A stretch of 64,000 nt of DNA, taken from contig JACEFZ010011694.1 of NCBI GenBank assembly GCA_014155875.1, positions 260,224-324,223 on the forward strand, given 5' to 3'. The stretch comes from Cepaea nemoralis. Lineage: Eukaryota > Mollusca > Gastropoda > Stylommatophora > Helicidae. The notes beneath the pieces are model-generated. The model had not been told where the DNA came from and ran no database searches. It saw nothing but the letters and a program-made list of their open reading frames with translations. The position numbers were made by a program, and so were the translations under genes. Numbering within the stretch: position 1 is the stretch's first letter; each line of letters opens with the position of its first letter. Shown here one piece after another: positions 1 to 64,000 of this stretch.

Positions 1-1638
1 TCTGGACGTTGAACTGGTCCAGACCAACAGAGATCGAAATCGCTTTGAGGACGATTCGGTGACATTTATGTTGAACTTTGATAGTTAGATATGATTATGA
101 TGATCACTGTGATGTGATTAATAATTCATTAAGACTTAGCTACACATGAAAACACTATTGCGTTAGTTATGTTAACTATTTACTATGGTTAGCAAGGAAA
201 ATATGAACACTTATGTCGAGTGATAATTAATTGTTAGCATAATGATATTGAGATACTATGAACTATTATAGTAGTTAGATTAATTTAGATTATTTTTTCG
301 TCGTCAATCAATGTTGTTCACATAATTGAATTAATTTATTAGTATTAGAATTTATTGATTGAAGATATGAGTTAGTATTATGTTCGCTGTTAGCTCACAG
401 GCGAAGAGTATGCCACATGTTAATTTCGCCATGAATTGCCAGGAAATTGTTGAGAGTCAACGGATGCAACATAGGACTACAACTATGACGGAGTACCACT
501 AGGGCCACATTCAAGGCAAAGGACCTCACCTATACGGAAATGATCATAGCAAGAGATAGATATTACAGCGAGAGTTATACAGCATGCACTAGGACTGACA
601 GCTTGGTACCTGTGAATCAAACACGTCCCCTTATTCAAGTTTAGCTTGATTTAGGACGCTTGGCCATATGGTCAAATGAGGGACTAAATTATATAAATTT
701 ATATATTTAGCTAGTACAGCCTCCCCATGGGCTGACTACATGACGTCTACCGCGGGATTGTAAACAGGGGGGCATGCCCGTCGTATAACACTTTTTTTTT
801 AAATTTTGTGTAGGATACATAGGGAACCATACAGTCGTACTTAGCATAGCTTTTAACATATTTCGTTTGCACGGTTATTAGCAGATATGATAAGATCATT
901 TTAAAGATGAGGGGGGGGGGGCATAATGCCATAAGGCAGGTATCCGCGGTTGACGTCATTAATAATATGTAGAGAATCCTGAAGCCCAAAAGCATACTGA
1001 TATCTAGGAACCGAGTAATAAACGGGGAATCGTCGCTCTGACGTCAGTAAACAACAGAGGGGTCTTTTCGATGGAGTTTACAAGGACAAGCTGTGTTTTA
1101 AGATTCGAAATGGCAAAGTGATTGTTATAAGGATGAAGCGGTGGCTAACAGTGGCTTGATAGAAGATCAGTTGATGGATGACCCGGATAGGAAAAGGACA
1201 AAGCAACGATGATCTTATCGAATGTCGCCGTCGACTGAAAACCCGCTAAAACCTAGACAGATTGATCGAACAGCGTCAGAAAAATGATGGACAAGAGCAA
1301 CAGAAGAATGAAAGTGACTCAGGACTGAAAGAAATGTGGTTAGTATGTTATCATATTAGAATGTTAGTTACTTCTATTGCCGGCCCTGACATTCCAGGCT
1401 CTTTAGAGAAGACATCGACATTGTGACTGTAAGTTGTCAGCTGTGAAAATAAAGCAGCTGTGATTTCTGATCTTCAGTGAGACAATTCAGTTATCATTCA
1501 TTACCTGTTCGGCTCCAGTTTATTTATGATTATTTACTGTTGATCAGTTGAGCCGTGAAATTGACTTACTATTGATTCAGATATATTAAGCAGCGGAATA
1601 GCGATAAGGCGTGATAAGGGAGTCAGCAGCTTTGAGGC
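1..1638. other. Unrecognised AT-rich DNA
   Basis: I see no supported gene, RNA or mobile element here. Open frames are short and have no recognisable motifs. There is a run of ten G at about 911-920. An AATAAA sits near 1450 in a stretch that could belong to an old LTR, but no boundaries can be defined. Confidence 0.5.
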
Positions 1639-2011
1639 AGGTATTTAAAATTATCCACTTGGTTGAAAATTTCCCCTTCTATTTCTATGTCACATTTTGG
1701 TGTCCCCATGTTCTGTGATATCACCAGTGTTACTGTTTTCTTGATATTCAAGGTGAGTCCTTTCTGTGCTCTCGCTGATACTACAATGTCCAATAATTGT
1801 TGTAGGTCTGTTGCATTATCCGCCACCAATACTGTGTCATCTGCATAGCGTATATTGTTTAGGCCTATATTATATCCTCCGATTAGTATTCCTGGCTTCT
1901 CTCTGATTTCTCTCATTATTACTTCGCTATATAGGGAGAAGAGATCGGGTGACAAGACACACCCCTGTCGTACTCCTAGCTTTATCTGTTCGTAACTACC
2001 CTCCTTATTTC
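1639..2011 (-). mobile_element. RTE-like retrotransposon fragment (RT domain, family B)
   Basis: The minus strand encodes part of a reverse transcriptase, from the CVLSPDLFSLYSE motif through the catalytic YADDT box to the NFKYL segment. It is nearly identical to the RT of the full-length element at 36650-39840 and aligns to 37223-37591. One small insertion in the spacer before YADDT distinguishes it. Homology stops abruptly at both ends, so it is an isolated piece without 5' end, endonuclease or tail. It cannot be a functional gene. Confidence 0.9.
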
Positions 2012-2490
2012 ATATATACGTCTGTGAGATCCATCAAGCGTATGATTGACTCATCCCATTATCATCGATGGAAAGCGTTAGAGGAGTTTAGTAGAGAGAC
2101 TGTATAGAAAGATCTTCTTATGTGTCGTATCGTGGAGTAAATACAGTTGTTTATCTAGCCCCAGTGTGGGGTGATCGTACATTTTCCTTGACTCACAGGA
2201 TTTACTTATTCAAGGACTTAGTTTGGAGAATGACACAATCAGCAACCAGATCCTAGATTAATGGACTACCTTTTTATTATAGTTAGAGAATATGTATTAG
2301 TGAACATGTAGGCCTACTATGTGGCTCTTGATGACCAGAAGTAAATGTATGCACCAGATCTTTGTTCTGGAAGTAAAAGCATTCCAGATGTTGATATTGA
2401 TTTTCTTTCAGGTGATAAGTTAGACGAAAGCAGTTATTGAGTTTTTGTCATCAAAGAGGGTATTGCACTGATGTGATATTTATTAGGGTT
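2012..2490. other. Unrecognised spacer
   Basis: Between two retrotransposon fragments I see no open frame with motifs and no repeat structure. The last 14 bases (2491-2504, outside this entry) form the target-site duplication of the next element. Confidence 0.5.
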
Positions 2491-2504
2491 ATTATGTTTT
2501 TGTA

Positions 2505-2885
2505 CAAAATTTTAAGACGCATCTTTGGACCCATTAGGGATACACAAAGTGGAGAGTGGAAAAGAAGAAGTAACAAAGACATTTATGATTTGTTTAAGTC
2601 CCCGCTAATCACTGGTATCATGAAGGCTAATAGACTACAATGGCTGGGGCATATAGAAAGAATGGAAGATAATAGGGAAACAAAACTCGCTTACACTCAG
2701 GAAATAAATGACCGTAGACCCCGAGGTAGACCAAGAAGGCGGTGGAGAGATAATATACATACAGACCTACAAGCACTTGGAATCAACGACTGGCAAGAGA
2801 AGGTCCACCAGAGAGACGAATGGAGACAGATTGTATTTGCAGCAAAGAACCTCAATGGCTCGGAATGCTGAAGAAGAAGAAGAAG
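2505..2885 (+). mobile_element. 5'-truncated non-LTR retrotransposon 3' end (family A)
   Basis: This short insertion encodes the C-terminal region after the RT: RRIFGPIRD, RLQWLGHIERMED and the basic RRPRGRPRRRWRDN motif. It then ends in a short (GAA)n tail. The same sequence forms the 3' part of the copy at 35484-36608, which has a much longer tail. Perfect 14-bp target-site duplications attatgtttttgta flank it (2491-2504 and 2886-2899), so both ends are well defined. The open frame that runs in from upstream is therefore chimeric with host DNA and is not a gene. Confidence 0.93.
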
Positions 2886-2899
2886 ATTATGTTTTTGTA

Positions 2900-3847
2900 G
2901 ATTGTAGTCTGCAGAGTTAGAATTCCCATAACCCACTGTTTGCATCCACATTAAAAGTTATAGTTAGAACCAGCAGTGTTTTACTGTCTTGTGACTAGTG
3001 TTACAACGTCGTGTTTAATGTTGTTGATATATGTCACTGTATACAAATTATAGAGATCTGCTGTGTGAGGTGGACAACACATAGACCAATATGTCTTAAA
3101 ATGAGACGTCATCGCACCAACTGAGATGTCTCTGGCTACTTGACCGGCTTTCTACATTTCTCCAGGAGATTAGTCTTATCAGTATTTTTTGGACTGGTGT
3201 CTATTTCTGCTTAGTCCCCTCCTTATGAAAATGAGAGCCATGGCTAGTTCCTGGAGAATATCATCTTAGGAAGAGAACTCGCCTACTTTTACTGGAACCC
3301 AAGCCTTAATATTTCCCTAGAGACAACATTCATATATTCTATATTTATATCTCACACCACCCCCGTCACGTGTACGAAATGGTCCTCGGTAATGAGGAGG
3401 ACAACCTGTACTCCAATTGATCTGCCCACGTGTCCTTCAGACCCAGAGTCTTGCATTCCCTAAGATCACTTACCACATCAGTGAGGGCTTCTCATGCACG
3501 AGTCGCATGCCATCATCTGCACATGTTGTGACATGAGATATATTTGAGAAACAGGTCTACATCTTTCTGACAGATTTAGGCAACACCACTCTGATACCAA
3601 CAGTGGTGCCCAGAAACCGGTATCCATTCACTTCGACAATTCTGACCACTGCGGCGTGGCCGACATACAGGTCACGGTGATCAAATCATGCGCATCCCAC
3701 GAACGGGATGGTAAGACATTGGAAAACCGTCTCATCTTCCAATTGGGTTCACTCTCCCCTCACGGCCTAATGTCCAACAGAGTTTTATTTAACTTCCATA
3801 CCCCACCCTACCCCTCCCATCTCCGCAGTTGTATAGTCCACTATAAA
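2900..3847. other. Unrecognised intergenic DNA
   Basis: No gene could be supported. A tggtgccc...aaacc string at about 3604-3618 resembles an LTR-element primer-binding site, but no LTR is visible beside it. Confidence 0.45.
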
Positions 3848-4100
3848 AGTTGATTGCATGTCCTTCACAGGAAGTCGCAGTCAACCCCAGTATTATTTTT
3901 GCTGTTTGTGATTTCTTGACAAGTTTGCGTTCAGTGGTCTGTCATGGCTTTCTGAGCGACAGGCACTCACACTATTTTATGAGAGCCAACGCGGAGTGGT
4001 CTACATCCGACTCGCCCGCGGCTGTGTTTGGAGCATGGGATCCGGAATTGCCAACTGCGTTCACGACACCGCCACAGAGACGGCTATAGTGTTCTACCAA
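3848..4100 (-). mobile_element. tRNA-derived SINE, degenerate copy
   Basis: The minus-strand copy ends (3' end at 3848) with a sequence related to CTGTAAAGGATATGCA and contains the shared body motif CTGAGCG...CTTGTCAAGAAATCA. The head is strongly diverged. Five copies of the family occur in the window (here, 4717-4963, 12117-12380, 31340-31586, 32757-32990). The best copy, at 31340-31586, shows pol III boxes. I did not find a clean TSD here. Confidence 0.75.
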
Positions 4101-4161
4101 TCCTAAATTCACCTTTCGCTCACATGGCCATCCCCCTGTCCCCCTAACGGGTGAACCCCAC

Positions 4162-4181
4162 GGGGGGGGGGGGGGGGGGGG
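4162..4181. repeat. Poly-G run (about 20 nt)
   Basis: An uninterrupted G homopolymer. Similar runs of G or C occur at 8725-8755, about 12464-12491 and about 12765-12781. Their true lengths are uncertain in any assembly. Confidence 0.9.
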
Positions 4182-4690
4182 TTAGCCAATCCTTGGGCTT
4201 CTGGCGGTACTGACCGTTAGTCCTTTGACCACCTAAACCACACATCTGGTTAATTCATCCACCTACAGCCGCTCAAGACGTATTCAGCTAAGTAACCTTA
4301 ATATTTTCATGTAGTATTTTGTGTAGTTGTGTGTCTGTTTGTGTGTGTTTGTTCTGTGCTGACGAAGGCTTTAGCCGCAACGTCCATTTTGTTTCTTGTA
4401 ATCGTGTTCTAGTAAAGCTCACAATCTACTTCTCGTTTTTTGGTGATTCATTCATTACAATTGATGAGAATAATAGCCATAAACTTGAAGTAATACAAAG
4501 AAAATAGTAAAGAAAAAATACTACGCAAAATACCAAATAGAAAACCTGAGGAGATTCATAACAATAATGCAATCTTGGTCTTCCCTGTAATAAAACAGAA
4601 GAAAACACACGCAATCTTCTGATGCACTCGCTGTATACAGACAGAACAATAATGACTAACCCATGTGCATATTAGGAATGCAAAGCAGAT
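4182..4690. other. Unrecognised spacer
   Basis: AT-rich with a short TG-rich stretch near 4320-4355. No gene or element is recognised. Confidence 0.45.
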
Positions 4691-6165
4691 ATTAACACCT
4701 AATATAAGACAAAGACCGGACTACGTGGCTAAACCGTTACGGATGCGATTCGTAATCCCGTAATCCCGTTCGAAACACAACTGCGCACGTTTTGGCAGCA
4801 GACTGCGTTGCGTTGGCTTTGCTGTGGTATACGTGCAGGTCGTTTGGATAGCAATGACAAACTGCTGAACGTAAACTTGCCGAGAAATCACAACGGCAGA
4901 AATGCTGGTGTTGCCTGCGATGTCTTTATAACTGATATGAAAAAAAAAAACAACAACAACAAAACAAAGCCATTGAACACTTAATATAAGAAAAAGACAT
5001 TAGACACCTAATATAAGACAAAGACATTAAACACCTAATATAAGACAAAGACATTAAACACCTAATATAAGAAAAAGACATTAGACACCTAATATAAGAC
5101 AAAGACATTAAACACCTAATATAAGACAAAGACATTAAACACCTAATAGTTAACAAAGACATTAAACACCTAATAAAAGACAAAGACATTAAACACCTAA
5201 TATAAGACAAAGACATTAAACACCTAATATAAGACAAAGACATTAAACACCTAATAAAAGACAAAGACATTAAACACCTAATATAAGATAAAGACATTAA
5301 ACACCTAATAGATAACAAAGACATTGAACACCTAATATAAGACAAAGACATTAAACACCTAATATAAGACAAAGACATTAAACACCTAATAGATAACAAA
5401 GACATTGAACAACTAATATAAGACAAAGACATTAAACACCTAATATAAGACAAAGACATTAAACACCTAATATAAGACAAAGACATTAAACACCTAATAT
5501 ATAACAAAGACATTGAAACACCTAATATAAGACAAAGACATTAAACACCTAATATAAGACAAAGACATTAAACACCTAATAGATACAAAGACATTGAAAC
5601 ACCTAATAAAAGACAAAGACATTAAACACCTAATATAAGACAAAGACATTAAACACCTAATATAAGACAAAGACATTAAACACCTAATATAAGACAAAGA
5701 CATTAAACACCTAATATAAGACAAAGACATTAAACACCTAACATAAGACAAAGACATTAAACACCTAATATAAGACAAAGACATTAAACACCTAATATAA
5801 GACAAAGACATTAAACACCTAATATAGACAAAGACATTAAACACCTAATATAAGACAAAGACATTAAACACCTAATATAAGACAAAGACATTAAACACCT
5901 AATATAAGACAAAGACATTAAACACCTAATATAAGACAAAGACATTAAACACCTAATATAAGACAAAGACATTAAACACCTAATATAAGACAAAGACATT
6001 AAACACCTAATATAAGACAAAGACATTAACACCTAATATAAGACACAAGACATTAAACACCTAATATAAGACAAAGACATTAAACACCTAATATAAGACA
6101 AAGACATTAAACACCTAATATAAGACAAAGACATTAAACACCTAATATAAGACAAAGACATTAAA
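4691..6165. repeat. 27-bp satellite array (about 45 units), interrupted by a SINE
   Basis: The unit is built as attaaacacc-taatataaga-caaagac (27 bp) and repeats head to tail from about 4972 to 6165. One further unit lies at 4691-4716, cut off from the rest by the SINE at 4717-4963. Variants are interspersed: units with agataac or agttaac in place of tataagac, and units with aaaagac. Because 27 is a multiple of three and the unit lacks minus-strand stops, long minus-strand frames with a MSLSYIRCL-type nonapeptide appear; they are by-products of the repeat. The array abuts the truncated start of an RTE-like fragment at 6168. Confidence 0.95.
4717..4963 (+). mobile_element. tRNA-derived SINE inside the 27-bp satellite
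   Basis: The head contains TGGCTAAACCG at 4726-4736, which fits the pol III box A consensus. A weak box B (CGTTCGAAAC) follows at about 4767. The body carries the family motif CTGAACGTAAACTTG...GAAATCA, and the copy ends in an A-rich tail with (CAA)n. It sits between two parts of the satellite array, with a near-duplicated acaaagac/acaaagcc on either side as the probable TSD. The insertion therefore came after the array existed. Confidence 0.85.
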
Positions 6166-6167
6166 AA

Positions 6168-6285
6168 TCAAAGGCACTCCAAGAGAAATGATACTGGACG
6201 GACTGTGACGGTGGCATGGACGATATCTTCAGCAGAGTAGATCCAGAACACCAAGGAACGAGATCTGTGGAGATACATCAACACC
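6168..6285 (+). mobile_element. RTE-like retrotransposon 3' end, left part (family B)
   Basis: This encodes the end of the family B protein (PREM-LDGL, WHG, DLWR), matching the 3' region of the full-length copy at 36650-39840. The copy is 5'-truncated where the satellite ends. It is split by the RNase H retrotransposon at 6286-8342 and resumes at 8343 or 8354. The last 11 bases, acatcaacacc (6275-6285), are the target-site duplication. Confidence 0.9.
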
Positions 6286-8342
6286 GAACAAGACCACTCC
6301 AAGATAAGCGGCTACAGAATCATTACGATGCAGAATACTGTTGGCAAGCTACTGGAGAAAATTGTAGCACACAGACTTGCTTGGGACTTGGAAACAGCTC
6401 GGCTGCTTCCCGCCCCACACTTGGAGGATACAGACGCAACAAAGAGTCATGGCTGAATGTGGCGGTCTTTGCTCAAGATGTTACGAAGGATTTCAGGTCA
6501 GAGAGAGACATGTGCGGCCGCCATAGACTTAGAGGACGCATATAACAGAGTATCTTTCGAGCACTGATGCAAACCCTCCTCAGACTGAAAGTGCAACCCT
6601 CACCTTGTACGATGGATAGCTGCAGTTCTACTCCAAAGGAAGGTGGTGCTAAGATGCGGGAGTTGGTCTTCTGAGCCGATAACGATATGTCCAGGATTGC
6701 CACAGGGTTCACCACTGTCACCAGTACTATTCAACGTGTATACGGTGCCGATCACTGAACAACAGTTGGATGGGAGGGGTAGGACTCTATCATTCGTTGA
6801 CGACATCCTCGTGTATCGACAGGGTCGAGATAGACAGGCGGTTGCCAACTATATGCAGGGCGAACTAGATCGAATTTCCTCATGGTGTGCTGATGCCGAT
6901 GCCCTTGTCAACCCTGCAAAGGCAACGGTTACATGGTTCTCACTAAACAACCATATTGTGAAAACAGACCTGCCGGCAGTTAGAATGGATGGGAGCATTC
7001 TGAGTAGAACCCAGTCAATGACATATCTTGGCGTGAGGCTTGATCGTAGCCTGTCCTTCAAAGATCATGTCGACTATGTCATAACGAAGGCTCGAAAAGG
7101 TTTGGCAGCAATGAGAGTCATGGCGACTGCCAATATCGAGCAAAGACTGCTATTACTTCTGTTCCAAGGACTTGTGCTTTCACGCATCGAGTATGCCCTG
7201 GCCATCCTCACTGTCAGCCCTACACAGATTGGAAGACTTGAAAAGGTACAAAACGAAGCCATGCGCATCATTTTGGGCTGCACGAGAGACACCAGCTGTG
7301 TAGCAATGAGATACCTCCTTGACTTCCCGACAATGGAACACAGGATCAAGATCTGGAGAGCTCGTGCATACTTAAAAATAAGTGCAGATGAGCAGCACCC
7401 TCTGCATGACGCTGTATTCAGAGAAAAGGGTGACAGGCTAAAGAGGGGCAAATCATGGATGGGTCGGGCGGAAGATGTCGTCGGACAGGTCTGCAGTCTT
7501 ACCAGTATCAACCCCGGCAAGGAATGGGTGCCGGTGCCTCCAGCTTTTAAGTGTACCTTCTCCTGCATTATCACACTCGACAGACGGTGCAGAGAGCAGA
7601 ACCCTGCCGCTGTCAATGCAGAGGTTAACGCGCTCATCTATGATCACTCAGATAGCCCCGAAGTGCTCATCTATACAGATGGATCTGTTGTAAAGCAGCA
7701 GAGAAGTGCGTGGGCATTTACAGCCCGTTCAGCGGGCCGAACCGTTCAAGAATCCAGTGGTGCCCACTCTATGACCACGAGCAGCATGACGATGGAGGTG
7801 ATGGCAGTTACACAGGCTTTCATATGGCTGGAATCACAGCATTATACCAACGTGTGTGTACTAAGTGATTCAATGAGCATGATTCAGAAGGTCGAAGCTG
7901 GATCTGTACGTAGACAGTGGACTGAGTCGCTGCGGAAGTCTGTTGTCCGCAAAGTCACCTTCATCTTCGTCCCGGGACATGCGGGAGTCGAGGGAAATGA
8001 ACGAGCTGATAAATTGGCTGGCTCTGCACCCCCTGTAGATGGCCAGCCCATGGATCGTGCCGATGTCATTAACGCCCTTAAAGATATGGCGAGAACAGAG
8101 GATTTTGACGCCAGTGATTCCACATCGCTTTCCAGGATGAAAGACCTGGGAGTAAGAATCGGCACAGCCAGACGCGAGAGGTACATCGGGAAAACAAAGC
8201 GCCTCGTCAACCAACACAGAACTGGCACTATTAGCCACCGGACGCTGATGCATATGCTGGGGGGAGGATCTGAGCACCTATGGACATGTCCGGAGTGCAA
8301 CGAAGATACCCCAACTGATAACTGATAACTAACTGATAACTG
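6286..8342 (+). mobile_element. 5'-truncated RNase H-bearing non-LTR retrotransposon
   Basis: The insertion starts within the RT domain (a readable segment ISGYRIITMQNT, then LEKIVAHRL, from about 6300) and continues through RT, connection and RNase H to a short tail of ACTGATAA repeats at about 8313-8342. Identical acatcaacacc TSDs (6275-6285 and 8343-8353) prove a discrete insertion into the family B element. At least one frameshift and a stop lie in the first 350 bp, so only the part from 6643 is open. Domain order RT-RNase H without integrase fits I-clade or similar elements; the exact clade needs a tree. Confidence 0.93.
6643..8325 (+). CDS. Retrotransposon polyprotein C-terminal part: RT plus RNase H (560 codons)
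   Basis: The open frame starts inside the RT: PQGSPLSPVLFN (residues 20-31) and the catalytic box FVDD (51-54), where most relatives have FADD. A thumb and connection region follows, with AMRIILGCTRDT at about 206-217. The RNase H domain spans about 340-465 with all four acidic residues: D346 (YTDGS), E385 (TMEVMA), D409 (LSDS) and D456 (ADKLA), plus H446 in PGHAG. The C-terminus carries a CPEC motif after SEHLWT. The first methionine is not the natural start: the upstream RT and endonuclease are lost by 5' truncation and frameshift. It would supply reverse transcription and RNA removal in the parent element; here it is a dead-on-arrival copy with a well-preserved frame, suggesting recent insertion. 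Confidence 0.9.
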   Translation: MVLRCGSWSSEPITICPGLPQGSPLSPVLFNVYTVPITEQQLDGRGRTLSFVDDILVYRQGRDRQAVANYMQGELDRISSWCADADALVNPAKATVTWFSLNNHIVKTDLPAVRMDGSILSRTQSMTYLGVRLDRSLSFKDHVDYVITKARKGLAAMRVMATANIEQRLLLLLFQGLVLSRIEYALAILTVSPTQIGRLEKVQNEAMRIILGCTRDTSCVAMRYLLDFPTMEHRIKIWRARAYLKISADEQHPLHDAVFREKGDRLKRGKSWMGRAEDVVGQVCSLTSINPGKEWVPVPPAFKCTFSCIITLDRRCREQNPAAVNAEVNALIYDHSDSPEVLIYTDGSVVKQQRSAWAFTARSAGRTVQESSGAHSMTTSSMTMEVMAVTQAFIWLESQHYTNVCVLSDSMSMIQKVEAGSVRRQWTESLRKSVVRKVTFIFVPGHAGVEGNERADKLAGSAPPVDGQPMDRADVINALKDMARTEDFDASDSTSLSRMKDLGVRIGTARRERYIGKTKRLVNQHRTGTISHRTLMHMLGGGSEHLWTCPECNEDTPTDN

Positions 8343-8393
8343 ACATCAACACCCACGCCAGCTGGCAGGGCACATGGTGATGATGATGATGAA
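8343..8393 (+). mobile_element. RTE-like retrotransposon 3' end, right part with (TGA)n tail
   Basis: After the second TSD copy, the interrupted family B element resumes with CCAGCTGGCAGGGCAC and ends in a (GATGAT)n tail. Joining across the insertion restores continuity with the terminal codons (ASRHGT in the full copy), which confirms the nesting. Confidence 0.88.
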
Positions 8394-8723
8394 TGTGATA
8401 ATAAACACATGAGAAGATGTAGATCGAACTAATCTTATAATCAACAAGATTAATTGAGCTGTTTTACTTGCTCATGTTCGCTATGGCCTAAGGATACCCT
8501 ACACTTATGATATTTTATGAAAGTGAAACTTGCATGTGTTAAATTCACTTCTGGTGTCATTGTTATGGATGTAGATGTTTAAAGCTTGTTTGGCAACACT
8601 GAGTAGAGGATGTAAGGTCCATTTATCCGACGAGATCGACTCTAGAGTGAAGACACACAGACTTTAGGCATCTTTACGTTGAGCTAATCTCCCGCTGCTT
8701 CCTAAAGTCGATATGGTTTCTCT

Positions 8724-8756
<33 letters not shown>

Positions 8757-8793
8757 ATGCATTATCCTGTAACATTGAGATTCATTGTCTGTC
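8394..8793. other. Unrecognised DNA with a poly-C run
   Basis: There is no gene here. A run of 31 C occupies 8725-8755. The stretch may be the 3' flank of the minus-strand GPCR locus. Confidence 0.5.
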
Positions 8794-9027
8794 TCAGAGA
8801 CTCGAACGACGCTGAGTTTTATTGTTTTGCCTCTTGGTACATGTTACCGAATATATAAAGAGTAGGACGTTTGCTGCAACGACCATCTGTGTGATATTTC
8901 TGTTGTTTACGGTCAATCTCTTCCAGCTCATACTTTGTCTCACCAAATACCAACTAAGACACGAATATGTAGACACAAGAAAGTCCCTCAACTTGCCATT
9001 GAAGCGATGGTTGAAGGCGACGTACAC
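8794..9027 (-). pseudogene. Displaced GPCR C-terminal tail
   Basis: The minus strand reads YVAFNHRFNGKLRDFLVST, which matches the helix 8 region of the upstream receptor (YFSLNHRFRSKLKEILVCT). It then continues for about 50 more codons to a stop at 8794. I infer this is the original C-terminal tail of the GPCR, separated from the receptor by the 53-bp minisatellite whose unit length is not a multiple of three. An AATAAA hexamer on the same strand lies at 8818-8823 and could be a polyadenylation signal. Without transcripts I cannot tell whether any mRNA still reaches this tail. Confidence 0.6.
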
Positions 9028-9400
9028 ACTGGAATTTCCTTCAAATTATCCATGAAGCGATGGTTGTGGGAGACGTACATAAAGAATCTCCATCAACTTA
9101 CTCCTGAAGCGATGGTTGTGGGAGACGTACATATAGAATCTCCATCAATTTACTCCTGAAGCGATGGTTGTGGGAGACGTACACACTAGAGTCTTCTTCA
9201 ACTTATCGCTTAAGCGATGGTTGAGAGAGAGAGGTACACACTGGAATCTCCTTCAGCTTACTCCTGAAGCGATGGTTGTGGGAGACGTACACACTAGAGT
9301 CTTATTCAACTTATCGCTTAAGCGATGGTTGAGAGAGAGAGAGAGACGTACATACTAGAATCTCCTTCAGTTTACTCCTGAAGCGATGGTTGAGGGAGAA
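8985..9400. repeat. 53-bp minisatellite derived from GPCR helix 8 codons
   Basis: Eight copies of a unit marked by gcgatggttg begin at 9004, 9057, 9109, 9161, 9214, 9269, 9322 and 9383, giving steps of 52-61 bp. On the minus strand a unit encodes YVSHNHRFRSK, nearly the receptor's own VYFSLNHRFRSK. The array begins inside the receptor's C-terminal codons and ends at a diverged helix 8 copy leading into another tail. CT-rich expansions inside two units (ctctctctct) account for the longer steps. Confidence 0.9.
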
Positions 9401-10288
9401 GTAGACAAAGAAGTTGGCAGACGCGTTGACAGCATAGAGCAGAAATATGACGTAGATACTGGCCATGTACAGCTGACTGTAGGCGCCAGAATACGAGAAT
9501 CCAGGTACGAACTGCTTAAAGTAAATACAGAGAACAGTTGGCGTGTTGCAAACGATGAATATACCAGATATACAACACACTACAACCACAAGTCGCTTGT
9601 ACTTTCCAGAAGGTGTCGACTGGTTGCTTTGATGGTCAGATGAATGATGCCTGGACTTTTTCTGAAAGTTTGAAGATCGCCTCAGACCAATCACCATGAT
9701 AACGGTGTTAATGACGACTGCCAGCTCGCAGAAAGATGGCAGTACAACTGTGTTAGTTATATTATGGCTCGTCTCAATTACCATTCTGTCCTTGGAGAGG
9801 GCCATAGTCAGTGTGCTAATGTTAAAGCCGTATTTAGAAGTCCAGCGTAAGGTCAACGTGGAGAAGAGAACTGTGTAACTAAACGCATTTAGTATCCACA
9901 CAGTTGCCAGAGCTATCATGGATCTCTTCACGGAGAAGAGGGACTGCACGTGGAGCGGCATGATGATACACAGACATCGTTCCAAGGACACAAGGACTGT
10001 GGTCAGGCTGGAGATATCCGTGAACATGGCCAGTGTCCAGGCGACAATGTAGTACTGGACAGAGACATAGTCGAAGCTACTTGTGGGCAGTACTATCTGG
10101 AAGATGTTGAAAAGGTCAAATACCAAGCAGGCCACCAGAACCAGAAGGTCAGTGATGGACAAGAATAGTAAAGTCAGCGTGACGTTGTTGGTTCTCCAGT
10201 CCTGCAGCAAAAATACTGTGATGTTGGCCAGGTTACAGAGAACACCAGCAGAACTCATGATGATGTTCACTGGGGTGATGATGTCCAT
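9311..10288 (-). CDS. Class A (rhodopsin-like) G protein-coupled receptor, single large exon
   Basis: The predicted 325-residue protein has seven hydrophobic segments at about 6-29, 36-60, 79-107, 121-143, 181-203, 231-257 and 270-297. Class A landmarks are N19 or N22 in TM1, LSITD with D47 in TM2, LERC (102-105) in place of DRY, W131 in TM4, CNTP (247-250) in place of CWxP, and NFFVY (292-296) in place of NPxxY. A helix 8 NHRF follows (300-303). The usual disulfide cysteines at the TM3 start and in loop 2 are not visible. Loop 2 has NIS and NIT glycosylation sites. Such receptors resemble invertebrate peptide or orphan chemosensory receptors, but the ligand is unknown. The N-terminus is very short: the frame stays open upstream to a good splice acceptor (exon edge about 10326), so an N-terminal exon is probable. 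The C-terminus is cut short by the minisatellite. Confidence 0.88.
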   Translation of the reverse strand: MDIITPVNIIMSSAGVLCNLANITVFLLQDWRTNNVTLTLLFLSITDLLVLVACLVFDLFNIFQIVLPTSSFDYVSVQYYIVAWTLAMFTDISSLTTVLVSLERCLCIIMPLHVQSLFSVKRSMIALATVWILNAFSYTVLFSTLTLRWTSKYGFNISTLTMALSKDRMVIETSHNITNTVVLPSFCELAVVINTVIMVIGLRRSSNFQKKSRHHSSDHQSNQSTPSGKYKRLVVVVCCISGIFIVCNTPTVLCIYFKQFVPGFSYSGAYSQLYMASIYVIFLLYAVNASANFFVYFSLNHRFRSKLKEILVCTSLSLSQPSLKR

Positions 10289-10326
10289 TGCTAGCGTGTA
10301 TAGAGGTCTCCCACTCTGTCCCGTGC

Positions 10327-10346
10327 CTGTACAACAGAAGAGAGTC
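10327..10346 (-). promoter_or_regulatory. Putative 3' splice site of the GPCR exon
   Basis: Read on the minus strand, a pyrimidine-rich stretch (CTCTCTTCTGTTGTACAG) immediately precedes an open extension of the GPCR frame of about twelve codons before the first methionine. A stop codon lies just upstream of the tract. This is consistent with an intron acceptor, so the ATG at 10288 may be internal. Confidence 0.55.
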
Positions 10347-10436
10347 GTTTACAATGCTGTTACTTGACAGTAACCAGACAGTTCACAGACAAATGCTTTC
10401 ATTATCCTTCAGAAAAACCAGCGAGCATCTGCCAGT

Positions 10437-10579
<143 letters not shown>

Positions 10580-10754
10580 GGACTTTATTTTCAACGGGTA
10601 ACAAATTGAGCACGAAGGCCCGTCTTACATTCGGCCCTTCCAATCACTCATCTTTCGTTCACCAGCGTATTGTACATTCACATAGGGATAAAACAAACAT
10701 TGTCAAATGAATGTTGTAAACATAAACAATGCATGTTACCATGTTATGAGACAA

Positions 10755-11257
10755 ATCCCCCACCCACCCACCATCCCCTATCCATCCGCGTGTCCCCCAC
10801 ACACATATCCACCACCAAATGACACACATACTCCTAGGCAAATACATTCCCCATCCATCCACCCATCCCCCACCCACACATCACATACACATCCCCACAA
10901 ACACCATCTCCCCACCCACACACACACATCTCCTACCACCACACACCCCCTGCACACATATTCCCCACCAACCCACACACAAACCCAAGCACACATGCAT
11001 GCACCCACCCACCCATCACCCACCCACACATTCCCCAACCTACACACATCTCCCCACCCACACACCCTCCACTCATCCCATAACTTAATACACTTACCCA
11101 CCCACATATCCTCCACCACCCACTCACACCCCCAACCACTCAGCCAAACACACATACCCCAACCACACATCCCACACCCACACAGACATATTCCCGCCAA
11201 TTCACACATTCCGCACTTACCCACACACAAAACCCGCACCCACCCACACATCCCCCT
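10755..11257. repeat. Low-complexity CCCAC/CACA-rich stretch
   Basis: Cryptically simple sequence made from CCCACCCACACA-like words with almost no G on the plus strand. Reading frames give Pro/Thr/His-rich or Trp/Gly/Val/Cys-rich peptides, which I do not accept as proteins. Confidence 0.9.
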
Positions 11258-11261
<4 letters not shown>

Positions 11262-11346
<85 letters not shown>

Positions 11347-11358
11347 GACAGACAGAGA
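11262..11358. repeat. (GA)n microsatellite with short (CAGA)n end
   Basis: About 40 GA dinucleotides, then acagacagacag. With the (GA)n at 10441 it brackets the C/A-rich stretch. Confidence 0.97.
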
Positions 11359-11679
11359 AAGAGAAAATTAGAAGCACATACACATAGATAAATGACATTC
11401 TGTGCACCTATGGGACTGTCTGCCAGAACTAGTTAGATCATCATCATCTGAGCGCACTTGGACTGTCTACACCTTGTTTAAACTGAAGCACACAAAGAGC
11501 AGGAATACAAAAACCCTTCCATCGCCCTGTTTATTTCTATAGGTACTTCCCCCCTCCCTGTCATATCATCAGAAAATATATCACAACCCCGGCCATTGAC
11601 TTCTCCATTGTGACAATCGTGGGAACAAAATGTCCTATCAATAACTTGTGAGGGAGCTTCAAATGAAAACCTTAATTGT

Positions 11680-11752
11680 GAGTGTGTGTGTGTGAGTGTG
11701 TTTGTGTGTGTGTGCACGTGCGCGCGCGCGTGTGTGTGTGTGTGTGTGTCTG
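11680..11752. repeat. (GT)n microsatellite with a GC-alternating core
   Basis: TG repeats interrupted by gcacgtgcgcgcgcgcg: an alternating purine-pyrimidine tract beside a mariner remnant. Confidence 0.95.
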
Positions 11753-11789
11753 TGACTATATTCTGAGAATAAAATGTCAAGTTTAAATG

Positions 11790-12052
11790 TATCATTTTTC
11801 GATGTAGTCAACACTGCGTTCGATGCAAGCCTCCTACCTCCTACTCAGCTCATACACTTGATGAACTGACAGGCATGCATCACCATACTGGACCTTCTTA
11901 CACAGCTCATACACTTGATGGACTGACAGGCATGCATCACCGTACTGGACCTGCCAATGAATTTCTATAGATTTCACCCCTTCACTGATCAAAAAACGGA
12001 TAACGGAATACTCCTCCTCTTTGGTGCATGTCAAAAGTGGAGCGGCCATCTT
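11790..12052 (-). pseudogene. Internally deleted mariner transposase with a 57-bp tandem duplication
   Basis: The minus strand starts with MAAPLLTCTKEE (ATG at about 12050-12052), followed by the mariner helix-turn-helix region (VIRFLISEGVKSIEIHWQ, QYGDACLS, QVYEL). The QYGDACLS...QVYEL block is duplicated in frame: units 11846-11902 and 11903-11958, 57 bp each. Immediately downstream comes a C-terminal mariner motif, EACIERSVDYIEK, with the catalytic core missing. The parent would be a Tc1/mariner transposase acting on its own TIRs; this copy lacks all catalytic aspartates and is non-functional. TIR edges were not resolved; the downstream side abuts the (GT)n tract. Confidence 0.83.
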
Positions 12053-12116
12053 TAACCCTAGAATTACCATGCAGTCCAAATGGACTCCAGTGTCAGTTCT
12101 CGCTTTAGCTTTCTCT

Positions 12117-12380
12117 CTCTCTCTCTCTCTTTTTGTTTGTATTTGCATATCCTTTACAGGTCATCGCTATCAACATCAGCATCTTTCAGCTGATTGTTGA
12201 TTTCTTAGCAAGATTACGCTCAGTAGTTTGCCATTGCTTTCTGAGCGACCGGCTCACATACCCCGTAAGTTACCGACGCGGAGAGAACCGCTACTGATAC
12301 TCGCGCACGTCACGTTAATCACGAGAGTATACGGCTTTACGGAGAAAGTCGTGTAACTCCTAAACCAGGGAGTCCGGCTC
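12117..12380 (-). mobile_element. tRNA-derived SINE
   Basis: The minus-strand head has TGGTTTAGGAG as a box A-like element. The body matches the family (CAGAAAGCAATGGCAAACTA, ...CTTGCTAAGAAATCA), and the 3' end is CTGTAAAGGATATGCAAATA. Candidate 9-bp TSDs gctttctct lie at 12108-12116 and 12381-12389. It overlies a CT-rich tract at its 3' side. Confidence 0.85.
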
Positions 12381-12413
12381 GCTTTCTCTACTTTTCTTAA
12401 ATTTGCTTGATTA

Positions 12414-12457
12414 CCGTGGTCCTCAACCGGGGGGAATTTTAGGGTTTCGGTGGGGAT

Positions 12458-12492
<35 letters not shown>

Positions 12493-12849
12493 GGGGGTGG
12501 GGGGTAATTAAGATTATTTCAAGATCGTGTTAATACAAGAATCGATTACTTTATATTGATTTTACCTCCATACTTTACGGTTCTGTACTTCTTGCCCTTC
12601 TGAAATTCATTTTATAACGTAAGTAGACCAGCAAATCACGTTTTATGCAGACGTCTAGACTTGTTCTAGTATGTGTTATTACATTTAGCTTCCATTTCTA
12701 CGTATACTGTGTGGAGGCGGGGTTAAGGTTGGGGTCGGGGGAATTTATAGGCAGGAAATACAAAAGGGGGGGGGGGGGGGGGAGAATGACGTTCTGAAAA
12801 TATGGTGAAGAGGTGCATGGGCCAAAAAAAAAAAGATTGAGAACCACTG
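12414..12849. mobile_element. hAT-like MITE with terminal inverted repeats
   Basis: The left end ccgtggtcctcaacc (12414-12428) and the reverse complement of the right end cagtggttctcaatc (12835-12849) agree at 12 of 15 positions. CAGTGGTTCTCAA is a familiar hAT terminal sequence. The interior has no coding capacity and contains two long G runs. I could not find a perfect 8-bp TSD, so the family call is moderate. Confidence 0.7.
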
Positions 12850-13117
12850 CACTTTAATGTGTTTTATATTTTATGACATTGATATCAATATATTCCCCAA
12901 TCACACGCTAAAATATTTTTAAAATACCATGCAAATGACATGTGCTATCATACGTTTTTACACTTATTACCAGCGGGGTCCAACCGCACCCCAATGTATT
13001 TTAAATAGAAAATAATCATATTTTCAGTATTAATTGATATTAAATTGATTACTTCATAACACATTTATTTCGGCTGGTGGGCAAAACTTATTCAAACAAG
13101 AAGACAGCAGTATTTTG
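12850..13117. other. AT-rich spacer
   Basis: Nothing recognised. Confidence 0.5.
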
Positions 13118-13139
13118 AGTTGAGTTGAGTTGAGTTGAG

Positions 13140-13960
13140 TTAAGAACCGACATCACTGCACTCAGGACATTCCCATACGTGCTCCGTCCCCTCGTTCAAC
13201 AGCCAGTGAAGAGTCATACTACTAATTTTTCCCACCACTCTCTCATTTAAAGTTTTCCTGGTCTTCCCGCCAAGTTTTGAGATTCTTCCAGAACCCCTGC
13301 CTATGCCCCGCAATCTCATTCTTTCCACATATGGGTTCTCAATCTGTTCCTCCGCCTTCTCCATCTGGTCCCACAAGCGCACGACCACCTCCCCCTTGTC
13401 CATAGGCAAAATACCACCAAGAGGTGCATTCCCTGCTAGCCTATCAGCCTGTTCATTCCCCTATACACCCGCATGGTCAGGGCAAAATATCCATACAATT
13501 CTCACAATCTGTGACCTCTGAAGCGAAGAGAGCCACTCCACACGAAACATTCCTTTCTCCACCTTGCTAAGCATACTCTTTGAATCTGTAATGAATACAA
13601 CGTATGTTGCAGTAGTCTCCTCTAACCAACGGAATGCTGCTGTTACTGCTTCCACCCCCATTCTCATGCTGGAGGTCGTAGTCTCATATGCCAGACTCTC
13701 CTTTTTTAAGACTCGTCCATTAGCCTTTGCAATAAAACCCCAACCACTCCGTCTGCTTCTCACCACTGACCCACCAGTATAGATCACTATGTCACCTTGA
13801 TGTGTGTTACTTTGGATCAGTTCTTGCACCTCAAACACTATGCGGCCCGCTGCCCATTCTCTGCACTCACGACTCAGTGTTATTATTACATTGTGCCAGT
13901 CCGTGATGTCTTCCGGGACTTCAACCCACTCCTTTTCACTATTGATGGTCTCTAGATGAT
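13140..13960 (-). pseudogene. RNase H domain and C-terminus of the old element
   Basis: Visible RNase H residues include D in YTGGS-type context (the usual YTDGS has become YTGGS, so the first catalytic aspartate is lost), E in MGVEAV, and D in FITDSKSM. After a stop in the DHAGV region, reading continues to HVWECPECSDVGS. The normal PGHAG is PDHAG here. The domain would cleave RNA in the RNA-DNA hybrid during element copying; the YTGGS change alone should inactivate it. Confidence 0.85.
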
Positions 13961-13969
13961 CGTAAAGTC

Positions 13970-14465
13970 AGAATATTATGTAGGGAGGAATAAAAATGTC
14001 AATTGAAACGAGAAAAAGAGTGTTGAAGTGCTTCATAGAACCTGTGCTTTTGTATGGATGTGAAGCCTGAACAATGAGCAGACAAGCTGAAAAACTTCTG
14101 ATGGCTGTAGAAATGTGGTTTTTGGGGAGAATGCAAAGAATTCCATGGACAGACAGAAAAACCAATGAACAAGTTCTTCAAGAAAGAAATGAAGATCGTA
14201 AACCGATTAGAGGCAGACGTTGACAGTCAAAATTTTTTGGACATGTTATGAGAAGAAAGGAATTGGAGAACTTGGTGACAACTGGCTAGATCGAAGGGAA
14301 GAGACCAAGGGGAAGACCGAGAAGTAAATACCTGGATGTCTTGACCACGTAGCATGGTCGAGACAAGAACACTGAGCTGATCCACGACTCTGGTGATCAA
14401 GTGAAATGGCGAATTATGACCGCCCAAGCTTACCGGCATGGCACATGATGGATTGATGGAGTTCA
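13970..14465 (+). mobile_element. RTE-like fragment (family C) inserted in the old RNase H element
   Basis: The plus strand encodes the post-RT region: IETRKRVL, IEPVLLYGCEA, EMWFL, RIPWTDRKTNEQVLQE, FGHVMRR and RPRGRPRS, with several stops. It ends at GGCATGGCACATGATGGATTGATGG. It matches the family C copy at 47630-48499. Host codons read across the insertion site (VCEL on one side, DHLET on the other), although a clear TSD is not visible. Confidence 0.88.
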
Positions 14466-15250
14466 CACACCTGACGTATTGATAATTCTGCCTGTGCCAT
14501 CTAGGACATGCTTCGTCTTAGTCTATGACCTTTGACCATATCCATGGTTTCATGCAGGGGGTGATCCCTATCTGTTGCAACTCTCAGGTACCAGTTGGCC
14601 TGAAGGACCCTATGCCTATTCGTCACTGTTGGTAGCGCCAGGATATGCCTCATGCATATAATTGGTGTGTCCTTTGTGCACCCAAGAATTACCCGCATGG
14701 CAGCATTCTATATGCGCTCCAACGTTTCAAACTGGCTTTTTGATACTGTCAACAGCCCTAAACCATACTCATTGACATAAGCTATTAACTGCTGAAAGAG
14801 CCTGTAAAGCATCCTCTGATCTACGCCGGTTGGTGTCATCGCCCTCACTGCATTAAGTCCCTTATCAGCCTTCATCACCAAAGACCATATATAATCCTTA
14901 AAAGACAAATACCTGTCAAAGTTGATACCCAAGTACTTCAATTTACTCGCTCTACTAAGAGAACATCCATTGAACATAATAGCTTGGATATTATCCAGGG
15001 AGTACCACACAACCGATACCTTGTCTGGGTTTATAACGGCCCCTGCATCCCTGCACCACTCTGCCACAATGTTTACTGCCACCTGTAAGTCTTCCTGCAA
15101 ACTGGCCCCGTCTCTGCCCTGTCTGTAAACCAGCACATCATCTGCAAATGTCAAGATTCTACACACACCTGGTGTCTCAAAAGCTGCGAGTTTGCTGGTG
15201 TAGACATTAAAGAGCACTGGAGACATGGCAGATCTCTGTGGCAACTCAGG
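14466..15250 (-). pseudogene. Reverse transcriptase domain of the old element
   Basis: The minus-strand frame 15244-14708 has MPQRSAMSPVLFNVYTSKL, the catalytic FADDV box, VYRQGRDG and YLGINFDRYLSF. The following frame (14698-14501) continues with MRVILGCTKDTP and HPLHE, then stops at RRSMS. The RT core residues are intact, but the frame is broken between the two parts and upstream. Confidence 0.88.
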
Positions 15251-15259
15251 TGTAATAGT

Positions 15260-17055
15260 ACAAGGGTCAGAAGTCCAGGAACCTATGCGCGGTGCAACCT
15301 TACGCTCATAAAGGACCGCCGCAACCCATCTAACGAGTCAAGGGCAGACCTCCATGTCCAACAGTGTGTATATCGACCGATCATACCTGACCCTGTTATA
15401 CACATCCTCCAGGTCAAGAGCTACCACCACTGTCTCTTGTTTATCCCGGAAGCCACCTTAGACATCAAATACAAAAGTTGCAGCATTGGCTCAGGTGTCC
15501 TTCTCAGACCGGTAACTCCCGAGCCCTTTGGGAAGCAGATTACGACTTTCCAAATGCCGCTGGAGCCTGCGTGCTACTATCTTTTCGAGGACTTTGCCAA
15601 ACGTGTTTTATAGGGTTATGATTCGGTATCCATTAAGTCTGGATTGATCCTTACTTGGCTTTTGGAGTGGGACCAGGTAGCTATGCATCCAATCGTGGGG
15701 TATTTCCGCCGTATTGATGCTTAGGTTGAAACAAAGAGCCATCTCCTCCAAGTTCTCATCATTTATGTTCCTCATATGCTTGTACCTCACCTCATCCCTA
15801 CCTGGCGCTGTTTCTTTTAGCCCGCTTCAGTACCAGTCTAATATCCTCCACCTTAATATCACTGTCCCTAATAGCTCTATCTTGCTGACCCGTCTATTTT
15901 AAAAATCGTGTAAGAAAAACCTCCCCTTTGTCCTTGTCATTTGTCATAGGTCGGTTGTTATCATCATAAACGGTGCCATATGTACCAGGCATCCCCTGTC
16001 TCTTCATCTGCCGGTGCAGCCTCCAGAATTCGCCCAATGTCACATCCCCAACGACTTCATTGATAAACTGTTCCCACTTCATCCTTTTTGGCTCTGCTGC
16101 CTGGCGTTTAAAATCCCGCACCTTTACGTTTTGATAGCCTCCTTCAATTCTGTGTCAACTGAATTGTTTGCTCTCCGCACCCTCTGCCAATTCCTTATGG
16201 CCGCCCTCTTTTCCCTCCATGAATTCTCCACCTCTGGTGTCCACCATGGTGGTTGGGTAAAGATTCTTCTTGTTGGTTTAGATCTTCCTTGTGATCTAAG
16301 ACGCCCCAAGAGCGAAGAGTGGTTGCAATCATAACTGAATGCCCTGAGAGCTCTTATAGCCCTAACTGTGGACTTAGGTATCAGCACAGAACAGGGGAGG
16401 TGGTCGCTCCCATGGTCCCCAAAGGACAGCCCAGTCTATGTCTGAAGCCGCCTCTCAGGATACAAGCGCCAGGTCGACGGCCGTGTTGGGGTCCCCCTGT
16501 CTCATTGCTGGCCTAGAGGGTATCCCGTCATTTAAACAGACAACATCCGTCTCAAGCAAGGCCTCAGCAAGAGCAGTACCATGTCTGTTCTCTCCCGACC
16601 TTTGCGCGGGCATTGAAGTCATAACATATCAGATACCTGGTACCAGGGGTATCCACTGAACCTTTCAACCAGTCCCAACTCTCTCTCTGCTTATACAAGA
16701 TTCCCCACTCACATATATATTTATCAGGTTCCAGCTGTATCGGCCGATTTGTATCCGCATTCTCTGCACCTCTTTACTCTCCTGACCCCACCCACTCACA
16801 TCCAGTATCGAATGCTGTAAACCATCCTTGACCGCCAGAGCCTGCCCATGTCTTCCCTGCACGGCTGGGTTAATGTAACATGACACTTACAAGAATTTGT
16901 CTTCAGTTCTTGTAACATCAGGACATCAACATCGAGACCAAATTCTCCGATATTGGTCCTCGTTGCATTGCACTACGGAAATTCCAATACCCAACACGTA
17001 TATTTTTTAGTCCCAAACTATCCGTTTTCCTCCTATCCCTTCTGGCTTCTCCCCT
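15260..17055 (-). pseudogene. Endonuclease and RT N-terminal part of the old element
   Basis: From 5' to 3' on the minus strand: a leader PSFITPSTPRGEARRDRR, then the endonuclease start IRVGYWNFRSA (about 16990), NLINIYV (about 16720), FTQPPWWTPEVENSW (about 16250), EFWRLHRQMKRQGMPGTYG (about 15990), GYRIITL (about 15610) and a glycine-rich bridge into the RT. Many frameshifts interrupt it. In the parent, this apurinic-type nuclease nicks target DNA to prime reverse transcription. Confidence 0.82.
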
Positions 17056-18526
17056 TGGTGTACTTGGTGTGATGAAGCTGGGGCAATGGTCAACCCAACA
17101 AAGGCAACAGTGACTTGGTTCTCGTTGAATAATCATATTGTCACAACTCCAACACCAACTGTAATGCTGTGTTCAGAGACGGTGGAAAGAACGCAGGCAA
17201 TGAATTACCTGGGGATACGGTTTGATCGAAGCCTTGCTTATAATGTGCACATAGACCAGGTGATAACAAAGGCCAAGCGGGTTTTGGCAGCGATGCGGGT
17301 GATGGCGGCAGCAAACTGTGAGCAGCGCCATCTATGTCTTCTGTACGAGGGGCTGGTCATGTCTGTTTTGGAGTATGCAATGGCAATCCTGACTCTCAGC
17401 CATAAGCAGATAGAAAGGATGGAAAGGATACAGAATGAAGCTATGCGCATTATTCTTGGATGTACAAGAGATACAGCATGCAGGGCGATGCGCTACCTTC
17501 TTGATTTTCCAACCATTGAAGAGAGAATACAAGTTTGCAGGGACCGCGCCTACCTCAGAATTAACGCAAACACACAACATCCACTGCATAGTGAAATTAG
17601 GAAGGTGAAGGGCAGCAGGTTAAAAAGAGGACGGTCGTGGATGGGTCAAGCCGAAGACATTCTTCAACAGGTGTTTTCACTTGAGGACTTAGAACCTGGC
17701 GAGGAGTGGGTGCAAGTGCCAACAGACTTCTGCACATCCTTTTCAGTTTGCATCCAACTAGATAGAAAATGCAGACAAGAAAATCCGGCTGCTGTTGAGG
17801 CTGAAGTACAAGCGTTGATTTTCGAGAATTCGCTAGACGGTGACGCGGTCATCTACACAGATGGGTCGGTCGTCCGACATGTGAGAAGCTCATGGGCCTT
17901 TACAGCTCGGGCCGGAGGGAGAATTGTGAAGGAGGACTCTGGTGCTTTCACTGAAACCACAAGTAGCCTGACCATGGAAGTCATGGCAGTAAGTAAAGCA
18001 ATAACATGGCTCGAGACACAGACATTCACTAGGGCTTGTTTCCTTAGCGACTCAATGAACATGATCAAGAGGATAGAGGAGGGGTCGATCCGAAGAGAAT
18101 GGTTGCTGCCTCTGAAGCGGTCTCGGCTGGCAAAGATTAGTTTCATCTTCGTGCTAGGGCATGCGGGAGTACAAGGAAATGAGTGGGCTGACAAGCTCGC
18201 AGGTGAGGCTACTGTGGAGGGCGGACGCGCCATGGACCAGGCTGACATTCTGAATGCTCTACGAGAAGTGAGACTTTTGCGAGAACCAAGTGATGACTGT
18301 GAATCTACAACAATGGCCAGACTGCGGGAGCAGCAAATTAAAAGAGGGGTGGCCAAACAAGAACACTACGCAGGAAGCCAAAGAAGATTGATAAACCAAC
18401 ACAGAACTGGCGTCGTTAGCCGCTACACGCTGCGGGATTTGCTGAGGAGGGGATCCGAGCACTTATGGACTGAATGGTTCGATGTGCAACGAGGATGATC
18501 TGTCGACTAACTAACTAACTAACTAA
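17056..18526 (+). mobile_element. 5'-truncated RNase H retrotransposon inserted in the old element
   Basis: The insertion begins in the RT just after the catalytic box (WCDEAGAMVNPTKATVTW) and runs to a (CTAA)n tail at about 18506-18526. Perfect 10-bp TSDs cttctcccct lie at 17046-17055 and 18527-18536, giving exact limits. It faces the older element head to head, but the TSD and the subfamily difference show two separate insertions rather than one inverted copy. Confidence 0.93.
17086..18498 (+). CDS. Retrotransposon RT thumb plus RNase H (470 codons)
   Basis: The frame is open from the RT palm end (MVNPTKATVTWFS, YLGIRFDRSL, AMRIILGCTRDTACRAMRYL) through RNase H. Catalytic residues are present in YTDGS (about residue 259), TMEVMA, LSDSMNM and WADKLAG; the PGHAG motif reads LGHAG. 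The reading frame shifts near its end: SEHLWT is followed by EWFD instead of the CPEC motif of the 6643 copy. The natural start is absent because of 5' truncation. It would encode replication functions but is a truncated copy. Confidence 0.88.
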   Translation: MVNPTKATVTWFSLNNHIVTTPTPTVMLCSETVERTQAMNYLGIRFDRSLAYNVHIDQVITKAKRVLAAMRVMAAANCEQRHLCLLYEGLVMSVLEYAMAILTLSHKQIERMERIQNEAMRIILGCTRDTACRAMRYLLDFPTIEERIQVCRDRAYLRINANTQHPLHSEIRKVKGSRLKRGRSWMGQAEDILQQVFSLEDLEPGEEWVQVPTDFCTSFSVCIQLDRKCRQENPAAVEAEVQALIFENSLDGDAVIYTDGSVVRHVRSSWAFTARAGGRIVKEDSGAFTETTSSLTMEVMAVSKAITWLETQTFTRACFLSDSMNMIKRIEEGSIRREWLLPLKRSRLAKISFIFVLGHAGVQGNEWADKLAGEATVEGGRAMDQADILNALREVRLLREPSDDCESTTMARLREQQIKRGVAKQEHYAGSQRRLINQHRTGVVSRYTLRDLLRRGSEHLWTEWFDVQRG

Positions 18527-18536
18527 CTTCTCCCCT

Positions 18537-18930
18537 ATATCTTCTCCTCCGCTTCATTTTCTCCCCCCTGGCTGTTGTCAAAGGTATCGAGCAAAAAACC
18601 ACGTACTCCGTTCCTCCGGCGATGATTCTTTTTATTTTCCATAGTTGGTTTGATTTAAAGGCAGGAGCTAACCGGTTAACCTAGTAGAGCCTGCCTGCTA
18701 GGGAAGAGGCAGGGGATGTCACTCAGGAGTCTATACGCTTGGCGCCGCCCCGCCCGCATATCAGGCGTTCCACGTTCACGACCAACTCACCCGTGGCCAT
18801 TCAGTCCTCGGCACGTCGGTTCACCTTAAACTTGGGGGTTTGTAATCGAAGTTTTCCATCTTCTAGATTGGCCGCTGTCATAGCTAACTGGCCCAATCTA
18901 CCCGGGGGCAAGAGGGTCTAGCGCCTCATT
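18537..18930 (-). other. Possible 5' leader of the old RNase H element
   Basis: Because the 17056-18526 insertion is bounded by TSDs, this sequence was once contiguous with 17055 and so may be the 5' untranslated region or ORF1 of the minus-strand element. The minus frame has short open stretches but no recognised motif. Confidence 0.35.
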
Positions 18931-19079
18931 TCTGGCTAGCACAGTAGATACATATATACGGGAAACAAAAAATATTTCACACAATATCTATTAAATAGTA
19001 CATAATATATAGCTAATGTCACTACACAACACTGTGATATTGTGATAGTGCGTGAAGAAAGCCCAGATTGCAATATCGG

Positions 19080-19745
19080 TGTCACTTTTCTCTTCCAATG
19101 GCCGCCACAAACTGTTCCCAAGCTACGTATCTACCTCCAACGACATACATGGAACACACTTCATCTGCCAGCGCTCATGTTGAGCAACTGTCCGGTCTTT
19201 TTCCTGTTGGTAAAAACCCATCTCCACAAATGCCATGGTGCATTAATTTCTCACCACCATGTCGTGTCGGCGATCTCCTGAGCAGCCGAAGTTAGCCTTC
19301 CGACACGAGGTCAGAAAAAGTGGCCTGGAAGTTCAGGTGACCGTGAGTCATCAGCTGACACATCGCTTTCTGCATTTCTGTTGTCTTCAGTTATATTAAA
19401 AACTGCAAGAGCACTTCCATGGCAGGAAGCCTGCACCTCACAAAAGTGGAGTACGCAATCAATACCACCCATGAATTGAAAGCTGCGTTCTAGACCTTAC
19501 ACAGCATCATGGGAATATAATAGATATCCGGGCGTATCTTTGGGTCTGTGTACATATCCAGAATTGTATCATCATCACTGAAGGTGGATTTCCTCGCTCC
19601 TGGAGTCACCATCCACGGCTATTGGGGCAAGACAACACGTTGAGATGTAATCTGATATTTGTGCTGTAAGCTGTTGTAAGGCTACATATCTACCTCCAAC
19701 GACAAACATGGAACACACTTCAGCTGCCAGAGCTCATTCAGTGAT
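19080..19745 (-). pseudogene. Duplicated fragments of an unrecognised coding sequence
   Basis: Two related stretches (about 19121-19180 and 19680-19740) encode on the minus strand ALADEVCSMYVVGGRYVA and ALAAEVCSMFVVGGRYVA. Each is preceded by an in-frame TGA and followed by a longer open stretch (EQFVAAIG; LQQLTAQISDYIS). The substitutions look protein-preserving, but I do not recognise the family. They could be exons or remnants of an unknown mobile-element protein. No splice structure was established. Confidence 0.35.
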
Positions 19746-20585
19746 GAAACTGTCCATGTGTGATGTCACTGTGTTGGTATCCACAAGGAATTCAGACGTA
19801 TTACAACAGCTGTTTCCTGCCTTATCCCGTGCTACTATGAAGCTCACAAACGTACTCAAGTGTTACAGATGCAGCCTGAACCATATTGCCCTGTATGGAT
19901 GTGACTGCCTCAGCGTAAGAGAGGTATCCTGTAAATCATCATGACAAGTGACATCATTCTCATCTGTCCAGAAATCAGGACAGCTTTCGTCCAGTCCGTG
20001 AACGCCACATTCACAAACTGACACCCAGGACCAAATGAAACCGGCTCACATGGGACACCAGAGGGGCAGCTTCCATTCTCATGGTTACAGATGCCATTTT
20101 ACAAATGACATTGCCATGTGTAACATACACCTACACCTTTGTCCAAACAATTCATTGTTACCATCTTGGCGTGTGGCTGTCGGAAACATAACTCTCCCAC
20201 ATAGATAGTTGAGCACCAAAAAAGCAGTGAAGACATCAGTAATCTGGTTTACTTCTTACGTTGAGCTCTGTAGTGCTGAGACAACGACATAACAAAGCTC
20301 TGGTAATTACATAGCAGATCTTGATTTGTTTTAAAGTTGTGGCAGACACAACAATGTTTAACAATGTATAGTTCTGTGTAAAGTATCGGCTGCAACACAT
20401 TCTGCTTGAGATTGTCATTGTTCTTGATATATTTCCTGACAGATTAGGCATCTTATCTTCCGGCTGTGAACATAAAGTCTTTCATCAATTGAAATTGTTA
20501 AGGAAAATTCCCCTGTCAGAACATAAAACAATGTTCGTCCTAACGGACGAAAAGGTTTCCCCACCATTTTTCCCTCAGTATTTTT
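19746..20585. other. Unrecognised spacer
   Basis: No gene or repeat recognised. Confidence 0.45.
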
Positions 20586-21498
20586 AGTATAATCTATGAA
20601 GCACAAATTTATGTCTTTGTGTGTCTCTATTGACTTTTCTATTACTGTCCGTAATGTATATATTGCATTGTTTGTACCCTTTCTTTCCACAAATCCAAAC
20701 TGTTCTTCACTAATTTCCAGTGTTATGTTCTTTCTGGCTCTTCTCATTATAATTCTGAGTAGAAGTTTAGTAACATGGTTTATGAGGTTAGTTGTACGAA
20801 AATCGTCGCATTAAATTGCTCCTGGTCTTTTCTGTATAGTTATAAATACAGATTTCAGCATATCGCTCGGTAAATATCCACCGTTGTAAATATTATTCAA
20901 TATTATGGTTAATATATCTACTCTAAAATTTCCCAATACTTCTAATTATTCTATTGTGATTTCTGGCCCAGCTGTTTTTTTTTCTTTCTTCATGTTTCAC
21001 AGCGTCAGCGACTTCTTCGTTGAGAATAGGTGGACCTTCTCAGTTACTTTCTTCTATTAATTCTTCCCTTTCTCAATCATATAATTCTCTTATTTTCTCA
21101 TTCCACCTATTCATTATAACACCTTCCTCCAATAATATCTTTCCAGTTTTTGATGTCAAACACCCTGTATCTATTCTTATTTTTCATCCCATGAGCTCAC
21201 TGGTTTGCCAGTGCATATTTTTTTGCATCTTTAATGGATTTTAATTCATTTTTTTTCACTGCGTGTTTAACCAACTTTCTTTTTCCTTCACACATTTACC
21301 TGCTATTTTTATTATTTATCTTAGTATATTCTTTCTTGTTTGTCATTTTTACTCTATTCTCTTTTGTCCATCAGCATCAAGATTTCTTCATTCATCCATT
21401 TTTTTCTTAGTGGTTTGGCTTTTCTCCAGTAATATTTCTTTGCTAGTTTGATTAATAGAGACCTTTAACATTTCTCATTTCATTTATACTCTGTAGTT
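20586..21498 (-). mobile_element. RTE-like (family B) fragment, 3' part of an interrupted copy
   Basis: The minus strand carries the linker and RT N-terminal region of family B (FIDYTK, EEQFGFVERKGTNNAIYTLR, ISLPHE-type linker), with many stops. Homology to the copy at 36650-39840 stops at about 20586 within the FIDYTK region. At 21499-21513 it is interrupted by the RNase H element and continues at 24475. Confidence 0.85.
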
Positions 21499-21956
21499 TA
21501 AGTGATTGAACAGCATCATAGCATTCGGGGCATTCCCATAAGTGCTCCGTCCCCATCCTCAGCAGCCAGCAAAGAGTTCCAACACTAATAGTACCAGTAG
21601 CAATCTGATTATAAGTCCGTCTCGCCTTTCCTCTGAGCGTTGAGCATCGGCCAGATCCCTTCATCACTCCTCGTTGTCTCACTCTTGCCAGACCATGGTA
21701 ATCCATTTGCTCCTCCGAGGTGTGCACGTGCTCCCACAAGGCCGCAACCACGTCTGCCTTGTCATGTATCAATACTCCATCAAGTTCTGCAGAGCCAGCC
21801 AATCTGTCCGCCTGTTCATTTCCCAGCACACCGGCATGCCCCGGAGAAAAGATCCAGGCGATGCTTGTCACCCGTGACCTCCGAAGCGAAGCAAGCCACT
21901 CCGCACGAAATCTGCCCGTTCTCACCCTCGTCAGCCTCTTTCTGAGTCAGTTACAA

Positions 21957-21961
21957 TCACG

Positions 21962-22008
<47 letters not shown>

Positions 22009-23090
22009 GTATTCTCCATCCAGCGGAGAGCCGCAGTGACTGCCTCCACTCTCATTCTTAAGCTGGATGTTATGGTATCATATGCCAGGCTCTCCTGCCC
22101 CAAACATCGACCATTAGCTTTGGCTATGAACCCCCATCCACTTCTCTCACCCCTTGACACCGAACCATCTGTGTAGATAATCACATCACTCGAGTTAGCA
22201 TTGTCCTGAATTAGTTGCTGGATTTCCACTTCCGTGCCCCCTGCTGGCCACTCCCTGCACTCCCGGCTTAATGTGATTATAACTCTGCTCAAGTCTGACT
22301 GCTTTACGCCACGCCTAATGTTCTCCAAGGGGCACACCTGTCTGATCGTATCCTCCGCCTGAGCCATCCATGATTTCCCTCTTATCAGTCGCTGACCCTT
22401 AACTGCGTCCAGCGCCTCATGCAGTGGGTGGTCTGTGTCTGCAGCTACTCTGAGGTATGCCTTCGCCTGCATCACCTTGAGCCTACCAGCAACAGTCGGC
22501 AGACCAAGGATGTAACGCATACACACTACTGGGGTGTCTCTAGTGCATCCCAGAATGACCCGCATAGCTTCGTTCTGTATGCGCTCTAACTTCACCAGCT
22601 GACTCTCTGAGACAGTGAGCAGACCTAATCCATAATAAATTACTGAGACGATCAAGTGCTGGTATAGTGTGAAAAGCATTTTCTGCTCTATGTCCATTGC
22701 AGCCATAGTTTTAAGTGCATTGAGTCCCTTTTGAGTTCTTGTCACGACCGTCTCCACATGGTCCTTGAAGGATAGGCTCCTGTCAAATGTGATCCTCAGA
22801 TACTTCAGTTTGTTCTCTCTGCTGACATTTCTACCATCTATCGCGAGGCTTGGGACATCAGTTCTTACAATCCTGTTGTCCAGAGAGCACCACAAAACAG
22901 CTGCCTTTTCCGGGTGGATGACAGCACTCATTTCTGTGCACCAGTCAATCACTTTATCTACTGTCGCCTGTAACTTCTGGGCTGATTGCTCCCTATCTCT
23001 CCCCTGCCTATATGCAAGAATATCATTTGCAAATGTTAGTATTCTTCCAACCCCTGGTGCTTCTAGGTTTGCAATCTTGCTCGTATACAC
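21957..23090 (-). pseudogene. RT core, connection and RNase H N-terminal half
   Basis: The frame covers FNVYTSKIANLE-type sequence after the QGSA box, the mutated catalytic box FANDI, AYRQGRDRE, YLRITFDRSLSF, MRVILGCTRDTPVVCMRY, and RNase H up to YTDGS, SLRMRVEAV and RWMENT. There the (CA)n microsatellite replaces the next codons. The continuing RNase H (VTDSE, FSPGHAG, EQADRLAGSAE, LWECPECYD) lies at 21925-21514 in another frame. Confidence 0.87.
21963..22007. repeat. (TG)n microsatellite inside RNase H codons
   Basis: About 22 TG units sit exactly between the codons for RWMENT and for IVIVTDSE. In the related copy at 30600-30660 the corresponding spot has only acgatgtgtgagt. A short TG seed in the coding sequence has thus expanded. 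Confidence 0.93.
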
Positions 23091-23333
23091 ATTAAAGAAA
23101 GAGCACCGGCGAGACTGCAGATCCCTGTAGCAGTCCCGGGGTTAATATATGTGGCTCTGAGGTCCATGCGCCCAGACGGAGAGCAACGCGACGAGAGTGC
23201 AGGACGGCTCTATCCAGTTCACCAAACAGGGATTGACCCGCTTCTCCATCAGTGCGGTCATCAAAATATCATATCGAACTCTATTGTACGCATCCTCGAG
23301 ATCAAGCGCTACCGCCATCGTTTCCTGTCTACT

Positions 23334-24455
23334 CTAGAACCCCCCATAAACATCAAAGGCAAAATTGGCTGCATTAGACCAGGTATCTTGTCCTGGCCTG
23401 TAGCTCCCCAGGCCTCTTGGAAGAAGCTTCCCCCTTTCCAAAAAATCCTGCAGCTTAACAGCGACTATCTTCTCTAAAACCTTCCCAAATGTATTTTGAA
23501 AGGTGATGATCCTAAAGCCGCTAAGCTTTGACTGATCCTTGAATGGTTTATGGAGAATGATGAGATAGCTGTGCACCCAATCCTGCGGTACTGATGCTGT
23601 CCTAATGCTCTGGTTAAAGCAGTCGATCATCTCCTCCAGGTCTGCTTCGCTCAAACCCTTCATGTGGCCATACCTGACCCCATCGGGCCCTGGTGCCGTG
23701 TCTTTTGCCTTTTTCAAAATGTGTTTAACATCTTCCACCCGTATGATGTCTTCATACTGCATATTCTTCGTGGTGCCAGATAGCTCCTCTCTAACTGCAT
23801 CCCTGGTGTCCGCATCATTATGATTGGTCTGCTCTAAAAATCTCTGGAGAAACGCCTCCCCTTTCTCTTTGTCTGTTGTCACACACACACCATCATCTCT
23901 ATAGATTGTTCCCACTGTCATCGGCCGATCTTTTCTCTGCATTTGCCTGTGCAGTTTCCAGAATTTCTGCAGCGTTTTATCCCCTCCAATCTCTTTCATG
24001 AAACATTCCCATTTTGCCTTTTTGGCCTCTGCAGCACAGCGCTTGAAAACCTCCACCTTGTCTTTCTTGACATTTTCCGCTGTGTCCACTTCCTCTCGTG
24101 AGCTTCGAAGTGTCGTCTGTCGCACTTTCTTTAGCTGCTTCACTGCAGCTCTCTTTGCTTTCCAAGTATGGTCTACTTCTGGGGTCCACCATGGGGGATG
24201 CAAAAAGGGAGTTTTAATAGTCCTGTTGCATGCCCCTTGTCTGAGGCGTCCAAGAAGGCAATCGGTCCACTCATACCGGAAGGTCTTGCGCGCTCTCCCA
24301 GTTTTAACTTTCCTGGGATTAGAGATCAGGACTGAGCATGGCATGTGATCACTCCCATGGTCATTCAAAACATTCCACTTTACATCAAGGACTGATGACT
24401 GGGAGACAAGTGCCAAGTCAATAGCTGTGTCTGCATCGCCAGGCCTCATTGCCAT
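23334..24455 (-). pseudogene. Endonuclease C-terminus and RT N-terminal region (373 codons)
   Basis: The frame shows the last endonuclease motif (NDHGSDHMPCSVLI, with the SDH catalytic histidine), HPPWWTPEVDHTWKAKRAA, FWKLHRQMQRKDRPMT, KAKDTAPGPDGVRYGHMKG (RT N-terminal region), and GFRIITFQNTFGKVLEKIV. It ends at NAANFAFDV, just before a frameshift into the palm. It would combine target nicking and polymerisation in the parent protein. The first methionine is internal. Confidence 0.88.
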
Positions 24456-24474
24456 TCTTGACGGCCTACCATCA

Positions 24475-24725
24475 TAAGTATTGCACAGTACCTATTTTTA
24501 ACAGAAAGTCTGTATTGTTCTTGAATTTCTTTATCTACTTTCAGAACCTCTTTATAAAGTCTTACGTGCTTAACCATCCCCCCTCTCTTTAATCTTACTT
24601 TTATTTGTCCACATAGTGGTACACGATCGCTATTACAGTCAGCACCAGGCATTGTCTTTACATTAATTAAAGCATTTCTAAATCTTTTATTAATAAGTAT
24701 GTAGTCAATTTGGTTTCGCATTTTT
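24475..24725 (-). mobile_element. RTE-like (family B) fragment, 5' part of the interrupted copy
   Basis: The minus strand encodes the end of the endonuclease (RNQIDYILINKRFRNALI, DRVPLCGQIKVRLKR) and the start of the linker, as in the full family B copy near 38650-38880. Homology stops at about 24725, so the original insertion was truncated or later deleted. Confidence 0.88.
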
Positions 24726-24799
24726 CTGAAATACAAGTCATCAAAAGAGCACGACTAACACTGTATGATGTCAATGGTGCAGCACATGGCGACAACTTT

Positions 24800-25580
24800 G
24801 AATTGGACAAACACATCTGATGTATTGAAAACAATGAAAGATGATACGAGGATCTATCCATACAAGTGAGACACTGAAGTGTTGAAGACAATGAAAGAAG
24901 ACACGAGGATCTACCCACACAAGCCAGAGACACTGAAGTGTTGAAGACAATGAAAGAAGACACGAGGATCTATCCACACAATCTAGAGACACTGAAGTGT
25001 TGAAGACAATGAAAGAAGACACGAGGATCTACCCACACAAGCCAGAGACACTGAAGTGTTGAAGACAATGAAAGAAGACACGAGGATCTAGTCACACAAG
25101 TGAGACACTGAAGTGTTGAAGACAATGAAAGATGATACAAGGATCTACCCACACAAGCCAGAGACACTGAAGTGTTGAAGACAATGAAAGAAGACACGAG
25201 GATCTACCCACACAAGTGAGACACTGGAGTGTTGAAGACAATGAAAGAAGACACGAGGATATAGTCACACAAGTGAGACACTGAAGTGTTGAAGACAATG
25301 AAAGAAGACACGATGATATAGTCACACAAGCGATTCACTGAAGTATTGAAGAGAATGAAAGAAGACACGAGGAGCTAGCCACACAATCTAGAGACACTGA
25401 AGTATTGAAGACAATGAAAGAAGACACGAGAATCTATCCATACAATCGAGACACTTGAGTGTAGAAGACATTGAAAGAAGATACGAGGAGCTAGTCACAC
25501 AAGCGAGACACTGAAGTGTTGAAGACAATGAAAAAAGACATAAATGCCGGAGGAGCTAACTACACATGCTAGAGACACTC
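24800..25580. repeat. Minisatellite, unit about 59 bp (about 13 copies)
   Basis: Units contain gacactgaagtgttgaagac, aatgaaagaagacacgagga and a variable ctacccacacaa or tagtcacacaag segment. Steps of 59-61 bp are seen between copies at 24871, 24932, 24991 and 25050. Shorter variants lack a few bases before gagacac. No coding origin recognised. Confidence 0.93.
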
Positions 25581-26500
25581 TAATCTCATCAGTACAACCT
25601 ATAGGTAAAGGAATCAGAGATGGATCACACAGAAAGTAATTAGGGTAATAGAAGAAAGAAAACACTCCCAAGTACACAGAGATATAATTAGATGAAGCTG
25701 GAGGAAGAATGACTTGCGCGATGAAAGTCTCTCGCCCGAGTCCATCCGAATCCAGTGGCCAGACAAGTAAAGACGACTTGAGACGAATACAGCTGCAGTG
25801 GATGACCAGGGCGCTCTTCGTGCCTTGCCGTGCTCAATGCATTCCACAACGCTTTGCAGGTAAACGCCGTCTTGACTTTTGATTCATCAATGGTTTCTGC
25901 CTCACAGTCTGCTGAGTCCTGCCTTCACAATAAATTACAGATTGCTTTGACGCAGAATCGGTTTCCCTCGCTTGGTTTTGCCGGCCTGTCACAGCTGTTG
26001 CCCTCGTGGGGGACTCTGTCGCATAGAGATAGAAGTAAATAGATTCTCACACACAAACTATACGCCAGCACTGAGAACTGACACCGGGAACGACAAGGAA
26101 CAGTCTATAATGAATAGAATTGTCAATTGTCATAGAACATACAGTCTCCCGTAGTTGCAAGGACAAGATGGTGACCTTTTTTCGAACATCAGGACCGAAG
26201 AAAAATGGGGAATTCAGATCACGATTACATGTAGTAAATGATAGGTCTGGCAACAGAAAACAGAGATATGCTAGAAATATGGAAGAAGTACAGCGGAGAA
26301 TCGTACGAGGAAACGACAAAGAGTCCATATACTATACGTGGACGGCATCGTTATTGGAGGAAGTATGATCAGAACTACAAGTCTGTCATCACCAGACTGT
26401 GACGACATACCAGCAGAACTAACGCCGGCATTAGAGGAAGATAGCGTCGTTATCTACCATGTGTGAACATCTACATCAGAACTGTTTAGCCCAAAGCATG
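25581..26500. other. Unrecognised DNA
   Basis: Short open frames without motifs. I see no supported gene. Confidence 0.45.
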
Positions 26501-26504
26501 GAAG

Positions 26505-26765
26505 AAAACAGTTTAATCCCTCTCCCAAAATGCAATTAAAACTGTGTACCAATTGCACTGTCGCACTAATAATTCATTATAGCAAAATCCCTCCTCCAGG
26601 TCGTCATGAAGAGAGTTGAGAGTAAGTAAAAATACGAAGTACAAGAAGTTTTGGCAGGTATCAGACAGGGTAGAGGAACCTGGGACCATATCTTCAACAC
26701 GAGAGCCATCTTTGAGAAATGCAGAGAGTACAAGATAGATCTTTATATTAGGAGAGTTCATTTGA
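26505..26765 (+). pseudogene. Non-LTR retrotransposon RT fragment (N-terminal RT motifs)
   Basis: The plus strand contains degraded RT motifs in several frames: SLIPLPKC (usual LIPIPKKG), SKILLQVV-like text, and then a clear AGIRQGRGTWDHIFNTRA with IFEKCREYKIDLYI. This matches the conserved GFR-GRGT-DHIF and EKCREY-LYL region of endonuclease-RT LINEs. The catalytic box is absent. It differs from families A-C but might belong with the fragment at 34285. Confidence 0.72.
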
Positions 26766-26908
26766 AATCCGTTCGTGTCGCACCGCACGTATTTGCGTAC
26801 GTTGAACATGATCATGTCCTAGTCATGTGATAAGTACTGACCAATGAATACAAGAGCACGTGTTTATCGTCCCATGATGCATAGGTTCTGTTTCTGACAG
26901 TTGAGATA

Positions 26909-27925
26909 ATGGCCGGGTTGATCCAAAATCCGCCCAAAGCAGCTCAAAGAGCGGTGATTTAGTTTCTTTCATTTGAAGGATGTCGACCAGTGGACATTCA
27001 TCGAAGAATGCAGGCAGCGTACGGTAACGAATGTGTGTCGAAGACAACAGTGGCAGACTGGGCACGAATGTTTCGGAAAGGACGTCAGTTCACGACAAAT
27101 CTTCGACGGCCGGGTCAAGCGCATATTGTTGCTTTAGAAAAAAAACCATCGCCAAAATTGATGCAGCAGTACAGATGAACCGTTGTCGAAGCATACGTTC
27201 GCTAGCGAAAGAATTTGATGTGTCAATTGGGACAATTCAAAAGGTCGTTCGTAAGAAACTGCAATATCGGAAGGTGTGTTCACAGTGGGTACCACGGATG
27301 TTGACAGACCACCAACAAAAGGAACGCATAGGATGGTGTTTGAACCACTTGCTGCGTAACAGAGTGGAAGGTGATGCATTTTTCTTTCGCATAGTGGCAG
27401 GCGATGAATCACGGTGTCACCACTTTGAGCCGAGCAGCAAAAGAGAGAGCATGCAATGGAAGCATGCTGGATCAACAAAAGCCAAAAAGTTCAAGTTACA
27501 GGTTTCCGCTGGCAAGTTTATGCTGAGCGCATTTTTGTTTTACTATGAAGGGCTATTGTTGGCCGACTTTAAAGAACCTGGTGTCAACATCAACTCTACA
27601 CACTAGTTGGAAACTCTAGAAAAGCTGTAAAAAGCCATCAAGAATAAACGACCCAGCATGCTTTCTCGTGATGTGATTTTGTTGCATGATATTTCTCGTC
27701 CGCATGTTGCAAAGATTGTGCAGGAAGCATTAGCTTGGAAGAAGTGGGAAATTCTGCAACATCTAGCCTACATTTCTGATTTGTCACCATGTGATCTTCA
27801 TTTGTCCGGACCTCCCCAAAAAAAAAAAAGCTCTCTAGGGCAACGATTTCACACAGTTTCAGACGTAATGTTCGAGGTAAACACTTGGTTCAGTGAGCAA
27901 CCACAAACTTTGATCTTAGCCAAAT
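26909..27925 (+). pseudogene. Degenerate mariner transposase
   Basis: Translation begins at ATG 26909 (MAGLIQNPPKAAQR), meets a stop, then gives the mariner helix-turn-helix (FEGCRPVDIHRRMQAAYGNE, VSKTTVADWARMFRKGR). It continues with SIRSLAKEFDVSIGTIQKVV, VPRMLTDHQ, the first catalytic region VAGDES, the second LLHDISRPH and the third SDLSPCDLHL. This is a D,D34D-type mariner layout. Several frameshifts and stops (near 27130, 27600 and 27650) inactivate it. It would cut and paste DNA at TA sites; I did not find its TIRs. Confidence 0.87.
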
Positions 27926-28366
27926 GGCCGGGTGTGTCTTTCTGTTTCACCAAGGGGGTCACCTCCGACAGCGGGAGAGACGTTAGGTGTCACTGCAGAG
28001 GTATCGTCTGCTCCAGGACGATGCATTCCCCAGCCAACAGGGTGGCCATCCTGTCAAAATGTGCTCTCCTCATTTGGCAAGGGAGTATTTCCAGATGTAG
28101 AACAACAGATGGGAGACTTGAAAAAAAAAGAAGCAATATGCCAAGAGGTGGCAACTGTGACATTCCAACTATCACTATTGCACACGCATTGTAGAATATG
28201 TCTACAAACTTTTGGCATCAGCTTTAGACGCTGTCTGAATGTCACAACATGATCACATCAGGAGACATATTACAGAAAACTGTAGGCTCACCAAAATAGA
28301 TACGGCTGGAGAATATATGATTAGAAACTTAATACATACTTTAGACTACATGTAATTTACAGAGAG

Positions 28367-28367
<1 letters not shown>
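27926..28367. other. Unrecognised spacer
   Basis: Nothing recognised between the mariner remnant and the (AAT)n tract. Confidence 0.45.

Positions 28368-28423
<56 letters not shown>
28368..28423. repeat. (AAT)n microsatellite
   Basis: About 18 TAA/AAT units ending at the TA where the next mariner begins; the element inserted into this TA-rich repeat. Confidence 0.96.
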
Positions 28424-28424
<1 letters not shown>

Positions 28425-28998
28425 GAGGGGAAGTCAATAAGTAAGTCACACATGTATGTAGAAAAATAACTAAATATGTTAACAACTTGAAACCAGTTTA
28501 TTATTATACATACATTGTCCCTTTATTTCTCAACATAATTTCCACCAACGTTGATGCACTTTTCCCATCTTTTTATCAGTTCTCCCAAAACCGGCTGCAT
28601 AGAACTACGTGCTTTGTTTTCCAAACCATGTTTTCACTTCACATTCAATTTCGGCGCCATTCACGTACTTGAGAAAAGTTTTCTACCCAGCTTTGCACCG
28701 CTTTTCGGGACAAACATTTGTCAGCATAAACAGGAAGCATTTCATTATGAATGTCTATTGCAGACAGTCCTTTTACCCACAAAAATCACACAACAATACG
28801 TTGCTCTTTGGTTGTACACTCCGTAAGTAGAGTCGCCATTTTGTTTATGCGCTGCGTATGCGCATGAGACACCTAGCGCCACCTGACGAACGGGAATAAA
28901 AAGTTCGATGTTGCTGTCACCCAATAACATCTGTAGAAAACACCAACTGCATTTACCTGCCATCCCACAGAACTGTGTTACTTACTGACTCGCCCAAG
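28424..28998 (-). mobile_element. Internally deleted mariner with TIRs and TA target duplication
   Basis: The left end CGAGGGGAAGTCAATAAGTA and the right end, read in reverse complement as CTTGGGCGAGTCAGTAAGTA, are imperfect TIRs. Both are bordered by TA (28422-28423, 28999-29000). Inside, the minus strand encodes the transposase N-terminus (MATLLTECTTKEQR, FLWVKGLSAIDIHNEM, ADKCLSRKAVQSWVENF). It then runs directly into the C-terminus (KTWFGKQ, and in another frame KRWEKCINVGGNYVEK). The catalytic core is missing, so this is a non-autonomous deletion derivative of a lineage different from the remnants at 11790 and 26909. Confidence 0.9.
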
Positions 28999-29004
28999 TA
29001 AATG

Positions 29005-29375
29005 CATCAAACATTTTGATAGACAACCCGAAACATCGAATTTATAGACAAACAATAAAAACATTAAATTTGTATAGAGTAATACAAATATTCAATGTAA
29101 TAAAAACACTGAATTTATAGTAAGAAAAAAAAATTAGAATTGATAGAGAGACAATAACTACATTGAAGTTATCCATCATCAACTGTAAACATTGAAGTTA
29201 GACACAATAAATAAACATCGAATTTATACAGTGACCGTTAAAAACATTGAGCTTATAGACAAAATATAAATTATTCTATTGCATAAGACACAGTAAAAAA
29301 TATTATATTTTTTGAGTGACAATTGGAAATACTCAATTTATAGACAGACAGTCAAAGTATGAAATGCATAGAAAG
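29005..29375. repeat. Decayed AT-rich tandem repeat
   Basis: Words such as aaacatcgaatttatagac and aacaataaaaacatt recur roughly every 30-60 bp with heavy divergence, suggesting an old minisatellite. Confidence 0.55.
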
Positions 29376-29519
29376 ACAATGAAAACAGTGGATCCGAGAT
29401 TCTGTGAGACAGAACTCCATTCAGCAACTGCTTGGTGGCAGCAATCAAAGAAGCTCTGGGCTATACAGACAGAGGCAGACCAAGCAAACACGCGAATCAA
29501 TTCATTACAGGTATTCATT

Positions 29520-29765
29520 CATCTTCCTCTTCCTCCGCCTCCTGCTCCTCCTCTCCGCCTGCCTTCCTTCCTGCCTTCCTGCCTTCCTTTCTGCCTTCCT
29601 TCCTTCCTTCCTTCCTGCCTGCCTTCCTGCCTTCCTGCCCCCTCCCTCCCTCCCTCCCTCCCTCCCTTCCTTCCTTCCTTCCTTCCTTCCTTCCTTCCTT
29701 CCTCCCTCCATTCCTCCCTTCCTTCCTGCCTTTTGTCTTTCTTTCTTTTTTTCTTCTTCTTTCTT
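29520..29765. repeat. (CCTT)n/(CCTG)-rich polypyrimidine tract
   Basis: A strand-asymmetric C/T tract of CCTT, CCTG and CCCT tetramers. Frames give Leu/Pro/Ser-rich peptides that I do not accept. Confidence 0.95.
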
Positions 29766-30143
29766 TATTTGCATTTCGCAAATATGAACACATATATAGA
29801 TAATAAACGCCACAGCTTGTGGCATAACTTCCCGGCCACTATGAGTTATTTCTGGACATGTCTTTGTTGCGGGACACATGGATCTCCCTGGCCCTGGTGT
29901 ACAGGGCCGTGCCTCGACTTGTGGTCAGCGGTCATGTTGTCTGTGTCACAAGGACACTCATCACCAGTGTTGCGATGTGCATGAAGAGGTGATACCTGAC
30001 ACCGTCATGGGTCGTGCGAAGAGTGATGTTATCACGTGTTCTGTTTTGTGAAGTTCATGATGTGGGAAGCCACTGTTGTTTCTTGCCTACCTGGTTTTGG
30101 ATTGCACCGAGCTACAGGCTTGACGAAACAGGGCAACTCAACC
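29766..30143. other. Unrecognised spacer
   Basis: No gene, repeat or element recognised. Confidence 0.45.
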
Positions 30144-30660
30144 CCATTGACGATGATTGATTGATTGATTGATTTAGGAACCGACGTCACAGTATTCGGG
30201 GCATTCCCATAAGCGCTCCGTCCCCATCCTCAGCAGCCAGCGAAGAGTTCCAACACTAATAGTACCAGTAGCAATCTGATTATATGTCCGTCTCGCCTTT
30301 CCTCTGAGCGTCGATCGTCGGCCAGATCCCCTCATCGCCCCTCGCTGACGCATTCTTGCCAGACCATGGTAATCCATTTGCTCCTCCGAGGTGTACACGT
30401 GCTCCCACAAGGCCGCAACCACGTCTGCCTTGTCATGCAGCAATACTCCACCAAGTTCTGCAGAGCCAGCCAATCTGTCCGCCTGTTCATTCCCTAGCGC
30501 ACCAGCATGCCCCAGAGAAAAGATCCAGACGATGTTTGTCACCCGTGACTTCCGAATCGAAGCAAGCCACTCTGCACGAAGCCTGCCTGTCCTTACCCTA
30601 CTCAGCATGCTTTCTGAGTCAGTTACAATCACGATGTGTGAGTCATATGAAGGATGTGTC
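30144..30660 (-). mobile_element. RNase H retrotransposon 3' fragment with (ATCA)n tail
   Basis: The minus strand encodes the second half of RNase H (IVIVTDSESMLSRVRTGR, IFSLGHAGALGNEQADRLAG) and the C-terminal region ending ERLWECPEYCDVGS, then a tail of ATCA repeats at about 30152-30176. It is truncated at about 30650 within RNase H. It is closest to the element at 21514-24474 but lacks the (TG)n expansion. Confidence 0.9.
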
Positions 30661-30865
30661 AAGCGCAGAGCACGTGCTCCGTAGCTCCGCCCATGTTACG
30701 AATTATCAGTCACCAGTATGGTTTTAACCCAGCGGAGCCCCGCCTTTCAGTGAGAGTGCCGGATCCCGCCACGAAATGTCCCAGGAGTTGGGGCGGGCTG
30801 GCTAGTCTACATTCTCAAGTTTATTTGTTTTGTCGATAAGTACATGTTTACGTGTTAACTTCATA

Positions 30866-31181
30866 GGTACTTCAATTTTAATTCACCGCAAACAACCGCA
30901 AACAAAGAAGAATCCCTTCGAGCCTCATTTGCATCGGTCCGGCAATCATTTTCCGGTTTAGTGTTCGGTGGACTGCTAGACCGATCGATGGATGTTTTTA
31001 AGTTTTTGGGCCCGTAGGGCCCTCACTGTCGCCGACAGGGGCGGGCTAAAAAAACTAAAAAAACATCCATCAATCGGTCTAGCAGTCCACCGAACACTAA
31101 ACCGGAAAATGATTGCTGGACCGATGCAAATGAGGCTCGAAGGGATTCTTCTTTGTTGCGGTGAATTAAAGTTGAAGTACC
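30866..31181. mobile_element. Foldback MITE with long inverted arms and 8-bp TSD
   Basis: Arms of about 130 bp are near-perfect inverted repeats, starting GGTACTTCAA and ending TTGAAGTACC, around a loop near 31000-31050. The loop holds two short palindromes (gggcccgtagggccc, ctgtcgccgacag). A perfect 8-bp direct repeat acttcata flanks the element (30858-30865 and 31182-31189). The TSD length fits hAT, P, Merlin or similar cut-and-paste families. There is no coding capacity, and the mobilising transposase is unknown. Confidence 0.88.
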
Positions 31182-31339
31182 ACTTCATAACAGAGTGCGA
31201 GGTATCCATTGCCACATTTATACTATTAATAAGATTGACAAGAAGTCTGCGTGGCTGAAAGAAATAGAGCATCCGATTTATTGATGGTGGGGTAGGGGGC
31301 TCAACGTTGTCTTCCGGTTGAGAAAGCAATGGCAAACTA

Positions 31340-31586
31340 AATAAATAAATGTTTTGCATATCCTTTACAGGACACCGCTGTCAACATCAGCATCTTTCAG
31401 CGGTATGTTGATTTCTTGACAAGATTACGCTCAGTAGTTTGCCATTGATTTCTGAGCGGCCGGCTCAGTTATCCCGCAAGTCACCAGCGGGGATCGAACC
31501 GCTCCCAGCTCTCGCCCCGCTACGAGACTCTGCGTGATAAACGGGATTACGGAGAAAGTGTTGTAACCCCTCGGCCAGAGAGACCG
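31340..31586 (-). mobile_element. tRNA-derived SINE, best-preserved copy
   Basis: On the minus strand box A TGGCCGAGGGG (31567-31577) matches TRGYNNARNNG exactly, and box B GGTTCGATCC (31491-31500) lies about 65 bp downstream. The body contains CTGAGCGTAATCTTGTCAAG, and the 3' end is CTGTAAAGGATATGCAAAAC with an ATTT-repeat tail. TSDs gcaatggcaaacta and gcaatgggaaacta (31326-31339, 31587-31600) differ at one base. The box spacing and extra body show a tRNA-derived SINE, not a tRNA gene. Confidence 0.93.
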
Positions 31587-31600
31587 GCAATGGGAAACTA

Positions 31601-32117
31601 CAGAACGTAAAATTGACTACAAAATCAGCCTGGAGCTGGTCGCAACGTTAAAAACGATTGGTCACTTTCTGTCGGGCTAGTAGGCTCTTCTGCTGCCCCG
31701 TGCTCCTGATGCATGGACACCCCAGTACGGCTAAAGGTCAACACGAGTTTGTCACACACACCTTGTGCAAGTAGCTTGGCTGCTTGAACTCAAATAGTGT
31801 TTCTTTAATTCTTGTACGACAGACATCGACAGTCTACAAATATTCGAATTCTCTTCTCGACTTCATATCATCTAGAATACACGATATACAGCACACGTAT
31901 ACAATGGTGGTAACTTGCGAAGAAGATGAATGGGATATATCAACCAGTAATTGTTGTGGCCGCCTGAAGACAAGCCCTCTCTTTCGAAGTGTTCTGTTGG
32001 ATGTCCGAGGAAGACTGGCAGAGTTCATTATAACTCACTCGGTCAGTAACTCAGAGCTGCCGATTTTCCCGTGAACCACAAACCTCACTCTTAGTGTCTT
32101 TCATCTCTAGACTCCCT
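31601..32117. other. Unrecognised spacer
   Basis: No supported gene. Confidence 0.45.
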
Positions 32118-32645
32118 TAGTCACACATCCTCAACCCTCCACATCAGGGCTATGGTTACACAGCCTCAACCCTCCACATCAGGGCTATGGTTACACAGCC
32201 TCAACCCTCCACATCAGGGCTATGGTCACACAGCCTCAACCCTCCACATCAGGGCTATGGTCACACAGCCTCAACCCTCCACATCAGGGCTATGGTTACA
32301 CAGCCTCAACCCTCCACATCAGGGCTATGGTTACACAGCCTCAACCCTCCACATCAGGGCTATGTTCACACAGCTTCAACCCTCCACATCAGGGCTATGG
32401 TTACACAGCCTCAACCCTCCACATCAGGGCTATGGTTACACAGCCTCAACCCTCCACATCAGGGCTATGGTCACACAGCCTCAACCCTCCACATCAAGGC
32501 TATGGTTACACAGCCTCAACCCTCCACATCAGGGCTATGGTCACACAGCCTCAACCCTCCACATCAGGGCTATGGTCACACAGCCTCAACCCTCCACATC
32601 AGGGCTATGGTCACACAGCCTCAACCCTCCACATCAGGGCTATGA
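32118..32645. repeat. 35-bp minisatellite (about 15 copies)
   Basis: The unit combines tcaaccctccacatcagggc with tatggttacacagcc or tatggtcacacagcc. The TTAC/TCAC difference defines two variant types in a non-random order. Because 35 is not a multiple of three, all three plus frames carry similar peptides, a sign of non-coding sequence. Confidence 0.96.
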
Positions 32646-32756
32646 CAAGGAATCCACCAACTGAAGCTGGTATCCTCACATTCTATGGCGCCAGGACACA
32701 CGGGGAAATGTTCCCAGCGATTGACCAAACACGCCAGACACGTAGTTTACGGTTAG

Positions 32757-32990
32757 TTGCATATGTTTTACAGGACGTCGCAGTTAACCCCATATTTTGA
32801 TGTTAGTGATTTCTTGGCAAGTTTACTTTAAATAGTTTGCAGTTGTTTTCTGATCGACCGGATCTCATACCATTGTATGAAAGTCAGTGCAAGGCGGTCT
32901 GCTGCCAAATCTACAGCAGCTGTGTTTTGAACGTGGTATGTGGGACTGCGAATTACAGTCGTAACCCCTAGCCACAGCGTCGGCATACTA
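32757..32990 (-). mobile_element. tRNA-derived SINE, diverged copy
   Basis: It shares the 3' end (CTGTAAAACATATGCAAC), the GCCAAGAAATCACTA body and a head with TGGCTAGGGGTTACG on the minus strand. No clean TSD was found. Confidence 0.78.
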
Positions 32991-33012
32991 CAGTGATCCG
33001 CCGAGAGAGTCC

Positions 33013-33745
33013 TCAACAAGATGTGAAGTGCCCATAACAGTATGTGGAGTGTCTTCAACAAGATGTGAAGTGCCCATAACAAGATGTGAAGTGTCCTCAA
33101 CAAGATGTGAAGTGCCCATAACAAGATGTGAAGTGTCCTCAACAAGATGTGAAGTGTCCATAACAAGATGTGAAGTGTCCATAATAAGATGTGAAGTGCC
33201 TATAACAAGATGTGAAGTGTCCTCAACAAGATGTGAAGTGCCCATAACAAGATGTGAAGTGTCCATAGCAAGATGTGAAGTGCCCATAACAAGATGTGAA
33301 GTGTCCTCACCAAGATGTGAAGTGTCCATAATAAGATGTGAAGTACCTATAACAAGATGTGAAGTGTCCATAATAAGATGTGAAGCACCCATAACAAGAT
33401 GTAAAGTATCCTCAACAAGATGTGAAGTGCCCATAACAAGATGTAAAGTATCCTCAACAAGATGTGAAGTGCCCATTACAAGATGTGAAGTGCCCGTAAC
33501 AAAATGTGAAGTGCCCGTAACAAGATGTGAAGTGCCCGTAACAAGATGTGAAGCGCCCTTAACAAGATGTGAAGTGTCCTCAACAAATTTTGAAGTGCCC
33601 GTACAAGATGTGAAGCGTCCTCAACAAGATGTGAAGTGTCCTCAACAAATTATGAAGTGCCCGTAAAAAGATGTTAAGTGTCTTCAACAAGATGTGAAGA
33701 GCCCGTAACAAGATGTGAAATGCCCGTAACAAGATGTGAAGTGCC
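33013..33745. repeat. 21-bp minisatellite derived from LINE endonuclease codons
   Basis: About 35 units follow the pattern acaagatgtgaagtgcccata or ...gtgtcctca. In frame on the plus strand they encode TRCEVPI or TRCEVSS heptads. The last unit runs without a break into RNRLYEDVMDV, the next codons of a LINE endonuclease N-terminal region, so the unit is the heptad that originally preceded that motif. Near 33390 and 33590 several units carry shared variants (taaagta; caaatttt), showing local homogenisation. Confidence 0.92.
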
Positions 33746-33965
33746 CATAAGAAATCGTCTGTATGAAGACGTCATGGATGTGGAATGCATTCAAGAATCT
33801 GAATACAATGTTGAGTGCCCATAAGAAATCGTTTGTATGAAGACGTCATGGATGTGGCATGCCTCCGAAACAGTCCTGAACAAGACGTGAAGTGCCCATA
33901 AGAAATCGTCTGTATGACGATGCCATGGATGTGGCATGCATTCGAGAAACACACCTCAACGCCCG
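33741..33965. repeat. Three tandem units of about 75 bp from the same endonuclease segment
   Basis: Units start with gtgcccataagaaatcg at 33741, 33815 and 33892. Each encodes RNRLYED and DVMDV-type codons plus a CIQE/CIRE-like end. Only the third continues into the full ETHLN motif. Confidence 0.88.
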
Positions 33966-34230
33966 CCACAGATTTCCAGTCAGAGGATATCAGGCCACAG
34001 TTTTCGTTCGGCATCCAGTGGGGTTCTAATTTGGATGCCACACTGAACACCAAGCATTGGAGTATCTCTTAATTCTGATAATAATAAGGACATTAATGGA
34101 GCTGATTTAATACATGGGGATGAAGAAACCGACAGATTGGCAAAGGAAAGTGGAAGACTACCTCAGTCTGATATAGACATCACCTGTGATGAGGACAAGA
34201 GATTTATAAGAAGTAATGATATAACCTAAT
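33892..34230 (+). pseudogene. Internally deleted LINE remnant: endonuclease start joined near RNase H end
   Basis: The plus strand encodes RNRLYDDAMDVACIRETHLN and RHRFPVRGYQAT, the N-terminal catalytic region of an apurinic-type endonuclease. After about 70 bp it encodes HGDEETDRLAKESGRLPQSD, which resembles the GNE-ADRLAKE end of an element RNase H domain. The RT between them is gone. It is a different LINE lineage from the RNase H elements above. Confidence 0.72.
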
Positions 34231-34260
34231 GGTTTTATAAGAAGTAATGATATAACCTAA
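34204..34260. repeat. Direct tandem duplication of about 30 bp
   Basis: ttataagaagtaatgatata followed by acctaat occurs twice (about 34204-34230 and 34234-34260). Confidence 0.9.
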
Positions 34261-34284
34261 TAAAAATCAGAGCACCAAGCCCAT

Positions 34285-34510
34285 CAGACAGATGATGCAC
34301 GGAAAACTGAAATATGTTGGTCACTTGAAACGTTACGAAAGTTTGGAGAGAACATTCATAAAGGGGTATATGCCCGGGAAGAGAGGAAGAGGAAGGCCAT
34401 AGAGAAGATGGATGCATGATGTGGCAGATGATCTCCAGGTGAGTGTATCGGACGCAGAACATCTTGCCAGCAGAATTTTTCCGAAAAGGTGTTATGGGAG
34501 CGAAGTTCTG
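34285..34510 (+). pseudogene. Non-LTR retrotransposon C-terminal fragment (fourth lineage)
   Basis: The plus strand encodes GKLKYVGHLKRYESLERTF, GYMPGKRGRGRP, a stop, then RRWMHDVADDLQVSVSDAEH. This is the conserved GHI-R-D-LEKTI...GKRGRGRPRRRW-DI-DDL arrangement at the C-terminus of endonuclease-RT elements. It differs in sequence from families A, B and C. Confidence 0.78.
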
Positions 34511-34690
34511 CAAGGGACATGCTGCTGAATTAATTAATGTAGACAAACGACTAGAGAATGAAGATGATGCCTGGAAAGCGAATAAAGAACGAAACTGTAA
34601 GAGAAAACAATTACACATTGAAGTTGATAGATATGAAAATGACTAAAGAATTAAGTTGATGAATGACAATACGACTTGAATGTGAAGTGG

Positions 34691-34691
<1 letters not shown>

Positions 34692-34753
<62 letters not shown>
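34692..34753. repeat. (GT)n microsatellite
   Basis: About 30 uninterrupted GT units. Confidence 0.97.
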
Positions 34754-34754
<1 letters not shown>

Positions 34755-35271
34755 CCACATAAAGAGAGAAAAGAGAGATGATGAGATAGGGCGCAACACT
34801 GACTACTTATGGGCCACAGGAGAAGAAAAGAATACAAATAGGACAAAGAGAAGCTCATCTTATCTCCACGGTTAACAAGAAAAGAATAGATATAGGACAG
34901 AAGAACTTCAGGATTCTAGCGGGGAACTATGCCTTAATGCATGTTCCAGACAATGGATCACTAAGATGGGCTGAACCAACATCAATGAATGGAACAAACA
35001 ATGACTAACATTACTAGAACAACAAAAACTAAACATAACATAACAACAAGGACAAGATACACAAGCTAAAAGCAATATCCATGAATCTTTATTGTCCACT
35101 CCCATAGCTCATATTCACAACTGTGCGGATACAAAATAAGATTTCCGATAGGCAGGACAATCAACACTTCGTATCACTGACATTCATATAGGCAGTCTGC
35201 CGCATATAGCCAGACCTCTGCCCGTTGTGGCCGAGCCTACAGGGTGCTCCTAAACCCTGCTACGATACCTA
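34754..35271. other. Unrecognised spacer
   Basis: No gene recognised. It is followed directly by the TSD tacag (35272-35276) of the LTR retrotransposon. Confidence 0.5.
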
Positions 35272-35481
35272 TACAGTGTCGTGTTTCCGTTTAAAGTGTC
35301 GTCCCTGGAGTGAGAGGAATCAACACCCACATTATATTTTAACCCCTTATCATTATCCTGGAAAAACCAATAGAATCCGTCTACAAAACTCCGTCAGTTT
35401 ATGGACACCTCCTTCTCTCTCTGTATCACTGCTGTATCATGCCCCCTATCATTCTTCCCTAACGCAACATACTCAACAACT

Positions 35482-35647
35482 CTTCTTCTTCTTCTTCTTC
35501 TTCTTCTTCTTCTTCTTCTTCTTCTTCTTCTTCTTCTTCTTCTTCTTCTTCTTCTTCTTCTTCTTCTTCTTCTTCTTCTTCTTCTTCTTCTTCTTCTTCT
35601 TCTTCTTCTTCTTCTTCTTCTTCTTCTTCTTCTTCTTCTTCTTCTTC
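35482..35647. repeat. (CTT)n tract: 3' tail of the family A copy
   Basis: About 55 CTT units on the plus strand are the (GAA)n tail of the minus-strand element. Frames through it give poly-Phe, poly-Leu, poly-Glu or poly-Lys and are meaningless. Confidence 0.97.
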
Positions 35648-36608
35648 AGCGTTCCGAGCCATTGAGGTTCTTTGCTGCAAATACAATCTGTCTCCATTCT
35701 GGTGGACCTTCTCTTGCCAGTCGTTGATTCCAAGTGCTTGTAGGTCTGTACATGTATTATCTCTCCACCGCCTTCTTGGTCTACCTCGGGGTCTACGGTC
35801 ATTTATTTCCTGAGTGTAAGCGAGTTTTGTTTCCCTATTATCTTCCATTCTTTCTAATGCCCCAGCCATTGTAATCTATTAGCCTTCATGATACCAGTGA
35901 TTAGCGGGGACTTAAACAAATCATAAATGTCTTTGTTACTTCTTCTTTTCCACTCTCCACTTTGTGTATCTCTAATGGGTCCAAAGATGCGTCTTAAAAT
36001 TTTGTTCTCAAAGGTTTGTAACTAGGCTTCGACTCCTTTCGTTGTACTCCAGGTTTCAGAGCCATACAGCACAACTGGTCTGATCAGTGTTTTGTATATT
36101 GTGATTTTGGTGTTACGAGATAACGCCCTTGATTTTAGTAGATGTTGTAGTGCATAGTATATCTTATTTCCAGAGTTGATTCTAGTTTGTATTTCTTCCC
36201 TTATGATGGTGGAGCAGTTGAAGATTGCACCCAGGTATTTGTATGTTTCCGTTCTTTTAATGGTCATATTATCTATTTGTATGTGGCCAGAGTTTTTAGC
36301 CATTCCGTCTCTTGAAATTACCATATATTCTGTCTTATCTTGGTTGATAACCAGCCCCATCTGTTGGGCTTTTTCCTTTAAGTGAGTCAATATTTCCAAT
36401 GTCTTTTGTTCACTTTGCCCTATAATATCTATATCATCTGCATAACCAAGCAGCTTGGATGTTCCTCCAATATCACATTCCTCCTTTACCTTCCTTACAA
36501 CTTTCTCTAGAGCCAGATTGAAGAGTAGCGGCGATAGTGCATCACCCTGTTTCAAGCCAGATGTTATTTGGAAGGGGTCTGATTTCCTGCCTTTATATGT
36601 TACTATAT
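35484..36608 (-). mobile_element. 5'-truncated family A non-LTR retrotransposon with long (GAA)n tail
   Basis: The insertion runs from inside the RT (YKGRKSDPFQITSGLKQGDA) to a long tail. TSDs of 15 bp, atactcaacaactct, lie at 35469-35483 and 36609-36623. The 3' part is the same as the 2505-2885 copy. The TSD used is itself a copy of the family B TSD, so this insertion came after family B. Confidence 0.92.
36022..36555 (-). pseudogene. Family A reverse transcriptase, C-terminal RT part
   Basis: The frame starts at MKQGDALSPLLFNLALEKVV and includes the catalytic YADDIDI box, GLVINQDKTEYMV, YLGAIF, and the thumb region ending TLIRPVVLYGSETW, with a stop after KGVEA. The frame then resumes with TFENKILRRIFGPIRD and continues to the RRPRGRPRRRWRDN motif near 35780. 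One nonsense codon therefore separates RT and C-terminal domain. No endonuclease is present because of 5' truncation. Confidence 0.9.
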
Positions 36609-36649
36609 ATACTCAACAACTCTATATACAATATATACTCAACAACTCT

Positions 36650-39600
36650 CATCATCATCAAGTGCCGTGCCGGCTGGCGTAGTCATTCATGGCTCTCCAC
36701 AGATCTCGGTCTTTGGTGTTCTGGATCAACTCTGCTGATGATATTCCTCCATGCCACCGTCTCAGTCCGTCCAGCATCATTTCTCTTGGTCTGCCTCTGC
36801 CTCTCTTCCCCTCGATCTTTCCAGTTGTCACGATGTTCTCCAATGCCTCTCTTCTCATCACATGACCAAAGAAAGATGTTTGTCTCTTTCTTATTGTTGT
36901 ATATAGTGTTCTAGTTTCATTAGCCTCTTTCAGGCAATCGTTGTTAGTTACTCTGGCAGTCCAAGGAATTCGCAACATTCGTCTTAAAAACCACATCTCT
37001 GTTGCTTCTAAGTTCTTCCTAATTTGTTCATTTACATTTCAAGATTCGCTGCCATACAGCAAAACTGGTTCTATATAGCATTTTAGTACTCTCTTTCTTA
37101 CATTCATTGATAGCGACTTATTGCATAAGATACTCTTCATTTTCTGAAATGCTGTCTTTGCCTGCCCTATTCTGCTCTTAATCTCTTTTGTACATCTTCC
37201 ATCTGATGTTATAAGTGCCCCTAGGTATTTAAAATTATCCACTTGGTTGAGAATTTCCCCTTCTATTTCTATGTCACATTTTGGCGTCCCCATTTTCTTT
37301 GATATCACCATTGTTACTGTTTTCTTGATATTCAAGGACAGTCCTTTCTGTGCACTCTCTGTTACTACACTGTCCGACAATTGTTGTAGGTCTGTTGCAT
37401 TATCCGCTACCAATACTGTGTCATCTGCGTAGCGTATATTGTTTATATTATATCCTCCGATTAGTATTCCTGGCTTCTCTTTGATCTCTCTCATTATTAC
37501 TTCGCTATACAGGGAGAAGAGATCGGGTGACAAGACACACCCCTGTCGTACTCCTAGCTTTATCTGTTCGTAACTACCCTCTTTATTTCCCATTTTAATT
37601 GCTGCTACTTGGTTCCAGTATATATTCTTTATTATTCTTAAATCTTTCCCATCAATGTTGATATCTTCCAACATTTTAATCAGCTCATCATGTTTTACTT
37701 TATCAAATGCCTTAGTATAATCTATGAAGCATAAATATATGTCTCTTTGTTTCTCTATTGATCTTTCTATTAGTGTTCGTAATATATATATTGCATTGTT
37801 TGTACCCTTTCCTTCCATAAAACCATACTGTTCTTCACTAATTTCCATTTTTATTTTCTTTCTTGTTCTTCTCATTATAATTCTGAGTAGAAGCTTAGTG
37901 ACATGGTTTATGAGGTTAATTGTACGAAAATCTTCACAATCAATTGCTCCTGGTCTTTTTGGTATAGCTATAAATACAGATTTCAGCATATCATTGGGTA
38001 AATATCCACTACTGTAAATATCATTCAACATTTTGGTTAATATATCTACTCCAAATTCTCCCAACACTTCTAATTCTTCTATTGTGATTTCATCTGGCCC
38101 AGCTGTTTTTCCTTTCTTCATATGTTTCATAGCATCAGCGACTTCTTCTTTTAGAATAGGTGGGCCTTCTAAGTTACTTTCTTCTGTTAATTCTTCCCTT
38201 TCTCCATTATATAATTCTCTTATATACTCATTCCACCTCGTCATTATAGCACCTTCCTCCAATAAAGTCTGTCCTATTTTTGATTTCAAACACCTTGTAT
38301 TTATTCTTATTTTTCTTCCTGTGAGCTCGCTGATTTGTCTGTACATAATTTTTTGATCTTTAATGGAATTTAATTCAATTTTTCTGCATTGCTCATTTAA
38401 CCAACTTTCTTTTGCCTTCACACATTTATCTCTTATTTCTTTATTTATCTTAGCATACTCTTGTTTGTCATTTTTATTCTGTTTCCTTTTGTCCATCAAC
38501 CTTAAGATTTCTTCATTCATCCATTTTTTCTTAGCTTTTTGGCTTCTCTCCGGTAATATTTCGTTGCTAGTTTGATGAATGGAGTCCCTTAACATTTCCC
38601 ATTGTTCATCTATACTCTGTATTTTAGCTATTGCATTGTACCTATTTTTCACAGTCACTCTGTATTGTTCTTGAATTTCTTTATCTACTTTCAGAACCTC
38701 TTTATTAAGTCTCAAGTTTTTAACCATTTTTTCCCCTCTCTTTAATCTTACTTTTATTTGTCCACATAGTGGTACATGATCACTGTTACCGTCAGCACCA
38801 GGCATTGTCTTTACATTAATTAATGCATTTCTAAATCTTTTATTAATAAGTATGTAGTCAATTTGGTTGCGTATTTTCATATCAGGGCTTTTCCATGTGT
38901 ATAGTCGTCTTTTATGGTGTTTAAACCATGTGTTTCCAATTATCATATCCTTAATATTTGCCCATTCTATTAGTTTCTCTCCTCTTTCATTTCTTGTACC
39001 TAAACCGTAATTCCCCACTATATCCTGTATTTTTCCCTTTCCTACTTTTGCATTAAAATCCCCTAGTATTATTTTTATTTCTTGTGATCCAATTTGGGCT
39101 ATTGCCATTTCAACTTCATCGTAAAAGTTTTGTATATCTTCATCACTACTGTTTGTTGTTGGTGCATATACTTGTATAATATTTATATCTATTGGTTTGC
39201 CTTTGATTTTGACCATTATAACTCTATCTGAAATGCACCAGTATCCAGTCATAGATTTGGCTGTATTTTCATCAAATATTATTCCTACACCTTTTTCATG
39301 TGTGTCCCCTCCAGAATAAATTATTGTGTGTTTGTCGGTTATAATTGTGCCAGGTCCCTTCCATCTCATCTCACTTATGCCTAGTATATTCATTTTCATG
39401 TTTTCCATATTTCTCTTAGAACATTGTTTAACTTTCCTAGCTCATTTAATGTCCTAACATTCCACGTTCCTACTCTAAATTTATTTAGTTTAGTTATTGT
39501 TTTAGTTTTGCCATCAGTAGCTGGATGACGGTCTGGTGTCACCTGTGGCTCATGACTGTCCCTACCGGACGAGGATGTCCTAAGACAGCCATTAACGTCG

Positions 39601-39840
39601 TTCACTATTTCTGAAATGTGTGTCGCCATGAAATCTTGGGAAGATAATGTGGTGGTTTCCCCTTGCCTTCCACATTCACACGGTGGTCTTTTAACTCTGC
39701 CTTTGACAGCCATTTCCGACTGTCATGACAAGTGAGTGCCCTGCTCTGCTCAGCTGCAGAGTTGTCCACTTATTCCGGTGGATAGTCGGTCCCCAGAGCT
39801 GTGTTAGCCACACCGTGGTGTGTTTCCATCCTCTACCGTC
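36650..39840 (-). mobile_element. RTE-like retrotransposon, apparently full length (family B)
   Basis: About 3.19 kb on the minus strand, bounded by 12-bp TSDs ctcaacaactct (36638-36649 and 39841-39852). It has a short 5' untranslated region, one protein region with endonuclease and RT, and a (GATGAT)n tail. Size, domain order and short-repeat tail fit the RTE group. Other family members in the window are at 1639, 6168, 20586/24475 and (mirror) 60292. Confidence 0.92.
36658..39713 (-). pseudogene. Family B endonuclease-reverse transcriptase, two lesions
   Basis: The frame begins at ATG 39713 with a basic leader (MAVKGRVKRPPCECGRQGE), and the endonuclease starts at FRVGTWNVRTLNELG. A one-base frameshift near 39405 moves reading into the 789-codon frame 39408-37039. 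That frame holds the rest of the endonuclease (GISEMRWKG, IIQVYAPT, ILGDFNAKVG, NQIDYILI, SDHVPLCG) and RT (KKGKTAGPDEITIEEL, FIDYTKAFDKV, QGCVLSPDLFSLYSE, YADDT). A TGA stop at about 37038 takes the place of the expected tryptophan after YGSES. The C-terminus then continues to 36658 (EMWFLRRMLRIPWTARV, FGHVMRREALENIV, RGRGRPREMMLDGL). Such proteins are often listed as craniofacial development protein 2-like because of the shared endonuclease. It is close to functional, suggesting recent activity of the family. Confidence 0.9.
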
Positions 39841-41599
39841 CTCAACAACTCTAGCTTTTAAAAATTAATAACAATTAATTTATTAAAAGAAAAGTGTAAT
39901 GTATGTGAGAAGCGTATGCGAAGAATGTGTGACGTGTACTATAATGTGTGTAGAATCGGACCATCAGATCCATCGCCCATTCAGATCATCCTAGCAAGGT
40001 CACACCACAGCACGTTAGGTCAGCACAAGACAACCTCACCAAGTGATGTATCTCTCCTGCCAGACACTGACTTTCTTCTGTACCTACCTGGTAATCCATC
40101 TACATGATCATCCGAAATAGATACAGTCTATAGTTTACCACTGATCATGGACCGGTTGCACACTGCACATTATAAGTTCCTATAGTTCCTAAAATGTACA
40201 AATCCCTTGTACTGTGAAATTAGGTATCACTGTTATTGTTAATATACTTGATCCTATCTAGTGTCTATATTGTCTCAAGTACAATGTCCCTTGTAATCTT
40301 TCACTGGAATCTACCACACCATGTGAATGTTACATTTAAAGTTCTCGTTTAGTTACTATTATTCGTATGATGTATGGTGTATCATCAAACATCACCCATG
40401 CTAGGTGAACCTTATCACACAGGAATCGTTATATGGTTTTGCTCATCTGAGCCCTGTTCCGGTGGACCCTCCTGATCATAGGCCCAGCGTAAACAATATT
40501 GGCCAGATTTTCTTCTCGGACGTTATTCATTTCCGTAAAAACAACATTGACTGTTCAACTGGTGTTCTCCCCAATCGGAGTAAAACTTCTTCAAAACGAG
40601 TGTAGAGCTTCCTCGTAACTGGCAGGGAACCTGTTAGAGAAATAACACACCTGGTGAGAGCACCAGTCACTGACCCTACCAGCTGAGAGTAGGCCTACGG
40701 CCTCGCTCAGATATTTATCAGCGAACTAAACTCTGTCATAGAGCAGATGAGCTCATCACCTAGGTCCGAATCAGGCTATGACAAGGAAAGACCAATAAAC
40801 AGAGTGCAGAACCCCAGTGGGCACCCCACTGAAAGATCCCACTATTGGACACTTCCCCCATCTCCCAACCCATCCTTAATCTCTCCAAATATCACCCCAC
40901 TACACTATTCTCACTAGCAGAGCTAATTCTCACTTCACTACTCTATTCTCAACTAACAGAGCTAATTATTTCCTCACCCTAGCTAGTTTTAACAAGGCTA
41001 CTGCCTATATTAATTAGGCCTAAATACACTATATGTAATACCTTATGCAACACCGCATCACTCCTGGATGGCCTCTACAATTTGCCATAAAGACACATGT
41101 TATTTAATCTTTAATTAAATCTAACACTGTAGATGCTCTCCGAATTCCTAACAGTGGTACAGAAACACGTCAGCTCAAGTCAACTTTATTGTCTACACTA
41201 ACTGTAAACAAGTCATGTTTTTGTCAAAGAGCCTTGGATTGTTCTAGTGAAGTTCTTTGATGTCAACACATCAGATGGTTCCTGGGGCAGACTATCCATA
41301 TCAGAATTCTTCTCTCCCCTTTGTTTAATCAATGCAAAAGTGGTCTCTCTTGTTTCAACAACCAAAACAAGGTAGCCTGTTTCCTGCATTCTCCTAATCG
41401 GGTCACAATAACAAGCCTACAATTTGCTGTCTTGTGGCGACTTTCAAAGACGACTCCACTGTTTGATCTCACCGACTCCCCGTAGTAAACAACTTGTAGT
41501 TGCGAATCAAACTGTCTTTGGTATTTTTATCATCTGAGTGTTAAGTTACAGTGATTTCACGACACTTAGTACTGATCCTTGTGTTATGTCTTAGTATGG

Positions 41600-41830
41600 C
41601 ATAGCCTGCATGGTGGCAGCATTACCCATATGCCTACTAAAGGAGATGGTATGCCCCATATGAAGAATTTGGGAACGGTGAGCCTTCGGGACGACCAACT
41701 GACCGTATAGGTTGTCTCCCCTTCCTGATCTCCTGTAGAGTATCTTATTCTTCATGTCGTACTGCCCTGTCCTGGTGGATCAGCACTTCTCTGCAGCTTT
41801 TAGCAGCAAGGACGTAAAGTAGCATCCTCA
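41600..41830 (-). pseudogene. Integrase zinc-binding (H2C2-type) remnant of the LTR element
   Basis: The minus strand reads ILYRRSGRGDNLYGQLVVPK and AHRSQILHMGHTISFSRHMG. This resembles the N-terminal zinc-binding domain of Ty3/gypsy integrases (LVVPK-R--IL---H----GHMG). It is directly downstream of the protease-like frame (AQSEDATL), so RT, RNase H and the integrase core have been deleted. Confidence 0.7.
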
Positions 41831-42285
41831 CTCTGGGCAGTTCGTAGCTCCCCCGGCAGTGGGTTAATCACACTTGCTTCTGCCTCTTCCGTTCTTGTCT
41901 TAGAGCGAGTCTGTATTGCTCCCATATGGATTGGCTCCCTGGGAATTCCCAGAAAGACATACCGGCAACCGAGGATTACGGGAAAAATGGGATCGATCAA
42001 TACAGCGGCCTTGATTGTGCCGGTGACATACCTTGACCGAATCTCCACATTAGCAATGGGCAACTTCATGGCCACAGCACTCTTCTGTGCAGGCTGTATC
42101 TCCATGGTCTCACCTGTGAATTGTTCTGGATGTACCAGATCCGCAGAAATCACGGCCTCCCCGTCCAGTCCTGTGTAGTACAAACACTCCACTTGACGAC
42201 CGTTAACCTCTACCAATTCCACTACAGGTGGTTTTTCCTGGTCTGGAGTCTCCTCCTCGGCCTCGACCTGTTTGGTGGGCTCCAC
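41800..42285 (-). pseudogene. Retropepsin-like segment of the LTR element
   Basis: The frame has VEVNGRQVECLYYTGLDGEA, DLVHPEQFTGETMEIQ, NVEIRSRYVTGTIKAA and IDPIFPVILG, which match the layout of Ty3/gypsy proteases (DTG-x-G near the start, hydrophobic-ILG near the end). The catalytic DTG appears as YTG, so an active protease is not expected. It is followed by IQTRSKTRTEEAEA and AQSEDATL, the linker that normally precedes RT. The frame start at 42285 is arbitrary; it continues from gag. Confidence 0.75.
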
Positions 42286-42329
42286 CTTAGGTTTCCCGGG
42301 GCACCCGACGAACTGAGAATATCCTGACT

Positions 42330-43755
42330 TTCCCCTGCAGTCAATAGCATTGTGCGTGTTTGACTTGCAGTTTTTGCACCATTACCCTGTCCTAGATTTT
42401 CTAGTGCCGGACTTGAGTGAGCTCTCCTCGTGGCGGGCTTCCTCGTTGACCTTGGCATTTTCAGTGACAACCCCCTTGGAAGTCACTTGACATGCTGCGA
42501 AGTGAGGGGTCTTAGCCGTCGATTTTCAGTCCCTCGTATTGTGAGAGGGTGACTTACAAATTGAACACCACTTCTCCGACCACGGTCGTTTTGATGTAGA
42601 GCTCGAAGTGCTCTTGCTTCCCTCCTTCGTCTTCTCCAAACTATCCTCTGAAGTTTGTACATAAGGTTCCCCCTTTTTGGTTCCTGAGTTTTTGGCTTTC
42701 TTTCTGTCCTATTTCTCCTGACTTTTGGTGTTGGTTGAAAGGTTTTCCCCTGCCTCCACATGTACCTCGACGAACCGTTCTGCTAATTTTGTCACGAGGT
42801 CAATACGTTCCGCTCTTTGTTCTCCCAGGAATGTCCTGAGAGGTTTCGACATTTGCTTCTTCAGCTGGTCGACCACCATGAGCTCTTCCAGACTCTCATA
42901 GTCATGTGTGAACCCAGCCAAATCCATCCACGTATGGAGATAGGAATTTAGACGCAAACTGTAGGCGGCAAACAACTCCCCCGGTTCTCGTTTCGCTGCT
43001 CGAAATTTGTTCCGGTAGGTATGTGACGTTACCTCGAATCATTTCAGCAGAGCCGTCTTCAACTCGTCATAATTGTTCTCATGTCCTGGTGGCAGGTGAG
43101 AATAAACCTCGTAGCCGGTCCCGCGTAATCCCTAGGACAGCTTAAGACACCATTCGTCACGATCCAGACCCATAGCAACAGACATGGCCTCGAAGCGTTG
43201 AAGTTACTTGTCAATGGTCTCTTTGTCCTCTTCGTAGATCGCTAGAGGGAACTTAATAGCATGGTAGCTATGTCCACCTACTGGTGTTGAGTGAGGGAGA
43301 GAGGAGCCTCCCACCGCTTCCTCAGTTTCCCCATTAAATTGCCTCTTAAGCTCGAGTTCCCGCATTCGGTACTCGTGCTCCCTTTTCTGAGCTTCTTGTT
43401 CAGCTTCCAATCTCTTAGCAGCCCGTTGAGCTTCAAGCTTCTTAGCTGCTTGCTCAGCTTCAAATTTCTTAGCTGCTTGCTCAGCTTCAAGTTCCAGCCT
43501 TCTAGCGGCTTGTTCAGCTTCCAATTTCTTAGCAGCTTGTTCTGCTTCCATTTTCTTAGCAGCTTGTTCTGCTTCCATCCTCTTGGTTTCTAACTCCAGT
43601 TTTCTCAATTCCATCTCAGCCTTCCGATCTTCCCTTCTGCTTGACGATAATCTCTCTCCACCTCCTGTATGTAATCTGTTAGTGCAGAACCCGACAAACC
43701 CATTTCTTCCCCCTTTGCCCTTAGTTCTGCCACAGTTAGTTTAGGAGTGGCCATT
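42330..43755 (-). pseudogene. gag of the LTR element, frameshifted
   Basis: The ATG at about 43753-43755 begins MATPKLTVAELRAKG, followed by GLSGSALTDYIQEVERD. A frameshift precedes a strong coiled coil (43614-43204) made of EAEQAAKK repeats, which ends YHAIKFPLAIYEED. A capsid-like region follows (42975-42709: FAAYSLRLNSYLHTWMDLAG, VDQLKKQM). Two zinc knuckles come last: the first, CSICKSPSHNTRD, has a stop where the final cysteine belongs; the second, CKNCKSNTHNAIDC (42337-42378), is a perfect CCHC. Gag would form the particle and bind the element RNA; here it is broken at several places. Confidence 0.82.
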
Positions 43756-44009
43756 TTTCAGAAAGGTAAGTCAGCAGGTCGAGTACAATTTAACTGCAAA
43801 CCAATATATAGATATATGAACAAGTACAATAAATCTATATATTTAATAACACACAGCACAACACAACACAATCACTCAGTGACAAGAGTAGAACCATGAC
43901 CACAGACCTATGCAGACGTGTGAAGTGTGAACAGGTAAGATATGTGTCTTGACCTCTATCTACATTCACTCTAGCTGGATCCTCACTAATATGATATCTC
44001 CGTCCTGTA

Positions 44010-44151
44010 ACTAAAGATCCTGTGTCAAAGGACCCCGTTGTCAGGAGATCCCGCTGTCAACAGATCCTGTCTACAAGAGATCCCGCTGTCAAAGGACCCC
44101 GTTTACGAGACATCCCGCTGTCCAAAGATCACATTTATGAACCCCCAATAA
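44010..44151 (-). promoter_or_regulatory. Leader with imperfect tandem repeats and candidate primer-binding site
   Basis: Next to the 5' LTR end the minus strand reads TTATTGGGGGTTCATAAATG. The TGGGGG-start a few bases from the LTR is a candidate tRNA primer-binding site, unmatched to a particular tRNA. The leader then has about six imperfect repeats of about 20 bp around gatcccgctgtc and aaggaccccg. Confidence 0.5.
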
Positions 44152-46074
44152 TGTCGTGTTTCCGTTTAAAGTGTCGTCCCTGGAGTGAGAGGAATCAACA
44201 CCCACATTATATTTTAACCCCTTATCATTATCCTGGAAAAACCAATAGAATCCGTCTACAAAACTCCGTCAGTTTATGGACACCTCTTTCTCTCTCTCTC
44301 TCTATCACTGCTGTATCATGCCCCCTCTCATTCTTCCCCAACGCAACATACTCAACAACTCTAGCTTCTAAAAATTAATAACAATTAATTTATTAAAAGA
44401 AAAGTGTAATGTATGTGAGAAGCGTATGCGAAGAATGTGTGACGTGTACTATAATGTGTGTAGAATCGGACCATCAGATCCATCGCCCATTCAGATCATC
44501 CTAGCAAGGTCACACCACAGCACGTTAGGTCAGCACAAGACAACCTCACCCAGTGATGTATCTCTCCTGCCAGACACTGACTTTCTTCTGTAGCTACCTG
44601 GTAATCCATCTACATGATCATCCGAAATAGATACAGTCTATAGTTTACCACTGATCATGGACCGGTTGCACACTGCACATTATAAGTTCCTATAGTTCCT
44701 AAAATGTACAAATCCCTTGTACTGTGAAATTAGGTATCACTGTTATTGTTAATATACTTGATCCTATCTAGTGTCTATATTGTCTCAAGTACAATGTCCC
44801 TTGTAATCTTTCACTGGAATCTACCACACCATGTGAATGTTACATTTAAAGTTCTCGTTTAGTTACTATTATTCGTATGATGTGTGGTGTATCAACAAAC
44901 ATCACCCATCCTAGGTGAACCTTATCACACAGGAATCGTTATATGGTTTTGCTCATCTGAGCCCTGTTCCGGTGGACCCTCCTGATCATAGGCCCAGCGT
45001 AAACAATATTGTCCAGATTTTCTTCTCGTACGTTATTCATTTCCGTAAAAACAACATTGACTGTTCAACTGGTGTTCTCCCCAATCGGAGTAAAACTTCT
45101 TCAAAACGAGTGTAGAGCTTCCTCGTAACTGGCAGGAAACCTGTTAGAGAAATAACACACCTGGTGAGAGCACCAGTCACTGATCCTACCAGCTGAGAGT
45201 AGGCCTACGGCCTCGCTCAGATATTTATCAGCGAACTAAACTCTGTCATAGAGCAGATGAGCTCATCACCTAGGTCCGAATCAGGCTATGACAAGGAAAG
45301 ACCAATAAACAGAGTGCAGAACCCCAGTGGACACCCCACTGAAAGATCCCACTATTGGACACTTCCCCCATCTCCCAACCCATCCTTAATCTCTCCAAAT
45401 ATCACCCCACTACACTATTCTCACTAGCAGAGCTAATTCTCACTTCACTACTCTATTCTCAACTAACAGAGCTAATTATTTCCTCACCCTAGCTAGTTTT
45501 AACAAGGCTATTGCCTATATTAATTAGGCCTAAATACACTATATGTAATACCTTATGCATCACCGCATCACTCCTGGATGGCCTCTACAATTTGCCATAA
45601 AGACACAAGTTATTTAATCTTTAATTAAATCTAACACTGTAGATGCTCTCCGAATTCCTAACAGCGGTACAGAAACACGTCAGCTCAAGTCAACTTTATT
45701 GTCTACACTAACTGTAAACAAGTCATGTTTTTGTCAAGAGCCTTGGATTGTTCTAGTGAAGTTCTTTGATGTCAATACATCAGCTGGTTCCAGGGGCAGA
45801 CTATCCATATCAGAATTCTTCTCTCCCCTTTGTTTAATCAATGCAAAAGTGGTCTCTCTTGTTTCAACAACCAAAACAAGCTAGCCTGTTTCCTGCATTT
45901 TCCCAATCGTGTCACAATAACAAGCCTACAATTCTCTGTCTTGTGGGGAATTTTCAAAGACGACTGTCCTGTTTGATCTCACCGACTCCCCGTAGTAAAC
46001 AACTTGTAGTTGCGAATCAAACTGTCTTTGGTATTTTTATCATCTGATTGTTAAATTACAGTGATTTCACGACA
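44152..46074 (-). repeat. 5' LTR, uninterrupted
   Basis: 1,923 bp with terminal TGTCGTG and CACGACA. On the minus strand a polyadenylation-type AATAAA lies at 45695-45700. Differences from the 3' LTR are few, mostly single substitutions, so insertion is fairly recent. Frames inside have no recognisable protein. Confidence 0.92.
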
Positions 46075-46079
46075 TACAG

Positions 46080-47030
46080 CCTGCTGACCAGGACTGGACA
46101 ACAGAGAGACCATCACTAGGAAAATAACAAGAACACAACTCCAAATCTGGAGATGAGTCTTACAGTGCGGAGACGGGATTCACCATCCTGAGACACACAA
46201 CACAAATCTATGGATCCCTGTGGTTCACAGAGGAAATCGGTAGATTGGGCTCCAGATTCTATCGGGCCCCTGTGCCTCAGCCAAATCCAATATTGTGCTC
46301 AATTCCACCAGTGGAGTCCCCAAACCGACTGGGACACATTCCTATAACGAGACCACCACTTACTAAATGGAAATCTTTTCTCGAGCATGGAAAGCTCAAA
46401 TGAATCAAATTAGAAACTGTAGCCTTAACCATGAAGTCACAAACTAATATATAAAAAAATCGACTATTGAATCAGCTGGGAGGGGAAGGGAAAGATGTGA
46501 GGTGGTGGAAAATGGGAAGTGAGGAAAAATGGGGATAAAAAAAAATAGAGGTACGGAAAAATGGGAGTACACAAGGAGAGAGGTAAAGGAAAATGGGGGT
46601 AAACAAGGCCCAAGGAATGTTCCTCCTCTCATGATTGAGGAATCACATCCTCAACAATCTTGCATCAGCTCAAGCAGAAATACCTTGCGGGTTCAGCCGC
46701 CTGTTTGACTTCATTACACGTTTGTGCACTTGTCCACCAGGCATAAAAAAAGTCGCTTAAAAAAAAAAACTTTGGTTTTTTTCCGACATTTTGGTCGTAT
46801 CTCAATCATGCTTCTGGATGGAGGTGGTGTGAGGGGGACAGTTTCTTTCCCCCCTCTTTGCTTCAGTTCTGGCTGACGCGCCCGCCTGCAGCGGGGACTC
46901 ACACTCAACTAAACTGTGAGGCAAATAGTGCGCCAATTACCCGCCGGGTCTATTACCATGCACCAGCTATGGGGGAGGGGTTCTGGTCATTGCGTCAGCG
47001 AAACATCCTGTAGAGCTGTGTCAAGTTACT
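46080..47030. other. Unrecognised spacer
   Basis: Contains an AG-rich, low-complexity stretch at about 46440-46620. There is no supported gene. Confidence 0.45.
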
Positions 47031-47032
47031 TC

Positions 47033-47616
<584 letters not shown>

Positions 47617-47629
47617 ACTGTTATACGGT

Positions 47630-48499
47630 CAATCAATCATGTGCCATGCCGGAAAGCGTGGGCGGTCATGACTCGCTATTTAACTCGATCACCAGAGTCG
47701 TAGATCAGCTCAGTGTTCCTGTCTCGTCCATGCCATGTGGCCAAGCCATCTAGGTAGTTTCCTCTCGGTCTTCCTCTTGGTCTGTTCCCTTCGATCTTGC
47801 CAGTTGTTACCAAGTTCTCCAATCCATTTCTTCTCATAACATGTCCAAAAGATATTGACTGTCTACGTCTAATTTCTCTAATCAGTCTACGATTTTCATT
47901 TGTCTCCTGTAGTACTTGGTCATTGGTTTTTCTGTCTGTCCATGGTACTCTTTGCATTTTCCTCAGAAACCACATTTCTGTAGCCATCAAATGTTTTTCA
48001 GCTTGACTGCACATTGTCCAAGTTTCACATCCACACAAAAGAACAGGCTCTATGTACCCCATCAACACTCTTTTTCTCGTTTCAATTGACATCTTTTTAT
48101 TGGTCAGAATGTTTTTCATCTTGCTAAAGGCTACTTTCGACATGGCGATTCTTGTTCTAATCTCTTCAAGGCATCTCCCATCAGATGTTATGACTGTTCC
48201 GAGATAATTGTATCGATTCACTTGTTGAAGAATATTCCCATTTACTTGTATATGACATTGTGGTACGTCGTTCTTCCTAGTGAAGACCATAACCTGTGTC
48301 TTCTTACAATTTAATTCCAACCCCAGCTGCTCACTGTGTACAACAACCGCGTCGACTAATCGTTGCAGATCCTGTGCATTGTCTGCAATCAATACTGTAT
48401 CATCTGCATATCTAATGTTATTGATGTTTCTTCCTCCAATGCTGATTCCATTTATATCTTCTACATTTCTGAAAATATTTTCACTGTATAGGGTAGTTC
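47630..48499 (-). mobile_element. 5'-truncated RTE-like retrotransposon (family C)
   Basis: TSDs actgttatacggt (13 bp) lie at 47617-47629 and 48500-48512. The minus strand reads from YSENIF, NINNIRYADDTVLIADNAQD to the C-terminus (YIEPVLLCGCETW, EMWFLRKMQRVPWTD, SFGHVMRRNGLENLV, RPRGRPRGNYLDGL), then GGCATGGCACATGATTGATTG. The protein frame is open from 48392 to 47676. Family C is related to family B but clearly distinct. Confidence 0.93.
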
Positions 48500-48542
48500 A
48501 CTGTTATACGGTAGCTCAGTCATATCTGACTAAGACCTGACA

Positions 48543-50072
<1,530 letters not shown>

Positions 50073-50084
50073 ATATATATATAT
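50073..50084. repeat. Palindrome centre, (AT)6
   Basis: gtgaca (50067-50072), twelve alternating AT bases, then tgtcac (50085-50090). The symmetry axis falls between 50078 and 50079. Confidence 0.95.
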
Positions 50085-51508
50085 TGTCACAGTCTCACAT
50101 AAGGGCGGTATCAACATAAAAATAATAGAGAGTGGAGAAGGGATAGAACTCCAGCTAAAGGGAAAGAACCGAGTCACTCGAAGGCTCGAATAATCCAGAG
50201 CCTTTTCGAAGGACCGGTCAGCGTGTCCACAGCCCCGTGGACACCGATGGAGCCCGCCGATTGCGGGCGGAAAGAGGTTACCACCCTTGTCGGATTGCGA
50301 CACGTGTGGAAAGGCAGACACGGAACTGGACATCGAGAGAGCAACAGGGCTTACCTTAAGGGGACTTGATAGCTTAAAACCCAAGTGTATTTAGGGGTCT
50401 TAATGCATACGTTAGATAGCTGATAGAGTTGTTGTAATAATCATGTATTATTGCTTTATTGTAAACTCCTGTGATACGCAACTTGAGGGTTGCTAGCTGG
50501 CGAAAACCTTTCTTCGCAGCTTACTGTAACATAATATAAATAAATGATGTTAGAATTGTATCTGAATGGAGTTTGTTGCCTGTATGAGCCCGGTTTCATT
50601 CCCCTGGGTATCTAGGACGGTGACAGGCTATTTGGGGGCTAGCCGGTTTTGGCAAGCACAAGCTTTACTTTCCAGACAGCTCTTGGTTTTGCCAAGTAAA
50701 CTATATCAACTTTCGTACATGACAAAGTCTAGAACTTTGCAGCTATCATCGTATCATCTGTGAATGAGCTATTGTAGTCCCTCTACAAAAGTAATTGAAA
50801 TAACTATGATGTTCATGAAATTTAACATTGACATGACTGGACAATTACAGTGACAGTTGCTAATTTTTTTTTATTCCAACATCATATTGTTCCCCGAAAT
50901 ATCGTGTGTATGTACCTCTCCTCCAGCAGTGGCGAGAAAACAGGAGAACCAAACAAGACTACAGTCAAGAAACCAGGAAAAATAAGATGAGTCCCATTTC
51001 ATGCTCATTAGATCCCTAAGCGATACTCATTCATGATTCATTGATGTAACATTTTTCTTTGTATTGTTTTGTATATATATGCTAATACTCATAACCAAGT
51101 AAACCTGCTCGTGCAAATTTGAATGTAAACATTAAGGGGGATAACCAAATTTTGTATACCCAGACTAATATCAAAGGGATTTAATTTCGATAAAGTGAAC
51201 ACTAACTAAAATACAAGATGTCAACATTAGAACAGTGCATTGAATTAGGGATTAGGTTAGGGTATACTGCAGAGAAAACTTTCAGAATGGGCACAAAAGA
51301 CGCATTCAGAAAATATTGCACGAGAAGACAGAGCTACGGAAGAGAGATAGAGAAAAGATGCAAGCAGAAAGAGAAGAGAAAAAGATGCCAAGCAGAAGAG
51401 AAGAGAAAAGATGCAAATGGAAGCTAAAGAAAGAAAATGCTTACCTTAAGCATTTTGTTGCCTGTATGAGCCCTAGTTTCATTCCCCTAGTGTATCTAGG
51501 ACGTGACA
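50085..51508 (+). mobile_element. Mirror copy of the short LTR element
   Basis: Reverse complement of 48649-50072; LTR at 50085-50625. The gag start MSTLEQCIELGIRLGY recurs at 51218 with altered frames. Probably not an independent locus. Confidence 0.85.
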
Positions 51509-51579
51509 TATATATATTATATATATATATATATAATATATATATATATATATAATAGTATATATATATATAGATATAT

Positions 51580-51612
<33 letters not shown>
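51509..51612. repeat. (AT)n tract, mirror of 48545-48648 with interruptions
   Basis: AT repeats with extra or missing bases compared with the uninterrupted left-arm tract. Confidence 0.9.
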
Positions 51613-51614
<2 letters not shown>

Positions 51615-51657
51615 TGTCAGGTCTTAGTCAGATATGACTGAGCTACCGTATAACAGT

Positions 51658-52531
51658 GAACTACCCTATACAGTGAAAATATTTTCAGAAATGTAGAAGA
51701 TATAAATGGAATCAGCATTGGAGGAAGAACATCAATAACATTAGATATGCAGATGATACAGTATTGATTGCAGACAATGCACAGGATCTGCAACGATTAG
51801 TCGACGCGGTTGTTGTACACAGTGAGCAGCTGGGGTTGGAATTAAATTGTAGAAGAAGACACAGGTTATGGTCGTCACTAGGAAGAACGAAGTACCACAA
51901 TGTAATATACAAGTAAATGGGAATATTCTTCAACAAGTGAATCGATACAATTATCTCGGAACAGTCATAACATCTGATGGGAGATGCCTTGAAGAGATTA
52001 GAACAAGAATCGCCATGTCGAAAGTAGCCTTTAGCAAGATGAAAAACATTCTGACCAATAAAAAGATGTCAATTGAAACGAGAAAAAGAGTGTTGATGGG
52101 GATACATAGAGCCTGTTCTTTTGTAGTGGATGTGAAACTTGGACAATGTGCAGTCAAGCTGAAAAACATTTGATGGCTACAGAAATGTGGTTTCTGAGGA
52201 AAATGCAAAGAAGTACCATGGACAGACTAGAAAAACCAATGACCAAGTACTACAGGAGACAAATGAAAATCGTAGACTGATTAGAGAAATTAGACGTAGA
52301 CAGTCAAATATCTTTTGGACATGTTATGAGAAGAAATGGATTGGAGAACTTAGTGACAACTGGCAAGATCGAAGGGAACAGACCAAGAGGAAGACCGAGA
52401 GGAAACTACCTAGATGGCTTGGCCACATGGCATGGACGAGACAGGACACTGAGCTGATCTACGACTCGGTGATCGAGTTAATAGGCGAGTCATGACCGCC
52501 CACGCTTTCCGGCATGGCACATGATTGATTG
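51658..52531 (+). mobile_element. Mirror copy of the family C element
   Basis: TSDs accgtataacagt at 51645-51657 and 52532-52544 mirror the left arm. The reading frame that is open on the left is broken here by indels. Confidence 0.88.
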
Positions 52532-52994
52532 ACCGTATAACAGTAGACGGTACTACCTCTTTCTGTTAGCGACCGAAACGTTGGGCGGCGCCTTACCAAA
52601 CCCGACACCCCACATTGTGCCAACGGCTTCGGGCGGAAGAGCGCAATTGGGAGGGTACAAGCCTTACCCTGGTGCGAGGAAATGCAACCTAAAGACAAAG
52701 TGTCATGGCAGGGCAGACCAGGCCCTAAGCCTTGGTTGGCGGCTGGTCTAGGATCGAAGCTCCGACAGGTGGACAATTAGAGAATTGCTTTGCTGATCCG
52801 GCAGCTTCTGTAGCTTGTCTTGTTCCAGATGTAGAGGTGTTACCTTTCCTCTGGAGTGAACTAGGCAGGCCGAGAGAGGGATCATGCTGCATGGCAACAC
52901 ATGATCTCTATATATTTTAGCCCAGGCTTTGTGCTATGGAGAGGCAATAACTCCATCCCTTACAAACTATCGTCTGTCAAGACGGCAAGGTGCC

Positions 52995-52997
<3 letters not shown>

Positions 52998-53034
<37 letters not shown>

Positions 53035-53049
53035 TATATATATATTAGA

Positions 53050-53093
<44 letters not shown>

Positions 53094-53140
53094 GTGTGTG
53101 TGTGTGTGTTTGGTGTGTGTGTGTGTGTGTGTGTGTGAAG
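52998..53140. repeat. Mirror (AT)n-(TG)n tract
   Basis: Counterpart of 47033-47166 with interruptions, such as a gg inside the TG part. Confidence 0.9.
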
Positions 53141-56100
53141 TACTTGACACAGCTCTACAGGATGTTTCGCTGACGCAATGACCAGAAACCCCTCCCCCAT
53201 AGCTGGGTGCATGGTAATAGACCCGGCGGGTAATTGGCGCACTATTTGCCTCACAGTTTAGTTGAGTGTGAGTCCCCGCTGCAGGCGGGCGCGTCAGCCA
53301 GAACTGAAGCAAAGAGGGGGGGAAAGAAACTGTCCCCCTCACACCACCTCCATCCAGAAGCATGATTGAGATACGACCAAAATGTCGGAAAAAAACCAAA
53401 GTTTTTTTTTTAAGCGACTTTTTTATGCTGGTGGACAAGTGCACAAACGTGTATGAGTCAAACAGGCGCTGAAACCCGCAAGGGTATTTCTGCTTGAGCT
53501 GATGCAAGATTGTTGAGGATGTGATTCCTCAATCATGAAGAGGAGGAACATTCCTTGGGCTTGTTTACCCCCAGTTTTCCTTACCTACTCTCCTTGTGTA
53601 CGCCCATTTTTCGTACCTCTATTTGTTTTATCCCCATTTTTCCTCACTTCCCATTTCCACCACCTCACAGTCTTTCCCTTCCCCTCCCAGCTGATTCAAT
53701 AGTCGATTTTTTTATATTAGTTTTGTGACTTCATGGTTAAGGCTACAGTTTCTAATTTGATTCATTTGAGCTTTCCATGCTCGAGAAAAGATTTCCATTT
53801 AGTAAGTGGTGGGCTCGTTATAGGGAATGTGTCCCAGTCGGTTTGGGGACTCCACTGGTGGAATTGAGCACAATATTGGATTTGGCTGAGGCACAGGGGC
53901 CCGATAGAATCTGGAGCCCAATCTACCGATTTCCTCTGTGAACCCCAGGGATCCATAGATTTGTGTTGTGTGTCTCAGGATGGTGAATCCCGTCTCCGCA
54001 CTGTAAGACTCATCTCCAGATTTGGAGTTGTGTTCTTGTTATTTTCCTAGTGATGGTCTCTCTGTTGTCCAGTCCTGGTCAGCAGGCTGTATGTCGTGAA
54101 ATCACTGTAATTTAACAATCAGATGATAAAAATACCAAAGACAGTTTGATTCGCAACTACAAGTTGTTTACTACGGGGAGTGGGTGAGATCAAACGGGAC
54201 AGTCGTCTTTGAAAATTCCCCACAAGACAGAGAATTGTAGGCTTGTTATTGTGACACGTTTGGGGAAAAATGCAGGAAACAGGCTAGCTTGTTTTGGTTG
54301 TTGAAACAAGAGAGACCACTTTTGCATTGATTAAACAAAGGGAGAGAAGAATTCTGATATGGATAGTCTGCCCCTGGAACCAGCTGATGTATTGACATCA
54401 AAGAACTTCACTAGAACAACCCAAAGGGCTCTTGACAAAACATGACTTGTTTACAGTTAGTGTAGACAATAAAGTTGACTTGAGCTGACGTGTTTCTGTA
54501 CCGCTGTTAGGAATTCGGAGAGCATCTACAGTGTTAGATTTAATTAAAGATTAAATAACTTGTGTCTTTATGGCAAATTGTAGAGGCCATCCAGGAGTGA
54601 TGCGGTGATGCATAAGGTATTACATATAGTGTATTTAGGCCTAATTAATATGGCAATAGCCTTGTTAAAACTAGCTAGGGTGAGGAAATAATTAGCTCTG
54701 TTAGTTGAGAATAGAGTAGTGAAGTGAGAATTAGCTCTGCTAGTGAGAATAGTGTAGTGGGGTGATATTTGGAGAGATTAAGGATGGGTTGGGAGATGGG
54801 GGAAGTGTCCAATAGTGGGATCTTCAGTGGGGGTGTCCACTGGGGTTCTGCACTCTGTTTATTGGTCTTTCCTTGTCATAGCCTGATTCGGACCTAGGTG
54901 ATGAGCTCATCTGCTCTATGACAGAGTTTAGTTCGCTGATAAATATCTGAGCGAGGCCGTAGGCCTACTCTCAGCTGGTAGGATCAGTGACTGGTGCTCT
55001 CACCAGGTGTGTTATTTCTCTAACAGGTTTCCTGCCAGTTACGAGGAAGCTCTACACTCGTTTGAAGAAGTTTTACTCCGATTGGGAGAACACCAGTTGA
55101 CAGTCAATGTTGTTTTTACGGAAATGATAACGTACGAGAAGAAAATCTGGACAATATTGTTTACGCTGGCCTATGATCATGAGGGGTCCACCGGAACAGG
55201 GCTCAGATGAGCAAAAACCATATAACGATTCCTGTGTGATAAGGTTCACCTAGGATGGGTGATGTTTGTTGATACACCACACATCATACGAATAATAGTA
55301 ACTAAACGAGAACTTTAAATGTAACATTCACATGGTGTGGTAGATTCCAGTGAAAGATTACAGGGACATTGTACTTGAGACAATATAGACACTAGATAGG
55401 ATCAAGTAATATTAACAATAACAGTGATACCTAATTTCACAGTACAAGGATTTGTACATTTTAGGAACTATAGGAACTTATAATGTGCAGTGTGCAACCG
55501 GTCCATGATCAGTGGTAAACTATAGACTGTATCTATTTCGGATGATCCATGTAGATGGATTACCAGGTAGGTACAGAAGAAAGTCAGTGTCTGGCAGGAG
55601 AGATACATCACTGGGTGAGGTTGTCTTGTGCTGACCTAACGTGCTGTGGTGGTGACCTTGCTAGGATGATCTGAATGGGGCGGATGGATCTGATGGTCCG
55701 ATTCTACACACATTATAGTACACGTCACACATTCTTCGCATACGCTTCTCACGATACATTACACTTTCTTTTAATAAATTAATTGTTATTAATTTTTAGA
55801 AGCTAGAGTTTGAGTATGTTGCGTTGGGGAAGAATGAGAGGGGGCATGATACAGCAGTGATAGAGAGAGAGAGAGAAAGAGGTGTCCATAAACTGACGGA
55901 GTTTTTGTAGAACGGATTCTATTGGTTTTTCCAGGATAATGATAAGGGGTTAAAAATATAATGTGGTGTTGATTCCTCTCACTCCAGGGACGACACTTTA
56001 AAACGGAAACACGACATTATTGGGGGTTCATAAAAGTGATCTTTGGACAGCGGGATGTCTCGTAAACGGGGTCCTTTGACAGCGGGATCTCTTGTAGACA

Positions 56101-56431
56101 GGATCTGTTGACAGCGGGATCTCCTGACAACGGGTCCTTTGACACAGGATCTTTAGTTACAGGACGGAGATATCATATTAGTGAGGATCCAGCTAGAGTG
56201 AATGTAGATAGAGGTCAAGACACATATCTTACCTGTTCACACTTCACACGTCTGCATAGGTCTGTGGTCATGGTTCTACTCTTGTCACTGAGTGATTGTG
56301 TTGTGTTGTGCTGTGTGTTATTAAATATATAGATTTATTGTACTTGTTCATATATCTATATATTGGTTTGCAGTTAAATTGTACTCGACCTGCTGACTTA
56401 CCTTTCTGAAAATGCCACTCCTAAACTAACT

Positions 56432-56815
56432 GTGGCAGAACTAAGGGCAAAGGGGGAAGAAATGGGTTTGTCGGGTTCTGCACTAACAGATTACATACAG
56501 GAGGTGGAGAGAGATTTCGTCAAGCAGAAGGAAGATCGGAAGGCTGAGATGGAATTGAGAAAACTGGAGTTAGAAACCAAGAGGATGGAAGCAGAACAAG
56601 CTGCTAAGAAAATGGAAGCAGAACAAGCTGCTAAGAAATTGGAAGCTGAACAAGCCGCTAGAAGGCTGGACTTGAAGCTGAGCAAGCAGCTAAGAAATTT
56701 GAAGCTGAGCAAGCAGCTAAGAAGCTTGAAGCTCAACGGGCTGCTAAGAGATTGGAAGCTGAACAAGAGCTCAGAAAAGGGAGCACGAGTACCGAATGCG
56801 GGAACTCGAGCTTAA
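56432..56815 (+). pseudogene. Mirror gag N-terminal region
   Basis: MAELRAKGEEMGLSGSALTD continues in one frame into the EAEQAAKK coiled coil, then shifts to KLSKQLRNLKLSKQ because of a further indel. It compares with the left-arm gag start at 43755, where the frame is lost before the coiled coil. Which arm is right cannot be settled here. Confidence 0.7.
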
Positions 56816-59800
56816 GAGGCAATTTAATGGGAAACTGAGGAAGCGGTGGGAGGCTCCTCTCTCCCTCACTCAACACCAGTAGGTGGACATAGCTACCATG
56901 CTATTAAGTTCCCTCTAGCGATCTACGAAGAGGACAAAGAGACCATTGACAAGTAACTTCAACGCTTCGAGGCCATGTCTGTTGCTATGGGTCTGGATCG
57001 TGACGAATGGTGTCTTAAGCTGTCCTAGGGATTACGCGGGACCGCTACGAGGTTTATTCTCACCTGCCACCAGGACTGAGAACAATTATGACGAGTTGAA
57101 GACGGCTCTGCTGAATGATTCGAGGTAACGTCACATACCTACCGGAACAAATTTCGAGCAGCGAACGAGAACCGGGGAGTTGTTTGCCGCCTACAGTTTG
57201 CGTCTAAATTCCTATCTCCATACGTGATGGATTTGGCTGGGTTCACACATGACTATGAGAAGTCTGGAAGAGCTCATGGTGGTCGACCAGCTGAAGAAGC
57301 AAATGTCGAAACCTCTCAGGACATTCCTGGGAGAACAAAGAGCGAACGTATTGACCTCGTGACAAATTAGCAGAACGGTTCGTCGAGGTACATGTGGAGG
57401 CAGGGGAAACCTTTCAACCAACACCAAAGTCAGGAGAAATAGGACAGAAAGAAAGCCAAAAACTCAGGAACCAAAAAGGGGGAACCTTATGTACAAACTT
57501 CAGAGGATAGTTTGGAGAAGACGAAGGAGGAAGCAAGAGCACTTCGAGCTCTACATCAAAACGACCGTGGTCGGAGAAGTGGTGTTCAATTTGTAAGTCA
57601 CCCTCTCACATACGAGGGACTGAAAATCGACGGCTAAGACCCCTCACTTCGCAGCATGTCAAGTGACTTCCAGGGGTTGTCACTGAAAATGCCAAGGTCA
57701 ACGAGGAAGCCCGCCACGAGGAGAGCTCACTCAAGTCCGGCACTAGAACATCTAGGACAGGGTAATGGTGCAAAACTGCAAGTCAAACACGCACAATGCT
57801 ATTGACTGCAGGGGAAGTCAGGATATTCTCAGTTCGTCGGGTGCCCCGGGAACCTAAGTGGAGCCCACCAACAGGTCGAGGCCGAGGAGGAGACTCCAGA
57901 CCAGGAAAACCACCTGTAGTGGAATTGGTAGAGGTTAACGGTCGTCAATGGAGTGTTTGTACTACACAGGACTGGACGGGGAGGCCGTGATTTCTGCGGA
58001 TCTGGTACATCCAGAACAATTCACAGGTGAGACCATGGAGATACAGCCTGCACAGAAAGTGCTGTGGCATGATTTGCCCATTGCTAATGTGGAGATTCGG
58101 TCAAGGTATGTCACCGGCACAATCAAGCCGCTGTATTGATCGATCCCATTTTTCCCGTAATCCTCGGTTGCCGGTATGTCTTTCTGGGAATTCCCAGGGA
58201 GCCAATCCATATGGGAGCAATACAGACTCGCTCTAAGACAAGAACGGAAGAGGCAGAAGCAAGTGTGATTAACCCACTGCCGGGGAGCTACGAACTGCCC
58301 AGAGTGAGGATGCTACTTTACGTCCTTGCTGCTAAAAGCTGCAGAGAAGTGCTGATCCACCAGGACAGGGCAGTACGACATGAGAATAAGATACTCTACA
58401 GGAGATCAGGAAGGGGAGACAACCTATACGGTCAGTTGGTCGTCCCGAAGGCTCACCGTTCCCAAATTCTTCATATGGGCATACCATCTCCTTTAGTAGG
58501 CATATGGGTAATGCTGCCACCATGCAGGCTATGCCATACTAAGACATAACACAAGGATCAGTACTAAGTGTCGTGAAATCACTGTAACTTAACACTCAGA
58601 TGATAAAAATACCAAAGACAGTTTGATTCGCAACTACAAGTTGTTTACTACGGGGAGTCGGTGAGATCAAACAGTGGAGTCGTCTTTGAAAGTCGCCACA
58701 AGACAGCAAATTGTAGGCTTGTTATTGTGACCCGATTAGGAGAATGCAGGAAACAGGCTACCTTGTTTTTGGTTGTTGAAACAAGAGAGACCACTTTTGC
58801 ATTGATTAAACAAAGGGGAGAGAAGAATTCTGATATGGATATCTGCCCCAGGAACCATCTGATGTGTTGACATCAAAGGAACTTCACTAGAACAATCCAA
58901 GGCTCTTGACAAAAACATGACTTTGTTTACAGTTAGTGTAGACAATAAAGTTGACTTGACTGACGTGTTTCTGTACCACTGGTTAGGATAATTCGGAGAG
59001 CATCTACAGTGTTAGATTTAATTAAGGATTAAATAACATGTTCTTTATGGCAATTGTAGAGGCCATCCAGGAGTGATGCGGGTTGCACTAAGGTATTACA
59101 TATAGTGTATTTAGCCTAATATCAATGTAGGTCAAGTAGCCTTGTTAAAACTAGCTAGGTGAGGAAATAATTAGCTCTGTTAGTTGAGAATAGAGTAGTG
59201 AAGTGAGAATTAGCTCTGCTAGTGAGAATAGTGTAGTGGGTGATATTTGAGAGATTAAGGATGGGTTGGGAGAGATGGGGGAAGTGTCCAATAGTGGATC
59301 TTTCAGTGGGGTGCCCACTGGGGTTCTGCACTCTGTTTATTGGTCTTTCCTTGTCATAGCCTGGATTCGGACCTAGGTGATGAGCTTCATCTGCTCTATG
59401 ACAGAGTTTAGTTCGCTGATAAATATCTGAGCGAGGCCGTAGGCCTACTCTCAGCTGGTAGGGTCAGTGACTGGTGCTCTCACCAGGTGTGTTATTTCTC
59501 TAACAGGTTCCCTGCCAGTTACGAGGAAGCTCTACACTCGTTTTGAAGAAGTTTTACTCCGATTGGGGAGAACACCAGTTGAACAGTCAATGTTGTTTTT
59601 ACGGAAATGAATAACGTCCGAGAAGAAAATCTGGCCAATATTGTTTACGCTGGGCCTATGATCAGGAGGGTCCACCGGAACAGGGCTCAGATGAGCAAAA
59701 CCATATAACGATTCCTGTGTGATAAGGTTCACCTAGCATGGGTGATGTTTGATGATACACCATACATCATACGAATAATAGTAACTAAACGAGAACTTTA

Positions 59801-60291
59801 AATGTAACATTCACATGGTGTGGTAGATTCCAGTGAAAGATTACAAGGGACATTGTACTTGAGACAATATAGACACTAGATAGGATCAAGGTATATTAAC
59901 AATAACAGTGATACCTAATTTCACAGTACAAGGATTTGTACATTTTAGGAACTATAGGAACTTATAATGTGCAGTGTGCAACCGGTCCATGATCAGTGGT
60001 AACTATAGACTGTATCTATTTCGGATGATCATGTAGATGGATTACCAGGTAGGTACAGAAGAAGTCAGTGTCTGGCAGGAGAGATACATCACTTGGTGAG
60101 GTTGTCTTGTGCTGACCTAACGTGCTGTGGTGTGACCTTGCTAGGATGATCTGAATGGGCGATGGATCTGATGGTCCGATTCTACACACATTATAGTACA
60201 CGTCACACATTCTTCGCATACGCTTCTCACATACATTACACTTTTCTTTTATAATTAATTGTTATAATTTTTAAAAGCTAGAGTTGTTGAG

Positions 60292-63200
60292 GACGGTAGA
60301 GGATGGAAACACACCACAGTGTGGCTAACACAGGCTCTGGGGGACCGACTATCCACCGAATAAGTGGACAACTCTGCGCTGAGCAGAGCAGGGCACTCAC
60401 TTGTCATGACAGTCGGAAATGGCTGTCAAAGGCAGAGTTAAAAGACCACCAGTGTGAATGTGGAAGGCAAGGGGAAAGCACCACATTATCTTCCCAAGAT
60501 TTCATGGCGACACACATTTCAGAAATAGTGAACGACGTTAATGGCTGTCTTAGGACATCCTCGTCCGGTAGGGACAGTCATGAGCCACAGGTGACACCAG
60601 ACCGTCATCCAGCTACTGATGGCAAAACTAAACAATAACTAAACTAAATAAATTTAGAGTAGGAACAGGGGAATGTTAGGACATTAAATGAGCTAGGAAA
60701 GTTAAACAATGTTCTAAGAGAAATATGGAAAACATGAAAATGAATATACTAGGCATAAGTGAGATGAGATGGAAGGGACCTGCACAATTATAACCGACAA
60801 AACACACAATAATTTATTCTGGAGGGGACACACATGAAAAAGGTGTAGGAATATATTTGATGAAAAATACAGCCAAATCTATGACTGGATACTGGTGCAT
60901 TTCAGATAGAGTTATAATGGTCAAAATCAAAGCAAACCAATAGATATAAATATTATACAAGTATATGCACCAACAACAAACAGTAGTGATGAAGATATAC
61001 AAAACTTTTACGATGAAGTTGAAATGGCAATAGCCCAAAATTGGATCACAAGAAATAAAAATAATACTAGGGGATTTTAATGCAAAAGTAGGAAAGGAAA
61101 AATACAGGATATAGTGGGGAATTACGGTTTAGGTACAAGAAATGAAAAGAGGAGAGAAAACTAATAGAATGGGCAAATATTAAGGATATAAGAATTGGAA
61201 ACACATGGTTAAACACCATAAGAGACGACTATACACATGGAAAAGCCCTGATATGAAAAATACGCAACCAAATTGACATACATACTTATTAATAAAGATT
61301 TAGAAATGCATTAATTAATGTAAAGACAATGCCTGTGCTGACGGTACAGTGATCATGTACCACTATGTGGACAAATAAAAGTAAGATTAAAGAGAGGGGA
61401 AAAAATGGTTAAAAACTTGAGACTTAATAAAGAGGTTCTGAAAGTAGATAGAAATTCAAGAACAATACAGAGTGACTGTGAAAAATAGGTACAATGCAAT
61501 AGCTAAAATACAGAGTATAAGATGAACAATGGGAAATGTTAAGGACTCCATTCATCAACTAGAACAACGAAATATTACCGGAGAGAAGCCAAAAAGCTAA
61601 GAAAAAAATGGATGAATGAAGAAATCTTAAGGTTGATGGACAAAAGGAAACAGAAGTAAAATGACAAACAAGAAGTATGCTAAGATAAATAAAGAAATAA
61701 GAGATAAATGTGTGAAGGCAAAAGAAAGTTGGTTAAATGAGCAAGTGCAAGAAAAATTGAATTAAATTCCATTAAAGATACAAAAAATTATGTACAGACA
61801 AATCAGCGAGCTCACAGGAAGAAAAATAAGAATAAATACAAGGTGTTTGAAATAAAAAATAGGACAGACTATTATTGGAGGAAGGTGCTATAATGAAGAG
61901 TTGGAATGAGTATATAAGAGAATTATATAGATGGAGAAAGGGAAGAATTAACAGAAGAAAGTAACTTAGAAGGCCACCTATTCTAAAAGAAGAAGTCGCT
62001 GATGCTATGAAACATTGAGGAAGAAAAAGGAAAAAACAGCTGGGCCAGATGAAAATCACAATAGAAGAATTAGAAGTGTTGGGAGAATTTGGAGTAGAGT
62101 ATATTAACCAAAATGTTGAATGATATTTACAGTAGTGGATATTTACCCAATGAGTATGCTGAAATCTGTATTTATAGCTATACAAAAAGACCAGGAGCAA
62201 TTGATTGGTGAAGGATTTTCGTACAATTAACCTCATAGAACCATGTCACTAGCTTCTACTCAGAATTAGATGGAAGAACAAGAAAAGAAAAATAAAAAAT
62301 GGAACAATTAGTGAAGAACAGTAGTGTTTTATGGAGGAAGGGTACAAACAATGCAATATATATATTACGAACACTAATATAAAAGATCAATAGAGAAACA
62401 AAGAGACATATATTTATGCTTCATAGATTATACTAAGGCATTTGATAAAGTAAAACATGTGAGCTGATTAAAATTGTTGGAAGATATCAAGCATTGATGG
62501 GAAAGATTTAAGAAAATAATAAAGAATATATACTGAACCAAGTAGCAGCAATTAAAATGGAAATAAAGAGGGTAGTTACGAACAGATAAAGCTAGGAGTA
62601 CAGACAGGGGTGTGTCTTGTCACCCGATAGCTGTTCTCCCTGTATAGCGAGAGTAATAATGAGAGGAGATCAAAGAGAAGCCAGGATACTAATCGGAGGA
62701 TATAATATAGACAATATACTCTACGCAAGATGACACAGGTATTGGTAGCGGATAATGCAACAGACCTACAACAATTGTCGGACAGTGTAGTACAGAGAGT
62801 GCACAGAAAGGGACTGTCCCTTGAAATATCAAGAAAACAGTAACAATGGGTGATCTCAAAGAGAAATGGGGACGCCAAAATGTGACATAGAAATAGAAGG
62901 GTAAATTCTCAACCAAGTGGATAATTTTAAAATACCTAGGGGCACTTATAACATCAGATGGAAGATGTACAAAAGAGATTAAGAGCAGAATAGGGCAGGC
63001 AAAAGACAGCATTTCAGAAAATGAAGAGTATCTTATGCAATAAGTCGCTATCAATGAATGTAAGAAAGAGAGGTACTAAAATGCTATATAGAACCAGTTT
63101 TGCTGTATGGCAGCGAATCTTGAAATGTAAATGAACAAATTAGGAAGAACTTAGAAAGCAACAGAGATGTGGTTTTTAAGACGAATGTTGCGAATTCCTT

Positions 63201-63516
63201 GGACTGCCAGAGTAACTAACAACGATTGCCTGAAAGAGGCTAATGAAACTAGAACACTATAATACAACAATAAGAAAGAGACAAACATCTTTCTTTGGTC
63301 ATGTGATGAGAAGAGAGGCATTGGAGAACATCGTGACAACTGGAAAGATCGAGGGGAAGAGAGGCAGAGGCAGACCAAGAGAAATGATGCTGGACGGACT
63401 GGAGACGGTGGCATGGAGGAATATCATCAGCAGAGTTGATCCAGAACACCAAAGACCGAGATCTGTGGAGAGCCATGAATGACTACTGCCAGCCGGCACG
63501 GCACTTGATGATGATG
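60292..63516 (+). mobile_element. Mirror copy of the full-length family B element
   Basis: Bounded by agagttgttgag on both sides. It holds the same TGA after YGSES and the same endonuclease-region frameshift as the left copy, plus dozens of extra indels, so those shared lesions are real and the others are probably noise. Confidence 0.88.
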
Positions 63517-63557
63517 AGAGTTGTTGAGTATATATTGTATATAGAGTTGTTGAGTAT

Positions 63558-64000
63558 ATATAGTAACATATAAAGGCAGGAAAACAGACCCTTCAAATAA
63601 CATCTGGGTTGAAACAGGGGGATGCACTATCGCCGCTACTCTTCAATCTGGCTCTAGAGAAATTTTAGGAAAAGGGAAAGGGGATGTATATTGGAGGAAC
63701 ATCCAAACTGCTTGTTATGCAGATTATAAGATATTAAGGGGAAGTGAACAAAAAACATTGAAAATTGACTCACTTAAGGAAAAAGCCCAACAATGGGCTG
63801 GTTTCAAACCAAAAAAGACAGAATATATGGGAATTTCAGAGACGGAATGGCTAAAAACTCTGGCCACATACAAAAATAATATGACCATTAAAAACGGAAA
63901 CACAAATACCTGGTGCAATCTTTAACTGCTCCACCCTCAAGGGAGAAATACAAAATGAATCAACTCTGGAAATAAAATTACTATCAAATACAACATCTAC
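63558..64000 (+). mobile_element. Mirror copy of the family A element, cut by window end
   Basis: Begins after the TSD (about 63543-63557) and shows the KQGDALSPLLFNL RT motif. Later sequence is heavily corrupted compared with 36100-36600. Confidence 0.85.

Follow-up and report, generated by a model that had tools for sequence, protein, structure and literature searches.

The window, which is the whole stretch of 64,000 nucleotides of Cepaea nemoralis DNA that was analysed, contains at its right end two long arms of opposite orientation. The left arm occupies 36138..50078 on the forward strand and the right arm 50079..64000 on the reverse strand, their sizes being 13,941 and 13,922 bases, respectively. 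The left arm carries a LINE open frame of 789 amino acids with reverse transcriptase and endonuclease domains, located on the reverse strand at 37039..39408. The two copies of a 1.72-kb direct repeat, at 39841..41564 and 44351..46074, are 98.1% identical to each other. An (AT)45 array lies at 47077..47166, and an (AT)52 array at 48546..48649 is positioned to the left of a high-copy retroelement. The 540-bp LTR of this element, TGTCACCGTCC...TGTGACA, is found on the forward strand at 49533..50072 and adjoins the fold between the arms. Immediately after the (AT)52 array there is a stretch of 55 bp (48649..48703, forward strand) that matches the start of the LTR at 96% and is probably what remains of the retroelement's other LTR. 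The fold point itself is an (AT)6 tract at 50073..50084.

Comparison of the window with itself gives one long inverted alignment from 36138 to 64000, with 97.28% identity over 28,152 columns and a score of 45,511 bits, in which 36138-50078 mirrors 64000-50079 (97.3% identity). The extent and identity of this mirror far exceed chance. Its centre is at 50078/50079, within the sequence TGACA(AT)6TGTCA, and the mirroring is perfect for 198 bases on either side. The earlier note, which had described a near-perfect palindrome of about 28 kb folded at (AT)6, was therefore right about the structure and also about its mirrored LTR, since the one LTR has a mirror copy on the reverse strand at 50085..50625; the start that it gave, 36100, should be raised by 38 bases. 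That the mirror does not extend to the left of 36138 is due to window position 64000 being the final base of contig C10826 (contig position 324,223). The contig thus ends inside the mirror arm, with no stretch beyond it. The arms meet without a spacer, and the opposite strand is entered less than 200 bases from the fold, as in fold-back reads, although this is seen here on a contig and not on a read.

Differences between the two arms

Features that are intact in the left arm are damaged in the right one. The mirror of the LINE frame (60725..63123, forward strand) is broken by 54, 73 and 50 stops in the respective frames, and its longest stop-free run is 56 codons. The (AT)52 array, which is unbroken in the left arm, is divided in its mirror (51508-51611) into 8, 9 and 15 units, and the mirror of the (AT)45 array (52999-53091) is divided into 17 and 15 units.

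In total, 352 events separate the arms, namely 140 deletions, 118 insertions and 94 substitutions. It had been proposed that the differences are mostly one-base indels in homopolymers and simple repeats. The size is correct, as 228 of the 258 indels are one base long. Homopolymers are enriched for indels (44 on the 1,557 bases that form runs of three, compared to 70 on 7,616 single bases), but they account for a minority, because only 81 of 231 single-letter indels fall in runs of three or more. It had also been proposed that the right arm becomes more corrupted with distance from the centre. The end of the contig is indeed worse: the last 2.9 kb contain 136 events, 49 of them in the final ~440 bases, and the positions of the events depart from uniformity (Kolmogorov-Smirnov p 2e-10). 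However, a steady gradient is not seen: the first 11 kb from the centre, with 216 events, are flat at about 2.0%, and the density of events does not correlate significantly with distance (rho 0.20, p 0.31; rank correlation, 27 bins).

Comparison with contig C13997

A second contig from this assembly, C13997, is colinear with the window from 32070 to 50084 and thus matches the left arm along its whole length up to the centre. Beyond the centre it continues unbroken across an (AT)47 array, itself perfect, and then enters different sequence; this is the crossing of a single contig, possibly of the other haplotype. No long mirror is present in the 39.9 kb of C13997 that were fetched, where the biggest inverted match spans 389 columns. 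Its counterpart of the (AT)45 array also has 45 units, and that of the (AT)52 array has one interruption (15 + 36 units).

C13997 may be the other haplotype, and it permits a three-way comparison at 13,941 left-arm positions. The right arm alone differs at 353 positions, the left arm alone at 1 and C13997 alone at 275, whereas all three differ at 7. The counts of 353 and 1 have a probability of 2e-104 under equal rates. Taken together, the private differences indicate that the right arm has the same haplotype as the left arm, with errors added. At the 275 positions where C13997 differs the two arms agree, so that the right arm does not belong to the C13997 haplotype, and its being the other haplotype is ruled out. 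The same positions bear on a possible mis-join during assembly, by which either a contig from the other haplotype or a different repeat copy would have been appended at the AT array in inverted orientation. The fold is at an LTR that has 38 other places in the genome among the matches listed, and such a repeat is a usual kind of mis-join site. Nevertheless, the agreement of the two arms against C13997 and the length of the mirror, which at 13.9 kb is far longer than the 540-bp LTR, make a mis-join the least credible of the explanations, with hardly any probability left to it.

The substitutions of the right arm differ in kind from those of C13997. They comprise 36 transitions to 58 transversions and are strand-asymmetric (combined p 4e-4). 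In the control, the substitutions private to C13997, there are 127 transitions to 104 transversions and the asymmetry is not significant (combined p 0.12), although one of its six substitution pairs has a p of 0.02. The right-arm substitutions thus carry the signature of read errors on one strand, which is absent from the control. The letters of the indels are skewed as well: in the sense of the left arm, 107 of 135 inserted bases (p 1e-7) and 119 of 154 deleted bases (p 2e-7) are on pyrimidines, compared to 57% expected. The inserted bases of C13997 also lean towards pyrimidines (122 of 164), and hence the letters of the indels say less about read errors than the substitutions do.

These data also bear on whether the palindrome could be real. 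A palindrome of some age would show mutation-like differences on both arms, whereas the observed differences are 353 to 1 and have an error-like spectrum, by which an old diverged duplicate is ruled out. The argument holds for an older palindrome only, because a very recent real one with a badly polished arm would be expected to give the same 353-to-1 count. Such an event would be an inverted duplication on one haplotype, in which breakage within the (AT)n array produced a hairpin-capped end that was replicated into a palindrome, the end of the contig being poorly polished. Long AT arrays can form hairpins; that of C13997 is predicted to fold as a 45-pair hairpin in many registers (-30 kcal/mol, z -6.9). 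Palindromic AT-rich repeats are reported as rearrangement sites, C13997 could represent the other haplotype, and poor polishing alone could yield the errors. On the other hand, C10826 stops within the mirror arm and does not run past it, and the right-arm substitutions resemble read errors. Furthermore, when 40 of 3,823 candidates were scored with a 1001-base probe from the right arm, none of the other contigs carried the version of that arm; the three full-length places among these were the probe's own position and, at 97% each, C13997 and the left arm. A recent inverted duplication is therefore considered very improbable.

Origin of the right arm

With high confidence, the right arm is attributed to a fold-back long read, retained by the assembler as the dead-end tail of C10826. 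The origin suggested in the earlier note, an unpolished read of this type, is supported by the contig ending in the mirror arm, by C13997 crossing the fold point and by the arms being of one haplotype. The one-strand, transversion-rich substitutions and the probe result given above add to this support. During library preparation, the end of a strand lying in a long (AT)n array would have snapped back on itself, and the self-complementary array next to the LTR would have seeded the fold. Ligation or fill-in would then have joined the template strand and its complement into one molecule, and the two would have been read consecutively. The second half was presumably covered by too few reads for polishing, so that errors would have been kept, especially at the end of the contig. 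The chemistry may have involved a PacBio adapter that was missed or, on a different platform, a fold-back in the library.

Fold-back artefacts of long reads have been described by Heinz, Meyerson and Li (2026, PMC12870357), who put them at about 0.55-0.6% of ONT genomic reads. As there, a strand and its complement are concatenated almost perfectly with little or no junction sequence, a short tandem repeat is present at the fold, and other sequence crosses the place unbroken. In the K562 samples of that report, the sequence in between is enriched in homopolymers and in di- and trinucleotide repeats; A and AC are given as the commonest, and AT is not named in the part consulted, whereas the repeat is AT here. 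A further difference is that reads were mapped to references in that work, but here the fold is at the end of an assembled contig. The second arm is less accurate and shorter (13,922 compared to 13,941 bases), which resembles the failure of nanopore base-calling at inverted duplicates (Spealman et al. 2020, PMC7229812). However, the duplications in that study are real and the quality is low from near the junction, whereas here the first 198 bases are perfect and the second arm is only slightly shorter. For amplification palindromes (MDA chimeras; PMC6218980, PMC13265396), inverted repeats of artificial origin are likewise reported in long reads.

It is thus almost certain that the 28-kb mirror arose when a single DNA molecule was sequenced along one strand and then back along the complementary one, and that it is not a real genomic palindrome. 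If the tail were left in place, it would appear in databases as a palindrome of 28 kb, with several mobile elements falsely duplicated and a set of false broken genes. The private differences in a three-way comparison, combined with the strand symmetry of substitutions, constitute a test that requires an assembly only and could serve to screen the ends of contigs. A real fold would exemplify the breakage of a chromosome at an AT microsatellite.

AT arrays and the LTR at other loci

Of 20 right flanks of the LTR that were sampled, among them the identical pair L038 and L047, one begins directly with an AT array (L052), and in another (L053) such an array follows after about 20 bases. Targeting of AT arrays by the LTR element as a rule is not borne out by this sample. 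None of 20 other contig starts, examined over their first 10 kb and thus for folds in that range only, has a terminal fold-back, so that such artefacts are not established as common in this assembly.

A second palindrome, short and interior, is present on contig C19371, where a pair of LTRs is arranged head to head across an AT array. This palindrome may be real. Were the window's fold due to a real (AT)n break on one haplotype, in the germ line or somatic, that left an end capped by a hairpin and led to a heterozygous palindrome spanning 28 kb or more, AT arrays hosting LTR elements would be fragile sites and the C19371 pair an older example; the chances of this are slight.

Geometry of the palindrome and the end of the contig

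The assembly comprises 3.47 Gb in 26,579 contigs, and the window occupies positions 260,224 to 324,223 of contig C10826. The contig ends at base 324,223, which is also the right edge of the window. Comparison of the window with itself gave a single long inverted alignment, spanning 36138-64000, at 97.28% identity. The fold centre lies between 50078 and 50079, within TGACA(AT)6TGTCA, and outward from it the two sides are perfectly complementary for 198 bases each. The mirror symmetry described in the earlier note is thus confirmed, with a corrected start: the mirror begins at 36138, not at 36100, because C10826 runs out at 64000. The left arm is therefore 36138-50078 and the right arm 50079-64000.

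Two other features were seen in the window. An open frame at 9311-10288 resembles a 7TM chemoreceptor (Pfam Srw), and a tandem array at 4948-6165 gives many overlapping direct self-matches at 93-95%.

A second contig and the three-way comparison

A 1001-base probe (window 36100-37100) has, among the best 40 of 2,776 candidates, a second full-length match at 100% on another contig, C13997, and a third in the right arm at 94%, cut by the contig end. The 39.9-kb stretch C13997:370100-410000, which begins opposite window 32070, was used for comparison. It is colinear with the window from there to 50084 and then departs: after TGTGACA comes an (AT)47 array without interruption (C13997:388243-388336), and beyond it different sequence. 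Since C13997 passes the array into other sequence, the assembly itself offers an ordinary route across the fold point. No long mirror was found within these 39.9 kb, the largest inverted match being 389 columns and distant from the departure point. A 1001-base probe across the array and 819 bases beyond it matches only C13997 in full length (best 40 of 1,244 candidates). C13997 may be the other haplotype. Beyond the fold point, C13997:399505-401551 is an 84% relative of window 8379-10397.

The left arm, the right arm and C13997 were compared at each of the 13,941 left-arm positions. All three are identical at 13,305 and all differ at 7; differences private to one sequence number 353 for the right arm, 275 for C13997 and 1 (position 37824) for the left arm. 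The right-arm differences are present all along the arm, with 193 in 36138-41999, 67 in 42000-46074, 79 in 46075-48999 and 14 in 49000-50078. The corresponding counts for C13997 are 4, 249, 1 and 21, so that 42000-46074 supplies most of them. There C13997 differs at 249 of 4,075 positions, though the flanks on both sides are nearly identical; a different copy of the repeat may have converted this segment, or the consensus may be mosaic.

As judged from these aligned sequences, both arms are of one haplotype. That the right arm is the C13997 haplotype joined in reverse is ruled out by the same comparison, because the arms share one haplotype. Divergence of the arms by mutation over time is also ruled out, because with equal rates the private differences would split about 177 to 177 instead of 353 to 1 (p = 2e-104). 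This count is silent on a palindrome too recent to have acquired mutations, with a badly polished arm. Such a real palindrome, carried by one haplotype, is compatible with C13997, which may represent the other. We nevertheless consider it very improbable, because C10826 ends inside the mirror arm, the symmetric copy is all that speaks for it, and at least one long-read platform commonly yields fold-back reads as artefacts.

Probable errors in the right arm

Of the 352 events by which the right arm differs from the left, 140 are deletions, 118 are insertions and 94 are substitutions. One-base events make up 228 of the 258 indels, and homopolymers of at least three bases hold 81 of the 231 single-letter indels. 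Within 11 kb of the centre there are 216 events, a flat level of about 2.0% when counted per 500 bases. The outermost 2.9 kb contain 136, of which 49 fall in the last ~440 bases. A uniform spread is rejected by a KS test (p = 2e-10), and a rank test over 27 bins detects no trend of event density with distance (rho 0.20, p = 0.31). The proposed error gradient thus holds only in that the contig end is worse: the events do not rise steadily with distance but stay level and then increase near that end.

The right-arm substitutions comprise 36 transitions and 58 transversions, close to the random 1:2. Complementary types are unequal (A>C 16, T>G 5; T>C 16, A>G 3; C>T 14, G>A 3; G>C 6, C>G 1), except for C>A 11, G>T 9 and A>T 6, T>A 4; the strand asymmetry over all six pairs has a combined p of 4e-4. 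In the control, the C13997-private substitutions, there are 127 transitions and 104 transversions, and overall asymmetry is not significant (p = 0.12; one of six pairs, p = 0.02). Read in the sense of the left arm, 107 of the 135 bases inserted in the right arm and 119 of the 154 deleted there are pyrimidines, where 57% would be expected. Because C13997 insertions lean to pyrimidines too (122 of 164, a raw count), weight was put on the substitutions. Their strand-unequal spectrum is probably better explained by base calls from one strand than by mutation of double-stranded DNA.

The left arm carries an open LINE frame of 789 codons (37039-39408, minus strand) with reverse transcriptase and endonuclease domains. 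Its mirror at 60725-63123 is interrupted in every coding-strand frame, by 54, 73 and 50 stops respectively, and the longest stop-free run is 56 codons. Likewise, two AT arrays (45 and 52 units) are pure in the left arm and broken up in the right; in C13997 the former has exactly 45 units and the latter one interruption. A 1001-base right-arm probe (52500-53500) has three full-length places, namely itself, the left arm (97%) and C13997 (97%). No independent full-length copy of it occurs among the best 40 of 3,823 candidates, the others being partial matches.

The fold point and its LTR

The C13997 path, the 353-to-1 count and the substitution spectrum support the foldback proposed in the earlier note; the right arm is almost certainly an artefact of a known kind and not a biological feature. 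A strand end in the self-complementary AT array could have folded back on itself during library preparation, and would then have been joined or filled in, with the two strands sequenced as a single molecule. A missed adapter may be the source instead. The reduction from 47 AT units in C13997 to 6 in the window fits a fold-back; a haplotype difference in array length fits too. The AT stretch of C13997 is predicted to fold, as DNA, into a hairpin of 45 pairs (-30 kcal/mol), with many competing registers and an unpaired centroid. Heinz et al. (PMC12870357) warn of assembly-graph tangles from fold-back artefacts, and Spealman et al. (PMC7229812) describe nanopore reads of inverted duplicates as losing accuracy once they enter the second arm. 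Both accounts suit the right arm, although the platform there may not be that of this assembly. None of 20 other contig starts (10 kb each) carries a terminal fold-back.

The fold adjoins a 540-base LTR (49533-50072) running from TGTCACCGTCC to TGTGACA. It has at least 38 further places at 93-96%, beyond both arms and C13997 (best 40 of 2,769 candidates). Among the matches listed, at least seven contigs have two same-strand copies 3-11 kb apart, spaced as are the two LTRs of an element. At 48546-50072 lies a shortened LTR retroelement with 55 bp of one LTR, ~830 bp of interior and the full 540-bp LTR. It appears to have inserted within an AT array, because the 55-base match to the LTR start, at 48649, immediately follows (AT)52. 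The right flank of the LTR in C13997 is a long AT array as well.

At C19371:334017-335803 (L034:118-1904) an interior quasi-palindrome of 1787 bases (98.9%) consists of two copies of the 540-base LTR head to head, with ~180 bases of AT-rich array between them. Possible origins are a pair of insertions into a single AT array and a fold-back event; it may also be another artefact. Two further copies of this LTR, L038 and L047 (C13234:202725-202814 and 153814-153903), lie 49 kb apart and share a 70-base flank, with 90 of 90 bases identical. This points to a duplication, or else to an assembly fault induced by the repeat.
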